The position numbers and the translations under genes are program-made. Source: a virus. From it: 44,968 nucleotides of DNA. The stretch spans positions 1-44,968 of the IMG/VR virus record IMGVR_UViG_3300020215_000076; one strand, written 5' to 3'. The notes beneath the pieces were generated by a model. The model searched no databases. It worked only from the letters and a program-made list of their open reading frames with translations, and was not told where the DNA came from. Below are positions 1 through 44,968 of the stretch, piece by piece (position 1 is the stretch's first letter; each line of letters begins with the position of its first letter).

Positions 1-1
1 T

Positions 2-34
2 GCGCGGATCGAGGCCGCTGGCATCAACGTCTAG
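2..34 (+). CDS. 3' end of a truncated upstream gene
   Basis: An open frame enters from the left edge and ends at TAG 32-34, giving the last ten residues ARIEAAGINV. The start lies outside the window. A hairpin follows about 17 bases later, which fits the end of a transcription unit. Product unknown; this could also be a chance open frame, because only ten codons are visible. Confidence 0.35.
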   Translation, partial: ARIEAAGINV

Positions 35-51
35 TCCATCCTCCTCTGTAA

Positions 52-79
52 CCGGCTCTCTCACTCCTGGGGGAGCCGG
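52..79 (+). terminator. Stem-loop after the truncated first gene
   Basis: Bases 52-60 (CCGGCTCTC) pair with 71-79 (GGGAGCCGG), 9 bp with one G-T wobble, around a 10-nt loop. There is no T-run after it, so it may be a weak terminator or a structured leader of the gene at 119. Confidence 0.4.
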
Positions 80-118
80 CTCAGAGTGGGATGGATGAGT
101 GGATGGAATGGAGGAACT

Positions 119-322
119 ATGAAAAAGGTGCTGAGCTTCCCCGCGATTGCCTTCGAGATCATGCCCAAGGCCACGGATCTATGCATCATGCGGACGCACG
201 TCCTGATGGGCGGAGAGTCGTACCGCATGACCCGCAAGGACGCTGCCGCCTACATCAAGGCGCTTCGGTCGAACCTGAAGAAGCTCCACGCGGAGCGCGA
301 AGCCGCCGTCTTCGGCGGGTAG
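119..322 (+). CDS. Small hypothetical protein, 67 aa
   Basis: The start at ATG 119 (MKKVLSFPAI) is preferred over an upstream in-frame ATG because GGAGG lies about 5 bases before it. The C-terminal half is basic and helical (KDAAAYIKALRSNLKKLHAERE). No known domain is recognised. It is the first of a run of very short co-directional genes typical of a phage early/accessory arm. Confidence 0.65.
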   Translation: MKKVLSFPAIAFEIMPKATDLCIMRTHVLMGGESYRMTRKDAAAYIKALRSNLKKLHAEREAAVFGG

Positions 323-331
323 GGGGAGGCC

Positions 332-526
332 ATGAACGACGCTGAATTGATCGCGGCTGCCGCCATCGTCAATGCTTGGACGGTGGAAGTCACGGAAGCG
401 AACCGCCAGCGCGAACGCCAGGGGAACGCGCTGGCCTACGACGGGCTCCCGCCCGAGGCGTGGAAGTACATCGAAGCACTGAAGGCCGGGCTGTCCCTGC
501 GCGGAACGGTTCCGACGAGCGCATAA
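332..526 (+). CDS. Small hypothetical protein, 64 aa
   Basis: MNDAELIAAAAIVNAW... is a mostly helical protein preceded by a purine-rich GGGGGAGG at about 323-330. It lies 9 bases after the previous stop and 10 bases before the next start, consistent with one operon. No recognisable motif or function. Confidence 0.6.
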   Translation: MNDAELIAAAAIVNAWTVEVTEANRQRERQGNALAYDGLPPEAWKYIEALKAGLSLRGTVPTSA

Positions 527-684
527 GGAGGATTCTATGGCTATGAAGATCCCGCCCCCTCCGCCGAAGCGGAAGGACATGGAGACCCTGGTTAAGGTCT
601 GGGAAAAGGTCCCGGTCGGAACCCGCGTCAGGTACATCCAGGACGACGGCTCCGAGATCTTGACCAACACGCGCTCCGCGCCCT
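525..684 (+). repeat. 160-bp direct repeat, left copy
   Basis: Bases 525-684 match 44809-44968 at 159 of 160 positions; the single difference (C557 versus A44841) is silent in a proline codon. The match begins at the RBS and runs to the end of the window, so its true right limit is unknown. Confidence 0.9.
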
Positions 685-767
685 TCCTGATGGGCGGGCA
701 CAGCGCCATGATCCAACTCGAGGGCATGGCCGGGAGCTTCGCTCTGTGGCGTGTCCGGGAAGCCTAG
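537..767 (+). CDS. Hypothetical 76-aa protein, complete copy of a duplicated gene
   Basis: A strong RBS (AAGGAGG at 525-531) precedes ATG 537. The N-terminus is proline-rich (KIPPPPPKRK), followed by a compact beta-rich body (VPVGTRVRYIQDDGSEI, AMIQLEGMAGSFALWRV) that looks like a small SH3-like or barrel fold. Its first 148 bases and its RBS recur at 44809-44968 with one silent difference. Function unknown. Confidence 0.7.
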   Translation: MAMKIPPPPPKRKDMETLVKVWEKVPVGTRVRYIQDDGSEILTNTRSAPFLMGGHSAMIQLEGMAGSFALWRVREA

Positions 768-794
768 AAGTACCAGTCAATGACCGGAGGAGAT

Positions 795-1118
795 ATGAGC
801 TACCAGGACGTGCGACACCACTACGAGGATCCACCCGACGAGGCCGACATGAAGGCCAAGGAGCTGGCCGACGCGAAGGCTTGGTTCAAGGAGCTGATGG
901 GTATCAGCGTGGACGACCTCGGGGAGTACGGGCTCCAGAAGAAATACACCGATGGGCTCGGGAACTGGAGCGAGTGGGAAACCGTCGCCCTCTTCAGGTA
1001 CGTCACGGACGCCAAGTTGTACGCCCGCCACGTCCAGTCGTACCAGCACGAGGAGGCCCCAATTGACCAGTGTCAGGTGCGTGTCGTCTTCAGGGGCCAG
1101 GAAGTCCCGATTTCGTAG
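795..1118 (+). CDS. Hypothetical acidic protein, 107 aa
   Basis: ATG 795 (MSYQDVRHHYED) is chosen over the in-frame ATG at 780 because GGAGGAG sits just upstream of it. The protein is acidic and helical in its first half (DEADMKAKELADAKAWFKEL) and more beta-like near its end (QCQVRVVFRGQEVPIS). No known family is recognised. Confidence 0.65.
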   Translation: MSYQDVRHHYEDPPDEADMKAKELADAKAWFKELMGISVDDLGEYGLQKKYTDGLGNWSEWETVALFRYVTDAKLYARHVQSYQHEEAPIDQCQVRVVFRGQEVPIS

Positions 1119-1127
1119 ATCTGACAT

Positions 1128-1301
1128 ATGAAGAAACGCACTTGGTACTGCATGGGCGGCGGAACGGTAGGCACATCCTGGATCCATACCAAGATCGAGG
1201 TTGAGGCCGTCAAGCAGCCGAAATGCCCGAGCTGCGGGATGGCAATGGTCTATCCGGGCTACTACCAGGACCTGAAACGCAAGGGAAAGGGCCGTAAGTG
1301 A
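1128..1301 (+). CDS. Small zinc-ribbon-like protein, 57 aa
   Basis: The frame opens at ATG 1128 (MKKRTWYCMGGG) and ends in a basic tail (KRKGKGRK). A CPSC knuckle near residue 38 plus Cys8 suggests half of a zinc ribbon. The stop overlaps the GTG start of the next gene by 4 bases (GTGA), a sign of translational coupling. Function unknown. Confidence 0.6.
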   Translation: MKKRTWYCMGGGTVGTSWIHTKIEVEAVKQPKCPSCGMAMVYPGYYQDLKRKGKGRK

Positions 1302-1462
1302 GCGACAGACTGGAATGCACGAAAGAGCGCCCCTACCAGAGGACCGAGGGCGGGCGCTGGATTCACCCCGAGGCCGTCCCAGCCAATCCAACGTGCGATT
1401 GCTGCGAGAGGTACACGTGCCCGTTCTGCGGGCTTACCTTCACGGTGCAGTTGCCCGAGTAG
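1298..1462 (+). CDS. Small Cys-rich protein, 54 aa
   Basis: GTG 1298 overlaps the previous stop. The protein has six cysteines, five of them in a tight cluster CDCCERYTCPFC near residues 33-43, which probably binds zinc. No family is recognised. Its length and composition match many neighbouring mini-proteins. Confidence 0.6.
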   Translation: MSDRLECTKERPYQRTEGGRWIHPEAVPANPTCDCCERYTCPFCGLTFTVQLPE

Positions 1463-1492
1463 GGGCACGAATCAAGCATTAGGAGAATAGAC

Positions 1493-1693
1493 GTGCTGCG
1501 CTGGTGGGTACGCTGGTTCCTCCCGTTCGAGATCGTCGTCCGATACGTGGCTGGCATCCTGTCGTCAGGAAGCCGCGTCTGGGAGAACGACGATTGGAAG
1601 CTCACGCTTGAGAGGAAGTACCACGGAGAAACGTGCTTCTGTAGCCCGTGCCAGCGCGGTAGGCGCAAAACGGGGCTTGACGATGCCACCTAA
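1493..1693 (+). CDS. Small protein with hydrophobic N-terminus and Cys motif, 66 aa
   Basis: GTG 1493 follows an AGGAGA box. The first 27 residues (LRWWVRWFLPFEIVVRYVAGIL) are hydrophobic with tryptophans and may associate with membrane. A CFCSPC cluster near residues 49-54 and a basic tail follow. It overlaps the next gene by 11 bases. Function unknown. Confidence 0.55.
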   Translation: MLRWWVRWFLPFEIVVRYVAGILSSGSRVWENDDWKLTLERKYHGETCFCSPCQRGRRKTGLDDAT

Positions 1694-1853
1694 TGCAGCA
1701 CGAATCACTGAGAAGCTTATGACGCCGAACGGTTGCGAGGTCTGTGGTCACGAATGCCATTGCGGTAAGGCGTGCCCCGAGAAATGTGCAAGCGCCCCGG
1801 GGAAGGTTGTCCTGTGTCGCTGCGGGCTTTGCTGGCACGAGAAGAAGACATAG
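1683..1853 (+). CDS. Cys-rich mini-protein, 56 aa, nine cysteines
   Basis: ATG 1683 lies inside the end of the previous gene. Nine cysteines and several histidines are spaced as CEVCGHECHCGKACPEKC then CRCGLC, a density typical of metal-binding mini-proteins. No known family can be named; metallothionein-like or multi-zinc-knuckle binding is an inference from composition. Confidence 0.6.
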   Translation: MPPNAARITEKLMTPNGCEVCGHECHCGKACPEKCASAPGKVVLCRCGLCWHEKKT

Positions 1854-1882
1854 ATCAGGTAAACGGACTAGGAGAAAGACCA

Positions 1883-2407
1883 ATGAAGGTCGAATACAGC
1901 AGCAACAACAGCGGCGGCGCGTGGTGGCTGAAAGACGAAGACTGGAAGGCACTCGAAGCGGCCGGCTGGAAGGTTGTCTGGGGTGGGATGTACTTCTGCC
2001 CGCGAGAGGGCGAGAAGGAGTCGGTGTGGAATCAGCGCCAGCGCCCGCGCTACCCGTTCGAATGCGTGAAAGCCATGAGCAAGTACGACGAGGTTCACGG
2101 GCTCCCGCCGTCCTGTCAAGGGCACCCTCAGTTCCTCCGGTACGAGGACATGACCGAGGCTGACCGCTACCTAGGGGCCATGGCGAAGTACGCGACCCTC
2201 GAATGCGAGACGCCCGGGGATGCCATGCGCTCTTTCGAGAAGGTCACTGGCCAGAAGGTCACGGACGAGGGTTGCGGCTGCTGTGGAGCCCCGCATTCGT
2301 TCTCTTGGGAAGGCGGGTTCGCCAGCGGCGAGGACTGCCTTCAGTACCTTCACCCCGGAAAGAAGATACCCAAGAGCCTTCGTGAAGCCGTCGAGTCGAA
2401 TGACTAG
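1883..2407 (+). CDS. Hypothetical protein with Cys cluster, 174 aa
   Basis: ATG 1883 follows a GGAGAAAG box; the same frame is open further upstream but lacks a good start. The N-terminal part (GGAWWLKDEDWKALEAAGWKVVW) is compact and aromatic. A CGCCGAPHSF cluster near residue 130 suggests metal binding. It is one of the longer proteins in this cluster of tiny genes. No homologous family is recognised. Confidence 0.7.
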   Translation: MKVEYSSNNSGGAWWLKDEDWKALEAAGWKVVWGGMYFCPREGEKESVWNQRQRPRYPFECVKAMSKYDEVHGLPPSCQGHPQFLRYEDMTEADRYLGAMAKYATLECETPGDAMRSFEKVTGQKVTDEGCGCCGAPHSFSWEGGFASGEDCLQYLHPGKKIPKSLREAVESND

Positions 2408-2425
2408 AAGAACTGGAGGGTGACT

Positions 2426-2569
2426 ATGTGCAACTGCAAGGCGTTTAAGGCTGGCGAGTGCCCCTGCGAGAAGGCCCGCCAACGTGAGTACCGCGAGTGG
2501 GCCCAGGCCGTCGAGATTTGGCTGGACCCCTGCGACTGCGACAAGTGCGAACCCTGGGGAGGCGTCTAA
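2426..2569 (+). CDS. Cys-rich mini-protein, 47 aa
   Basis: ATG 2426 is preceded by GGAGGG. Seven cysteines occur as two clusters, CNC...CPC at the N-terminus and CDCDKC near the C-terminus, separated by a helical linker. The layout suggests a two-ended zinc site. Function unknown. Confidence 0.6.
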   Translation: MCNCKAFKAGECPCEKARQREYREWAQAVEIWLDPCDCDKCEPWGGV

Positions 2570-2576
2570 GAGAACT

Positions 2577-2666
2577 ATGGCGAAAAGAGGGCGTCCGAAG
2601 TGGCATTGCGCGTGGTGTCGCCTCTGGTTGCCCCGTCAATGCAAATGGTTTGAGTGGTTTCGTTGA
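2577..2666 (+). CDS. Mini-protein, 29 aa, basic with CxxC
   Basis: ATG 2577 starts 7 bases after the previous stop. The product is strongly basic and tryptophan-rich (KRGRPKWHCAWCRLWLPRQC), with a CAWC knuckle and a third Cys. It is so short that coding is uncertain; tight packing and similarity in style to its neighbours support it. Confidence 0.4.
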   Translation: MAKRGRPKWHCAWCRLWLPRQCKWFEWFR

Positions 2667-2673
2667 GGGTTCT

Positions 2674-2802
2674 ATGTGCCCCGATTGCTACCGATGCCAG
2701 TTCTGCGACAAGGATTCCCTGGCGCGTCTTTGGCGTGAGGATCGCTGCCCATTATGTGGTGAGAAGTACGACGCGCAGCTCGCCCAAGACAGCGAGGAAT
2801 GA
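2674..2802 (+). CDS. Zinc-ribbon mini-protein, 42 aa
   Basis: ATG 2674 follows GAGGG. Three CxxC-type pairs (CPDC, CQFC, CPLCGEKY) in 42 residues resemble a rubredoxin- or zinc-ribbon-type knuckle. No specific family can be assigned. Confidence 0.55.
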   Translation: MCPDCYRCQFCDKDSLARLWREDRCPLCGEKYDAQLAQDSEE

Positions 2803-2824
2803 TCGGACCTACCGATGAGCGCCT

Positions 2825-3094
2825 ATGACCCTTCCCCGTTACTGCGGACGCGCAGGGGCCGTGACGAGCGGCTTGCGGGGTTGGGCCATCGGCGCTCATG
2901 AAAGGATTGTTGAGTCTATTCCGATGGTCGCACGCGCAGCGGACGAGGCTTTGGCGGTACGCAGGAGTCGGGGCCGCAACCTAGAGACCGGGCTGTCTGA
3001 TGCGGTGACGGTACCGGCGTCTCCTGTACGGGCCGGTGGGACGCGAGCGGCTGACCAGCGTGCGGCCTTCGGAGTAGACGGAATTGCTATATGA
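2825..3094 (+). CDS. Doubtful hypothetical protein, 89 aa
   Basis: The frame from ATG 2825 ends in a TGA that overlaps the next ATG (ATGA at 3091-3094), which supports it. The product is Ala/Arg/Gly-rich without a fold signature, and no good RBS is present. Two shorter alternatives share the space: 2815-2901 (28 aa) and 2898-2984 (28 aa), themselves joined by an ATGA overlap. The true reading is unresolved. Confidence 0.35.
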   Translation: MTLPRYCGRAGAVTSGLRGWAIGAHERIVESIPMVARAADEALAVRRSRGRNLETGLSDAVTVPASPVRAGGTRAADQRAAFGVDGIAI

Positions 3095-3261
3095 CGAAAC
3101 ACAAGCGCCATTCCTGGGGAACCTGGACGCTCATGTTTGCCATCGAGCGTGGCCGGACCAAGGCGGAATACCAGCGCCCCTGCTTGAAGCCCCACTGCGA
3201 TGCCTACCAAGCGACAAAGGAGATGCGCCCAGTGAAGCCTAAGGTTAAGCGGAATCGGTGA
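3091..3261 (+). CDS. Small basic protein, 56 aa
   Basis: ATG 3091 overlaps the preceding stop. The product is basic (MTKHKRHSWGTWTLMFAIERGRTKAEY... KPKVKRNR) with a CLKPHC pair near residues 38-43. No family is recognised. Confidence 0.5.
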   Translation: MTKHKRHSWGTWTLMFAIERGRTKAEYQRPCLKPHCDAYQATKEMRPVKPKVKRNR

Positions 3262-3265
3262 TTGG

Positions 3266-3475
3266 ATGACCCCCGTCTTGGAGATCCCGTCAGAGCAGCT
3301 CAAGCGCATCCCACTTGAGACGATCGTATTCCTGCTGGCGATCGGTCGCAAGAAGGAGGATCTCGTTGGCCTGAACATCGGGCTTCCGGTGAACGGGCTT
3401 CACGTCCGCATCAGCATCGAAACGGTCGACGCAGGGCGCGACCGAATCCTCGACTCGAGCTCACGGAGACGATAG
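3266..3475 (+). CDS. Hypothetical protein, 69 aa
   Basis: ATG 3266 begins 4 bases after the previous stop. The middle (LETIVFLLAIGRKKEDLVGLNIGL) is hydrophobic and the C-terminus basic. There are no cysteines, unlike most neighbours. Function unknown. Confidence 0.5.
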   Translation: MTPVLEIPSEQLKRIPLETIVFLLAIGRKKEDLVGLNIGLPVNGLHVRISIETVDAGRDRILDSSSRRR

Positions 3476-3478
3476 CTT

Positions 3479-3763
3479 ATGACGACCAGAATGGCACCCT
3501 TCCGGCAGGACATCCCGCACCGCGTCTGCACGAACCCAGACTGCAAACCTGAAGGGCGCCACTCGAAGGACTGCAAGCGCGTCGCCGGCGGGAAGCCTGG
3601 CGAGTTCGCGCCGAAGACGCCCTGGCAGGAGACCTGCTGCAAGCGGTGCCGGATGCGGAAGCACTACCTCAGCGTGCTCAAGCCCAGGCGCCTGGCTCAG
3701 AGAAAATCTGAGGAATCTACCCGTGAAAAACCGAATTCAATTGACGATTCACCGATGGCGTGA
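3479..3763 (+). CDS. Basic Cys-rich protein, 94 aa
   Basis: The gene starts at ATG 3479, 3 bases after the previous stop. Six cysteines form two groups (CTNPDC...C near residues 17-32 and CCKRC near 53-57), followed by a long basic tail. A zinc-stabilised nucleic-acid-binding role is plausible but unproven. It is the last gene before the non-coding attP/tRNA-like region. Confidence 0.6.
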   Translation: MTTRMAPFRQDIPHRVCTNPDCKPEGRHSKDCKRVAGGKPGEFAPKTPWQETCCKRCRMRKHYLSVLKPRRLAQRKSEESTREKPNSIDDSPMA

Positions 3764-3777
3764 TAGGATTTTCCCCA

Positions 3778-3867
3778 CTTGAGGACCGTGAGTGTGAGCG
3801 CCAACGGGGAACGGAACGTCAATCGCGAGGCCGTCGTCGCCTCTCTGCCTCTGCTCGGGTCCTCAAG
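3778..3867 (+). ncRNA. Candidate structured RNA closed by a 10-bp stem
   Basis: CTTGAGGACC at 3778-3787 is perfectly complementary to GGTCCTCAAG at 3858-3867, enclosing 70 bases that contain an internal hairpin (GAGGC/GCCTC around a 7-nt loop). The outer 5' strand is also the motif that recurs in leaders at 43021, 43449 and 44100. There is no T-loop, so it is not a tRNA. It could be a leader or small regulatory RNA; expression is unknown. Confidence 0.3.
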
Positions 3868-3954
3868 AAACACGCGCACGTCGCAAAAGAGCGGCGGCGA
3901 CCTCGCGACCGACGCTCCGTAGTTCAGTCTCTTTGACAACCGGGACAAAGGCAG

Positions 3955-4052
3955 CGCGGTTCACAACCGCGATCCAAAGGGATTCCCTTGACGGAGTCGA
4001 GGGAAGAATTTTGGATCCCTTTGTGAAGGTTCGAATCCTTCCGGCCCAACCA
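3955..4052 (+). other. tRNA-like element, candidate attP core
   Basis: An anticodon-like arm (stem 3955-3959/3967-3971, loop TTCACAA) is followed by a T-arm (GAAGG TTCGAAT CCTTC, 4025-4041), a 7-nt acceptor-like strand, a discriminator A and a CCA at 4050-4052. No matching 5' acceptor strand lies upstream, and the region where a variable loop belongs is 53 nt with two 9-bp stems (3975-3983/4015-4023 and 3984-3992/3996-4004). With an integrase starting 122 bases downstream, the simplest reading is attP sharing the 3' end of a host tRNA gene. A functional but aberrant tRNA is less likely. Confidence 0.55.
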
Positions 4053-4173
4053 CCTCGGTTCCCCTGGCTCCGTATCGGGAAATTACCGATAGGAGTTTTT
4101 CCTACCCCCGCGCCGATGTAGTGTTACCGATCGGTTGAACCTTGGCGCTTTACAATCAGGGAGGGAATGCCTA

Positions 4174-5070
4174 ATGCTGTCCCCAGTCGGCAGTGGCAGT
4201 GCCGCCGTTTCGTGGAGAGAGGGGACAGCGGAGTACCAGCGGACGTACTCAACTCTGCACCACAGACCAAGCACCAAGAAGCAGGTCGGGCAGATCCTCG
4301 GTAGGTTCGGAGTGTTCCTAGCGGGCCGCGTAGGGGTCGAAGCGCCAGTCAACTTGATCGGGCTCAGCGACCTCGAGCACTACCAAGCGCACGCCATCGA
4401 GACGGGGCTGACGCCAGCCACCGTGAACAAGCACCTACGGATCATCCGGGGATTCTTGCGATGGTGCTCGTTCCGTGGCTGGGCCAAGGAGAACCCCACG
4501 CGCGGCATGCGGCTCATACGCGAGAAGGTCGACGACCCGCGAACCCTGTCGAAGGACGAAGTCGAGGCCTTGGGCGCGTTCCTGCAAGGGGAAAGCGAGC
4601 TCCTGTACGACCTATTCCGTATCGGCCTTAACACAGGGGGTCGGTTGGGAGAAGTCCTCTGGCTCGAGAAGCGAGATGTAGACTTCCCCACTGGAACGAT
4701 CCAGTTCCGCAACAGCGCCGAGCATCCGACGAAGGGCGGCTACTCAAGAGTGGTGCCCATCAACGCGAGTGCGAAGGCGGCGATCGAGCGGCGCCTGAAG
4801 GTCAGCGCACGCTGGCTCTTCGAGTCGCGTAGAGGCAAGCCGTACGACATCAGCACGGTCAGCGCCCGGTTCAGCGCGGCATGCGTCGCCGCTGGCCTGG
4901 ACGGGGCGACGTTCCACGCGCTCAGACGCACGTTCGGAACGGCGATGGCGCAACGCGTGCAGCCGGCGCAGCTCATGAAGCTCATGGGGCACCGACACAT
5001 CAACGTCACCATGCGCTACTACGTGAACCTGCAGCGATTCGAACACCCGCCCGTCCCCGTGCTCGACTAG
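4174..5070 (+). CDS. int: Tyrosine integrase (site-specific recombinase)
   Basis: This is a 298-aa tyrosine recombinase that would integrate and excise the phage at the neighbouring att site. Residues 1-115 form an SAM-like core-binding domain. The catalytic domain has Arg157 in GGRLGEVL, Lys187 in a beta-hairpin, His248-x-x-Arg251 (HALR), His273 in MGHRH and the nucleophile Tyr282 (or 283). ATG 4174 is chosen because GGGAGG precedes it; an in-frame TTG at 4135 is less likely. The length is near the usual 300-400 aa for phage integrases, without an obvious N-terminal arm-binding domain. A strong hairpin lies downstream. Confidence 0.93.
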   Translation: MLSPVGSGSAAVSWREGTAEYQRTYSTLHHRPSTKKQVGQILGRFGVFLAGRVGVEAPVNLIGLSDLEHYQAHAIETGLTPATVNKHLRIIRGFLRWCSFRGWAKENPTRGMRLIREKVDDPRTLSKDEVEALGAFLQGESELLYDLFRIGLNTGGRLGEVLWLEKRDVDFPTGTIQFRNSAEHPTKGGYSRVVPINASAKAAIERRLKVSARWLFESRRGKPYDISTVSARFSAACVAAGLDGATFHALRRTFGTAMAQRVQPAQLMKLMGHRHINVTMRYYVNLQRFEHPPVPVLD

Positions 5071-5165
5071 CACGAGGGGGTGGCCCGCCTGCCTTTGTAG
5101 CAACCAGACCAACACAGTCTGTTTCCCCCTCTCTCCAGGTGTCAGGAAACCCCTCGCGCTTTGAT

Positions 5166-5180
5166 CCGCCTGAAAGGCGG
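5166..5180 (+). terminator. Short GC hairpin downstream of integrase
   Basis: CCGCCT (5166-5171) pairs perfectly with AGGCGG (5175-5180) around a GAA triloop, without a T-run. It is about 100 bases after the integrase stop and may contribute to termination. Confidence 0.35.
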
Positions 5181-5213
5181 TGGGTGGGCCCGAGGCGGCG
5201 ACCTGGCTCCTTA

Positions 5214-5262
5214 GGGACGGGCGGGGCGCGGGTTAGTCCAGCACCGACGCTCCGCCCGTCCC
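5214..5262 (+). terminator. Strong 15-bp stem-loop between integrase and recombination genes
   Basis: Bases 5214-5228 pair with 5248-5262 over 15 positions with a single G-T wobble, around a 19-nt loop. No U-tract follows. It separates the integrase from the 28-aa leader gene and the nuclease gene, so it may be a terminator, an RNA-stability element or a regulatory leader. Confidence 0.5.
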
Positions 5263-5326
5263 GGAAATCTTGCGAGAGAGAGGGTCGCGATACGTGCCCA
5301 GTTCTGGAGAGAGAAAGGAGAACCCT

Positions 5327-5413
5327 ATGGCCACCAGAAAACTTGAAGCCGACAAACCGTTCGACCGTGCCCTCGCCTTCCTCGGCGCGGGTTCCACGAA
5401 GGGAGAGAGGTAG
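5327..5413 (+). CDS. Mini-protein, 28 aa
   Basis: A good RBS (AAGGAG at 5315-5320) precedes ATG 5327. The product is MATRKLEADKPFDRALAFLG plus an eight-residue tail. It ends 3 bases before the GTG of the nuclease gene, so it could be a leader peptide or a small accessory protein. Confidence 0.45.
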   Translation: MATRKLEADKPFDRALAFLGAGSTKGER

Positions 5414-5416
5414 GGC

Positions 5417-6235
5417 GTGAGCACCGTGACGGGCAGCGAGAAGCCCTACCTCTCTCCGACCCAGCTCGACATGGCCGCAAAGTGCGGTCTGCAGTACGAG
5501 TACCGCTACGTCCACGGCCTGAGAATCGCCCCCGCCGTCGCGATGGTGATCGGTAAGGCTACCCACAAGAGCATTGAGAAGAACCTACGCGCGAAGCTCG
5601 AGACGAAGGCACTTCTCAAAGAGGCCGAAGTCACCGAGATGGCTGCCGAAGCCCTGAAGAACGAGTGGGCTGGCGAGGGCGTGACCCTTAGTGAGGACGA
5701 GGTCGCGCAGGGCGAGAAGAAGGTTCAAGGTTCAGCCGTCGACACCGCCGTCTCTCTCGCGCGCCTCCATCACAGGGTCCTCGCCCCAGCGATTCAGCCG
5801 ACTCACCTTGAGCGCGAGGTCCAGGTCGAGATCAAAGGCTACCCGTTCGACCTGAAGGGCTTCATCGACATCATTGAGCCCGACGGGATCCGCGACACCA
5901 AGACCGCGTCCAAGGCCCCGAAGGGCGACGAGGCCGAGAACTCCACGCAGGGGAAGTTTTACAGCCTCGCCCGCACGGTGCTCGACGGGGCGCCGCCGGC
6001 CAAGTTCTCACTCGACTATCTGGTTAAGACCTCCGAGCCCAAGGCCATCACGGTCACCGCCCAGATGGACGAGGACGACCACCGCCGCCTCCTCCTGCGG
6101 GTGGCGAAGGTCGGGGAGATGATCCAGAAGGGCGTGTTCACGCCAGCCCCGCATGACGCCTGGTACTGCTCCGCGCGCTGGTGCGGCTACTGGAGCCGCT
6201 GCCCGTTCGGCGCGAAGCAGAGAGTTCAGGGATAG
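5417..6235 (+). CDS. PD-(D/E)XK nuclease, Cas4/RecB-like with Fe-S cysteines
   Basis: This 272-aa protein has the RecB-nuclease signature: His50 in GKATH, Asp151 in GFIDII, and the Asp160-x-Lys162 pair in RDTKTAS. Cys23 near the N-terminus with Cys251, Cys256 and Cys262 at the C-terminus fits the iron-sulfur cluster layout of Cas4/AddB-type exonucleases. It would resect DNA ends for phage recombination. GTG 5417 is the only good start. The next two genes (putative annealing protein, RusA-like resolvase) complete a recombination module. There is no CRISPR array or cas1 in the window, so a CRISPR role is unlikely. Confidence 0.85.
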   Translation: MSTVTGSEKPYLSPTQLDMAAKCGLQYEYRYVHGLRIAPAVAMVIGKATHKSIEKNLRAKLETKALLKEAEVTEMAAEALKNEWAGEGVTLSEDEVAQGEKKVQGSAVDTAVSLARLHHRVLAPAIQPTHLEREVQVEIKGYPFDLKGFIDIIEPDGIRDTKTASKAPKGDEAENSTQGKFYSLARTVLDGAPPAKFSLDYLVKTSEPKAITVTAQMDEDDHRRLLLRVAKVGEMIQKGVFTPAPHDAWYCSARWCGYWSRCPFGAKQRVQG

Positions 6236-6245
6236 GAGACAGACC

Positions 6246-7190
6246 ATGCCGCCCAAGGAGAAGCCTCAGCCTGAGCGCCCCGAGGTCCACCAGATGCCCG
6301 AGGACCACGACGAGCCCCAGCGGGCCGTCGGGTTCGAAGGCTCCACGGCACTCGCGCCCGTCGCGGCCGAGAACGTCGGCGCTCTTTCCGCGATCGCTAG
6401 GGACGAAGGCGAGCTGAAGGCCGGCGTCGTGATGGCCAAGAAGTTTCCGCGCAACGAACTGCTGTCCTACAACAAGCTCCTCAAGTCGTGCGAGCGGCCG
6501 GCGATGGCCGAGCGCGCGACCTACTGCTTCCCGCGTGGCGGGCAGGACATCGAAGGTCCGTCGGTCGACCTCGCCCGCGAGGCCGCCCGCCTCTGGGGGA
6601 ACATTCGCTACGGCCTCCGGATCGTGAGCGAGACCGAGGACGCGATCCACATTCAGGGGGCCGCGTTCGACCTTGAGACCAACAACCTCGTCACCGCCGA
6701 AGACAAGTTCAAGAAGCTGGTCTTCCGCAAGACCCAGGGCTGGATCAAGCCCGACGAGCGTGATCTGCGGGAGCTGGTGAACCGTCGCGGCGCGATCCTC
6801 GTCCGCAACTGCCTCCTGCAAGTTCTCCCGCCTGACGCCATCGAGGACGCGGTCCTGAAGGCCAAGGAGACGCTGAAGAAGGCGGCCTCCGGCGAACTCA
6901 AGCAGGACCGCCAGAAGACCATCCGCTCCCTCGTGGCCGCGTTCGAGACGGTCGGAGTCACCGCTGAGATGCTGCAGGCCAAACTCGGCCACGACCTGCA
7001 GATCATCAACGAGGACGAGATCGCGACCTTGCGCGGGATCTTCAAGAGCCTCGTCGACAAGAACAGCCGTCGCGAGGAGCACTTCGATATCCCGAAGCCG
7101 AAGGGTGCGGAGACGGGCGCCATCGACCCGTCCCAACTCGGCCCCAAGGCCGAGGGGGCGAAGCAGGAGAAACCCAACGAGAAGAAGTAG
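6246..7190 (+). CDS. Putative recombination partner (annealing protein-like), 314 aa
   Basis: ATG 6246 follows GGAGA. The core FPRGGQDIEGPSVDLAREAA plus WGNIRYGLRI resembles a phage family often found beside RecB-type exonucleases. I recognise the family from its conserved PRGG(x)nGPS(x)nLA...WGN pattern but not a proven activity; single-strand annealing or DNA binding is inferred from position. The termini are charged and probably disordered (Pro/Glu-rich start, Lys-rich end). Confidence 0.6.
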   Translation: MPPKEKPQPERPEVHQMPEDHDEPQRAVGFEGSTALAPVAAENVGALSAIARDEGELKAGVVMAKKFPRNELLSYNKLLKSCERPAMAERATYCFPRGGQDIEGPSVDLAREAARLWGNIRYGLRIVSETEDAIHIQGAAFDLETNNLVTAEDKFKKLVFRKTQGWIKPDERDLRELVNRRGAILVRNCLLQVLPPDAIEDAVLKAKETLKKAASGELKQDRQKTIRSLVAAFETVGVTAEMLQAKLGHDLQIINEDEIATLRGIFKSLVDKNSRREEHFDIPKPKGAETGAIDPSQLGPKAEGAKQEKPNEKK

Positions 7191-7351
7191 GGAACGGCTC
7201 TGGGGTGAGGGGCGCGGGCGACCGGGAAGTTGTAGCGGACACGCCGCTCACCGGCCACGGGCCACCCGAGTATGCACGGGAGTTCCGTGCGGGGATGGAG
7301 AAGACCGTGGCCGGTGAGCTGGCTGTCGCGCGGGTAGGAGGACTGGCGACC
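7191..7351. other. Region upstream of the resolvase start
   Basis: The frame of the resolvase stays open from GTG 7205, giving 49 low-complexity residues (RGAGDREVVADTPLTGHGPP...). This may be an N-terminal extension or non-coding. No other feature is seen. Confidence 0.4.
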
Positions 7352-7792
7352 ATGGCGGATCCGCTGGACGTTTCGAGCGTGGGCCTGACGGGCGTTGACC
7401 GCCTCTGGGTCACTGAGGCTGGCACGATCCGGGGAGTCATTCACGGCCCGCTCGAGAACAAGTCCAACGCGAAGCAGATCGCCCGCGTCCATGGCCGCTT
7501 GATGATGTTCCAGGGGAAGCAGGTCAAGGACTACATCAGGCGGTTCGAGAGTGCCGTGGCCAGCAGCGCCGCCGGCCTCAAAATGCTGCCCGAAGGCGAG
7601 AAGCTCTACTTCAAGGCCGTCGTCTACCAGAAGAACCTCCTCCGCGACCTCGACTGCGAGCTCCTACCTGACCTCCTGCAGAAGTTCGGGCTCATCAAGA
7701 ACGATCGCCAGGTGTGGCTCAAGCACTACGAGCGCTTCATCGACAAGGAGAACCCTCGCGTCGAGTTCGAGATCGGGGTGCTCGGTGCTTGA
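7352..7792 (+). CDS. rusA: RusA-like Holliday junction resolvase
   Basis: A 146-aa protein whose C-terminal half matches the RusA pattern: acidic residues Asp99 and Asp101 (LRDLDCELL), Asp107, then a lysine and the NDRQV segment with Asp118, followed by the strand PRVEFEIG. RusA dimers cut Holliday junctions with magnesium held by such aspartates. ATG 7352 is chosen because AGGAGG lies about 10 bases upstream; the frame stays open back to GTG 7205, which would add 49 low-complexity residues. It follows the nuclease and putative annealing genes. Confidence 0.75.
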   Translation: MADPLDVSSVGLTGVDRLWVTEAGTIRGVIHGPLENKSNAKQIARVHGRLMMFQGKQVKDYIRRFESAVASSAAGLKMLPEGEKLYFKAVVYQKNLLRDLDCELLPDLLQKFGLIKNDRQVWLKHYERFIDKENPRVEFEIGVLGA

Positions 7793-8006
7793 CCCGAAGA
7801 CGCATGTCCTCTCTTGCGACACCGAGGGATGTGCTTACACGGCGATTCTGCCGGATGGAGACCTCGAGATCCTGCCGCTCTTCTGGCGCTGGCTGTACGT
7901 CGGCGAGGAGCGGACAGACCTCGCCCTAAGGCGGGGACTCAAGGCGGCATGCCCGCTTTGCGTTGGAGCCATCGAGCACGCGCTTCACGACAGGCAGCAG
8001 CGATGA
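7785..8006 (+). CDS. Small zinc-binding protein, 73 aa
   Basis: GTG 7785 overlaps the end of the resolvase gene by 8 bases. CDTEGC near residues 10-15 and CPLC near 57-60 give a four-cysteine zinc site with a beta-rich middle (YTAILPDGDLEILPLFW). No family is recognised. Confidence 0.65.
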   Translation: MLDPKTHVLSCDTEGCAYTAILPDGDLEILPLFWRWLYVGEERTDLALRRGLKAACPLCVGAIEHALHDRQQR

Positions 8007-8026
8007 CGGGGAGAGAGGGGTAGACG

Positions 8027-8782
8027 GTGGCCAAGCGGAAGAAGGTTTGGATGGTGCAAGTAGACCCGCGCCTCATCGACGAGCCGAAGTTCAAGCGCTT
8101 CGCTCGGATGGTGAAGGAGGACGTTCTCGCGCTGGATAACCTCTACGAGCACGCCGCCTACGGTCTGCTAGTGCGACTCTGGGGTGCCGTCATGACCTAT
8201 GACGACACGGGCAAGCTCGACCCGGCACCGGAGGACGTGGCCGAGAAGGTCGACTGGCACGGCCCCCCGCCCGAGAGACTGATCGCTGCCCTGCTCGACT
8301 GCGGGAAGAACAGCGTCGAGCCGAACAAGCCTGGCTTCATCGTCAAGACGGAAAACGGCTACGAGGTCTACAAGTGGGCCGAGTGGCAGAACGACCCGGC
8401 CGGCAAGCGCGAGCGCTGGGCCGAAGCGAAGCGTAGGGCGAAGACGCCGCAGCCCACCCCTCCCCCGCCATCAAAGGAAATCGACGCGCGAGGCGAGTCG
8501 GTGCGCCAGATCCTGCAGGCCATGAAGCAGGCCAACACGCCTGGCGGGAAGGCCATGAAGGAGGAGTACGTCGCCGCTTGGTGCGCCCGCCCTGGCATCG
8601 GGGCCAAGAAGGTTCTCGAGCTCCTATGGTCGCCCGAAGCCAAGGGCCAGAACATCTTCTGGCTGGACTCGCAGCTCGGCGGCAAGCCCCTCCAGGGCGG
8701 AGCGAAGGGTGGCGCTGGCGTCGTCGGCGCCATGAAGGACTGGGTCGACAAGGGCATGCCGGCTCAAGGAGGGGGGAAATAG
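8027..8782 (+). CDS. Putative replication initiator / replisome organizer
   Basis: A 251-aa protein starting at GTG 8027. Residues 40-130 (DNLYEHAAYGLLVRLWGAV..., VYKWAEWQ) resemble the winged-helix N-terminal domain of phage replisome organizers (O-like/DnaD-like). The C-terminal half has a helical, Ala/Lys-rich body after a proline linker. The next gene looks like the partner of this type of initiator. No polymerase, helicase or primase is present, so host enzymes would be recruited. Confidence 0.6.
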   Translation: MAKRKKVWMVQVDPRLIDEPKFKRFARMVKEDVLALDNLYEHAAYGLLVRLWGAVMTYDDTGKLDPAPEDVAEKVDWHGPPPERLIAALLDCGKNSVEPNKPGFIVKTENGYEVYKWAEWQNDPAGKRERWAEAKRRAKTPQPTPPPPSKEIDARGESVRQILQAMKQANTPGGKAMKEEYVAAWCARPGIGAKKVLELLWSPEAKGQNIFWLDSQLGGKPLQGGAKGGAGVVGAMKDWVDKGMPAQGGGK

Positions 8783-8784
8783 CC

Positions 8785-9594
8785 ATGGACCGCGCCTCAC
8801 TCATGCGTTCGCTCCAGCCTGTCTACGTGCTGCAGCACTTCCAACCCGAGGAAGTCGCGCCGTACGCCGAGGTCATCCACCAGTCCTGCGGCTGGATGGA
8901 CGCCAGCCGCTTCGATCTTGTCTGCAAGGCCTTGGTCGCCGAGATCAAGACGAACGTCCGCCTGAAGCCAGCCCACTTCATTGTGAAGTACAAGGAACTC
9001 GCCGCGCGGAACGGCTGGGACAAGCAATCGGATTCCCGCTGCACCGCCTGCGCGGGTCAGCACTTCGTCTACGTCTGGGTTCGCGACGAGCAGGGGCGCG
9101 AGTACCGCGCCATGAAGGGCTGCGCTCGCTGCAACGAGGGGATGTCTAATCTCAAGCCCGGGCTTGTCGAGATCCCTGAGCCTGCCGAGCGGCGCCCGAA
9201 GATCGCGGACCTGAAGCTCCGCCCGAGCCACGCGAAGATCCTCTGGCGGATCGCGGAGAATGCCGGATTCGATCTGCCCGACGAACTCTGGGAGAAGATT
9301 GGGCACTTCGCCGCGCTGCCAGAACCCATCGAGTCGATTGAGCGCGGCCAGCTCACCATGGCCGATGAGGCCGAGCGCCGTCGTAAGGCCGAGGAACTCG
9401 CCGCCAAGCTGAGGGCCGCATACGCTGGCGTACGTACGCCTGGGGAAGCGTCGGACGACCCGGAGCCGCCACAGGCGGCGCCTGAGCCCGCAGCAAGCGT
9501 ACGTACGCCTCCTATCCACACCCCGACCAAGGTTGCCTCCCCCATCCGGAAGATCAGCGCGGAAGAGGCCGCGCAGACGGACATGCCTTTCTGA
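8785..9594 (+). CDS. Replication-associated zinc protein, possible helicase loader
   Basis: A 269-aa protein just downstream of the initiator; ATG 8785 follows GGAGGGGGG. It has a helical N-terminal domain (1-85), a four-Cys zinc module (CTAC near 91 and CARC near 116), a second helical domain and a proline-rich, disordered tail. The last residues TDMPF resemble the tip by which SSB recruits partners. The tail encodes two VRTP segments whose DNA contains the 12-bp palindrome GCGTACGTACGC. A P-like loader role is an inference from gene order. Confidence 0.55.
   Translation: MDRASLMRSLQPVYVLQHFQPEEVAPYAEVIHQSCGWMDASRFDLVCKALVAEIKTNVRLKPAHFIVKYKELAARNGWDKQSDSRCTACAGQHFVYVWVRDEQGREYRAMKGCARCNEGMSNLKPGLVEIPEPAERRPKIADLKLRPSHAKILWRIAENAGFDLPDELWEKIGHFAALPEPIESIERGQLTMADEAERRRKAEELAAKLRAAYAGVRTPGEASDDPEPPQAAPEPAASVRTPPIHTPTKVASPIRKISAEEAAQTDMPF
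9428..9439. repeat. Palindrome GCGTACGTACGC, copy 1
   Basis: A perfect 12-bp palindrome inside the tail of the putative loader gene, 69 bp (start to start) from copy 2. In lambdoid phages the origin lies inside the initiator gene, so an origin or regulator-binding function is possible. Confidence 0.5.
9497..9508. repeat. Palindrome GCGTACGTACGC, copy 2
   Basis: Second perfect copy. It is in the same reading phase as copy 1, and both encode VRTP, so peptide duplication is an alternative explanation for this pair. Confidence 0.5.
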
Positions 9595-9604
9595 GGAGAA
9601 CCCT

Positions 9605-9895
9605 GTGAAGATCGAACCGCTCCACGACCAAGTCGCGATCAAGAAGGACGAGGCTGGCCCGAGGACCGCCGGCGGCCTCTACATCCCCCCCTCGGCCCAA
9701 GAGAAGGCGGTCACCGGCGAAGTCATCGCCGTAGGCCCTGGCCGCATCACGGAGACTGGGCAGCACGTCCCGATGCAGGTCAAGGTCGGCGACCGCGTCC
9801 TCTTCGGCGCCTACGTCGGCCTCGAGATGGAGGTCGACAAGCACAAGGTCTTCATCGTCGAGGAGCGGAATCTCCTCGCGAAGGTGGCGAGGTAG
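9605..9895 (+). CDS. groES: Phage-encoded GroES-like co-chaperonin
   Basis: A 96-aa protein of full Cpn10 length with the conserved opening (KIEPLHDQVAIKKDEAG), a mobile-loop region (PRTAGGLYIPPSAQEK), GEVIAVGPG, VKVGDRVLFG and the closing strand. It would cap the host GroEL and could specialise the chamber for phage proteins, as T4 gp31 does. GTG 9605 has GAGGAG upstream. The mobile loop reads LYIPPSA where bacterial GroES often has IIIPDTA. It lies with early replication genes, away from the capsid genes. Confidence 0.88.
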   Translation: MKIEPLHDQVAIKKDEAGPRTAGGLYIPPSAQEKAVTGEVIAVGPGRITETGQHVPMQVKVGDRVLFGAYVGLEMEVDKHKVFIVEERNLLAKVAR

Positions 9896-9898
9896 GTC

Positions 9899-10162
9899 GT
9901 GAGCGCATTTTCGGACACGGCGCTTGCTGACCTTGCGGTACGCGGGTCGACGAATGAGCGACTCCTGGCGAAGGAGTTGATTGAGGTTAGGCTAGGTCTG
10001 CAGACCAGCCTCCGCGACCACTTCGCCGGCCTCGCCATGCAGGGGCACTGCGCGGATTCCGGCCTCGAGCTGGACATCGTCCAAGGTGCCAAGCTCGCCT
10101 ATCGGATCGCGGACGCGATGCTCGCCGCGCGGGGGATGACGAGCGAGGAGCTCTCGCAGTGA
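9899..10162 (+). CDS. Hypothetical helical protein, 87 aa
   Basis: GTG 9899 follows the GroES stop closely. The protein is helical (TALADLAVRGSTNERLLAKELIE... KLAYRIADAMLAARG) without a known motif. Its TGA overlaps the GTG of the next gene by 4 bases, so the two are probably translated together. Confidence 0.6.
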   Translation: MSAFSDTALADLAVRGSTNERLLAKELIEVRLGLQTSLRDHFAGLAMQGHCADSGLELDIVQGAKLAYRIADAMLAARGMTSEELSQ

Positions 10163-10578
10163 AAGCCCTCACCGTCTACCGTCCTTGGTCCCTCTTCATC
10201 GCCTACGGGGACAAACGGGTCGAGAACCGTAGCTGGAGACCGCCGGCCCACGTCCTCGGGAAGCGCGTCGCCATTCACTCGGGAAAGCACTTCGACGAAT
10301 ACCCGGTGGAGCTGGCGGAGGAGCTCGGCCTGATCGCCGACATGCTCCACGCCAAGGAACTCCCGACTGGGATTGTGGCGACCGCCATCGTTTCGGGCTG
10401 CGCCGAGAGGATGCTCCACGTCCCCGTCGACCAGGAGCGCTGGTTTTCCGGACCCTTCGGCTGGCTGCTTGGCGACGTGAAGGCCTTCCGTGAACCGATT
10501 CCCTGCCTTGGCGCGCAAGGCCTCTGGACCGTGCCCGAGGACATCGAGAAAGAGATCCAGCGGAGGAACGCGGCGTGA
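10159..10578 (+). CDS. ASCH-domain protein
   Basis: A 139-aa protein starting with ALTVYRPWSLFIAYGDKRVENRSW, the typical first strand and helix of ASCH/PUA-like domains (alSlrqPWa...G.K..E.R.w), followed by RVAIHSGKHFDE and ending with the GLWTV strand. ASCH domains bind RNA or modified nucleotides and act in RNA or nucleotide metabolism. It is coupled by 4-base overlaps to both neighbours. Confidence 0.72.
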   Translation: MKALTVYRPWSLFIAYGDKRVENRSWRPPAHVLGKRVAIHSGKHFDEYPVELAEELGLIADMLHAKELPTGIVATAIVSGCAERMLHVPVDQERWFSGPFGWLLGDVKAFREPIPCLGAQGLWTVPEDIEKEIQRRNAA

Positions 10579-10985
10579 ACGTGAGAGAGATCGCGGCCCA
10601 AATTGTCGAGGCCTTCCCCGAGTGCCGAGCGTGTGGGCAGTTGATCGACTGCTGGCCAGCGGCCGATGGCTCGGCGCCGCATGAGCGACTGATGTTCGTC
10701 GCCCAGGAGAAACTCTTCGCCGGCATCTGCTCGCTCGGCCACATCAACGAGTTCTACCTGGACGAGGCCAAAGAGGGGCAGTACGTCCCGCACGACATCA
10801 CGGAGCGCACGATCGGCCGCTTTGTGTCGCAGGACGAGTGCGGCCACGACAAGCACGTCTTCTGCCAGATCAAGGAGGGGGATCAGGTCCCGTCGGTCGA
10901 CGGCCTTGTGATCGGGCCTGCCATCGTGAAGTTCTGCGGGCTCTGCGGCATGCGGAAGCTGCACGAGAAGAAGGTGTCCACTTGA
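10575..10985 (+). CDS. Hypothetical Cys/His-containing protein, 136 aa
   Basis: GTG 10575 overlaps the previous stop. Cysteine pairs at CRAC (about 17-20) and CGLC (about 123-126), with further Cys/His between (GICSLGH, ECGHDKHVFC), suggest one or two zinc sites. No family is recognised. The stop overlaps the TTG of the lipoprotein gene. Confidence 0.6.
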   Translation: MNVREIAAQIVEAFPECRACGQLIDCWPAADGSAPHERLMFVAQEKLFAGICSLGHINEFYLDEAKEGQYVPHDITERTIGRFVSQDECGHDKHVFCQIKEGDQVPSVDGLVIGPAIVKFCGLCGMRKLHEKKVST

Positions 10986-11419
10986 TCGCCACCGTCCGCT
11001 CCGCCGCTCTCGCTGTCGCCTTGGTGGGGTGCGAGCGCGACCGCCTTCCTGTCTTCCCGTACGGACCCATCGAATACACGCCTGATGGATACCCGGTCGT
11101 GCTGCCCGCCACGTTCAGGGCGGAAGACCTGGACCGCGAGAAGGCGATGGGCATCGTCGACATGCGCGTTGCCCAGTGGGTTCGCGAGAAAGACTTCTGG
11201 GGGCTCTCGGGCTACTCGGACGAGATCCTTATCCTCTGCGCCAAGACCGTGCCGATCGTCGTCTTCGACAGCCCGACAACGCCGCTTCACGGAACCGCTG
11301 GCGCGAACCAGTACGGCCAATGGATCGAGGTCGCCGTCTACTTCAGCTTCGACGGCGCCTACCTGGCGGCGCTGCCCCACGAGCTCACGCATTCGGTCTT
11401 GTTGGATTTTCACGAGTAG
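10982..11419 (+). CDS. Putative lipoprotein with HExxH zinc-protease motif
   Basis: TTG 10982 gives a signal peptide MIATVRSAALAVALVGC with a lipobox (VGC, Cys17). Near the C-terminus is HELTH, the HExxH zinc motif, followed by SVLLDFHE to the end. The mature 128-aa protein could be a small membrane-anchored metallopeptidase. The third zinc ligand is not obvious (the His in DFHE is one candidate), and the protein ends 8 residues after the motif, so activity is uncertain. It overlaps the previous gene by 4 bases (TTGA). Confidence 0.6.
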   Translation: MIATVRSAALAVALVGCERDRLPVFPYGPIEYTPDGYPVVLPATFRAEDLDREKAMGIVDMRVAQWVREKDFWGLSGYSDEILILCAKTVPIVVFDSPTTPLHGTAGANQYGQWIEVAVYFSFDGAYLAALPHELTHSVLLDFHE

Positions 11420-11435
11420 GTAGGGAGGACACACC

Positions 11436-12128
11436 ATGAGCGGCAGCATGGGCGACTGGACCTTGGGTGACGCGAAGTTGCTTCGGCCTGAGGAAGCGAA
11501 CATGGTTCTCGCGCTCGCTAGGCACAGGGCGGCTCACGCGGAGGCATCCAGCCAGGAGGCGGCGATGGCCGCTCGGGATCTCGACTGGTACATCATCGCG
11601 GTCAACGGCGGGTTCAGGTTGTCAGAGGTCGGGCACATCGAGAAGGACGACGTCCTTCCGAATCGACTTCTCCTCGCGCGTCGCAAGAAGCGGCGCCTGC
11701 GGCCTGAGCCTGTCGAGGTCGCTCCGGCCGTAATGGAGGTTCTTCGGCGCCGCGCGTCCATGGTTGAGTCGGGCTACATCTTTCCGGGCCGGGCCAAGCC
11801 GTGCGAAATCCACCGATCCAGAACCGACAAGCAGACCAAGGAGAAGACGGAGTGGACTGAGCAGGTCTGCGTCGGTGGCCACGCCTCTCTCCGCAGCATC
11901 CAGCGCCGCTGGCGGCTGCTGATCGAACACGCCGGGCTCTACATGCGCGGTCGCGGCATCCACACGCTGCGCCACACCGCTATCAGCACGATCTACACGA
12001 TGACTCACGACCTCCGGAAGGCGCAGGTCTTCGCCGGCCACGAGTCGAGCAAGACGACGGAGGTCTATGCGAAGGTGCTCGACATGCAGGAGACGCTGGC
12101 CAAGATGCCCGTGATCTCGGGCGAGTAA
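11436..12128 (+). CDS. Second tyrosine recombinase, catalytic domain only
   Basis: A 230-aa protein with a complete catalytic set: Arg61 (GGFRLSEV), His176-x-x-Arg179 (HTLR), His202 (FAGHES) and Tyr211 (EVYAKV). It lacks most of the core-binding domain seen in the integrase at 4174. ATG 11436 follows GGGAGG. It lies within the replication/early genes rather than next to att, so it may resolve multimers, act as an excisionase-like partner or belong to a different element. Confidence 0.82.
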   Translation: MSGSMGDWTLGDAKLLRPEEANMVLALARHRAAHAEASSQEAAMAARDLDWYIIAVNGGFRLSEVGHIEKDDVLPNRLLLARRKKRRLRPEPVEVAPAVMEVLRRRASMVESGYIFPGRAKPCEIHRSRTDKQTKEKTEWTEQVCVGGHASLRSIQRRWRLLIEHAGLYMRGRGIHTLRHTAISTIYTMTHDLRKAQVFAGHESSKTTEVYAKVLDMQETLAKMPVISGE

Positions 12129-12131
12129 GGA

Positions 12132-12329
12132 ATGGCTACGGAAGGAGTCGGCCCAGTCGAGTTGGTCATGTGCGATCGGTGCTGCGCTGTCTTTGGCAGG
12201 GGATGGGGCTACGCGAAATGCCGGGCCTGCGGCTACGACACGAGCCCGCTGACCGCGAAGGTGAACGGCGACGGAAAGGTGGTCTTCCTGGTCGACAGCG
12301 GCCCGGACAAGTGGAAGCGAAAGGACTGA
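12132..12329 (+). CDS. Zinc-ribbon protein, 65 aa
   Basis: The gene begins 3 bases after the recombinase stop. CDRCC near residues 14-18 and CRACGYD near 31-37 form a zinc ribbon, followed by a beta-rich tail (GKVVFLVDSG). Function unknown. Confidence 0.65.
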   Translation: MATEGVGPVELVMCDRCCAVFGRGWGYAKCRACGYDTSPLTAKVNGDGKVVFLVDSGPDKWKRKD

Positions 12330-12357
12330 TCGGAAAGTCCATGACTGAGGTGAAACG

Positions 12358-13488
12358 ATGACTCCTAAAGAGATCCAGAGCGAGAAGATTTACGAGCTTG
12401 TGGATAGCTTCTTCATCGGCGGCGGCGGAGATCCCCTTGAATCCCCGCATATGACGAAGGCTGACCTGGCCCACGCTATCGAGCATCTTGTTGCCGATCT
12501 CGTCGCCACGGTTGAAGCGGCTAACGTCAACTCGGCCCTGTGGAAGCGCGACAAAGAGGCCGCTGATCAGAAGCTTGAAAAGCTGCAAGCCGAGGCCGCC
12601 CACTTGGATCAGTGCAACACGGAGTTCATCAAGATCCACAGCGACCAGGCCCAGGAGATTTGCTCCCTCCGCCGCCTGATGGGCCACTGGTCCACCGTCG
12701 AGCTTGCACTGAAGTGGCAAGAGCAAGTGTTGAGCGACCTAGAGGCGGCGAAGGCCGAGATCGAGCGGCTGAAGGCGGACGCCAAGGTGTCCTGCGACTA
12801 CATCGAACGCTGGGAGAAGCGGGCGGAAGCTGCCGAAGCCGAGGTTAAGCGGCTGAAGGCTCAGGTTGAGAAGGAACATGAGTGCGCCCGGGAGTTACAG
12901 GATGGCCTGTTGAAGCAGTATGCCGCCTTCGCCAAGGAGCTTGACGAAAAAGACGCCGAAATTAAGAGGCTGAAAGTCGACATCGCCGGTCGCTCTCGCA
13001 TCACGCTGGAGGAGCAGCACAAGAAGGAAGTCGCCCTTCTCCAGAACAGTGCCTATCGGGAAGTGCTGGAGTGGATCGCGGGCCAAAGCGATCTCTTCTT
13101 CGCGGAATGCTCCCAGGCTGAGGAGATCGTCGCCCGCTGCCGGAAGGCACTGGGGCCGCCCTCGTCCGCCAGCTCCGCCCCAACGGTCATGGCCCTGCGG
13201 GATGCGTGGCTCGCACTGATCTCCAAGGCAGTGATCGCGCCACAGGCTCCGCAAGAGTTCGCCGCCATGTCGGACCTCTTCAACAAGGTCTGCGGAGTCG
13301 CCGAAAAGCCCAAGCCGCCATACCTGCCTTGTGGGTGCCTGATCGTCCAGACCGCGCAGGGGCAGATTGGGGACCACCGGGACGGTTGCACCGAAAAGCG
13401 AGTCGGACCTTCTCCGAAGTGCTTCCTGTGCGACGCGGAGGCGGTCGGCAAGATCGGTGCTGAGCCGAGGTGCGGGGCTCATGTATGA
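12358..13488 (+). CDS. Coiled-coil protein with C-terminal Cys knuckles, 376 aa
   Basis: From about residue 55 to 240 the protein is a long coiled coil (LEKLQAEAAHL, DLEAAKAEIERLKADA, AEAEVKRLKAQVEKEH, DEKDAEIKRLKVD). A globular helical part follows, then a C-terminal tail with CGC, C, CFLC and CGAH that may bind zinc. No family is recognised; such proteins are common and variable in phage early regions. It overlaps the next start by 4 bases (ATGA). Confidence 0.7.
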   Translation: MTPKEIQSEKIYELVDSFFIGGGGDPLESPHMTKADLAHAIEHLVADLVATVEAANVNSALWKRDKEAADQKLEKLQAEAAHLDQCNTEFIKIHSDQAQEICSLRRLMGHWSTVELALKWQEQVLSDLEAAKAEIERLKADAKVSCDYIERWEKRAEAAEAEVKRLKAQVEKEHECARELQDGLLKQYAAFAKELDEKDAEIKRLKVDIAGRSRITLEEQHKKEVALLQNSAYREVLEWIAGQSDLFFAECSQAEEIVARCRKALGPPSSASSAPTVMALRDAWLALISKAVIAPQAPQEFAAMSDLFNKVCGVAEKPKPPYLPCGCLIVQTAQGQIGDHRDGCTEKRVGPSPKCFLCDAEAVGKIGAEPRCGAHV

Positions 13489-13670
13489 GGGTCATGCACC
13501 GATACGAGGACGGCAAGGTGGCCGTCCGCTGGAAGGACGTCCGGCGCAAGTGCCCGTTCTGCGGGAAACGGAGGCGCGGGTTCGAGGGTGGGCGACTCTG
13601 GGTGCGGCACATAGGGAGCCACCCGGCCGTGATCTTCGGAAGGATCAAGGTTCCACAGGGCTTGGACTGA
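13485..13670 (+). CDS. C2H2-type zinc-finger mini-protein, 61 aa
   Basis: ATG 13485 overlaps the previous TGA. CPFC (23-26) and a downstream His-x4-His segment (RHIGSH) are spaced like one C2H2 finger in a basic protein. A nucleic-acid-binding role is likely but unproven. Confidence 0.6.
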   Translation: MRVMHRYEDGKVAVRWKDVRRKCPFCGKRRRGFEGGRLWVRHIGSHPAVIFGRIKVPQGLD

Positions 13671-13679
13671 AGGGGTGAT

Positions 13680-13904
13680 ATGCGAAATCTTGCGGTGCTT
13701 GTTTACTACGACGACCGAGGAAGGCTCGTCACCCGGTCCAAGGTCCGCGTCCTATACGCCTCAGGTGAAGAGGACAGGCGGAAGCGCCATATCTGCTTCG
13801 AGTTCGGCAAGGACGAGAATGGATTCAATCAGGCCATCTACATCACACCGGCCGCTCTAGAGAAGGCGACCGGACTGATCGTTCGCGAGCGCGAAGGACG
13901 CTGA
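13680..13904 (+). CDS. Hypothetical protein, 74 aa
   Basis: ATG 13680 follows AGGGGTGAT. The product is beta-rich (NLAVLVYYDDRGRLVTRSKVR) with a helical end. No motif is recognised and it has one cysteine only. Confidence 0.6.
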   Translation: MRNLAVLVYYDDRGRLVTRSKVRVLYASGEEDRRKRHICFEFGKDENGFNQAIYITPAALEKATGLIVREREGR

Positions 13905-13915
13905 AGGGCTAGTCG

Positions 13916-14029
13916 ATGCCTGAGAACGCGTGCAAGTGCTGCGGGTACGGGGGCGACAACTGCACCTGTAGTTGGGACGTGTGCTGGATCTGCGCCCCGA
14001 AGTGCGTGGACCATTGTGAGTGCCATTAG
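13916..14029 (+). CDS. Ten-cysteine mini-protein, 37 aa
   Basis: ATG 13916 opens a 37-codon frame in which 10 residues are cysteine and 2 histidine: CKCCGYGGDNCTC, then CWICAPKC and CECH at the end. This density is comparable to metallothioneins or to paired zinc knuckles. The RBS is weak (AGGG in AAGGGCTAG, about 8 bases upstream). Coding is supported by neat packing between two genes and by similar Cys-rich neighbours. Confidence 0.5.
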   Translation: MPENACKCCGYGGDNCTCSWDVCWICAPKCVDHCECH

Positions 14030-14067
14030 ATCGAAGACCTAAAGAGACTCTTTGAAAGGAGAGAGGT

Positions 14068-14322
14068 ATGCCTACGAAGAAGACCGTTGTGAAGGTTCCG
14101 CTGCCCGATGTTCCCCCTCCGTCCCCGATGGGCCTAGCTCCACAGGCTCCACCTCCGCCGAAGTGGAAGGTTTCCTTTCGGATTAGGTCTGCCATCGAAG
14201 TCACCGTTATCGACTCCTGGAACGAGGACCGCGAAGCGGCCATCGCGGAGGCAGCGGCGCGGGTCAGCGACCTGATCAAGGAGCCGTTCGGGATGAAGTA
14301 CCTGGGAGCCGTTCGCGTTTGA
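14068..14322 (+). CDS. Hypothetical protein with proline-rich linker, 84 aa
   Basis: A strong RBS (AAGGAGAGAG) precedes ATG 14068. The N-terminal third is proline-rich (VPLPDVPPPSPMGLAPQAPP) and the remainder is a small alpha/beta unit (WKVSFRIRSAIEVTVIDSW, then helix). Function unknown. Confidence 0.62.
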   Translation: MPTKKTVVKVPLPDVPPPSPMGLAPQAPPPPKWKVSFRIRSAIEVTVIDSWNEDREAAIAEAAARVSDLIKEPFGMKYLGAVRV

Positions 14323-14330
14323 GCCATTTG

Positions 14331-14492
14331 ATGCTTTACTCCAACATCAACTCTAAGGACGCCTATATCGAGGCCCTTCGACAGACCATCATCGAGTTCA
14401 TGAAGCTCTGCATCTGCCAGTATCCAGATGAGGGAAAGGAGCAGCGCGATTGTGACCGCTGCCGCCACGCGAAGAAGCTGTTGGACCACTAA
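14331..14492 (+). CDS. Small protein with CxC...CxxC, 53 aa
   Basis: ATG 14331 starts 8 bases after the previous stop. The N-terminal helix (SKDAYIEALRQTIIEFMKL) is followed by CIC and CDRCRH, likely one metal site. It has no good RBS. Confidence 0.5.
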   Translation: MLYSNINSKDAYIEALRQTIIEFMKLCICQYPDEGKEQRDCDRCRHAKKLLDH

Positions 14493-14508
14493 GGTCGAAA
14501 GCCATTCG

Positions 14509-15165
14509 ATGAAACCGTACTACGAGTCCAAGGGCCTGACGATCTACCACGGGGACGCGGTTCAGGTCATGCCCTTCCTCCAGCCCGTCGACCTCCTCCT
14601 GACCGATCCGCCTTACGGGATCGGGGAAGCCAGGGGGAAGAACAAGAGCCGCACGAATGCGGCGGTGGCGACAGACTACGGGGTGGCCTCGTGGGACGAC
14701 AAGCCCATCCCTCAGTGGCTTCTCGAAATGGCGATGGCGAAGGCCCGCTGGAGCATCGTCTTCGGTGGCAACTACTACGTCCTCCCGCCGTCCTCCTGCT
14801 GGCTTGTCTGGGACAAGGACAACACAGGGGACTTCGCGGATTGTGAGCTGGCCTGGACGAACATGCCGAAGGCCGTTCGGAAGCTCCGCTGGCGCTGGAA
14901 CGGGATGCTGCAGGAGCATGGCGGCATCCACAAGGAGCCGCGCTGGCATCCCACCCAGAAGCCGGTCGAGGTCATGAAGTGGGCGCTCTCACTGGCCCCG
15001 GACGGGACGAAGACCGTCCTTGACCCATTCATGGGCTCAGGGACGACCCTCGTAGCGTCCAAGGAGCTTGGCTATTCGTGCGTCGGCATCGAGCGGGAGG
15101 AGAAGTATTGCGAGGCCGCAGTTAAGCGGCTGTCCCAGGAGATCCTTTTCGGGGGAGTCGCCTAA
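14509..15165 (+). CDS. Beta-class DNA methyltransferase (N4-cytosine or N6-adenine)
   Basis: A 218-aa amino-methyltransferase with DPPY (33-36) preceding the SAM-binding FMGSG (174-178), the motif order of the beta class, and the companion segment HPTQKPVEVMKWAL (147-160). It transfers a methyl group from S-adenosylmethionine to a base in phage or host DNA. No restriction partner lies nearby, so self-protection or regulation is likely. ATG 14509 gives the family start MKPYYESKGLTIYHGDA. The target site cannot be told from sequence. Confidence 0.88.
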   Translation: MKPYYESKGLTIYHGDAVQVMPFLQPVDLLLTDPPYGIGEARGKNKSRTNAAVATDYGVASWDDKPIPQWLLEMAMAKARWSIVFGGNYYVLPPSSCWLVWDKDNTGDFADCELAWTNMPKAVRKLRWRWNGMLQEHGGIHKEPRWHPTQKPVEVMKWALSLAPDGTKTVLDPFMGSGTTLVASKELGYSCVGIEREEKYCEAAVKRLSQEILFGGVA

Positions 15166-15302
15166 TGAACCATGTGCATGACTGGTCTGAGTGGAGAACG
15201 TATTGGGTCGAGGTCAAGCACCACGCCAAGATCGTCTTTCACCAGCAGCGGAGGTGCCTTGCCTGGATCGGGTGCGAGGCGCACGAAACGAGGGAGGCGT
15301 AG
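15165..15302 (+). CDS. Small hypothetical protein, 45 aa
   Basis: ATG 15165 overlaps the methyltransferase stop by one base. It is rich in His and Trp (MNHVHDWSEWRTYWVEVKHH) with two cysteines. No family is recognised. Confidence 0.5.
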   Translation: MNHVHDWSEWRTYWVEVKHHAKIVFHQQRRCLAWIGCEAHETREA

Positions 15303-15305
15303 ATC

Positions 15306-15479
15306 GTGAATAAAGCGCCTGAGTGCGAGGATTGCGGCGACGAGGTCCGGAGGCGCTATCGGTGCCACCACTGCAATCTGCTGGTCTGCCGCTGGTGCTG
15401 GAGCCACGTCCACTCCTGCGAGCCGCAGCACAAGCGAAAGGACTGCCGAGACCTGAAGCCTGCGGAGGTCGGAAGATGA
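15306..15479 (+). CDS. Multi-cysteine zinc protein, 57 aa
   Basis: GTG 15306. Eight cysteines and several histidines (CEDC, CHHCNLLVCRWCWSHVHSC) resemble a B-box or cross-brace zinc module. The stop overlaps the next ATG (ATGA). Function unknown; the arrangement is one of the most ordered among the mini-proteins. Confidence 0.6.
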   Translation: MNKAPECEDCGDEVRRRYRCHHCNLLVCRWCWSHVHSCEPQHKRKDCRDLKPAEVGR

Positions 15480-15667
15480 GAACTACGACAAGGCATCGTC
15501 ATAAGTTCAACCGCTGGGAAATAGTGCCGCCCGTGCCGGGGCTCGCCCGCCGCCAGCGGCAAACGTGCAATCGCGGTCGGTGCCCGGTGGTCCGGACGCG
15601 GGTCGCGCACTACCACGGGGACGAAACCCCGTGCTTCCGGCCGCACAAGGGGAGGCGCACTTCATGA
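15476..15667 (+). CDS. Basic mini-protein, 63 aa
   Basis: ATG 15476 overlaps the previous TGA. It is very Arg/His-rich (MRTTTRHRHKFNRW, RPHKGRRTS), with CNRGRC. It probably binds nucleic acid. It overlaps the next ATG by 4 bases. Confidence 0.5.
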   Translation: MRTTTRHRHKFNRWEIVPPVPGLARRQRQTCNRGRCPVVRTRVAHYHGDETPCFRPHKGRRTS

Positions 15668-15840
15668 CATTTGTCGTCCGTGGAATGTGGCTCTGCAACT
15701 GGCAGACCAGTCATTGGTTCTTTCACAATTCCGTGTGGAGCGTTTGCGGGATGCTGCATCGAGACAAGGTGGCGCTTGGCTACACGACGGGCGTCCTCTG
15801 CCGGACCTGCACGAAGTGGGTGGTGAAGAACAATGCCTGA
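15664..15840 (+). CDS. Small Trp/Cys-rich protein, 58 aa
   Basis: ATG 15664 overlaps the previous stop. It has tryptophans throughout and four cysteines, two as CRTC near residue 46. The overlap chain continues into the next gene. Function unknown. Confidence 0.52.
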   Translation: MTFVVRGMWLCNWQTSHWFFHNSVWSVCGMLHRDKVALGYTTGVLCRTCTKWVVKNNA

Positions 15841-16030
15841 ATCACACGAGCCCAAGCCTCCTCTCTGGTACACCGAAATCGGGATGCGGGAGGCCATCGC
15901 CAGCGGGGCGTTCCCGCCCGTCGCGTGGGACCTGATCCCGGAGGTGGTAAAGCACCTCCAGATGGCGTTCGAGAAGGGCTACGGGATCGGATTTCGTCAA
16001 TCCCAAGAACGACGTCCGGAGGGCAAATGA
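15833..16030 (+). CDS. Hypothetical protein, 65 aa
   Basis: ATG 15833 lies within the end of the previous gene. The product is a mixed helix protein (MREAIASGAFPPVAWDLIPEVVKHLQMAFEKG). Its end (RRPEGK) is nearly the same as the end of the 68-aa protein at 16260 (SRPEGK); both stretches carry the GGAG-type RBS of the following gene, so the match reflects a shared RBS. Confidence 0.55.
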   Translation: MPESHEPKPPLWYTEIGMREAIASGAFPPVAWDLIPEVVKHLQMAFEKGYGIGFRQSQERRPEGK

Positions 16031-16263
16031 GCTGCCCGAAAGGTGCATTCTGCTTCGTGAGCCCAATCTGGCACGAGGACCACGAGTACAACGCCAGCCT
16101 CGGTACGTGCAGGCGGAAGGCGGAGTGTACGGCCTGCGGCAAGATCGAATGGAGCGCCGCCGATCATGTCTGCCTCGGGGGTGGCGATGCCGACCTGTGC
16201 CTTGAGCGCTTGATGGCGGCTGGCCGGGACGTGGACAAGTTAGACCAATCGAAGGCTCGATGA
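16027..16263 (+). CDS. Cys-rich protein, 78 aa
   Basis: ATG 16027 overlaps the previous TGA. It has seven cysteines, including CTACGK near residues 34-39, between aromatic segments. It is likely a zinc-binding fold of unknown function. Confidence 0.58.
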   Translation: MSCPKGAFCFVSPIWHEDHEYNASLGTCRRKAECTACGKIEWSAADHVCLGGGDADLCLERLMAAGRDVDKLDQSKAR

Positions 16264-16466
16264 CTATGGATCCGCACGAGGACTATCGGGCGCTCTGCAA
16301 GCGTGTACCGTGGGCCTACGCCGACTCCTGGTATCAGGAGTGCGACTACTGCAAGCGCGTCGAGCTGGTGCTGCCTTCTCTGGCGAAGTCGGCAACTTTG
16401 ATCTGTGAAAGCTGCTTCTCGGACGGATTAGACGAATCCAGCGATTCACGACCGGAGGGGAAATGA
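16260..16466 (+). CDS. Zinc-ribbon-like protein, 68 aa
   Basis: ATG 16260 overlaps the previous stop. CDYCKR (28-33) and CESC (49-52) form a classic two-knuckle zinc ribbon spanning about 25 residues. Function unknown. Confidence 0.6.
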   Translation: MTMDPHEDYRALCKRVPWAYADSWYQECDYCKRVELVLPSLAKSATLICESCFSDGLDESSDSRPEGK

Positions 16467-16666
16467 AGATTCACCTAGACCACGCTGGCTACACGGATAT
16501 TTCCACGACCCAAGCCGGGAACGCTGAGGTGTGGGTGGCCGCTGGCATGAAGCGCGAGGATGGGGTGTGGTTCTACCTCACCCGAGAGAACGTGAAGAAG
16601 CTTCACAAGCAGCTAGGGGAATGGCTTGAAGAACGCCACAAGCCCGCACCGTACTGCGGGTCATAG
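16463..16666 (+). CDS. Hypothetical protein, 67 aa
   Basis: ATG 16463 overlaps the previous stop and follows GGAGGGG. It has an alpha/beta pattern (IHLDHAGYTDIS, VWVAAGMKREDGVWFYLTRENVKKLHKQLGEWL). No known family. Confidence 0.58.
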   Translation: MKIHLDHAGYTDISTTQAGNAEVWVAAGMKREDGVWFYLTRENVKKLHKQLGEWLEERHKPAPYCGS

Positions 16667-16742
16667 TACAAACGGTCGAATCAAGGGAGCTTAGGGTGGT
16701 TTATCGAAATCCGGTAAGGTCTGAATAACTGGAAGGTGAAAT

Positions 16743-16934
16743 ATGGCTGGCTTTCACGCCGAACGGCTGCACGTGATTCGCGGCACCTTAGAGGTCGTAC
16801 TGGATGCCGAGGACAAGGAGGCTGCGTGTAAGCTCTGGATCCCAGCCCTACTAAAGGAAATCAATGAGGCCCTAAGCAACTGTGATTGCGAGGAGTGTTT
16901 CGAGGCCAGGCGTACCGATACGCATAAGGTGTAG
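16743..16934 (+). CDS. Hypothetical protein with CDCEEC, 63 aa
   Basis: GGAAGGTG precedes ATG 16743. The protein is helical, with CDCEEC near residues 47-52. A 76-base gap without recognised signals separates it from the previous gene. Confidence 0.55.
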   Translation: MAGFHAERLHVIRGTLEVVLDAEDKEAACKLWIPALLKEINEALSNCDCEECFEARRTDTHKV

Positions 16935-16941
16935 TCAGCGT

Positions 16942-17466
16942 ATGGTGAAGAGACTTTGCGGCGAGTTCTGGCGGCACAAGATGAGCCGAGAGCTTGGCTA
17001 CAACAAGTGTGTCCGGTGCGGAACGCTAGGTGCTGGCGCTCCTACCGAGATTCGGTTCTGGGCCAACGTCAAGAAGACGGATACCTGTTGGGTGTGGACT
17101 GCCTACACCTACCACGGCGGCTACGGGCAGTTCAGGACCAAGGAGCGGGCGTGGTCGGCCCACAAATACTCATGGTTCCTGCATACAGGATACGCGCCAG
17201 GTAGCGATGTGGACGTCTGCCACAAGTGCGACAACCCGCCGTGCGTGCGACCGGACCATCTATTCATCGGGACACGGAAGGAAAACCACGAGGACATGAT
17301 CCGGAAGGGACGGAAGCCGACGGTGCTATCCTTGCTCCAGGTGCATGAGATCCGCAAGCTGGCACAGCTAGGGCGCAGCAACAACGAGATTGCCGAGTAT
17401 CTCCACCTGACGCGGGATCAGGTCTACCGGGTGACTAGTGGTAAGTGCTGGAAGGCGATACGCTAA
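16942..17466 (+). CDS. HNH homing-type endonuclease, 174 aa
   Basis: The HNH core is the aromatic CWVWTAYTYHGGYGQF lead-in (49-64), HKYSWFLHTG (74-83) and CHKCDNPPCVRPDHLFIGT (93-111), which holds the zinc cysteines and catalytic His. A C-terminal helix-turn-helix (GRSNNEIAEYLHLTRDQVYRV, about 144-164) resembles the DNA-recognition modules of free-standing homing endonucleases. Cys23-x2-Cys26 near the N-terminus may be an extra zinc site. It sits near the end of the rightward arm; ATG 16942 is the likely start. Confidence 0.82.
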   Translation: MVKRLCGEFWRHKMSRELGYNKCVRCGTLGAGAPTEIRFWANVKKTDTCWVWTAYTYHGGYGQFRTKERAWSAHKYSWFLHTGYAPGSDVDVCHKCDNPPCVRPDHLFIGTRKENHEDMIRKGRKPTVLSLLQVHEIRKLAQLGRSNNEIAEYLHLTRDQVYRVTSGKCWKAIR

Positions 17467-17477
17467 CGAGGTGATAT

Positions 17478-17744
17478 ACGACTAACGACCAGAACCAGCG
17501 CGGGCCAGAGGTTCCACCCGAACGCCTCGAGCAGCTCGTCGCCGCTGCAACTTCCGAACTCGCGCAACGCCTAGGGGCCGGCGCCCAAGTGATCGTGATG
17601 GCCCTTGAGCCCGGAAAGGGGGGCTGGCAAGTGGAACATTCCGGCCACCCAGTAGGGCTGATCTGGCTGCTGGAGATAGGGGCACAGAACATCAAGGACA
17701 AGCTCCTGCCGAAGGGGACGCGCCAGAGGACGGAGGGCCCGTGA
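17478..17744 (+). CDS. Hypothetical protein, 88 aa, apparent ACG start
   Basis: A good RBS (GAGGTGA at 17468-17474) is followed at 17478 by ACG in the frame TNDQNQRGPEVPPERLEQLV... that ends at TGA 17744. The encoded protein is well formed (a helix, then GAQVIVMALEPGKGGWQVEH), and an in-frame stop (TGA) lies just before ACG, so no upstream start exists. Either ACG is used, or ATG was lost by a T-to-C change, or a later GTG/ATG near 17589-17598 starts a shorter product. Its stop overlaps the next GTG. Confidence 0.55.
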   Translation, partial: TTNDQNQRGPEVPPERLEQLVAAATSELAQRLGAGAQVIVMALEPGKGGWQVEHSGHPVGLIWLLEIGAQNIKDKLLPKGTRQRTEGP

Positions 17745-17920
17745 CGACCTGCCTCGAGTGCGGGAAGGAGTGCGACGGCCGGCGCTCCGCTCGGCGCCGC
17801 TTCTGCAGTCCGAGGTGCCGAGCGGCGCACTGGCGCAAGGAGCATGAAGTGACTTGCCCGCACTGCGCCAAGCCATTCCAGTTAGCGTACGTACGCCAGC
17901 CTACGCGTACGAACGCTTAA
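17741..17920 (+). CDS. Zinc-finger protein, 59 aa, last gene of the rightward arm
   Basis: GTG 17741 overlaps the previous TGA. CLECGKEC with CSPRC, then CPHC, give seven cysteines in a basic protein, in the style of small zinc fingers. The last codons overlap the palindromes at 17885-17916. It ends the rightward block. Confidence 0.6.
   Translation: MTTCLECGKECDGRRSARRRFCSPRCRAAHWRKEHEVTCPHCAKPFQLAYVRQPTRTNA
17885..17916. repeat. Palindrome pair GCGTACGTACGC and GCGTACGaACGC
   Basis: A perfect third copy (17885-17896) and a one-mismatch fourth copy (17905-17916) lie 20 bp apart, about two helical turns. This suggests binding of one protein to the same DNA face. The same 12-mer occurs twice at 9428 and 9497. 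Confidence 0.5.
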
Positions 17921-18127
17921 CCACCTACCGCAAGACATCCACGGTAAATTGTGCCCCAGCCGCCGGTTTTCGACCCTCCGGGGGAAGGGTCGGGTGCAAC
18001 CGGAGTCCCCGGGAGGAGAACGCCCGGGGCGGGCTACGGCTGGGGCTGCCCTAAGATTTCGGCCCCGATCTGCGCCACTGGACGGAAATCGGGCTAAGGC
18101 GGGCCAGGGCCGAGGGTAGGGAGTGTG
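17921..18127. terminator. Convergent terminator zone with stacked hairpins
   Basis: This gap of about 200 bases separates the ends of the rightward and leftward arms. It holds a two-tier stem (17963-17968/17998-18003 enclosing 17971-17977/17986-17992), a 7-bp stem (18007-18013/18023-18029) and a 6-bp stem (18064-18069/18088-18093). None has a clear T-run. A bidirectional termination or RNA-protection role is inferred from position. Confidence 0.55.
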
Positions 18128-18358
18128 TCAGCGATTCTTGGCGGCGTTGATCGCCTCCCGGAGAATCTGCGTCGACCGCAGATATGTAGCCTTGTCCTCC
18201 GGACTCACGCTCTTCGGATCGAGGGTCCCGTTCAGCATGGCGTCGTGGCGCTCGGAGACCTTGTCCACGAGGCCGTCGATCGCCTCCGCGCGGATGTATC
18301 CCTTGTCGCCGCAGCCGGCGAGGATGAGCCCGAGAAAGAGGGCGCCGATCGTCTTCAT
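18128..18358 (-). CDS. Small lipoprotein, possible outer-membrane spanin
   Basis: A 76-aa protein with signal peptide MKTIGALFLGLILAGC and a clear lipobox (LAGC). It is the last gene of the late block, next to small membrane proteins, where Rz1-type spanin subunits often occur. The mature part is charged and helical rather than proline-rich, so the spanin assignment is tentative. Confidence 0.6.
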   Translation of the reverse strand: MKTIGALFLGLILAGCGDKGYIRAEAIDGLVDKVSERHDAMLNGTLDPKSVSPEDKATYLRSTQILREAINAAKNR

Positions 18359-18362
18359 ACCC

Positions 18363-18647
18363 CTACCCCTTCAGTTCCATGGCTTGAACGGCCACCTTAG
18401 CCAACGACACGACAATCTTTGCGACGTGTTCCCACGCGAACCCCACCGTCCGGATGCGCTTGCTCTCAGCCAACACCTTGGCCTGCTCCTTGATCTCTGA
18501 AAGGATGTCCTGCCGCCCCTGCTTCACCGCGCGAACGGCGTCAGCGGCTAGGATCTTCCCCCACTCGCCGAGATCTTCCGCTTCCCCTTGAAGGAAGTTG
18601 CGGAGAGCTTCAAGCGACTCCTGCCCGACCAGCCTTGCCAGATCCAT
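18363..18647 (-). CDS. Hypothetical helical protein, 94 aa
   Basis: ATG 18647 follows GGAGG on the minus strand. The protein is fully helical (VGQESLEALRNFLQGEAEDLGEWGKILA...), ending in a hydrophobic helix (EHVAKIVVSLAKVAVQAMELKG). It could be membrane- or virion-associated. It overlaps the upstream gene by 38 bases. Confidence 0.6.
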   Translation of the reverse strand: MDLARLVGQESLEALRNFLQGEAEDLGEWGKILAADAVRAVKQGRQDILSEIKEQAKVLAESKRIRTVGFAWEHVAKIVVSLAKVAVQAMELKG

Positions 18648-18831
18648 TGTTCGCCTCCTTCACGTTCTTGGCGCTCTGCCGAAAGTAAATCGTGGCCGCA
18701 TCGACGAGCTCGGCGGGCGCTCCAGGAGCCTGAGCCGCAGCCAAGAGTTCCCGCTCCCGCCTGGCGTTCTCAGCCCTGAGGCGCCTGCACTCCCCGAACC
18801 ACGACAGGATGGCTTTGAGCAGCCGAATCAC
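18610..18831 (-). CDS. Small protein with membrane-anchor-like N-terminus, 73 aa
   Basis: GTG 18831 overlaps the upstream TGA. A short amphipathic/hydrophobic start (MIRLLKAILSWFGE) precedes an Arg/Glu/Ala-rich helix. It might act as an inner-membrane lysis protein, but nothing proves it. Confidence 0.55.
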   Translation of the reverse strand: MIRLLKAILSWFGECRRLRAENARRERELLAAAQAPGAPAELVDAATIYFRQSAKNVKEANNGSGKAGRAGVA

Positions 18832-19055
18832 GGGGTCCCTCCTTTTTGCCTATCAAGGAGCGCGTTGAGGCGGGCCTCCCGCTCCTTCGCGTCCTTCTTG
18901 TCCTCCTGGACGTCCCTCCAGATGATCCCGGCGAGGACGACGACAACGCCAGCCAGCACGTAGGCGACGTACTTCCAGACCTCACCAGCGCTCGTCTCGA
19001 GCTGCTTGGCAGCCTGGACAACATCCCCGTCTGGGACAAACCAATACGGCTCCAT
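18828..19055 (-). CDS. Single-TM protein, holin or inner spanin candidate, 75 aa
   Basis: One transmembrane segment (WKYVAYVLAGVVVVLAGIIW, about 27-46) is followed by a highly charged helix (EDKKDAKEREARLNALLDRQ). That layout fits class III-like holins or inner-membrane spanins. ATG 19055 overlaps the upstream TGA. The position before a lipoprotein gene supports a lysis-related role. Confidence 0.6.
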   Translation of the reverse strand: MEPYWFVPDGDVVQAAKQLETSAGEVWKYVAYVLAGVVVVLAGIIWRDVQEDKKDAKEREARLNALLDRQKGGTP

Positions 19056-19501
19056 CAGCCTCCTACCCTTTCTCCCCCGGACGTGCCCGTCTTCATGAGT
19101 GCCATGAACTCGAAAAGCCCGTCAGCGGGCGACAACCGCCCAGCACTCACCTCGCGCTTAATCGTCTCCTCGGACATCACCCCAAAGTGTTCGCGCTCCA
19201 TCGCCGCGTAGAGGCTGTCCAGCTCGCGCTGCTGTTCAGCCTCTTCCACCTCGCGCCGTGACTCCATCGCGCAGTCGACGCACTCGACGGGAAAATGCAC
19301 CTTCGGGTTGTACTCAACGCCCATCGGAAGACCGACCCTGGCGTAGTTGAGCGGATCTTTGTCCTTATCCCCAGCGGGGATTGGCACGTCGCAGACGCGG
19401 CAGCGCATCCGCACGTAGCTAAGGGGCTTCCCCTTCGGCGCTTCGACAGTGCCCTTGAGGGCCGCAATTGCCTTGGCCCTCGTCAAATCTGAGTCACTCA
19501 C
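19055..19501 (-). CDS. Hypothetical protein with zinc ribbon, 148 aa
   Basis: GTG 19501 overlaps the stop of the fiber gene (GTGA). CRVC (about 42-45) and CVDC (about 77-80) form a zinc ribbon, followed by a coiled, Glu-rich helix. Function unknown. Longer versions reaching 19759 would run antiparallel to the Gly-rich gene frame and are rejected. Confidence 0.65.
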   Translation of the reverse strand: MSDSDLTRAKAIAALKGTVEAPKGKPLSYVRMRCRVCDVPIPAGDKDKDPLNYARVGLPMGVEYNPKVHFPVECVDCAMESRREVEEAEQQRELDSLYAAMEREHFGVMSEETIKREVSAGRLSPADGLFEFMALMKTGTSGGERVGG

Positions 19502-21498
19502 GCGGCCTGCCTCACGAAGTTCTTGGTGTAGCCGGCTCGACCGTTCGAGCCATTCGAGCCAGGAGCCCCGCCGGACGCACCAGCGGCACCACCAGTCCCA
19601 CCCGTCCCGCCAGCAGCGCTGATCGTGGCTGACGTAGCGACCGCCGTGTAGACGATGACGATGCCGCCGTCTCCGCCAGCGCCACCGCCACCGCCGCCAC
19701 CCCAGCCGTGCCCTGCGCCGCCGTTCCCGCCGTTTCCACCTAGGGCTGAAAGCGTCCAACCCGACGCGATGGACATGGCTTCGACGTAGAGCGTGCCACC
19801 TTCGGACCCAGATCCACCGCCGCCACCACCGGAGCCAGCGCCGCCAGCTCCGCCGGCGCCGCCATCTCCCCCACGGGCACGCGCCGCACCAGACTGCGTG
19901 CGCCCAATCAGCGCCGAGCCCCCTGCGCCCCCGCCCCCGCCCTGCGCCCCCGTATTTCTCCCGCCCGCGCCTCCGCCCTGCCCCGTGCGCGAGTAGAAGT
20001 ACCTACCACCGCCCGCAGAGAGCGTAGTCGTCGTCGCGCGGTTCGGGCCCTTCGGGGAGATCCAAGTCGCCCAGTCGTAGAGGACTTGGATGACTTCCGA
20101 GTCGTTGGTGCCGCCGTCGGATGTCGTTCCGCCTGGCCCGGCGCTTTGGCCGCCTGTGGAGGGGCCAACCGAGCCAGCGAACCAAGTAACATCCGTGGAG
20201 CCAAAGAAGCTCGTCTGCAGGGAGCCCGAGGTGGACTGGGCCCCGTTGCCCGTCACGGTCGCGGCGGTCGCGTTGTTGCCTACCACTCCATCGAACGGCA
20301 GGATTCTAATGGTCCCGCTTCCGGTGACCTGCTTTGCGTAGACCCAAAAGGACGTCGGAGAGCGGCCCCCAGCACCACCAGAGCCACCCCCGCTTGCGCC
20401 TGTCGCGCCCGCGCCTCCGCCGTTACCGCCAAACGTAGATGCTCCCCGCTGGACTATCCCGCCTGTCCCGGTAATCGTTTCGGCGTAGACGATATGAGTC
20501 CAGAATGTGCCTTCCAGCGAAAGCGTTCCGGTCCCCACGTCCAGGGTCGTGTAGTTGAGGACGAAGCTAGTCGTGACGGTGACTGTGCTAGATCCAAGGG
20601 ACACTGCGCCATCAACGCCGTTCCCCCCGACTGCCGCGCCCATCGAGCCCGCAAACCACTTATAGGAGAGCCCGGTAGAATCAGCGGAGTCAGCCGTGAG
20701 GACTTGCCCGTCGGACCCCACCGTGCGTCGAGCGGGGGTGTTGACCCCACTCGCCGCATAAATGTCACCCTTCGTCGTGACGACGTTGATTCTGCTGTCG
20801 TTGCCCTGGACGGCGACGTTCGCGGCGTTCTCCCCGCTCGTGGCAAGCTCGACCGCGCCCTTGGCGGCGGTGGTCGCGTCGTTGACCGAGATCGTTCTGT
20901 CTGCCGACAGGTCCGCGCTGGCGCCACCGTCGATGCGAACTGGCGCGGTGGCAGTGATCGTGCGGGAAGTCGGCACGCCGCTGCCGCCTCCCCCGCCGCC
21001 CGTGGATACGTACCTCCAGCGCATTACGTCCGGTGCCGAGTCGTATCTGAAGATGGCCGATTCCCCTGCCCCGAGGACGACGTCGTTGCCGTCCGAGAAC
21101 TTGAAGCGGTTCGCGGCGAACGAGTTCGCGCTCTCGTGCTTGAGGGTGATGTTTTGGGAGCCCTTGTTAATGAGGAGGATCGGACGCCCATCCGCCCCGC
21201 CCGCAATCCCGGTCAGGTTGTACGCGGCCGAGGAGTGAATGAAGAACGCGGAGTAATCGAGGTCGAGCGCCCAGTCGTTCGTGTGCGCCGTGATCTGCGC
21301 GGGGTCGTTCCGACCGAAGACGTCAGTCGCGAGGTTGCTGGCCCGAAGCGTCTCGAAAGCCACGTTCCGCCCCTCAAGGGACGGCTTCCCCAGGGCATCG
21401 AGATTCCGGATGATCGCCCGGACCGAGGCTTCAAGCGCCCTCAGGCGCGACTCAGGCGTGCCATCCGGCGCAGGGCTCGGGATTACTGTGTTTTTCAC
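19498..21498 (-). CDS. Glycine-rich tail fiber / adhesin, 666 aa
   Basis: Residues 1-180 form a coiled-coil/beta base with attachment-like repeats. Residues 180-340 contain short fiber repeats (NDATTAAKGAVELAT, VTTKGDIYAASG). From about 355 the chain is dominated by Gly-rich blocks (GGNGGGAGATGASGGGSGGAG and similar) ending in AGYTKNFVRQAA. The pattern matches distal receptor-binding adhesins with polyglycine-II cores, known from T-even gp38. It is the likely host-range determinant and is placed between the virion and lysis genes. Confidence 0.75.
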   Translation of the reverse strand: MKNTVIPSPAPDGTPESRLRALEASVRAIIRNLDALGKPSLEGRNVAFETLRASNLATDVFGRNDPAQITAHTNDWALDLDYSAFFIHSSAAYNLTGIAGGADGRPILLINKGSQNITLKHESANSFAANRFKFSDGNDVVLGAGESAIFRYDSAPDVMRWRYVSTGGGGGGSGVPTSRTITATAPVRIDGGASADLSADRTISVNDATTAAKGAVELATSGENAANVAVQGNDSRINVVTTKGDIYAASGVNTPARRTVGSDGQVLTADSADSTGLSYKWFAGSMGAAVGGNGVDGAVSLGSSTVTVTTSFVLNYTTLDVGTGTLSLEGTFWTHIVYAETITGTGGIVQRGASTFGGNGGGAGATGASGGGSGGAGGRSPTSFWVYAKQVTGSGTIRILPFDGVVGNNATAATVTGNGAQSTSGSLQTSFFGSTDVTWFAGSVGPSTGGQSAGPGGTTSDGGTNDSEVIQVLYDWATWISPKGPNRATTTTLSAGGGRYFYSRTGQGGGAGGRNTGAQGGGGGAGGSALIGRTQSGAARARGGDGGAGGAGGAGSGGGGGGSGSEGGTLYVEAMSIASGWTLSALGGNGGNGGAGHGWGGGGGGGAGGDGGIVIVYTAVATSATISAAGGTGGTGGAAGASGGAPGSNGSNGRAGYTKNFVRQAA

Positions 21499-24400
21499 TG
21501 CCCTGCCCCAGTCTTCGCTGGCGTAGGCCTGAGCAGTCGATCAAGGTCAACGCTCCGACGGAATCCCTCGAGAGTCTTCGGGAGAGGCTTCGGCTTCAGC
21601 GGCCCAGGCTTCTTCGTGGAGAGCGCCTCAGGATCGATCGACAGCAGGTCCGCCTTCACGCGGTCTCGCTGCCCAATGACTACCTGAAGCCTCTCCTCCG
21701 CCTGCTTGGTCAGCGAGGAGTCGGCGCCGTGGCGCTTGGTGGAGAGAGTGATGATGTTCTTGAGGTCGCCGATCTGCTGATTCAGTTCGTAGTAGCGCGA
21801 CCGCATCTGGATGACCTTGTCCTGCGCGTAGGTGCGGAAGCCGAGCGCCATCGCGGGCGTGCCCGCCAGGCTGACGGGGTTCTGGAAGAAGAGTCTGTCG
21901 ATCTCCTGCACGAAGACGAGGTTCTTGAGGAGGTGCGCCGTCTGCGCGGACATCGGCACGCCGACGAGCTTTTCCTTCTGCCCGGGGTAGCGCTCGATGG
22001 GCCTCCCGGTGAAGACCGAGCGGTTCATCGCGAGTTCGATGGGAGCCTTCACGGCGGGGTGGAGCATCCCGAAGACTTCTTGGACGTCGATCTTGGCGAG
22101 CTCCGCGAGCGGGATCCAGCCCTTGAGCAGGAAGAACTCAGTCTGTCCACCCGAAGAACGGACGGGGACCCCAAGGCCCTCCTTGATCCACGAGGCAACG
22201 AACTGGTTCCTGATCGGGTCCTCGACATTCGCGCGACCTTCCTGCTGCGCCTTCCCGAGGGCGGCGGGGACGCCAGGCCTCGTGACGATCGTTTCGAGGG
22301 CAAGTGGGATGCTCTTGCGCGTGAACGTGTAGAAGGGGATCAGCCGGCGGAAGAACGTCTTCTCGTAGGCGGTGAGGTCGCTGTAATCGAAAAGATACTT
22401 CTGGACGTGCATCGCCGCAGCCGCAGGGTCCGCACCCTTCGCGAGCTGGTCGAAGAACATCGTCACCTTGGCGTGATCCTCGAACGCCGTGCCGATGGCG
22501 CTGCCCGCGCGGACCACGGGGCCAGAGAGCGAAAGTAGGTTGGCGCTCGGCTCCATCCGGCGCTTGACCAGCTCGTCGATGTCCGAACCGATGAACCCCG
22601 TCTTCCGCATGCCCCAGCGGTCGGCGAGGTCGAGCGCTTCCTTGGCGGTGTAGCGACCGACGTTCGCGACAGCCTCGGGCTTGCCCGTCATCGCGAGGAA
22701 CGCCTGGATCGCGGGCGCTGTGCTGCGGACGCCGCCCAAGTACATCTGCCAGAGGTTCGAGATCTCGTTGCGGATGTGGAACCCGGGGCGCACCGCCGTA
22801 GCGAACGCCTTCCACCAGGCGGTCATCCGATCGGTCATCTTGACGAGGTCGGAGATCGCCTTCTCATCGAAGTGCATAGAGTAGGCGCGCGAAAGGTGCT
22901 TCGCGACTTCCTGCGGAAGGACGTAGATCTCGAGGCCGGCGTTGTCCTTCGCGTTCTTCAGGACGTGCTCAAGGAACGTGCGCGGGACCTCCGTCAGGAA
23001 GTTCGACTGGAGGCCCTTCTCGGCCCCGTGCTTCATCGCCTCCTTCTCGGCTTCCGACTTGAACCGCTCGACGAACTGCTTGGTCGCCATGAAGGCGGCA
23101 TGCCCGGGATGCTGGTTGAGCGTCTGAATGACGTCCTTCGCGGACTCGGGGGACAGGTGGAACTTGGCCTTCAGGATGCCCGGAGCCTCCATGACCTCGC
23201 GGACCATCTCGGCCGCGTTCGTGGCCCGGATCGAGCTCAGGCCTCGGCGGACGAACGCCTTGAGCGGGTCGCTCTCGAAGACGAGGAGGTCGTCACCGGA
23301 CAGGTGGATGCCCTTCGACTTCAGGTAATCGCGCACCTTCCAGCCGTCGAGCGCCCCGGACTGGACTAGCTTGTCTACGGAGATCTCGTCCACGTTACCC
23401 TTGGTCGTGCGGTGCATGGCCGACCCAAGGAAGCCCGAGTGTTCCGAGCGCAGGAGCTTCCTCATCTCGGAGGGGACCAGCGCGGTCAAGAGTTCGCGGA
23501 TTTCGTCCCGCATGTAATGCGGGAAGTAAAAGCGCATGGCGTCGGGCGGGTTGACGAGCACCTTGCCCTCGGCCGTGTGCATCTTCGCGTAGGCCTCCTT
23601 CATGCCCTCCGCGACGGCCTTGGCCTCGGGGAGAGTCGGCTCCGGCCGGATCCGCTCCATCGTCTTGAGCTTCACCGTGGGGGCAGGGCCAGCGAGCACC
23701 TTCTGGGCCTCGTCGAGCTCCGCCTGGAGCTTGGCGCGCTTCTTCTCGAGCTGCTTTGGTGACAGCTTCGCTGCGGCGGGGAGAGGGACCCCAGTTCTCA
23801 GGGCCTCTGCCTTCTTGAGGGCGGCTTCGGCCGCCTGGATGAAGCCTCCCGTGTCCACGGGGCCGAGTTCCGCCAGCTTCGCCTTCAGGCGCTCGACCTT
23901 GTTCCGCATCAGCGCCACAGCGGCCTCGTCGGGGACGTCCTTCACCGTCTCGACGAGGATGCCTTCATTGAACTCGCGGATCTCGCGCAGGGCCTTCTGG
24001 TACTGCTCAGGCCCGAGCTTCTTCTTGATCTCCTGGAGAGGCTTGATGAAGCTCTCCTCGACCATGTTCATGAACTGGTTGGTCTGGAAGTCCATCGTGC
24101 TGCGCTTGCGCCGGATGATCGAGTCGAGCTCGGGCATGCCGCTAGACGTGGAGAAGATCGCCTTGAGGCCAGCCTTGGCCTTCTCGGCACCCACGCGCGC
24201 GGCGGTGAGCACCTTCCCCGCGACGGGAACCTTCTCAGCCAGCCCATAGGCGCCCTTGAACGTGGCGCCTGTCGCCTTGAGGGCGGCGGCGGAGCCAGGG
24301 ATCTCAACCCCCGCGAAGCGCAGGGATGGAGCCTTTACGAGGTCTTGGGGGCGCACGCCCTTCCCCGCAAGCGCTTCCATGCGGGACGGGAGGAGCTCGC

Positions 24401-25025
24401 CTTTGATGGCGCGGCCGACCTGCCTGGACGCGATCTCCCGGCCGACCTCCTTCGCGATAACCGGGTGTGTCGCGGCCTCGCTGACCCACGAACCCTTCAG
24501 GTGCGTGAGCCCCGTAACGGTCATCAGGCGATCGAGCGCGGCGGGGTTCTTTGCGGCGAGCTTCGGGATCAACTCCTGGAGGCGGGCGGCTTTCTTTGCG
24601 GCGATAGCCGCGTGGGCCGCTTGGCCGGCCGTCGTCAGCGTCTTTGAGGCACCCTTGACCGCAATCTTGGCGCCAGCCCCACTGCCGAAGGTAACCCAAG
24701 AGGTTGGATCCGCCACCACGTCCAGAGCGAAGCCGAGAGTGGCGCGGGCGACACCACGGTCCATTCCAGCGGCAGCCAAGACGTCCGAGAAGGACGTGGT
24801 CTCTTCCCCAGTGAAGTTCCTGAGCCAGGCCTTCCAAGGGTTGCCACCCTGAAGCAGGGCCTTCGCCCACCCAGCGCTCGCGGCAGCGGGGCGATTTAGA
24901 TAGTCAAGACCCTTCTCGTACCACGCCATCCCGTCCATCCGGTCGGGCGGGGGCGCGGGGGGCTCGTATGGCTGTGGCTTCTTCTGCTGCCGCAGCATCC
25001 TGTTGATTTCGCTGCGGATCGACAT
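21495..25025 (-). CDS. Large virion protein (polyvalent/ejection-like), 1176 aa
   Basis: ATG 25025 overlaps the upstream TGA. The C-terminal 500 residues contain RNEISNLWQMYLGG, KYLFDYSDLTAYEKTFFRRLIPFYTF and a run of amphipathic helices typical of large podovirus internal or polyvalent proteins. The middle (about 250-450) is rich in coiled-coil helices. No peptidoglycan hydrolase motif is obvious. It is probably carried in the capsid or tail and ejected with the DNA; this is inferred from size, order and helical content. Confidence 0.65.
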   Translation of the reverse strand: MSIRSEINRMLRQQKKPQPYEPPAPPPDRMDGMAWYEKGLDYLNRPAAASAGWAKALLQGGNPWKAWLRNFTGEETTSFSDVLAAAGMDRGVARATLGFALDVVADPTSWVTFGSGAGAKIAVKGASKTLTTAGQAAHAAIAAKKAARLQELIPKLAAKNPAALDRLMTVTGLTHLKGSWVSEAATHPVIAKEVGREIASRQVGRAIKGELLPSRMEALAGKGVRPQDLVKAPSLRFAGVEIPGSAAALKATGATFKGAYGLAEKVPVAGKVLTAARVGAEKAKAGLKAIFSTSSGMPELDSIIRRKRSTMDFQTNQFMNMVEESFIKPLQEIKKKLGPEQYQKALREIREFNEGILVETVKDVPDEAAVALMRNKVERLKAKLAELGPVDTGGFIQAAEAALKKAEALRTGVPLPAAAKLSPKQLEKKRAKLQAELDEAQKVLAGPAPTVKLKTMERIRPEPTLPEAKAVAEGMKEAYAKMHTAEGKVLVNPPDAMRFYFPHYMRDEIRELLTALVPSEMRKLLRSEHSGFLGSAMHRTTKGNVDEISVDKLVQSGALDGWKVRDYLKSKGIHLSGDDLLVFESDPLKAFVRRGLSSIRATNAAEMVREVMEAPGILKAKFHLSPESAKDVIQTLNQHPGHAAFMATKQFVERFKSEAEKEAMKHGAEKGLQSNFLTEVPRTFLEHVLKNAKDNAGLEIYVLPQEVAKHLSRAYSMHFDEKAISDLVKMTDRMTAWWKAFATAVRPGFHIRNEISNLWQMYLGGVRSTAPAIQAFLAMTGKPEAVANVGRYTAKEALDLADRWGMRKTGFIGSDIDELVKRRMEPSANLLSLSGPVVRAGSAIGTAFEDHAKVTMFFDQLAKGADPAAAAMHVQKYLFDYSDLTAYEKTFFRRLIPFYTFTRKSIPLALETIVTRPGVPAALGKAQQEGRANVEDPIRNQFVASWIKEGLGVPVRSSGGQTEFFLLKGWIPLAELAKIDVQEVFGMLHPAVKAPIELAMNRSVFTGRPIERYPGQKEKLVGVPMSAQTAHLLKNLVFVQEIDRLFFQNPVSLAGTPAMALGFRTYAQDKVIQMRSRYYELNQQIGDLKNIITLSTKRHGADSSLTKQAEERLQVVIGQRDRVKADLLSIDPEALSTKKPGPLKPKPLPKTLEGFRRSVDLDRLLRPTPAKTGAGQ

Positions 25026-25246
25026 CAGCCCACCACGGCCCACTTGTGGACCTTCCCACGGTTGGAGCGCTTGTATGCCGAGACCTTCTGGACGTGGCAG
25101 GCCTTGCACCTAGAGGCCAAGCGGGGCCCGTTCTTGTAGAACTCGGACCCGGGCTTCTGAACGTGGCAGCGCCTGCAGACCTTGACGTTCTCCACGCCCT
25201 TCATCGGGGCGTGACACCAAAAACCGCTTGAACTATGGGCCGACAT
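25025..25246 (-). CDS. Zinc-ribbon protein, endonuclease VII/HNH-like fragment, 73 aa
   Basis: CRRCHVQKPGSEFYKNGPRL then CKACHVQK gives two zinc knuckles in the pattern that opens endonuclease-VII/HNH proteins (C-x2-C...F(Y)...C-x2-C). The catalytic part is missing, so it is a remnant or a stand-alone zinc domain. ATG 25246 lacks a good RBS; Met15 at 25204 is an alternative. It overlaps the next gene by 4 bases. Confidence 0.55.
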   Translation of the reverse strand: MSAHSSSGFWCHAPMKGVENVKVCRRCHVQKPGSEFYKNGPRLASRCKACHVQKVSAYKRSNRGKVHKWAVVG

Positions 25247-25256
25247 TTGGTATGGT
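25228..25256 (+). promoter_or_regulatory. Sigma70-like promoter of the inserted rightward gene
   Basis: TTGAAC (25228-25233) and TATGGT (25251-25256) are separated by exactly 17 bases. The start codon of the rightward gene is 30 bases downstream. This is the best promoter match inside the late block. Confidence 0.6.
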
Positions 25257-25286
25257 GTTCAACGCACACCTAACCGGGAGGGCTCT

Positions 25287-25619
25287 ATGAAGCTGGTCGC
25301 CTGCTCGCTCCTCAGCGCCGTTATCGGGGCTGTGTCCGCATTGGGCTCGACGTACCTCTTCAGGCCACAGATCATTGAGGTCGACAGCATCAAGGCCCGC
25401 GCAATCGACGCCCAGTCGATCGACGTTTCAGATGGCAAGAATGGGAGCGTACGGATCTGGGCTGGCGGCGAGAACAAGTGGCGCAGTGGGGTCTTAATCA
25501 GCGGCCCGGGAAAGGGTTCTGGGGCCGCGCTGTACGTTGACGAAAATGGCGCCCCGTGGATGAATCTCTACGTGCCTGGGGAAAAGAAGGGCCTGTCTTT
25601 AGCGGTCAACGACTTCTAG
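25287..25619 (+). CDS. Moron-like membrane-anchored protein, 110 aa
   Basis: This gene runs rightward inside the leftward late block. GGGAGGG precedes ATG 25287 and a promoter lies at 25228-25256. The N-terminus MKLVACSLLSAVIGAVSALG is a signal anchor, or a signal peptide without a lipobox. The remainder is beta-rich with repeated Gly turns (SVRIWAGGENKW, GVLISGPGKGS, ALYVDENGAPWMNLYVPG). Direction, own promoter and secretion signal fit a lysogenic-conversion gene expressed from the prophage. Function unknown. Confidence 0.7.
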   Translation: MKLVACSLLSAVIGAVSALGSTYLFRPQIIEVDSIKARAIDAQSIDVSDGKNGSVRIWAGGENKWRSGVLISGPGKGSGAALYVDENGAPWMNLYVPGEKKGLSLAVNDF

Positions 25620-25625
25620 CCGCCC

Positions 25626-26618
25626 CTACTTCAACTCTGGGCGTCGGCGCCTGACGTTTTCCTCGGCCTGCTTCCGGTACTGGTACGAGAGGCCAAGGCC
25701 TCCGAAACCGTGGCCACTGCTGGGGTCTTTTGCCATGTGCTCCAGCACGAGTCGGCGGACCTCCTGCTCAACCTCTCGCTCGAAGACATCGCTCTTGTTC
25801 TGGCGGAGCATGTTGTCTCGGAGAGGCTTCCCAGCGGCTTCAGCCGCCATCTGAAGTGCGGCAAGCTCTTCAGGTGTGCGGGCCGTCAAAGCGCCCTGGC
25901 TCATCTTATCCTTCAGGTCGGCTAGCGTCCCCACATCCTTGAACCTCTCGGCGGCGTGGAGGCCCATGATGTGCTTCTGGAACTCGGCTTGACGCTGGGC
26001 ATCCTCCTGCTGCTTGCCGATAAGCTGCTCGTAGAGCTTCCGCTCGGCCGCCTTGTCCTCTACCTGCTGATCGAACCGCCTTTCCTGCTGGCCCGCGTTA
26101 TAGCGCTGCCAGTCATACTGGTGCGCGAGCCGCGCAGCCTGCTCGAGGGCAGACCTTTCCGCCAGCGCAAGCTGGTACTCCCTATCGCGCTGGGCCTGCT
26201 CCATGCCAGAGATGCGCCCAAACCAATCGGATCGGCGCCCCGCGCGGGCGTTGAAGGCGTCGGCGATCCCGCCGCCAGCCATCGAAAGGAACTCCGCCCA
26301 CCCAGGCTTACGCATCTGGGGCATCGCCGCTGGCGCCGGGGGCGGGCCAGGCATCGCTGGGTAAGGGCTGCCCTTCACCGTGACGTCGCCCTCGGGGGGC
26401 ATGGAGAGCTGAGGGATCGGCACGCCGAAGGGGCCACGCCTCACCGTCGCCCTCGCCATCGACGTAGGGGTAGGGATCACCTGGCCGCTCGGAGTTACGC
26501 GCCTAGGCTGCGCGCCCTGGGAGATCATCGAGTCGAGGAGGTAGTCCGTCAGGTCAGGCTGGTCTTCGTCGAAGCCCGCGTTTTCCCTGAAGAACGTCCG
26601 GAGCGGTCCCTTGGCCAT
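25626..26618 (-). CDS. Putative ejection/internal virion protein, 330 aa
   Basis: ATG 26618 is chosen because AGGAG is six bases upstream; an ATG six bases earlier is possible. The N-terminal half is proline-rich and flexible, the centre is a long Gln/Glu/Arg helix (REYQLALAERSALEQAARLAHQ...), and the C-terminus is basic. This Ala/Gln-rich helical style is typical of podovirus proteins injected with DNA. The order after the nozzle gene supports it. Confidence 0.55.
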   Translation of the reverse strand: MAKGPLRTFFRENAGFDEDQPDLTDYLLDSMISQGAQPRRVTPSGQVIPTPTSMARATVRRGPFGVPIPQLSMPPEGDVTVKGSPYPAMPGPPPAPAAMPQMRKPGWAEFLSMAGGGIADAFNARAGRRSDWFGRISGMEQAQRDREYQLALAERSALEQAARLAHQYDWQRYNAGQQERRFDQQVEDKAAERKLYEQLIGKQQEDAQRQAEFQKHIMGLHAAERFKDVGTLADLKDKMSQGALTARTPEELAALQMAAEAAGKPLRDNMLRQNKSDVFEREVEQEVRRLVLEHMAKDPSSGHGFGGLGLSYQYRKQAEENVRRRRPELK

Positions 26619-26627
26619 CGGCATCTC

Positions 26628-27236
26628 CTACGCCAGCGCCATCTGCGCGCCAGCCCCAGTGAGCCCGAGAGATAGGCCGCCCGTGAGAGGCGCCAGAGCG
26701 AGCCCAGCCAGAGCGAGCGCCCCGCCAACTCTCTTCCCCTGCCTCCGCTTCGCTCTCGCCCTGCGGATAGCCTGCTCCTGAAGGCGGATCGCTTCCTGCT
26801 CCTGCTTGAACCTCATGAGGCTTTCGGTCAGCCCGGCTTCGACCTCAGCCAGGGCGCCAGCTTCCTGAGCGCCAAGACGGCTCATCGCTTCGGCGGCAAA
26901 GCCGGATCTGCCTACACCGCGCCTGTGGAGGCTGGCCTGCAGCCGCTGGCGCGCGTCACCGAACGTGCTGGCCACGTCACGTCGAGCCAGCTCTCGGCGC
27001 AGTTCAAACTCGTCGCGAGCGCGCCCATCTTCCGCCTGAGCCGTCCTCTCATTGCTTGCCCTCGTGATGATCCCGCCAGCCCCGATGGTCGAAGGCGTGC
27101 GGGCGATCTCGGTGAAATATCTATTCTGGTCGAGTCCGGGCGTCGGGTTCTGGAGCTCAGTGCTGACGAGCGCCCCTTTCGAGCTAATGCCCGTAAGGCG
27201 GTTGAGCGCCCCGAAGGAACCTAGGTTCAGGCTCAT
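26628..27236 (-). CDS. Putative internal virion protein with hydrophobic C-terminus, 202 aa
   Basis: ATG 27236 overlaps the upstream TGA. A long helix rich in Arg/Ala/Glu/Gln (residues 60-165) is followed by a hydrophobic Gly/Ala/Leu tail (GALALAGLALAPLTGGLSLG) that could insert into a membrane. This layout fits small pore-forming ejection proteins. The assignment is by layout and neighbours only. Confidence 0.55.
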   Translation of the reverse strand: MSLNLGSFGALNRLTGISSKGALVSTELQNPTPGLDQNRYFTEIARTPSTIGAGGIITRASNERTAQAEDGRARDEFELRRELARRDVASTFGDARQRLQASLHRRGVGRSGFAAEAMSRLGAQEAGALAEVEAGLTESLMRFKQEQEAIRLQEQAIRRARAKRRQGKRVGGALALAGLALAPLTGGLSLGLTGAGAQMALA

Positions 27237-27706
27237 GCCAGCCCAACCTCAAGGCCGCCACCACCGAATGGCGACAGCCTGTAGATCTCGGATGGTGGCG
27301 TGTAGCTGATCTGGCCGGGATGAGGCGGCGCGAACATTCCGCTCACGGCTTTGTAGGCGCCTGGAGCGAGAGCAGATCCGGCACCGATCAGCGCGGCCCA
27401 CATCGCGTTCTTCTGATCCTTCTCCTGCTGCTTGTACTGCCTCCGCAGTTGCTGCAGCTTGTACTCGTGGATCCGAGAGCGGAGCTGCGCGTCTTCGAGC
27501 TTGGCATCCAGCCTGAGCTTTGCGAGACCTTCCGCCTCCTTCTGCGCGGCGACCATTTTGGCCAAATACTCGGCGTTGGCCGCCCCGTAGCGGTCCATGA
27601 GCCGCCCGACTTCCCGCGTCTGGGTGCCCGTGTTGGCCTCAAGGACGCGGTATCCCTGCTGCTGGCCGGCCAGGAGGTCGGCGTTCTGTGGCGTGAAGAG
27701 CGGCAT
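27233..27706 (-). CDS. Putative ejection protein, 157 aa
   Basis: A helical N-terminal half (REVGRLMDRYGAANAEYLAKMVAAQKEAEG... KLQQLRRQYKQQEKDQKN) is followed by a hydrophobic stretch (AMWAALIGAGSALAPGAYKAV) and a Pro/Gly tail. It is similar in style to the next two genes, with which it forms a set of three coupled by short gaps or overlaps. Confidence 0.55.
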   Translation of the reverse strand: MPLFTPQNADLLAGQQQGYRVLEANTGTQTREVGRLMDRYGAANAEYLAKMVAAQKEAEGLAKLRLDAKLEDAQLRSRIHEYKLQQLRRQYKQQEKDQKNAMWAALIGAGSALAPGAYKAVSGMFAPPHPGQISYTPPSEIYRLSPFGGGGLEVGLA

Positions 27707-27733
27707 CCTACCTACTCCTCGGCCCGTGACACC

Positions 27734-29644
27734 CTAGCTCTGCCCATGAGTGTCCTCCGGGGTCGATGGCGTGTAGTTGATGACGATTCGGTGAATCTCG
27801 ATCGGGGCGGACGTCGTGATGACCAGCTTCATCCGGTAGCAGATTTCCGGAGTCGTACCCTCGGAACCCTCCGGATGGATCCGGTGCTTCCATAGACTGC
27901 GCCCCATGTGCTTGGTAGCAGTGGAGACATTTACGGCGGCGCAGTCGTGCGTGGTCCCCGAGCTTGCGAAGTCGTAGCGGCGCTCGACTGTGATGGTCGT
28001 GTCTCCAGGATCCGGATCGCCGCCGCCAGGCTGGTCGCCCTCCTTGCCGTAAATGTCGATCCAGTTGATCTGCTTCAGGTGATACGGGTGATCTAGGTCG
28101 AGCCACCCTGTCTCGATCGTCATCGCCACGGCGGTCGGCGTCGTGGCGTGGTAGTCGGTCAGCTTCGAGTCCAGACGCAGTAGCCGCGCTTCGGTCGCGT
28201 GACCGTAGTACAACTCGCCGTCATCGCCAGGCCCGTACCACGGAACGAAACAGGACGCCTCGATCTTGTCGGCAAAGAGCCACCGCATCTGTGGCGGCCT
28301 CATATCCAGTAGCGCCACCTCGTAGGTGCTGCCTCCGGTCTTCTGGTAAGCGAGGAGGTAGCAGCCCCGATAGTTGGTAGCGCATGGCTGGATAGGCTGG
28401 TTCGCGGTGTCCCCGAGATCCTTGATGTTCGCCATTAGCGTCGGCTCGATCCCGAGGCTCATATTGCGAACCGAGGAACCGTCGTACACGAACACGGCAG
28501 GGGCGCCGCCGTGACGACCGAGGAAGAATAGCGAGCCGTCGATATTGACGATGGTCTTCGGGGCAACGCAGCCGACGTTTGCCTGAGCCTTCCATGCCGT
28601 GATGCTCAGCGCGTCGTCGCCGTCAATGTTCCAGATTTGGTCTTCCTTGAAGACCACAACGCGGTCCTGAATTACCGCAAGGCCAGTAATGTCGCTATCG
28701 TCGTCCCCCACCGCGAGATAGTGGGACGCTGGAAAGATTTCGACGCCAGCACCGTGGACGGTCAGGCCGCCCCCTGGCGACTTCTCAGTTGACGAGATGG
28801 CTGAAAATCGGATGACAGGCGTACCGTCGCTAAGGACGTCGGCGACAACCATACGCCCACGCCAGAAGACGATGAACTTCGGCGCGCTCGGTCTCCCGTT
28901 GTCTGTTGGAGCGGTCGTCGCGGAAAGCGATGAGTCTGGGGTGTTGTCAGTGTAGGTCGTGGTGCCGTGCGGGATATTGGTGAGGTAATAGAATACCGAC
29001 CCACCCGCCTTTGTCCTGTAGATGTTTTTCGACGGGTTGCCGTTTGTGTTGTCGATGTTACTGAGGTCGACCTTTTGCCCTGATGGGCTCACCGTCGCGC
29101 TTTCGCTTGAAGCGCTCGACTCGTGCGCCGTATTTGAGTCGTAGACCCAAGTGTACTTGTATTTGTAGTCCCCCGTCAGAACGCCAGCCGCGCCAGTCGC
29201 AACGGTTGGCCCTGAGCTCGGCGCTCCAAACCCGATCCCTTGCTTGAGGGTTCCGGAACTGAGCCGATAGGAGCCTGTACCGTTTGCGAGAAAGCAGTAG
29301 TCCAAGTACGCAGCGAAGGACCAGTCCTTGTCTTCGGTTACCGTTCCAAGCGACCCGGAGAAGTTCCCAGCCGCGCCCGTCTTGTACCAGATGTCCGTGC
29401 CAGCGATCATGAACTGCCACTTGTTGCCGCTGTAATGCCGAAAGGCGCCGCGCACGGGTTTGTTCGCAACTGGCAGTGTCGAGTTGAAGGCCTCGGTCCC
29501 CTTCCTGGTCACGAATGCCCCGACGCTACCGAACGGCTCGACGTTCTTCAGCATGACGAACTCGTCTTTCTGAAGTTCCGTCGGATAGATGCGGGTGCTC
29601 ACACCGCCTGTTGGGCGCCCCAGGACGTATTCCTTCGCGTCCAT
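27734..29644 (-). CDS. Tail nozzle / stabilization-type beta-propeller protein, 636 aa
   Basis: ATG 29644. The sequence is nearly all beta strands with repeated blade-like units (VFWRGRMVVADVL, LAVIQDRVVVFKEDQIWNIDG, SLFFLGRHGGAPAVFVYDGSSV), as in podovirus nozzle (tail tubular B/P22 gp10-like) proteins. Its place after a 313-aa adaptor-like gene and before ejection-type genes fits that role. It would extend the short tail below the adaptor ring. Confidence 0.65.
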   Translation of the reverse strand: MDAKEYVLGRPTGGVSTRIYPTELQKDEFVMLKNVEPFGSVGAFVTRKGTEAFNSTLPVANKPVRGAFRHYSGNKWQFMIAGTDIWYKTGAAGNFSGSLGTVTEDKDWSFAAYLDYCFLANGTGSYRLSSGTLKQGIGFGAPSSGPTVATGAAGVLTGDYKYKYTWVYDSNTAHESSASSESATVSPSGQKVDLSNIDNTNGNPSKNIYRTKAGGSVFYYLTNIPHGTTTYTDNTPDSSLSATTAPTDNGRPSAPKFIVFWRGRMVVADVLSDGTPVIRFSAISSTEKSPGGGLTVHGAGVEIFPASHYLAVGDDDSDITGLAVIQDRVVVFKEDQIWNIDGDDALSITAWKAQANVGCVAPKTIVNIDGSLFFLGRHGGAPAVFVYDGSSVRNMSLGIEPTLMANIKDLGDTANQPIQPCATNYRGCYLLAYQKTGGSTYEVALLDMRPPQMRWLFADKIEASCFVPWYGPGDDGELYYGHATEARLLRLDSKLTDYHATTPTAVAMTIETGWLDLDHPYHLKQINWIDIYGKEGDQPGGGDPDPGDTTITVERRYDFASSGTTHDCAAVNVSTATKHMGRSLWKHRIHPEGSEGTTPEICYRMKLVITTSAPIEIHRIVINYTPSTPEDTHGQS

Positions 29645-29649
29645 GGTGG

Positions 29650-30591
29650 CTACCCGAGGTCGAAGTCGGCCGGCGGTTTGACGTACGTGTTCCCGTCGAG
29701 CGCGCGGAGGTCAGCGGTTTCTTCGAGTTCCTTGAGCACACGCGACCACTCAAGCTCCCCCAGCTTGTAGATCTCGGTGTTCTTCTTCTTGATGCCCGCC
29801 ATCATCAGCATGTAGTGGTAGATCGCGGACTTGTACTCGTCCCTGAGTGGCGAGAGGATGACGTACTCGCGGTTCTCGACGTCCGCCGCCGTCCACGCAC
29901 TGTCGATCGTCGCGAACTGAGTCGCGACGTTGAACGCCGTGATCTTCCGCTCGGTGCCGATGGCGTTCCCTGTCAGGATGCGAATCCTGGCGTTCACGTA
30001 GTAGTTCGGGCGAAGCACCAGTCGGCCGGCCTTCAAGTGCGGATTCGCCCCAGTGGACGTAGAGGTCGGCATCTTGAACGTCGTAGTCGTCACGTTGTTG
30101 CTGGCGGCGGTCCCGAGAACGCCCCAGTGGAGCTCGTGTGGGAGCTGGAGATAGTGGATGAGGACGTTCGCGGAGATCGTCGAGCGCGGCGTCGGCTTCA
30201 GCCCGATCTTGTTCCCGCGCAGGTAGTAGTAGCGCCCCTCACCGTTAGAGCCCGTGTAGATAAGGCCGCTCTGCTGGTAGACGTCCCGATCCTGAAATGG
30301 AATCTTGTCGATCGGCACGCGCTCGGAAAGATCTGTGCGGGTGACCTTCGTGATGATGCGGTCGCGACAGACCTCGGGGAGGTCGTACTCCTCCGTGCCA
30401 GCCGTGAACCCCAGGGACTGGTCGCTCTCCTCAAAGAAGTTCGCGTCCGCCGCCTGGATCTTGTTCGCGAGAATCCGCTGGCCGTCGTTGCCCCACTTGG
30501 CGAGCTCGTGATCGGTGACCCCACCGCCTGAGGACGGCTCGTTGAGGAGGCTCCGCGCGTCAGCGATCGCGAGATTCAGCGTTTCGGACAC
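29650..30591 (-). CDS. Adaptor (head-to-tail connector), 313 aa
   Basis: GTG 30591 directly follows the stop of the upstream gene. N-terminal helices (NLAIADARSLLNE, VTDHELAKWGNDGQRILANKI) precede an extended beta region (EEYDLPEVCRDRIITKVTRTDL...) and a C-terminal helical part. The pattern is that of podovirus adaptor (tail tubular A/gp4-like) proteins. It would dock the nozzle to the portal. Confidence 0.62.
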   Translation of the reverse strand: MSETLNLAIADARSLLNEPSSGGGVTDHELAKWGNDGQRILANKIQAADANFFEESDQSLGFTAGTEEYDLPEVCRDRIITKVTRTDLSERVPIDKIPFQDRDVYQQSGLIYTGSNGEGRYYYLRGNKIGLKPTPRSTISANVLIHYLQLPHELHWGVLGTAASNNVTTTTFKMPTSTSTGANPHLKAGRLVLRPNYYVNARIRILTGNAIGTERKITAFNVATQFATIDSAWTAADVENREYVILSPLRDEYKSAIYHYMLMMAGIKKKNTEIYKLGELEWSRVLKELEETADLRALDGNTYVKPPADFDLG

Positions 30592-30987
30592 TTAGATCTG
30601 CCCCCGGCGCTCCATGCGCCTATAGGCGAAGGCGGCCCGATCGGCGACTTCTTCCCAGCGGTCGTTCGCCTTGCGCTCGCGCTCGCGATCCAGCTCGGCC
30701 TCCTCGTCACGCATGGCCTGGTCAAGGAGCTTTCCGAAGTCACGCTCCCTGCGCCCGTAGAAACGGCGCTGGAGGTCGCTCGTCTTGAGCCACTCGAGGG
30801 TCCGATTGTCGAGCGGTCGGTAACTCCCGTCAGGGTTGGCTACCTGCTTGACCGGAAGCGGACGTAGGAGTGGATTCCGAGGGTTGCGACGGAGGATGAT
30901 CCAGCGGTTCGCTTGGTCATTCCACTCCGGGAACAGGCTCGGATCCACCCGCTTCAGGGCTTCCAGGAACGCTTGAGGGGCTCGCAT
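30592..30987 (-). CDS. Hypothetical structural-block protein, 131 aa
   Basis: ATG 30987 gives MRAPQAFLEALKRVDPSLFPEWNDQANRWIIL, a compact start seen in several phage head-neck genes. It overlaps the upstream gene by 71 bases; GTG 30948 (V14) would shorten the overlap to 32. The remainder is a charged helix (ERDFGKLLDQAMRDEEAELDRERERKAND). Function unknown. Confidence 0.58.
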   Translation of the reverse strand: MRAPQAFLEALKRVDPSLFPEWNDQANRWIILRRNPRNPLLRPLPVKQVANPDGSYRPLDNRTLEWLKTSDLQRRFYGRRERDFGKLLDQAMRDEEAELDRERERKANDRWEEVADRAAFAYRRMERRGQI

Positions 30988-31741
30988 GGGTGCCCTTCGC
31001 CTTCCCCTTCTTCTTGGTCTTCTTTTCCGGCTTCGGAGCACGGCCGGCGAGCGCCTGAGCCAGCATCGCGAAGCCCTGGTTCATGGACTCGATGATGGGA
31101 GCGGCGATCTTGTTGGCGAGGGCGTCCTGGTCGAGCGCGGGAGCCGCAGGGGCAGGCGTTGCGTTCGCGCCGCCACTCTCGGCCATCTGCACCTTTCCGG
31201 TGCCGCCACATTCGCCGCAGTGGGCGATCTCGCCGCTGCCAGCGCACTCGGCGCAGTACGTTCTCGTGCCGCTTCCGCCACAGACGCTGCAGGACTCCTC
31301 AGCGCCTTCGCGCGGGACGCCCTTGCCGCTGCAACCGCGACACTTGGCGCTCGCGCTGCCCTCTCCGCTCCCGGAGCAGGAGGGGCACTGGCCGGCGCCC
31401 CGACCAGTGCCCCCGCATTTCGCGCAGTTCTTGACGGGCTTGAAGTTCAGCTTCTCCCGCTGGCAGGGCGTCATGCCGTCGCGCCCCTCGCGCAGATGGG
31501 CCGCCTTCCCGTTCTCGGTCAGCGTGGAGAATCCGCAGTCCAGGCAGGTCCACGTCGGCTGGTCGAGGAACTTGTCGATCTCCCGAGGGACACGGGGACG
31601 CGGCTTCGACTCGTCGACCGGATCAGCCCAGCGCGTCCCTACGTTGGGATCGTGCTCGGCGATCGGGTCCTTGAGGTCGAGTTTCGCCTCGCCCGGGCCA
31701 GCTTGGGCCGCCCAGTCCGTGCCTTCGTTCGGATTCGACAT
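30917..31741 (-). CDS. DnaJ-type cysteine-rich zinc-finger protein without J domain, 274 aa
   Basis: Six CxxCxGxG-type repeats lie at residues 106-183 (CAKCGGTGRG, CPSCSGSGEG, CRGCSGKG, CSVCGGSG, CAECAGSGE, CGECGGTGK), the hallmark of the DnaJ central zinc domain, which has four in DnaJ itself. There is no HPD J domain. A single C-x2-C...H site (C66, C69, H82) precedes it, and the tail is Lys-rich and disordered. It lies between capsid and adaptor genes, so it may act as a folding or assembly factor or be a virion protein. Confidence 0.72.
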   Translation of the reverse strand: MSNPNEGTDWAAQAGPGEAKLDLKDPIAEHDPNVGTRWADPVDESKPRPRVPREIDKFLDQPTWTCLDCGFSTLTENGKAAHLREGRDGMTPCQREKLNFKPVKNCAKCGGTGRGAGQCPSCSGSGEGSASAKCRGCSGKGVPREGAEESCSVCGGSGTRTYCAECAGSGEIAHCGECGGTGKVQMAESGGANATPAPAAPALDQDALANKIAAPIIESMNQGFAMLAQALAGRAPKPEKKTKKKGKAKGTHASPSSVPGSPEAGGSEPVPGVE

Positions 31742-31753
31742 GCGTCCCCCGGT

Positions 31754-32524
31754 TTACGCCTCAGCGTCCAGGCCGCTCTTCCACTCGATCAGGTTCACCT
31801 CGCCGGCCACGTCGGCCGCGTGGAGGAAGAAGAAGAACGGCACGACGACCTCGCCACTGTCGAACGTGAAGGCCGCCGTCACGATCGGCGCCGCCCCGTC
31901 GATCTCGTAGGTCACAGCGCGAGCTGCGCTGACCTTGACCTTGAGCGTGTGAGTCTCCCCATCGGCCCAGTCGTTGGTCGTGTCGGTCGTGGTCGTCGCG
32001 CCGTTGTTCAAGATCGTCTCGATCTTGATGTCGCCGCTGATGACGTTCAGGCAGGCCATTTCGTCGTAGTCGTCGATGTTAGCCTGGTACGCCTCCGCCT
32101 TCCGGAAGCCCACCGCGCAGTCGTCGGTGCCGGAGACGTCCGCGATGCTGAACTTCAGGCTGAACGAGAACGCGCCGTCCGTGCCGCAGGTGAACACGTT
32201 GGGGCCACGCGACAGGATGCCCAGCGTGATCTCGACGCCGTCGTTGTCCGTCTGATCCAGCGAGACGTTCAGGCCCGTCGCCGTACGCACGGGGCCCACG
32301 ATCGTCTGGGTGCCTTTGGGGCTGTACTCGAAGACGTGGCCGCCGAGGGCCATGAAGTTCACGTCGCCGGCCGTGCCAGTCGCCGCGCCGCCGCCGAGGT
32401 CCGCCACGCAGACCGGCTGCTCCTTGAAGTCCTCGTAGACGTAGCCGTTCTTGCACTTGACGTCCGTGCCGAGCTTTCGGTTGGTGATCGCCCTGTCCGA
32501 GATATGCCGCGTTCCGACCGCCAT
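31754..32524 (-). CDS. Putative virion structural protein, 256 aa
   Basis: ATG 32524 (MAVGTRHISDRAIT) is preceded by a GAGAGA box. The sequence is almost entirely beta (NVSLDQTDNDGVEITLGILS, FSFSLKFSIADVSG, HTLKVKVSAARAVTYEIDG), suggesting a beta-sandwich. Its position right after the major capsid gene suggests a head decoration or fiber-like protein. No family is named with confidence. Confidence 0.58.
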   Translation of the reverse strand: MAVGTRHISDRAITNRKLGTDVKCKNGYVYEDFKEQPVCVADLGGGAATGTAGDVNFMALGGHVFEYSPKGTQTIVGPVRTATGLNVSLDQTDNDGVEITLGILSRGPNVFTCGTDGAFSFSLKFSIADVSGTDDCAVGFRKAEAYQANIDDYDEMACLNVISGDIKIETILNNGATTTTDTTNDWADGETHTLKVKVSAARAVTYEIDGAAPIVTAAFTFDSGEVVVPFFFFLHAADVAGEVNLIEWKSGLDAEA

Positions 32525-32584
32525 GATCTTTCTCTCTTTCGGGCCCACTTCGCGGGGCCAAGCACACGCGCTCGTTATTCAAGA

Positions 32585-32616
32585 GGGGGCGACCTCGAGC
32601 GCGCGAGGCCGCCCCC
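32585..32616 (-). terminator. Hairpin downstream of the major capsid gene
   Basis: Bases 32585-32597 pair with 32604-32616 over 13 positions with one mismatch, loop of 6. On the minus strand it is followed by TCTTG, a weak U-tract. It would partly stop transcription after the capsid gene, favouring high capsid expression. Confidence 0.55.
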
Positions 32617-32633
32617 ATTCGGTCAGGCTTCGG

Positions 32634-33860
32634 TTACACCTGGTCGCGCAGGACGCTGTTCTTGTTGCAGGCCGAGCAGCCGAGGTTGACGTAGCTGAAG
32701 CACGTCCCCTCGTACTCGTCCTTGTCGGAGACCTTCCGGAGCACGGCGCCGTCGAGGTCCATCCAGTCGAAGTCGGCCGCGCGGTAGATCGCCAGCGTCC
32801 GCTCGTCCAGGAAGTAGATCGACTTGGCCTTCGCCATCCGGTCCACGACCCAGGGGGTCGAGCCGCCGCCGCCCGTGTACTCAAGGGCCTGCCAGCCGCC
32901 GTCGAGCTTCAGGCTGTTCACGTAGCGCTTGTCGACCGCCATGAGGTCGAAGTACGCCCGACGCAGCGCGTACGTGGACAAGATGAGCGAGCAGCGGCCC
33001 TGGCCGACGATCTCGCCGATTTCGTAGGCCTGCTGGATCCGGGAGATCGCGAGGTTCTGATTCGCGCCGCCGTTGTCGATGACGGGCGACTCCCAGAACT
33101 TGTTCCCCGCCGTCGAGCGGTTGATGCCCTGGAGCGTGGTCACGATCCGCGTGCCCGTCGAGTCGGCACCGTCCACGATGCCCTCGATGCCCATCATCAC
33201 GAGGCCTCGGGAGTCCTCGCGGAAGATGTAGTGGTTGTCCGTGATCGTCTCCGTCGTCGACAGCGCGATCTTGTTGTTGAGGACGTCGACCTCGCTGATC
33301 GTCTTGGAGTCGAGCTGGACGGAGCCGCCCGACTTCGCGGCGTAGGTGTCGATCACCATGCCGACCTCGAGCCGCGAGGCGTCGTCAACCGAGAACAGCG
33401 TGTCGGCCGACACCGACCCCGTCGCATGGTTGACCTGCGTCAGCGCGCCGGAGCCGTCGCCCCACATAGCGCGGTTGACCTCGAGCTTGAGGCCTTCGAC
33501 CATGCCTCGCACTTCGTTGGTCACGACCTTCGCGAACGCGGTGGCCGCGTTCCGGGAGCCCCGGATGGCCTGGCCAGAGATCTTGATCTGGCCGTACAGG
33601 TAGGCCATCGCGATCGAGGTCTGCGTGTGCGAACGGCGGTCGGCCGTCGGCAGGGTGCCGCCTTCCGAGCGCCAGCCGATGCCCTGGTTGCGCTTGTGGA
33701 AGAGCGGCACGTACGCCTTCAGGTCGGCGCCGTGGACGTCCTCCTCGTTCTTCTCGAGCCGGTTAAACAGGACCGTGCTGTTGTTGAGCTGGTCCCGGAT
33801 CGGCCCGATGTAGAGGTTCTTCAGCATGCCGCTGATGTTGCTCAGGGTCTGGGTAGCCAT
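32634..33860 (-). CDS. Major capsid protein (HK97-like fold)
   Basis: A 408-aa protein following a scaffold-like gene and preceded by the portal. The N-terminal helix (SGMLKNLYIGPIRDQLNN), the E-loop region (LFHKRNQGIGWRSEGG), the spine helix (VRGMVEGLKLEVNRAMWGDGSG) and a compact C-terminal A-domain (LILSTYALRRAYFDLMAVDKRY) fit HK97-fold capsid proteins. Expression is probably high: the gene has a good RBS and is followed by a hairpin. It has cysteines near the C-terminus (CSACNKN). Confidence 0.8.
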   Translation of the reverse strand: MATQTLSNISGMLKNLYIGPIRDQLNNSTVLFNRLEKNEEDVHGADLKAYVPLFHKRNQGIGWRSEGGTLPTADRRSHTQTSIAMAYLYGQIKISGQAIRGSRNAATAFAKVVTNEVRGMVEGLKLEVNRAMWGDGSGALTQVNHATGSVSADTLFSVDDASRLEVGMVIDTYAAKSGGSVQLDSKTISEVDVLNNKIALSTTETITDNHYIFREDSRGLVMMGIEGIVDGADSTGTRIVTTLQGINRSTAGNKFWESPVIDNGGANQNLAISRIQQAYEIGEIVGQGRCSLILSTYALRRAYFDLMAVDKRYVNSLKLDGGWQALEYTGGGGSTPWVVDRMAKAKSIYFLDERTLAIYRAADFDWMDLDGAVLRKVSDKDEYEGTCFSYVNLGCSACNKNSVLRDQV

Positions 33861-33889
33861 GGCTTTCTAAGCCTCCTCGTCTCCAGGGC

Positions 33890-34792
33890 CTATTCGCCCT
33901 GCATCGCCCTCGCGAGCGCCTGCGCCAGCTCGCCCGGCCGCTCGAGGGAGAATTTCTTCCTCGGAGCTCCAGGGGGCGCCGCGCCGCCGCCTCCGACGCC
34001 GGCCGACACCTTCTTGGCGGTCTCGACCTTGGCCTGCTTGTACTGGGCCTTGATCGACTCCTCGAAGTGCCGGAAGTCCGACGCCACGTCCTCAACGACC
34101 TTCTCGACCGGGACGTTCGGGTTCGTCAGGATCCGCTGAACGATGGTGCTCTCGGCGAGAGCCTGGACCTTCTCGTCCCTGGAGAGGACCGGGTACTTCT
34201 CCATCGCCGCTTCGGCGCGCTCTTCCATGCTGCGGACCATTTCCATGTGGGCCCGCTTCTCGCGCTCCGCTTTTTGTTCGGCCATCTCCCTCTTGAGGAT
34301 CGCCAAGTCGCGCTGGACCGGATCCTCCGGGAGGGGCTCGGGCTTCGCAGCCTTCGCCTGCGCGGAGTCCTTGCCGTAGATTTCCTCGGCAAGCTCCGGG
34401 CGCCGACGCGCGATGTCCTCGAGAACGGCCTGAGCTCGCGCCCGGGCCTGGTTCTCGACGTCCTGAGCCAAGCGCTCTTCGTACTGCTTGGCCCTCTCGA
34501 GCGCCTCGTTCTTCTGCGCGACGACCTTGCTGAACCGATCGTAGGGCACGCTCTGCCCAGGCTGCGGTTCCGTCTCGGCCGTCTCGGTTTCCTGCGTATC
34601 CTGCTGACCCTCGGCCCCCTTGTCGGAGGTCGACCCCGCGGAGTCCGCCGCGTCGGTGTCGGGTGACGCGCCGACCTCTGGCGCAGGCTCCTCGGCGGCC
34701 CCGCTGACCTCGTTGAGGTCTTTCTCGGCCGCCTCGGCTACCTTCGCCTGAGCTTCGTCACTGAGGAGGTCTTTCGGCATCCTCGTCTCCAT
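33890..34792 (-). CDS. Scaffolding protein, 300 aa
   Basis: The gene is immediately upstream of the capsid gene. It has an acidic, low-complexity N-terminus (residues 10-80), a long coiled coil (ALERAKQYEERLAQDVENQARARAQ; KREMAEQKAEREKRAHMEMV) and a basic C-terminus (RKKFSLERPGEL), typical of capsid scaffolds that bind the capsid by a C-terminal basic tail. ATG 34792 is chosen with AAGG upstream; 34816 or 34780 are possible. Confidence 0.72.
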   Translation of the reverse strand: METRMPKDLLSDEAQAKVAEAAEKDLNEVSGAAEEPAPEVGASPDTDAADSAGSTSDKGAEGQQDTQETETAETEPQPGQSVPYDRFSKVVAQKNEALERAKQYEERLAQDVENQARARAQAVLEDIARRRPELAEEIYGKDSAQAKAAKPEPLPEDPVQRDLAILKREMAEQKAEREKRAHMEMVRSMEERAEAAMEKYPVLSRDEKVQALAESTIVQRILTNPNVPVEKVVEDVASDFRHFEESIKAQYKQAKVETAKKVSAGVGGGGAAPPGAPRKKFSLERPGELAQALARAMQGE

Positions 34793-34849
34793 CGCGCCTT
34801 TCGTACTGGCCACCACCCTGGCGCGGGCGGGCAGCGACCAGGAAGTTTT

Positions 34850-35278
34850 CTATGCTGTGGCGTAGTCTTGTTTGGTCGGGATCCGGTTCTGTGTCTGGAC
34901 CGTGTGGTACTCGACCCAGACGTTCAGTTCTCCGCCGGGAGTCACCTGGGAGGCCATCTTCACTGGGGCGCCCATGGGGAAGCGGATATGGACGTCAACG
35001 ACATCGGACGAGTTCGCGGGAGCGGCCACCTTCGGTCCGACCTGGACCGGAGTGGCCTCCCCGCCGTGCAGGTAGAAGCTGCACACCTGCGCCTTGGCGG
35101 AGTAGCCGATTTTTGTGACGACGTGGTACTGGGACTCGTCAGGCATGGTGATCCGGCTGGTGAGGTCGTCGAGGCTGACGTACTTCGGCTCCTCGACCAA
35201 CTCCGTGTCGCTCTCGCTTGCGGTTAGAGTGACCGGATCGGATTGCTCTGTTCCATAGACCGCGTTCAAGTCGCCCAT
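34850..35278 (-). CDS. Hypothetical beta-rich protein, 142 aa
   Basis: ATG 35278 (MGDLNAVYGTEQSD) follows TAGGTG; GTG 35284 is possible. The sequence is a beta-type fold (YVSLDDLTSRITM, QYHVVTKIGYSAKAQVCSFYLHGGEA, LNVWVEYHTVQTQNR). It lies between portal and scaffold genes and is likely a virion or assembly protein. Function unknown. Confidence 0.6.
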   Translation of the reverse strand: MGDLNAVYGTEQSDPVTLTASESDTELVEEPKYVSLDDLTSRITMPDESQYHVVTKIGYSAKAQVCSFYLHGGEATPVQVGPKVAAPANSSDVVDVHIRFPMGAPVKMASQVTPGGELNVWVEYHTVQTQNRIPTKQDYATA

Positions 35279-35304
35279 CTGCACCTACAGCGGGCGTGAC
35301 AGGG

Positions 35305-37437
35305 TTACTCGGCGGCGGCCGATTCCGTTTCGGCGCCTTCCTCAGCCTGGGCGCCGTCGGCCCCCTGCTCCGCGTCCATGGCCCCAGCACCTTGGATCGC
35401 GGCCTGGATGAGCATGCGCTCCTGGCCGGCCTCAACAGCGACCTTCTTGTGCAGGGCCGCGTGGTTGTCGAACAGGGTCTTGATATGCGGCGGCAGCTTC
35501 CGATACCGCTCCGTCTTCCGGAATCGGTCGAGAATCTTCAGGTGAATGTCGTGGTTCTCAAAGTCGCGCGGAAGGCAGAACTCGCCGCGCTCCATGAGTT
35601 CGTTCTCGCGCTCCGCCCACTGCTCGTCAAGGCGGTCTTCCTCGAACGCCGTCTCGATCTCGCTGACGTCCAGGATCTTGAGGATGGCGTCCTTGTGGAT
35701 GACCGGGTCAAGGATCCCGAACTCGATCATCTCCTTCACGAGTTGGCGCTGGGATGCGGGGTCGCGCGTCAGGGTCGACCCGGCGATCATGCGGACGTCG
35801 AAGTAGTCGGCGTTGGCGTTCTTGCCGACGAGATCGTCTCCGCGCACGCGCATCGCCTCGACGCGGGCGACCTCGCCGCCGGCGCGCACCAGGCGATCTT
35901 CCTTCCAGAACTGGGCGCAGTTGGAGAGGAGCATGCGACCCAGGCGGACGAGACCGTGCTCCATGTTCGAGGCCGTGTCACCCATCGACGTGTCGTCGGC
36001 CTGCTGGAGCTTCTCGACCGCCACGCCAGGGATATTCGCGCTCGGCAGGATGCCTCGGGAGACCTCGTGGTACGAGAGGATCTCCTGCATGTCGTTGATG
36101 GTGTGCTGGATCTCGATCTGAGTCGACTGATGCGTAGGCGGTGGGGGGACGATCGTCGGGACCTCCCCACGGGGTCCAGGCGTGTAGTCGATCTTCTCGC
36201 CGGCCTCGCTGTCGAACGCCGTCTGCCTGACCTTGGCCGTGCGCGGGACTAGCCACTTCGGGCGACCCATCAGCGTCCGGTTCTCGACCTCCGCCGAACG
36301 CGCCCGGTTCAGGTTGCGCTGCAGGGGGATGGCCTGCTCGACCATCGCCATGCCCCAGAAGCGGCCCGAGACCTTGAGCTCGTCCATCTTCTCGAACGGC
36401 AGCATCTGGTGGTCGTAGGGGTTTTCGCCGTCGTGGAGGACGACGTTGTTGGCAACCACGACGTTTCGGCCGCGCGGATACTTCGGGCTCGGGCGCTCCC
36501 AGTATTCGTGGACGACAGCGGACGGCTGGCCCGAGTCACCCGCGTCAGCGTTCGACTCAAGGTCGCTCGCAAAGCCGTGGATGCCAACCATTTGCCGGAT
36601 GCGCTTCTGGTAGAAGTCGTGAAGGTGGACGTCCTCCTTCTTCACGAACTTGCCGAGCTTCGGATAGTGCTGGCAGATCCAGGTCAGCGTCCGAATTTTC
36701 GACCGCAAGATCCACTCGGAGTCGTCGATGTCCGTCGCCATCGGATCGTTGGTGATCTCGAATGGGCTGACGACCTCGAGCTCGTTTTCGCCTTCGTGGA
36801 GATGGCGCCCTTCCTCGTCGAGCATGGGAACCCGCTCGGTAAGCGGCTCCCCAGTCTCGGGGTCCAGGGCCGGCTGGCCCGTATTGGGGTCGATAACCGG
36901 CTTGTCCTCGTAGAGCGGCGCCCCGGCCCACGGGTTCCAGGAGATGTACCGCAGACCTGTACCGCACTCCAGCATCCAGCCGACGGTCGCCTTGAGCTTC
37001 GCCTGCTGATTCAGGCGGTAGAATTCGCTATCGAGAACCTTCTGGTCGAGTCTCGCGCGCTCGACGTCTTCCTGGTCGGTCGTGGCCGGCCGTGTAAAGA
37101 GCGCTGGCTTGTGGGCCGTGAGGCGCGCTCGGGTGCGGCGGTAGTAGGCGAGGATGTAGTTGATCGACAGCCGGACCCTGTGCTGAGGGACCTTGTAGGG
37201 AACCTCGAAGGTCTTCGACGCGTCGTTGTAGCTGACGTAGTGGTGCCCACGGATGAAGCTGCCGTTGATGAACCAGGTCTTCTCGTACGCCCGCTTTGTG
37301 AGATCCTTCTCCTCGTAGCGACCCTTGATCGTGCTGAGGATCGCCTTCTCGCGATCGTTCGGCACATAGACCAGCTCGTCTCCGTCGCTCTTGCCCTGAG
37401 CCTGCTTGGAGATCAGGAGGTCATTCGACGCGACCAA
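35305..37437 (-). CDS. Portal protein, 710 aa
   Basis: The size and pattern (long N-terminal clip/wing region, FWGMAMVEQAIPLQRNLNRARSAEVENRTLMG, C-terminal coiled, acidic, Ala/Glu-rich barrel-like tail) match podovirus portals of the P22 type. The portal ring forms the DNA channel and motor docking site. The start at TTG 37437 is uncertain, since no good ATG exists; the upstream gene stops at 37441. It lies between the terminase and scaffold genes in canonical order. Confidence 0.8.
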   Translation of the reverse strand: MVASNDLLISKQAQGKSDGDELVYVPNDREKAILSTIKGRYEEKDLTKRAYEKTWFINGSFIRGHHYVSYNDASKTFEVPYKVPQHRVRLSINYILAYYRRTRARLTAHKPALFTRPATTDQEDVERARLDQKVLDSEFYRLNQQAKLKATVGWMLECGTGLRYISWNPWAGAPLYEDKPVIDPNTGQPALDPETGEPLTERVPMLDEEGRHLHEGENELEVVSPFEITNDPMATDIDDSEWILRSKIRTLTWICQHYPKLGKFVKKEDVHLHDFYQKRIRQMVGIHGFASDLESNADAGDSGQPSAVVHEYWERPSPKYPRGRNVVVANNVVLHDGENPYDHQMLPFEKMDELKVSGRFWGMAMVEQAIPLQRNLNRARSAEVENRTLMGRPKWLVPRTAKVRQTAFDSEAGEKIDYTPGPRGEVPTIVPPPPTHQSTQIEIQHTINDMQEILSYHEVSRGILPSANIPGVAVEKLQQADDTSMGDTASNMEHGLVRLGRMLLSNCAQFWKEDRLVRAGGEVARVEAMRVRGDDLVGKNANADYFDVRMIAGSTLTRDPASQRQLVKEMIEFGILDPVIHKDAILKILDVSEIETAFEEDRLDEQWAERENELMERGEFCLPRDFENHDIHLKILDRFRKTERYRKLPPHIKTLFDNHAALHKKVAVEAGQERMLIQAAIQGAGAMDAEQGADGAQAEEGAETESAAAE

Positions 37438-37440
37438 GGC

Positions 37441-37866
37441 CTACCGCCCCCTCTTCGCGCCCCGCTGGAGGGCCTGTAGTTCACGATCAACCTCGACGCG
37501 GATGGCCACGTTCTCTGGGGTGAGGGGCGTACGGAAGGATCCAAGACTGGAGGCAAAGCGGGTCACAAGGCGGGCGTGCTCCTTGAACGCCTGGAGGTGC
37601 GGATAAGCATGGACGCAGACTTCGGCAGCCCGGCGTGTGACATACGTTACTTTCATCCCCTCTGGGGTCTGGTAACAATGCCCTGGTCCGAACTTCTCCA
37701 GAAGCCACTTTGCCGCCGCGCCCTTTAGCCCTGAGATGGACAGGAGAAGCGTTCGGTAGACCGATTTCCCACGGCGCCCACGCTTGATCTCGACCGACGC
37801 GGCATTGTCCAAGAGGGCCGCGAGGTAGGCGCAGTCGGCTTCTCCGAGCTTCGCCGGCTCAATCAC
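37441..37866 (-). CDS. Degenerate LAGLIDADG-family protein, 141 aa
   Basis: The N-terminus (YLAALLDNAASVEIKRGRRGK) aligns with the LAGLIDADG motif and its following strand, and the remainder (LLLSISGLKGAAAKWLLEKFG... RAAEVCVHAYPHLQAFKEHARL) follows that fold. In the motif the catalytic acid position is Ala (LAALLDNAA versus LAGLIDADG), so nuclease activity is probably lost. It sits between portal and upstream genes, a usual place for homing endonucleases. An overlap with the next gene (ATGA at 37863-37866) suggests it is expressed. Confidence 0.65.
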   Translation of the reverse strand: MIEPAKLGEADCAYLAALLDNAASVEIKRGRRGKSVYRTLLLSISGLKGAAAKWLLEKFGPGHCYQTPEGMKVTYVTRRAAEVCVHAYPHLQAFKEHARLVTRFASSLGSFRTPLTPENVAIRVEVDRELQALQRGAKRGR

Positions 37867-38060
37867 CTCAGCTTCTCCCGGAGCATCCGGCCGATGTTGC
37901 CACGGAGCTTGGGCTTCTTGCGCGTGGCGGCGCCCGTGTCGTACTTGGTCACGGGCTCGGCGCTGGTTGCGGTCTTCGGCGATGGGGTCGTCGCGGGCTT
38001 TGCGGGAGTGAGTCCAGGGCCAGCCGCATGCCGCCCCTTGGCCGTGTTGAGGATCGCCAT
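37863..38060 (-). CDS. Small basic protein, 65 aa
   Basis: ATG 38060 follows GAGAGAGG. The product is Lys/Pro/Ala/Thr-rich and basic (MAILNTAKGRHAAGPGLTPA, ending RGNIGRMLREKLR), probably disordered. Longer readings to 38237 run out of frame with the upstream gene and are rejected. Role unknown. Confidence 0.55.
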   Translation of the reverse strand: MAILNTAKGRHAAGPGLTPAKPATTPSPKTATSAEPVTKYDTGAATRKKPKLRGNIGRMLREKLR

Positions 38061-38085
38061 GGTGCCTCTCTCTCCAATCCGCGCG

Positions 38086-38271
38086 CTATCGGTTGCCGAG
38101 GGGTTCGCTTCCCGACGTGCCGCCCTGCGCGTCCTCGGGAACGACCTTGAAGTCGCGGTTGGTCTTGGCTTCTTTGGCGGCGGCCAGGGCTTCGGCGTCG
38201 GTCTCGCGGGAGCGGCCGGTGACGCCAGGGCCGTCATCCATCGGGTCGATCATGTCCGGGTCCGGGCCCAT
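38086..38271 (-). CDS. Small acidic protein, 61 aa
   Basis: A good RBS (GGGAGGCGA) precedes ATG 38271. The product is acidic and probably disordered (MGPDPDMIDPMDDGPGVTGR). Function unknown. Confidence 0.52.
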   Translation of the reverse strand: MGPDPDMIDPMDDGPGVTGRSRETDAEALAAAKEAKTNRDFKVVPEDAQGGTSGSEPLGNR

Positions 38272-38287
38272 AGGTCGCCTCCCTGTC

Positions 38288-38821
38288 TCAGGCCTTCGCG
38301 GCCATCGGCTTCTTCTTCTCGGCCACGCGCTGCTTCGCGAGGCTTACCGCCTGCTCCCAGCCGAGTTCTAGGGCCTCGTCTGGACGAGTGCTTTCCGGCA
38401 GCCGCCTCTTCCGGAGTTCGGCCTGCCAGAAGCGCCAGTCCTCGACCGTTTCGAAGAGGGCGTCGTTCCGGGTGTCCCGGAGCATGCCATCAGCCTGCTC
38501 GACAAGGCCGAGCTGGCCGAGCTCTTCTTCGGTGAAAGAGCGAGGTCCCTGCTGCTCTTCCCCAGGTCGTGACGGAGGCGCCACGATCGACGGCGGGGTG
38601 AAGTCCCCGACGTTCGGATCGTAGGCTTGGATCCTCGAGTAGAGCTCGCGCCGTTCGGCGGCGGCCGACTCCATGTGGCGGTGGAGCGCGTCCCATGCCT
38701 GCTGCTCGCGAAGGCGCAAGAGGCCGCATTCGGCTCGGACGTCGCGTCGTCCGACCCAGCGCCCAAGCCAGAAGATCGCCGCCCCGAGAAGGGCGCCAGC
38801 GATGCCGACAAAGTCTCCCAT
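38288..38821 (-). CDS. Membrane-anchored coiled protein, 177 aa
   Basis: ATG 38821 gives an N-terminal membrane segment (MGDFVGIAGALLGAAIFWLG) followed by a helical, charged body with a coiled stretch (RRDVRAECGLLRLREQQAWDALHRHMESAAAERRELYS) and a proline linker. It lies between the terminase and small proteins. Roles such as holin or internal head protein are possible; none is supported by motifs. Confidence 0.6.
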   Translation of the reverse strand: MGDFVGIAGALLGAAIFWLGRWVGRRDVRAECGLLRLREQQAWDALHRHMESAAAERRELYSRIQAYDPNVGDFTPPSIVAPPSRPGEEQQGPRSFTEEELGQLGLVEQADGMLRDTRNDALFETVEDWRFWQAELRKRRLPESTRPDEALELGWEQAVSLAKQRVAEKKKPMAAKA

Positions 38822-38828
38822 CAAACCC

Positions 38829-40340
38829 TCAGCAATCGAGCCCGTCGTTGAATCCAGTGCTCTCCTCTTCCCGGTGCTTCACGTTCCCGCGACTCTTGAC
38901 GTGCTCGTAAATCCGCACGGACATCGGACGATTGTCTTCCCCCTCCGGAGGACGCGACGCCTCCGGTCGCTTGACAAGCATGTACCGGACGGGGTCCATC
39001 ACGTGATCGTCCTTCTTGCGGGGCTTGTTCTTCTTCTCGCCGGCGGCAGGGCCGCTCGAGGCCGGCGTGTCCCAGACGTAGCGCTGGACCTCAAACTGGA
39101 AGCGCGGGCAGCGCGGGCCGACCACGTAAAACTTCGGGTTCGTGAAGCGCGGGCCGATGGCCCTCTTGGGGTTGACGGCGAGGTAGTCCTGCACCGCCTG
39201 GATTCCCTTCTCGACCTCGTTGTCCCCGTGGATGGCGTGGATCCCGAGTTCTGAGAGGTCAGCGAAGAACTGGCTTGTCGGATCTGCGGTGAACTCCGGG
39301 TTGATCCCCCACTTGGCGCACATGTTCAGGATGGTCCGCCCGCGATAGTTGATCGTCCCCTCGCGCCCTTCAGACTCGTCGTAGAACTCGTCGAACATGA
39401 ACACGTTCCCGAGGTAGTCGACGACGAAGAAGCACGCGGCGAAGCAGCGCCCGGTGTCGATGGTGACGTAGGTGTCGAAGTTCGAGCCGATCGTCCCGTC
39501 GGAGTTGAGCATCTCGGGCGGCAGCTCATCGATCAGGTGGACGTTCCGGTCGAAGCTCTTGTAGATCCGACCGACCTGGGAGTGGTACTCGCCGTAGACG
39601 CGGATCCTCCGCATGATCGGGTCGCGGATACTCTCCTCGAACCGTCGGATTTCCTCGTCGGCGAGGTGTCCGCCCACCGAGCGCGCGTTGTCCCACATGC
39701 TCGCTGAGAAGACCTCGGAGTCCTTGTCCCGCGTGTTCGGGTCAATGAACTCGTCGTAGGTCCAGGTCATGCCGTTAACGGGCGTGAACGTCAGCCAGCA
39801 GTCGCCCTGGTAGTCGGTGAGGCGGGTCTTGACCTCGTCGTAGATATCCTTGTCGGGCTCCTCGTCGAAGCTCGCCCAGTGGAGCGCGGCGCCCTGGAAG
39901 ACCTTCCGGTCCATCTCACAAGACTTGAAGCCGATGATCGAGCCGTTCGGGAGGATGAGTTGGTCCCAGCAGTTGCGCTGGCGCTTGACGATGTTCTTGA
40001 GATACGACGCCGGCAGATAGCGCTCGAACTTCGGCTGCAGGATGTCGCGCTGCGCGTCGTTCGAGACGGAGATAATCCAGCCGTAGTTCGGGACCGGGAT
40101 GTCCTGCTTGTGGGGATTCTGCCCGAGGGCGTAGCGGATGGCCTGCGCTACGTGGGCCTCAGTCTTCCCGGCGCGGTTCGCGGCGATGATCGCCTTGACG
40201 CGCCTCTTCGAGACGTGAAACGCGGCCAGCTTCTTGAGCGGCCGATAGAACTCCCAAGGCCTCTCTTCCTTGCGGCGGCGCCGCGCGGCTAGAAGCTCAC
40301 GGAACTCTTGAAGCGCCGCCCTCTCCGGTGGGTTGAACAC
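38829..40340 (-). CDS. terL: Terminase large subunit, 503 aa
   Basis: The ATPase has a Walker A variant AANRAGKTEA (about 53-62) and Walker B WASFDEEP (about 155-163, Asp159-Glu160). The C-terminal RNase H-like nuclease domain shows TIDTGR (Asp295) and FDEFYDE. It packages DNA into the procapsid through the portal. The start is uncertain: GTG 40340 keeps overlap with terS to 44 bases; TTG 40415 would overlap by 119. Confidence 0.9.
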   Translation of the reverse strand: MFNPPERAALQEFRELLAARRRRKEERPWEFYRPLKKLAAFHVSKRRVKAIIAANRAGKTEAHVAQAIRYALGQNPHKQDIPVPNYGWIISVSNDAQRDILQPKFERYLPASYLKNIVKRQRNCWDQLILPNGSIIGFKSCEMDRKVFQGAALHWASFDEEPDKDIYDEVKTRLTDYQGDCWLTFTPVNGMTWTYDEFIDPNTRDKDSEVFSASMWDNARSVGGHLADEEIRRFEESIRDPIMRRIRVYGEYHSQVGRIYKSFDRNVHLIDELPPEMLNSDGTIGSNFDTYVTIDTGRCFAACFFVVDYLGNVFMFDEFYDESEGREGTINYRGRTILNMCAKWGINPEFTADPTSQFFADLSELGIHAIHGDNEVEKGIQAVQDYLAVNPKRAIGPRFTNPKFYVVGPRCPRFQFEVQRYVWDTPASSGPAAGEKKNKPRKKDDHVMDPVRYMLVKRPEASRPPEGEDNRPMSVRIYEHVKSRGNVKHREEESTGFNDGLDC

Positions 40341-40968
40341 CGGGTTCGGGGGCACCGCTCCCTTGGGCGGGAGCGGCTTTGCTGGGCTTGACACCCTTGA
40401 CCTCAGCTTCCGCAAGTTGCACGGCCTCGGGCCCCAGACGCTGCGCGAGTTCCATGATCTTCAGGTCCAGGTCCCCGACGGACAGGTTGTTGAACTGGAG
40501 GTTGTTCGCGTGGATGGAGATTCCAGAGCCTTGGCCAGGGTCGATCGCCAGCCCGGAGGCGCGCATGCAGTCGAGCGCACCTTTGCGGCGAGTCTCCTCG
40601 TTCTCGCTGTCGCGAGTGCTCTTGAGCGTCGCCCAGGTCTTCGGGATCTCAAGCAGCGCGTCCCGGGTAAGGGCCGTCCGCATGAGCTTCTGCATGTCGG
40701 CCGTTTCGCTGCTAAACCAGCGCGAGATCGTGCCCTTCCCGATTCCGGCGAGCTCGGCGCACTGGACCATCGAGAGCCCGGCCATCATGAGCTCGCAGAC
40801 CTCGCGCTTGAGGTCGGGAACGGCGAGGGCGCGCAGGTACGACTCCGCCTGTTCGCGCGACCCGTAGAGTGCCGTCACGTACTCATCGGTCGCGTTCTTG
40901 ACGGCAAGCGCCCGCTGCTTCACCGCCTCGTAGGCGCCGGCCGGGGCGTCGTCCAGAGTCTTCCCCAT
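40297..40968 (-). CDS. terS: Terminase small subunit, 223 aa
   Basis: ATG 40968 (MGKTLDDAP) is the start. A helix-turn-helix lies at CELMMAGLSMVQCAELAGIG-KGTISRWFSSE (about 55-85), typical of terminase small subunits that recognise the packaging site, followed by a helical oligomerisation region and a disordered Pro/Gly-rich tail. The gene is directly upstream of terL. Frames running further upstream belong to other genes. Confidence 0.75.
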   Translation of the reverse strand: MGKTLDDAPAGAYEAVKQRALAVKNATDEYVTALYGSREQAESYLRALAVPDLKREVCELMMAGLSMVQCAELAGIGKGTISRWFSSETADMQKLMRTALTRDALLEIPKTWATLKSTRDSENEETRRKGALDCMRASGLAIDPGQGSGISIHANNLQFNNLSVGDLDLKIMELAQRLGPEAVQLAEAEVKGVKPSKAAPAQGSGAPEPGVQPTGEGGASRVP

Positions 40969-40970
40969 GG

Positions 40971-41321
40971 CTACGACAACCTCGCCTTCCCGCCCTCGAT
41001 CGCCTTGAGCGACGGCTTCACCTGCTGCTTCTCGACGCGCATCCCGGGCGGCATGAGCGCGGTCAGCATCTCGAGCTTGATCTCGGGGATCGTCTGGTCG
41101 TTCGCGGTGAGCGGTTCCCACTCACTGGACTCGAGCAGAAACGCCACGGTGCCGGGTCGCTCGGGAACCATGGTCGTCCCGATCAGCTTCGCGTCGGCGG
41201 GCAGACCGTAGAGCCGATAGGCCGCGCGCCCGTCAAGGCTCCGGAGGTAGCCGAAGAGCGACTTGCCGGTCATCGCCAGGACCCGCACGCGCTTCCCGAC
41301 GGCGCTGAAGAGTTCGGTCAC
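40971..41321 (-). CDS. Hypothetical protein, 116 aa
   Basis: GTG 41321 overlaps the upstream TGA by 4 bases. The product has a beta-rich N-terminal half (KRVRVLAMTGKSLFGYLRSLDG... PGTVAFLLESSEWEPL) and a helical end. Its position before terS suggests a packaging accessory or regulatory gene. No known family. Confidence 0.58.
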   Translation of the reverse strand: MTELFSAVGKRVRVLAMTGKSLFGYLRSLDGRAAYRLYGLPADAKLIGTTMVPERPGTVAFLLESSEWEPLTANDQTIPEIKLEMLTALMPPGMRVEKQQVKPSLKAIEGGKARLS

Positions 41322-41626
41322 GTGTTTGCCCTCGAGCCGTCAGACTTTGTCGAATCAGGCGGCACGATCGTCGGGCACGGCAGGAGCGTATCGTGAACGT
41401 CGCGGCAGGTGCCGCAGACGAGGAGCTTGGGAGGCGCCTTGGCGAGGCGCGGCTTGGTGATGCTGGTGCGGATCTCTGTCTCGTGCGGGGTGACGTCGGT
41501 GTGGTCAGAGCCGCAGCGCGCGTGCTCGCGCCCTTTCTTGAAGAGCCACACCGCAATCGCGATCAGCCCGAAGAAGGCGAAGCCGCCGATGATCTCCCAC
41601 TCGGACTGGATGCGGAACGGACCCAT
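41318..41626 (-). CDS. Membrane protein with CxxC tail, 102 aa
   Basis: GGAGG precedes ATG 41626. A transmembrane segment (IIGGFAFFGLIAIAVWLF, about 12-29) is followed by a basic stretch and CGTCRD (about 71-76) in the tail. The position at the start of the late block is unusual for a membrane protein, and its function is unknown. Confidence 0.55.
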   Translation of the reverse strand: MGPFRIQSEWEIIGGFAFFGLIAIAVWLFKKGREHARCGSDHTDVTPHETEIRTSITKPRLAKAPPKLLVCGTCRDVHDTLLPCPTIVPPDSTKSDGSRANT

Positions 41627-41671
41627 GCTATGCCTCCGCGAGTCGTGACGCGAGAGTCGGGTTCAAAGTTC

Positions 41672-42073
41672 TTAGTCCTCTGGCCCCGCAACCTCGAGCG
41701 ATTCTGAAACTCGATCGTACAGGGTGGCCCCGCCTTCCGCCCTCAGTCTATCCGCCCCGTAGAAGATCTTGGGCCTGCGGTGGGTCGCCACTGGCGCCGC
41801 GTCCCCTAGCTGCTCGTGCACGCGGTCCAGTAGCCTGTGAACTCTCTGCCTGAGCGTCGACCAGCACGCCCGGCACGCCCGCCTCGACTCGGCCCTGCCC
41901 CCGGTCGCACACGCCTCGCACCCGCGCGCCAGCCCGAGCTCCAAGGCCGCCCTCGTCAGGTCAAAGTCGTATTTGACGATCAGCGTCGCCGCTTGACAGC
42001 CCGCCGGCCCGAACCCCGCGATGATCCGAAAGACCGCCTGCCCTGCCTCGTTGCTCCGAAGCGCTGCCCTCAT
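41672..42073 (-). CDS. Hypothetical protein, first gene of the leftward block, 133 aa
   Basis: ATG 42073 has GGAGG upstream on the minus strand. It contains CEACATGGRAESRRACRAC (about 52-70, four cysteines, possible zinc site) flanked by helices (AVFRIIAGFGPAGCQAATLI, STLRQRVHRLLDRVHEQLGD). As the first gene after the candidate leftward promoter it may regulate late transcription, but this is a guess. Confidence 0.55.
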   Translation of the reverse strand: MRAALRSNEAGQAVFRIIAGFGPAGCQAATLIVKYDFDLTRAALELGLARGCEACATGGRAESRRACRACWSTLRQRVHRLLDRVHEQLGDAAPVATHRRPKIFYGADRLRAEGGATLYDRVSESLEVAGPED

Positions 42074-42093
42074 ACCCCTCCGTCCCCGCTAGG

Positions 42094-42105
42094 TCAACGC
42101 GTTTA
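42094..42105. promoter_or_regulatory. Operator-like site 1, TCAACGCGTTTA
   Basis: A copy of the TCAACGCGTT(G/T)A site, here across the predicted start of the leftward transcript. The perfect palindrome core is AACGCGTT. Confidence 0.5.
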
Positions 42106-42109
42106 AAGA

Positions 42110-42138
42110 TGCTTACCACACGGGGGCGGCGTTGTCAA
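42110..42138 (-). promoter_or_regulatory. Candidate leftward promoter
   Basis: On the minus strand TTGACA (42133-42138) is followed after 17 bases by TAAGCA (42110-42115), preceded by TGG (extended -10). Predicted transcription would start near 42103, inside operator site 1, about 30 bases before ATG 42073. Confidence 0.45.
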
Positions 42139-42794
42139 GTGGTTTGTGTAGAGGGGGATAAAGAAGGGTTACCCCTCTGAGAGGAACGTGACTCCAAAAA
42201 CCCGGCATACCCCCCATATGGGCGGAGTGAGGGGCTGAGTCGCTGAGTCCACCGACGAGGGCGCACGGGGTGGGCAAGGGAGGGCAGGCGACGGGGAGGG
42301 GGTTGCGACCCCCTCGCCCCCCCCCCGGCCCCCACCCCGACGGGACGACGACGGGGGACGACGGAAGAGGTCAAGACTATGGCGGCCTGCGGGCCGCATC
42401 GGGCCGCCCGCCGGAGGCCCCCCCCCGTAACCGTCCCGTCCGCCCCGGACGAAGTTCGGGGCGAGGGACAAGGCAGGGCGATGAAACCGACACGTACCCC
42501 CCAATTATCCGCGCACCCCGAGATCTCAGTAATGCACGCCCAACCCATGACAGCCCGGCGCACGTCCACCAGGGGCAAGCCGGCCGCCCATCCGCCTACG
42601 TGGCGCGGCTTTGCGTTTTGCGAACGTCCCGCGTCGTACCCGGCCCCGTCCCTTCCGCGCCGCCGCGTCGCCGTCGTTCCGCTCCCCGCCAGCTCCACCG
42701 GGGGGACAGGGGGGCGGACCGGGGGGACGAGCGGAGCGGAACGCGGAGCCGTCCCCCTGGACCCCCTCCCCCTAGGGAGGGGGGAGAATGAGGA

Positions 42795-42818
42795 GGATAC
42801 GGGGGAGGATACGGGGGA
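42795..42818. repeat. Two tandem copies of GGATACGGGGGA
   Basis: Two exact 12-bp copies adjoin at 42795-42806 and 42807-42818. Confidence 0.7.
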
Positions 42819-42834
42819 TGATTTACAGGAGGAG

Positions 42835-42864
42835 TCTCGCGGACTCTCGCGGAATCTCGGAGAA
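42835..42864. repeat. 10-bp direct repeats, TCTCGCGGAx
   Basis: TCTCGCGGA occurs at 42835 and 42845, with a diverged copy (TCTCGGAGA) at 42855. Spacing is 10 bp, one helical turn, between the GC-rich segment and the operator array. Confidence 0.6.
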
Positions 42865-42895
42865 TCCAATTAGAGCACGTCGGCAAAATATCTTT

Positions 42896-42907
42896 TCAAC
42901 GCGTTTA
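42896..42907. promoter_or_regulatory. Operator-like site 2, TCAACGCGTTTA
   Basis: Second copy, 23 bp (start to start) from site 3. Identical to sites 1 and 5. Confidence 0.55.
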
Positions 42908-42918
42908 ACTGGCCTCTC

Positions 42919-42930
42919 TCAACGCGTTGA
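42919..42930. promoter_or_regulatory. Operator-like site 3, TCAACGCGTTGA
   Basis: Perfect 12-bp palindrome. Its right half plus the next bases reads TTGACT, a -35-like hexamer, and its left half does the same on the other strand. A degenerate half-related sequence (TAAGCGTTTA) follows at 42935-42944. Confidence 0.6.
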
Positions 42931-42964
42931 CTTCTAAGCGTTTAGAACGATTCTGATTATTTTG

Positions 42965-42976
42965 TCAACGCGTTTA
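42965..42976. promoter_or_regulatory. Operator-like site 4, TCAACGCGTTTA
   Basis: Copy located 46 bp (start to start) after site 3 and 23 bp before site 5, so sites 2-5 fall on a 23-bp grid with one position empty or degenerate. Confidence 0.55.
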
Positions 42977-42987
42977 TTTTTTTACAA

Positions 42988-42999
42988 TCAACGCGTTGA
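42988..42999. promoter_or_regulatory. Operator-like site 5, TCAACGCGTTGA
   Basis: Perfect palindrome just upstream of the TGGTATATA box at 43005-43013, in the spacer region of the candidate rightward promoter. Binding here would block transcription of the gene at 43049. Confidence 0.6.
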
Positions 43000-43004
43000 C
43001 TTTG

Positions 43005-43017
43005 TGGTATATATAAG
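43005..43017 (+). promoter_or_regulatory. Candidate rightward promoter (extended -10)
   Basis: TGG followed by TATATA (43008-43013) and overlapping TATAAG (43012-43017) form an AT-rich extended -10 element in an otherwise GC-rich genome. No good -35 exists at 17 bases. ATG 43049 is about 30 bases downstream of the probable start. Confidence 0.45.
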
Positions 43018-43020
43018 TGT

Positions 43021-43030
43021 CTTGAGGAAC
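43021..43030 (+). repeat. Leader motif CTTGAGGAAC before the first rightward gene
   Basis: A one-base variant of the CTTGAGGACC element in the leader of the gene at 43049. Confidence 0.4.
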
Positions 43031-43048
43031 CTGACAGGAGGTGAAATC

Positions 43049-43405
43049 ATGCGAGACCAGAACGCGAACCCGCGCCGGATCGGGGATGGCATCCGGCTCT
43101 CCAGCATCCTCCCGCCCGTCCTTGCGGACATCCGGGAGCGGATGCACCGGGGCGAGCACGTGGACACGGTCGAGCTCCGCCGCGCGCTCAAGGCCTTCCA
43201 GCCCCGCGAGCTCCCGGAACTCGCCCCCAACGGCCTCCCGAAGGTCACACTGGAAGAACTCGCGGAGCACCAGGACTTCGACGCCGCCCAAGAAGCCGCC
43301 GCGCTCCGCCACGGTTTCACGCCGACCGAGATCGACGCCCGCCTGATGGACCCGGACCAGACCGAAGCGGAGGAATTGGGCGACATTGCCCGCGAGGATT
43401 TCTAG
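43049..43405 (+). CDS. First rightward gene, hypothetical 118 aa
   Basis: A near-ideal RBS (AGGAGGTGA at 43037-43045) precedes ATG 43049. The product is acidic and helical (LPPVLADIRERMHRGEHVDTVELRRALKAF..., ITHGF-like PTEIDARLMDPDQTEAEELGDIA), with no helix-turn-helix that I can recognise. As the first gene behind the operator array it is the main candidate for a regulator, antirepressor or early effector. Function unknown. Confidence 0.7.
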   Translation: MRDQNANPRRIGDGIRLSSILPPVLADIRERMHRGEHVDTVELRRALKAFQPRELPELAPNGLPKVTLEELAEHQDFDAAQEAAALRHGFTPTEIDARLMDPDQTEAEELGDIAREDF

Positions 43406-43448
43406 GTCCCTGAACCGTCGGCGCCGTGCGCAAGCGCGACGCCCTCGG

Positions 43449-43459
43449 CTTGAGGACCC
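43449..43459 (+). repeat. Leader motif CTTGAGGACCC, copy before ardA
   Basis: One of four related elements: CTTGAGGACC at 3778, CTTGAGGAAC at 43021, CTTGAGGACCC at 43449 and CTTGAGGACCC at 44100. Each is in a non-coding leader, and three lie upstream of a rightward gene near the control region. Confidence 0.5.
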
Positions 43460-43496
43460 TGGCGCCGCCTGTCGCGGCCCAAGAACGGAGGAACGC

Positions 43497-44027
43497 ATGG
43501 CCATGACGGAAGTGAAGCCCCGGATCTACTGCGGCACGTACGCGAAGTACAACGCCGGAAACCTCGCGGGCGCCTGGCTCGACCTGGAGGATTACACCGA
43601 CACAGACGCGTTCTATGACGCCTGTCGCGAGCTGCACAAGGACGAGACCGACCCCGAGTACATGTTCCAAGACTTCGAGGGCTTCCCCCGCGCGCTCTAC
43701 AGCGAGTCCCCCGACCAGGACAAGCTCGAGAAGCTCTATTCCTGGCTCGGCAAGACCGAGGACGAGCGCGCCATCGTCGCGGCCTACTGGGACAGCATCG
43801 ACGGGGACGCGGACCCGGACACCGCGCTTGAGGCCTACGCCGGGACGTACTCGACCGAGGCCGATTGGGCGGAGGAGTTCCTCAAGGATACCGGCGCGCT
43901 CGAGTCCATCCCCGAAAACCTCCGGTACTACTTCGACTTCGAAGCCTACGCGCGCGATTGCCGCCTGAGCGGTGACGTGACCTTCTGCGATTCCCCCGAG
44001 GGCGTGATGGTCTTCCACAACACCTAG
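43497..44027 (+). CDS. ardA: Antirestriction protein ArdA
   Basis: A 176-aa, strongly acidic protein with the ArdA pattern: IYCGTYAKYNAGNLAGAWLDL (10-30), then FYDACRELHKDETDPEYMFQDFEGFP (about 39-64). ArdA dimers mimic bent B-DNA and block type I restriction (and modification) enzymes. ATG 43497 follows GGAGG. The gene is second behind the control region, so it would be made soon after infection. Length is typical (about 165-180 aa). Confidence 0.88.
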   Translation: MAMTEVKPRIYCGTYAKYNAGNLAGAWLDLEDYTDTDAFYDACRELHKDETDPEYMFQDFEGFPRALYSESPDQDKLEKLYSWLGKTEDERAIVAAYWDSIDGDADPDTALEAYAGTYSTEADWAEEFLKDTGALESIPENLRYYFDFEAYARDCRLSGDVTFCDSPEGVMVFHNT

Positions 44028-44029
44028 GA

Positions 44030-44082
44030 CCGCCCCGCCAGCCTTCCCGCGCCTGTACGCGCGCGGGGAGGCCCCGGGGCGG
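44030..44082 (+). terminator. Two-tier hairpin after ardA
   Basis: The outer stem is 44030-44036 with 44076-44082 (7 bp), and the inner stem is 44041-44052 with 44061-44072 (12 bp, one wobble) around an 8-nt loop. It begins two bases after the ardA stop. No U-tract follows, so it may protect the ardA message or reduce downstream transcription. Confidence 0.5.
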
Positions 44083-44099
44083 CCCTGTAGGCCGCTCAA

Positions 44100-44110
44100 C
44101 TTGAGGACCC
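44100..44110 (+). repeat. Leader motif CTTGAGGACCC, copy before the 53-aa gene
   Basis: Same element as at 43449, 18 bases upstream of the ATG at 44128 and just after the two-tier hairpin. Confidence 0.5.
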
Positions 44111-44127
44111 GAGGAAGGAGGAGCCGT

Positions 44128-44289
44128 ATGCCGAACGTCGTGACCAGGCGCTGCCCCGTCTGTCTGCGCCTCCCCTGCGCCTGCCCCGATCCGGCCGACG
44201 AGTGCGATGAGCACGCCGCGCAAGAGGAGGACGCCTACGTCCGCGAACTGATCGCCCGCTTCGAGCTGGGCGAGCGGAGGACCGCTTGA
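44128..44289 (+). CDS. Zinc-knuckle mini-protein, 53 aa
   Basis: A strong RBS (AAGGAGGAG) precedes ATG 44128. CPVCLRLPCAC near residues 9-19 is a compact metal-binding cluster, followed by an acidic helix (DECDEHAAQEEDAYVRELIARFELG). The stop overlaps the next TTG (TTGA). Confidence 0.62.
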   Translation: MPNVVTRRCPVCLRLPCACPDPADECDEHAAQEEDAYVRELIARFELGERRTA

Positions 44290-44537
44290 CCCTGAAGCCC
44301 CTTTCCAAGGCGAACCGCTACCGCGCCGGCCGCGCGCGGGAGTACGTGCGGCTCCATGCGGTGGACGTGCGGAGCGGCGACGAGCGCGGCGCCAAGCGCG
44401 CCATCCGGGAGGATCTCTCCGCCGTCCTAGTGGACTTCCTGTCGGACCTACTCCACCTGTGCGACGTGGAGCGGCTCGACTTCGCGGAGCTCGAGAGATT
44501 CGCAAGGGCCCAGTACCGGGAGGAGTTGGACGACTAG
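44286..44537 (+). CDS. Hypothetical helical protein, 83 aa
   Basis: TTG 44286 overlaps the previous stop. The product is helical with many charged residues (KANRYRAGRAREYVRLHAVDV..., LSAVLVDFLSDLLHLCDVERLDFAELERFAR). No family is recognised. Confidence 0.58.
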   Translation: MTLKPLSKANRYRAGRAREYVRLHAVDVRSGDERGAKRAIREDLSAVLVDFLSDLLHLCDVERLDFAELERFARAQYREELDD

Positions 44538-44598
44538 TCACGCCCCGACGAGTGACGCGGGGCGCGTGGACAAACGACGAACTGGAGGAAAGAAGCTT

Positions 44599-44808
44599 AT
44601 GGACAACGCGAAGCGCATGAAGACGATGCTGGGCTACCTTCCGTGCAAGGCCAGCGGGATCCCGCTGAATCTGCGCAATCTCCGCACGGCGGAGATCGAG
44701 GGCCTCGCCCGCATGGAGCCCGACTACACCTGGCACCTGACCCCGAAGGGTGAAGCGTTCCTCTCGGGAAAGCTGGCGGCCCCCAAGTCCTCGCGGCGGA
44801 TGGCGTAG
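44599..44808 (+). CDS. Hypothetical protein, winged-helix-like end, 69 aa
   Basis: GGAGG precedes ATG 44599. The sequence TAEIEGLARMEPDYTWHLTPKGEAFLSGKL resembles the end of a winged helix (a helix, then WHLTPKGEAFL), so DNA binding is possible. It is followed 12 bases later by the partial copy of the 76-aa gene. Confidence 0.58.
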   Translation: MDNAKRMKTMLGYLPCKASGIPLNLRNLRTAEIEGLARMEPDYTWHLTPKGEAFLSGKLAAPKSSRRMA

Positions 44809-44968
44809 AAGGAGGATTCTATGGCTATGAAGATCCCGCCACCTCCGCCGAAGCGGAAGGACATGGAGACCCTGGTTAAGGTCTGGGAAAAGGTCCCGGT
44901 CGGAACCCGCGTCAGGTACATCCAGGACGACGGCTCCGAGATCTTGACCAACACGCGCTCCGCGCCCT
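44809..44968 (+). repeat. 160-bp direct repeat, right copy
   Basis: Matches 525-684 except A44841. It reaches the window edge. Confidence 0.9.
44821..44968 (+). CDS. 5' part of the duplicated 76-aa gene
   Basis: ATG 44821 gives the same 49 residues as the gene at 537 (MAMKIPPPPPKRKDMETLVK...). The gene runs off the window. It may be a paralogue or the same gene met again on a circular map. Confidence 0.7.
   Translation, partial: MAMKIPPPPPKRKDMETLVKVWEKVPVGTRVRYIQDDGSEILTNTRSAP

Follow-up and report, generated by a model that had tools for sequence, protein, structure and literature searches.

A dense set of small cysteine-knuckle genes in one arm of an uncultured, probably bacterial temperate phage

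The arm and its knuckle genes

The window analysed is IMG/VR record IMGVR_UViG_3300020215_000076, positions 1 to 44,968 (44,968 nt), from an uncultured temperate tailed phage that is probably bacterial. A 166-nt repeat links its ends, making the genome circular; the plus-strand arm considered here is therefore 43049-44808 joined to about 519-17920. It carries a tyrosine integrase (4174-5070), which sets the temperate context; a PD-(D/E)XK exonuclease plus recombinase-like protein (phrog_3657; 5417-7190); an HNH endonuclease (16942-17466); and an ArdA antirestriction protein (43497-44027; Pfam PF07275, E = 2e-36). A methyltransferase completes this list of neighbours. A tRNA-like 3' end lies at about 4028-4055; an exact match to it, sought in genome contigs as a lead to the host, was not found.

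Taking a knuckle as CX1-2C and a small gene as one encoding 100 aa or less, 19 of the 35 small genes in the early region scanned (119-17920) bear a knuckle. An earlier note on this DNA had listed 15 small cysteine-knuckle frames, and all 15 are present at the sizes it gave, the one at 1683 having an alternative start at 1719. Absent from that list were 1493, 14331, 15664 and 16743, as well as 44128, outside 1128-17920. Genes are named here by their first position; all of these are on the plus strand.

At the left, 1128 (1128-1301; 57 aa, basic) has CPSC and three Cys, a putative but incomplete single metal site, and its best Pfam matches are sub-threshold. The next three are 1298 (1298-1462; 54 aa), with CDCC-x4-CPFC and six Cys; 1493 (1493-1693; 66 aa), with a hydrophobic N-terminal stretch and H-x3-CFCSPC; and 1719 (1719-1853; 44 aa), with nine Cys and three His, a metallothionein-like Cys content that finds no Pfam or PHROG match. 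Seven Cys in 2426 (2426-2569; 47 aa) are arranged as CxC-x7-CxC-x21-CxCx2C; 2577 (2577-2666; 29 aa; HCAWC...C) is the weakest candidate, and its coding is doubtful; 2674 (2674-2802; 42 aa) has CPDCYRCQFC-x13-CPLC, six Cys and sub-threshold zinc-ribbon matches. Further along lie 3479 (3479-3763; 94 aa, basic; six Cys and three His), 7785 (7785-8006; 73 aa; CX4C-x39-CPLC), which overlaps 7205-7792 by 8 nt, and 12132 (12132-12329; 65 aa), with a zinc-ribbon-like CDRCC-x11-CRAC.

The remaining genes begin with 13485 (13485-13670; 61 aa, basic), whose CPFC-x15-HIGSH has C2H2-like spacing and whose Zn-ribbon match is sub-threshold, and 13916 (13916-14029; 37 aa), with 10 Cys and two His (27% Cys), metallothionein-like in composition and without a family match. 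They continue with 14331 (14331-14492; 53 aa; CICQ...CDRC); 15306 (15306-15479; 57 aa), in which eight Cys and five His form alternating CX2C pairs with B-box/FYVE-like spacing; 15664 (15664-15840; 58 aa; CRTC plus two Cys and three His); 16027 (16027-16263; 78 aa; CX5CX2C...HxC, seven Cys); 16260 (16260-16466; 68 aa; CX2C-x17-CX2C, at C28, C31, C49 and C52); and 16743 (16743-16934; 63 aa), with CDCEEC close to its C-terminal end. The last gene of the arm, 17741 (17741-17920; 59 aa), reads CLEC-GKEC...FCSPRC...CPHC. Near ArdA and joined to the set via the circular link, 44128 (44128-44289; 53 aa) has CPVC-x4-CAC and five Cys.

That many of these genes are chained by 4-base start/stop overlaps proved overstated: five of the 15 first-listed genes do start in this way (1298, 13485, 16027, 16260 and 17741), but only 9 of 49 early-gene junctions are of this kind, the rest being tightly spaced, mostly by 3-30 nt.

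Knuckle excess and coding support

The excess of knuckles is far above chance. The 35 small early genes hold 40, against 11.2 expected from a pooled residue shuffle and 19.7 when residues are shuffled inside each protein; 40 was reached in none of 2,000 shuffles of either kind. At least two knuckles occur in 12 small early genes, where the pooled shuffle gives 2.0 (again 0 of 2,000). Per 1,000 aa, small early protein has 19.1 knuckles and early spurious ORFs 1.2, about 15 times fewer; the other five frames of the small early genes have 0-2.4. Knuckle-bearing genes number 24 of 50 in the early arm and 6 of 29 on the structural strand, with densities of 9.1 and 1.9 per 1,000 aa, respectively. 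The earlier remark that so many knuckle proteins in one genome are striking is borne out: among 75 viral loci anchored on the same recombinase (phrog_3657), the arm ranks first, with the runner-up at 11 per 1,000 aa, and the halovirus HF2 has 6.3 per 1,000 aa of small protein.

As a set, the knuckle genes look coding and translated. Codon positions 1/2/3 have a GC content of 0.57/0.50/0.77, where spurious ORFs have 0.62/0.65/0.62; an SD of at least 4 nt precedes 74% of the set and 19% of the spurious ORFs; and the synonymous-codon score is higher in the set (P = 7e-8), highest of all in 2426. The weakest cases, each without individual codon support, are 2577 (synonymous score -7.6, weak SD), 16260 and 16743, and 15664 is near neutral. 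These three weakest frames are what might be expected if the knuckles were a gene-calling artefact or composition effect, chance products of short spurious frames in GC-rich DNA; for the whole set that account is already contradicted, and we give it next to no credence, as the spurious ORFs of the same DNA are so poor in knuckles, the set is split from them by GC3, SD and synonymous usage, and the pattern is absent from the other GC-rich phages compared.

Relatives and parallels

The proteins are ORFans, not paralogues, as far as sequence comparison can tell. Pairwise comparison within the set found no significant paralogy, in keeping with their earlier description as unrelated-looking, and a common origin by duplication was rejected, no pair being significantly similar; the lone pair with a low E-value, 15833/16260, owes it largely to a common C-terminal tail encoding the SD/ATGA junction. 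The suggestion that they are probably zinc-binding, to be checked with profile HMMs, fared unevenly. Ligand patterns make it plausible: most members have four or more Cys/His residues, spaced in pairs, and metal binding is accordingly putative, read from these patterns. Profile matches below E = 0.001 were two among the knuckle proteins, both to PHROGs: residues 3-52 of 17741 align to phrog_1271 (HNH endonuclease; E = 1.1e-6), and 15306 matches PHROG 522, of unknown function (E = 1.3e-4). The Pfam search of the knuckle proteins, however, returned no zinc family, nor any other, above threshold.

Searches for closer kin gave little. Near-identical phages were sought and none was found; a PDB sequence search gave no credible match; and 18 knuckle proteins joined by X spacers had no tblastn match at E <= 1 in 50,697 phage records, in a format from which GroES was recovered as a control and in which proteins of 40-60 aa score only at high identity. 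Viral-contig scans with 17741 and 15306 found no relative, and those with MCP, TerL, 8785 and the tail protein one distant relative in total. Portal, terminase and capsid place Arthrobacter phage Jasmine, with Shocker and DS1, in the same lineage (identity about 21-31%); the early arms of Jasmine and relatives differ in having DNA polymerase and helicase genes, and no knuckle-protein homologue was found there.

The nearest parallel in pattern is archaeal. HF1-group haloviruses (HF1, HF2, Serpecor1 and Hardycor2; PMC7230728) have many CxxC microproteins: roughly twelve or more knuckle proteins of <100 aa, most without a known function, cluster away from the structural genes, and the 26-kb structural region itself has none. 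They differ in being archaeal and lytic, with acidic proteomes, and no homology to them was seen. A halovirus origin is not supported, as the proteome of the present genome is not acidic.

What the proteins may do

The account that we favour, at roughly even chances, is that the arm is a mosaic serving accessory functions and DNA metabolism, most of whose unrelated microproteins are folded around metal and bind nucleic acid or host or phage machinery. For most of the small ORFans, the fold would centre on a single Cys4 or Cys/His metal site, or in some cases on two, because zinc can hold a protein of 40-60 residues together without a hydrophobic core. Expressed from compact operons, they would bind stoichiometrically to nucleic acid or to the DNA/RNA machinery of host and phage, as in transcription, replication or the control of nucleases, with a separate target for each protein; we infer early expression and this binder function. 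The knuckle excess over three nulls, coding signatures independent of amino-acid content, the ligand inventories, the kinship of 17741, the want of paralogy, the first rank among 75 loci, DNA-metabolism and ArdA neighbours, few knuckles in the structural arm and the HF1-group parallel (PMC7230728) all argue for it. Against it stand the empty Pfam and homologue searches and weak structure models: that of 16260, from the single sequence, has pLDDT 68 and no PDB match at E <= 0.001, and that of 15306 is uninformative. Six of the 15 first-listed members (1128, 2577, 3479, 7785, 13485 and 16027) have a single knuckle, the other nine at least two; several proteins would therefore have to dimerise, bind a partner or draw on further ligands.

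A second perspective, possible but distinctly less probable, sees a host-takeover or counter-defence set, each protein an aimed inhibitor of a host complex or defence system, much as the earlier note proposed. ArdA is in the same arm, with ORFan microproteins beside it. There is also precedent: the small C4 zinc proteins TraR and lambda Orf73, which belong to mobile elements, reprogram host RNA polymerase (PMC9239242), and 16260 has the same finger spacing. It has, however, no DksA/TraR profile match (no Pfam family at E <= 0.1) and, in its weak model, no convincing fold match; the only recognisable anti-defence gene is the ordinary ArdA (43497), not a Cys protein; and no protein is linked to any target. 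PADLOC, run on ten proteins, gave a best E of 0.038, which has little bearing on inhibitors since it covers defence genes.

A third perspective, rather improbable, supposes detached zinc modules: stand-alone domains that aid phage nucleases, recombinase or replication proteins, or relics of HNH or transposase genes. It draws on 17741, similar in profile to the zinc region of phage HNH endonucleases (phrog_1271, phrog_15471) and one gene past such an endonuclease, and on larger neighbours that bear knuckles too (8785, 10575, 12358 and the HNH gene at 16942). Yet 17741 is a stand-alone protein without a nuclease domain, with no HNH family among its Pfam matches at E <= 0.1; such kinship is seen in only 1 of 19; and frames that are intact and have SD sites of their own do not look like relics.

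Metal buffering or redox, the set binding metal without a macromolecular target, is very improbable. Prokaryotic metallothioneins of the SmtA type, which we take to be the closest known kind for 13916 and 1719, share with these two richest members a Cys content of 20-27% together with His; but neither matches the Pfam metallothionein models, and members with 3-6 Cys in paired spacings are left unexplained.

A bolder extension of the favoured account, which we hold only as a long shot, is that the lineage uses the zinc-knuckle microprotein as a general scaffold: about twenty unrelated metal-folded binders with fast turnover, every one directed at its own host or phage complex and exchanged at SD boundaries in cassettes of one gene.

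If the proteins are zinc-binding and expressed, nature would here supply some 19 metal-folded binders of very small size and with no known relatives, ready to be screened against transcription, replication and defence targets. The genome also shows that the halovirus-type pattern of many CxxC microproteins reaches beyond haloviruses, at higher density, to a phage that is probably bacterial and temperate.

Knuckle genes of the early arm

The plus-strand arm of the window (119-17920), which to judge from its gene content would be expressed early, holds 50 genes by a call scored on codon use, starts and SD, with one small gene (2577; small genes are named here by their start coordinates) added by hand. 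Thirty-five encode proteins of 100 residues or fewer; 19 of these carry at least one CX1-2C pair, or knuckle, of putative metal ligands, and 12 carry two or more. The 15 cysteine-rich frames named in an earlier note are all there. The small arm genes contain 40 knuckles, against 11.2 expected when residues are shuffled over the set and 19.7 when they are shuffled within each protein; none of 2,000 shuffles reaches the observed number. As both shuffles fall short, the cysteine excess (5.3% of residues in the set) and the clustering each go beyond chance. Knuckles per 1,000 aa stand at 19.1 in the set, 1.2 in spurious ORFs of the same stretch and 1.9 in genes of the structural strand (minus strand, 18128-42073).

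The knuckle genes are real as a set. Their GC at codon positions 1/2/3 (0.57/0.50/0.77) is close to that of the large genes (0.63/0.46/0.84) and unlike that of spurious ORFs (0.62/0.65/0.62); an SD of at least 4 nt precedes 74% of them, versus 19% of spurious ORFs; the caller rewarded SD and codon use and picked starts accordingly, while spurious ORFs took the longest start, so that the comparison somewhat favours the set. A score built on synonymous choices only, and thus blind to cysteine, also places the set above spurious ORFs (P = 7e-8), with no single-gene support for 2577, 16260 or 16743. Translation in chains through 4-nt overlaps, as first proposed, holds in part: such overlaps occur at 9 of 49 arm junctions, but most genes lie 3-30 nt apart. 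The proteins of 15833-16030 and 16260-16466 share an RPEGK C-terminal end, because the final codons also supply the downstream gene with its SD and ATGA start; by sequence, this looks like a small convergent coupling signal.

Diversity and density of the knuckle proteins

The description of these proteins as unrelated is borne out, there being no paralogues within the set. Spacings are diverse: 12132 is ribbon-like, 13485 C2H2-like, 15306 has alternating pairs and 16260 the C4 spacing of DksA/TraR, while 13916 and 1719 are metallothionein-like in composition. No Pfam model rose above threshold for any small knuckle protein scanned, and NCBIfam and PADLOC, with ten small knuckle proteins each, gave nothing below 0.03. 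PHROGs gave E < 0.001 for two small proteins only: 17741, matching the zinc region of HNH endonucleases (E = 1.1e-6), and 15306, matching phrog_522 of unknown function (E = 1.3e-4). Single-sequence structure models of two proteins were too poor in quality to place either. In the structural arm, a 274-aa protein (30917-31741, minus strand) has six CXXCXGXG-like repeats and resembles the central zinc domain of DnaJ (Pfam E = 0.006, short of the threshold).

The number of such proteins had been called striking, and the window indeed ranks first against the other loci of 12 kb or more in a comparison panel. That panel starts from 80 viral loci retrieved by alignment of the recombinase and called identically, and is anchored on one gene rather than random. 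Small-protein knuckles per 1,000 aa reach 15.3 in the whole window and 18.5 in its arm; among the 74 other loci of that size, five of them relatives retrieved by accession, the median is 2.7 and the highest value 11.2. Genes that carry at least two knuckles occur at 6.7 per 10 kb in the arm, where the other loci have a median of 0.36 and do not exceed 1.95. Myxococcus phage Mx8 (4.0), Gordonia phage Catfish (3.6) and halovirus HF2 (6.3) all lie lower. The early arm of Arthrobacter phage Jasmine has 16.3 per 1,000 aa over a short stretch with eight small genes only, two of them with two knuckles. Numerous small CxxC proteins, none of them in the structural region, are already published for the HF1-group haloviruses (PMC7230728); the window differs in being denser and in coming from what is probably a bacterial temperate phage.

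Genome setting and the repeat

The contig (IMG/VR, 44,968 bases) has no near-identical phage in a collection of 50,697 records; its portal, terminase and capsid genes, on the minus strand within 18128-42073, are ~21-31% identical to those of Jasmine and a few others. The early arm encodes, all on the plus strand, a tyrosine-recombinase integrase (4174-5070), a PD-(D/E)XK exonuclease (5417), a recombinase-like protein (phrog_3657; 6246), a weak match to replication initiation (8027), a GroES co-chaperonin (9605-9895; Pfam Cpn10, E = 1e-28; 41-49% identical to GroES matches in other records of the phage collection), a DNA methyltransferase (14509) and an HNH endonuclease (16942). A second tyrosine recombinase (11436-12128) may have a role other than integration. 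Just upstream of the integrase, 3935-4055 has a tRNA-like T-arm, a CCA end and a strong inverted repeat, and is a possible attP; ARAGORN and Rfam found no tRNA there, and genome contigs gave no exact match.

A 166-nt repeat (98% identical, three mismatches) joins 519-684 to the right end (44803-44968), so that the genome is probably circular, with the third block (plus strand, 43049-44808), which includes ArdA, running into the early arm; bases 1-518 would then be an alternative left neighbour of the same gene. The repeat begins at a stop codon and SD, and the upstream genes differ between its copies, an arrangement consistent with the swapping of individual small-gene cassettes. The same pattern would come from an assembly mixed from two strains. 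The repeat is read either as circularity plus a strain variant of the left end (1-518) or as such an assembly.

A possible role for the arm

It is established that zinc keeps small proteins together. TraR and lambda Orf73, small C4 proteins carried by mobile elements, act on host RNA polymerase (PMC9239242). Zinc-held small folds and this precedent together make metal-folded binders plausible. On the best-supported reading, the arm would be an accessory mosaic whose microproteins are unrelated, fold around metal and may bind nucleic acid or the machinery of host and phage.
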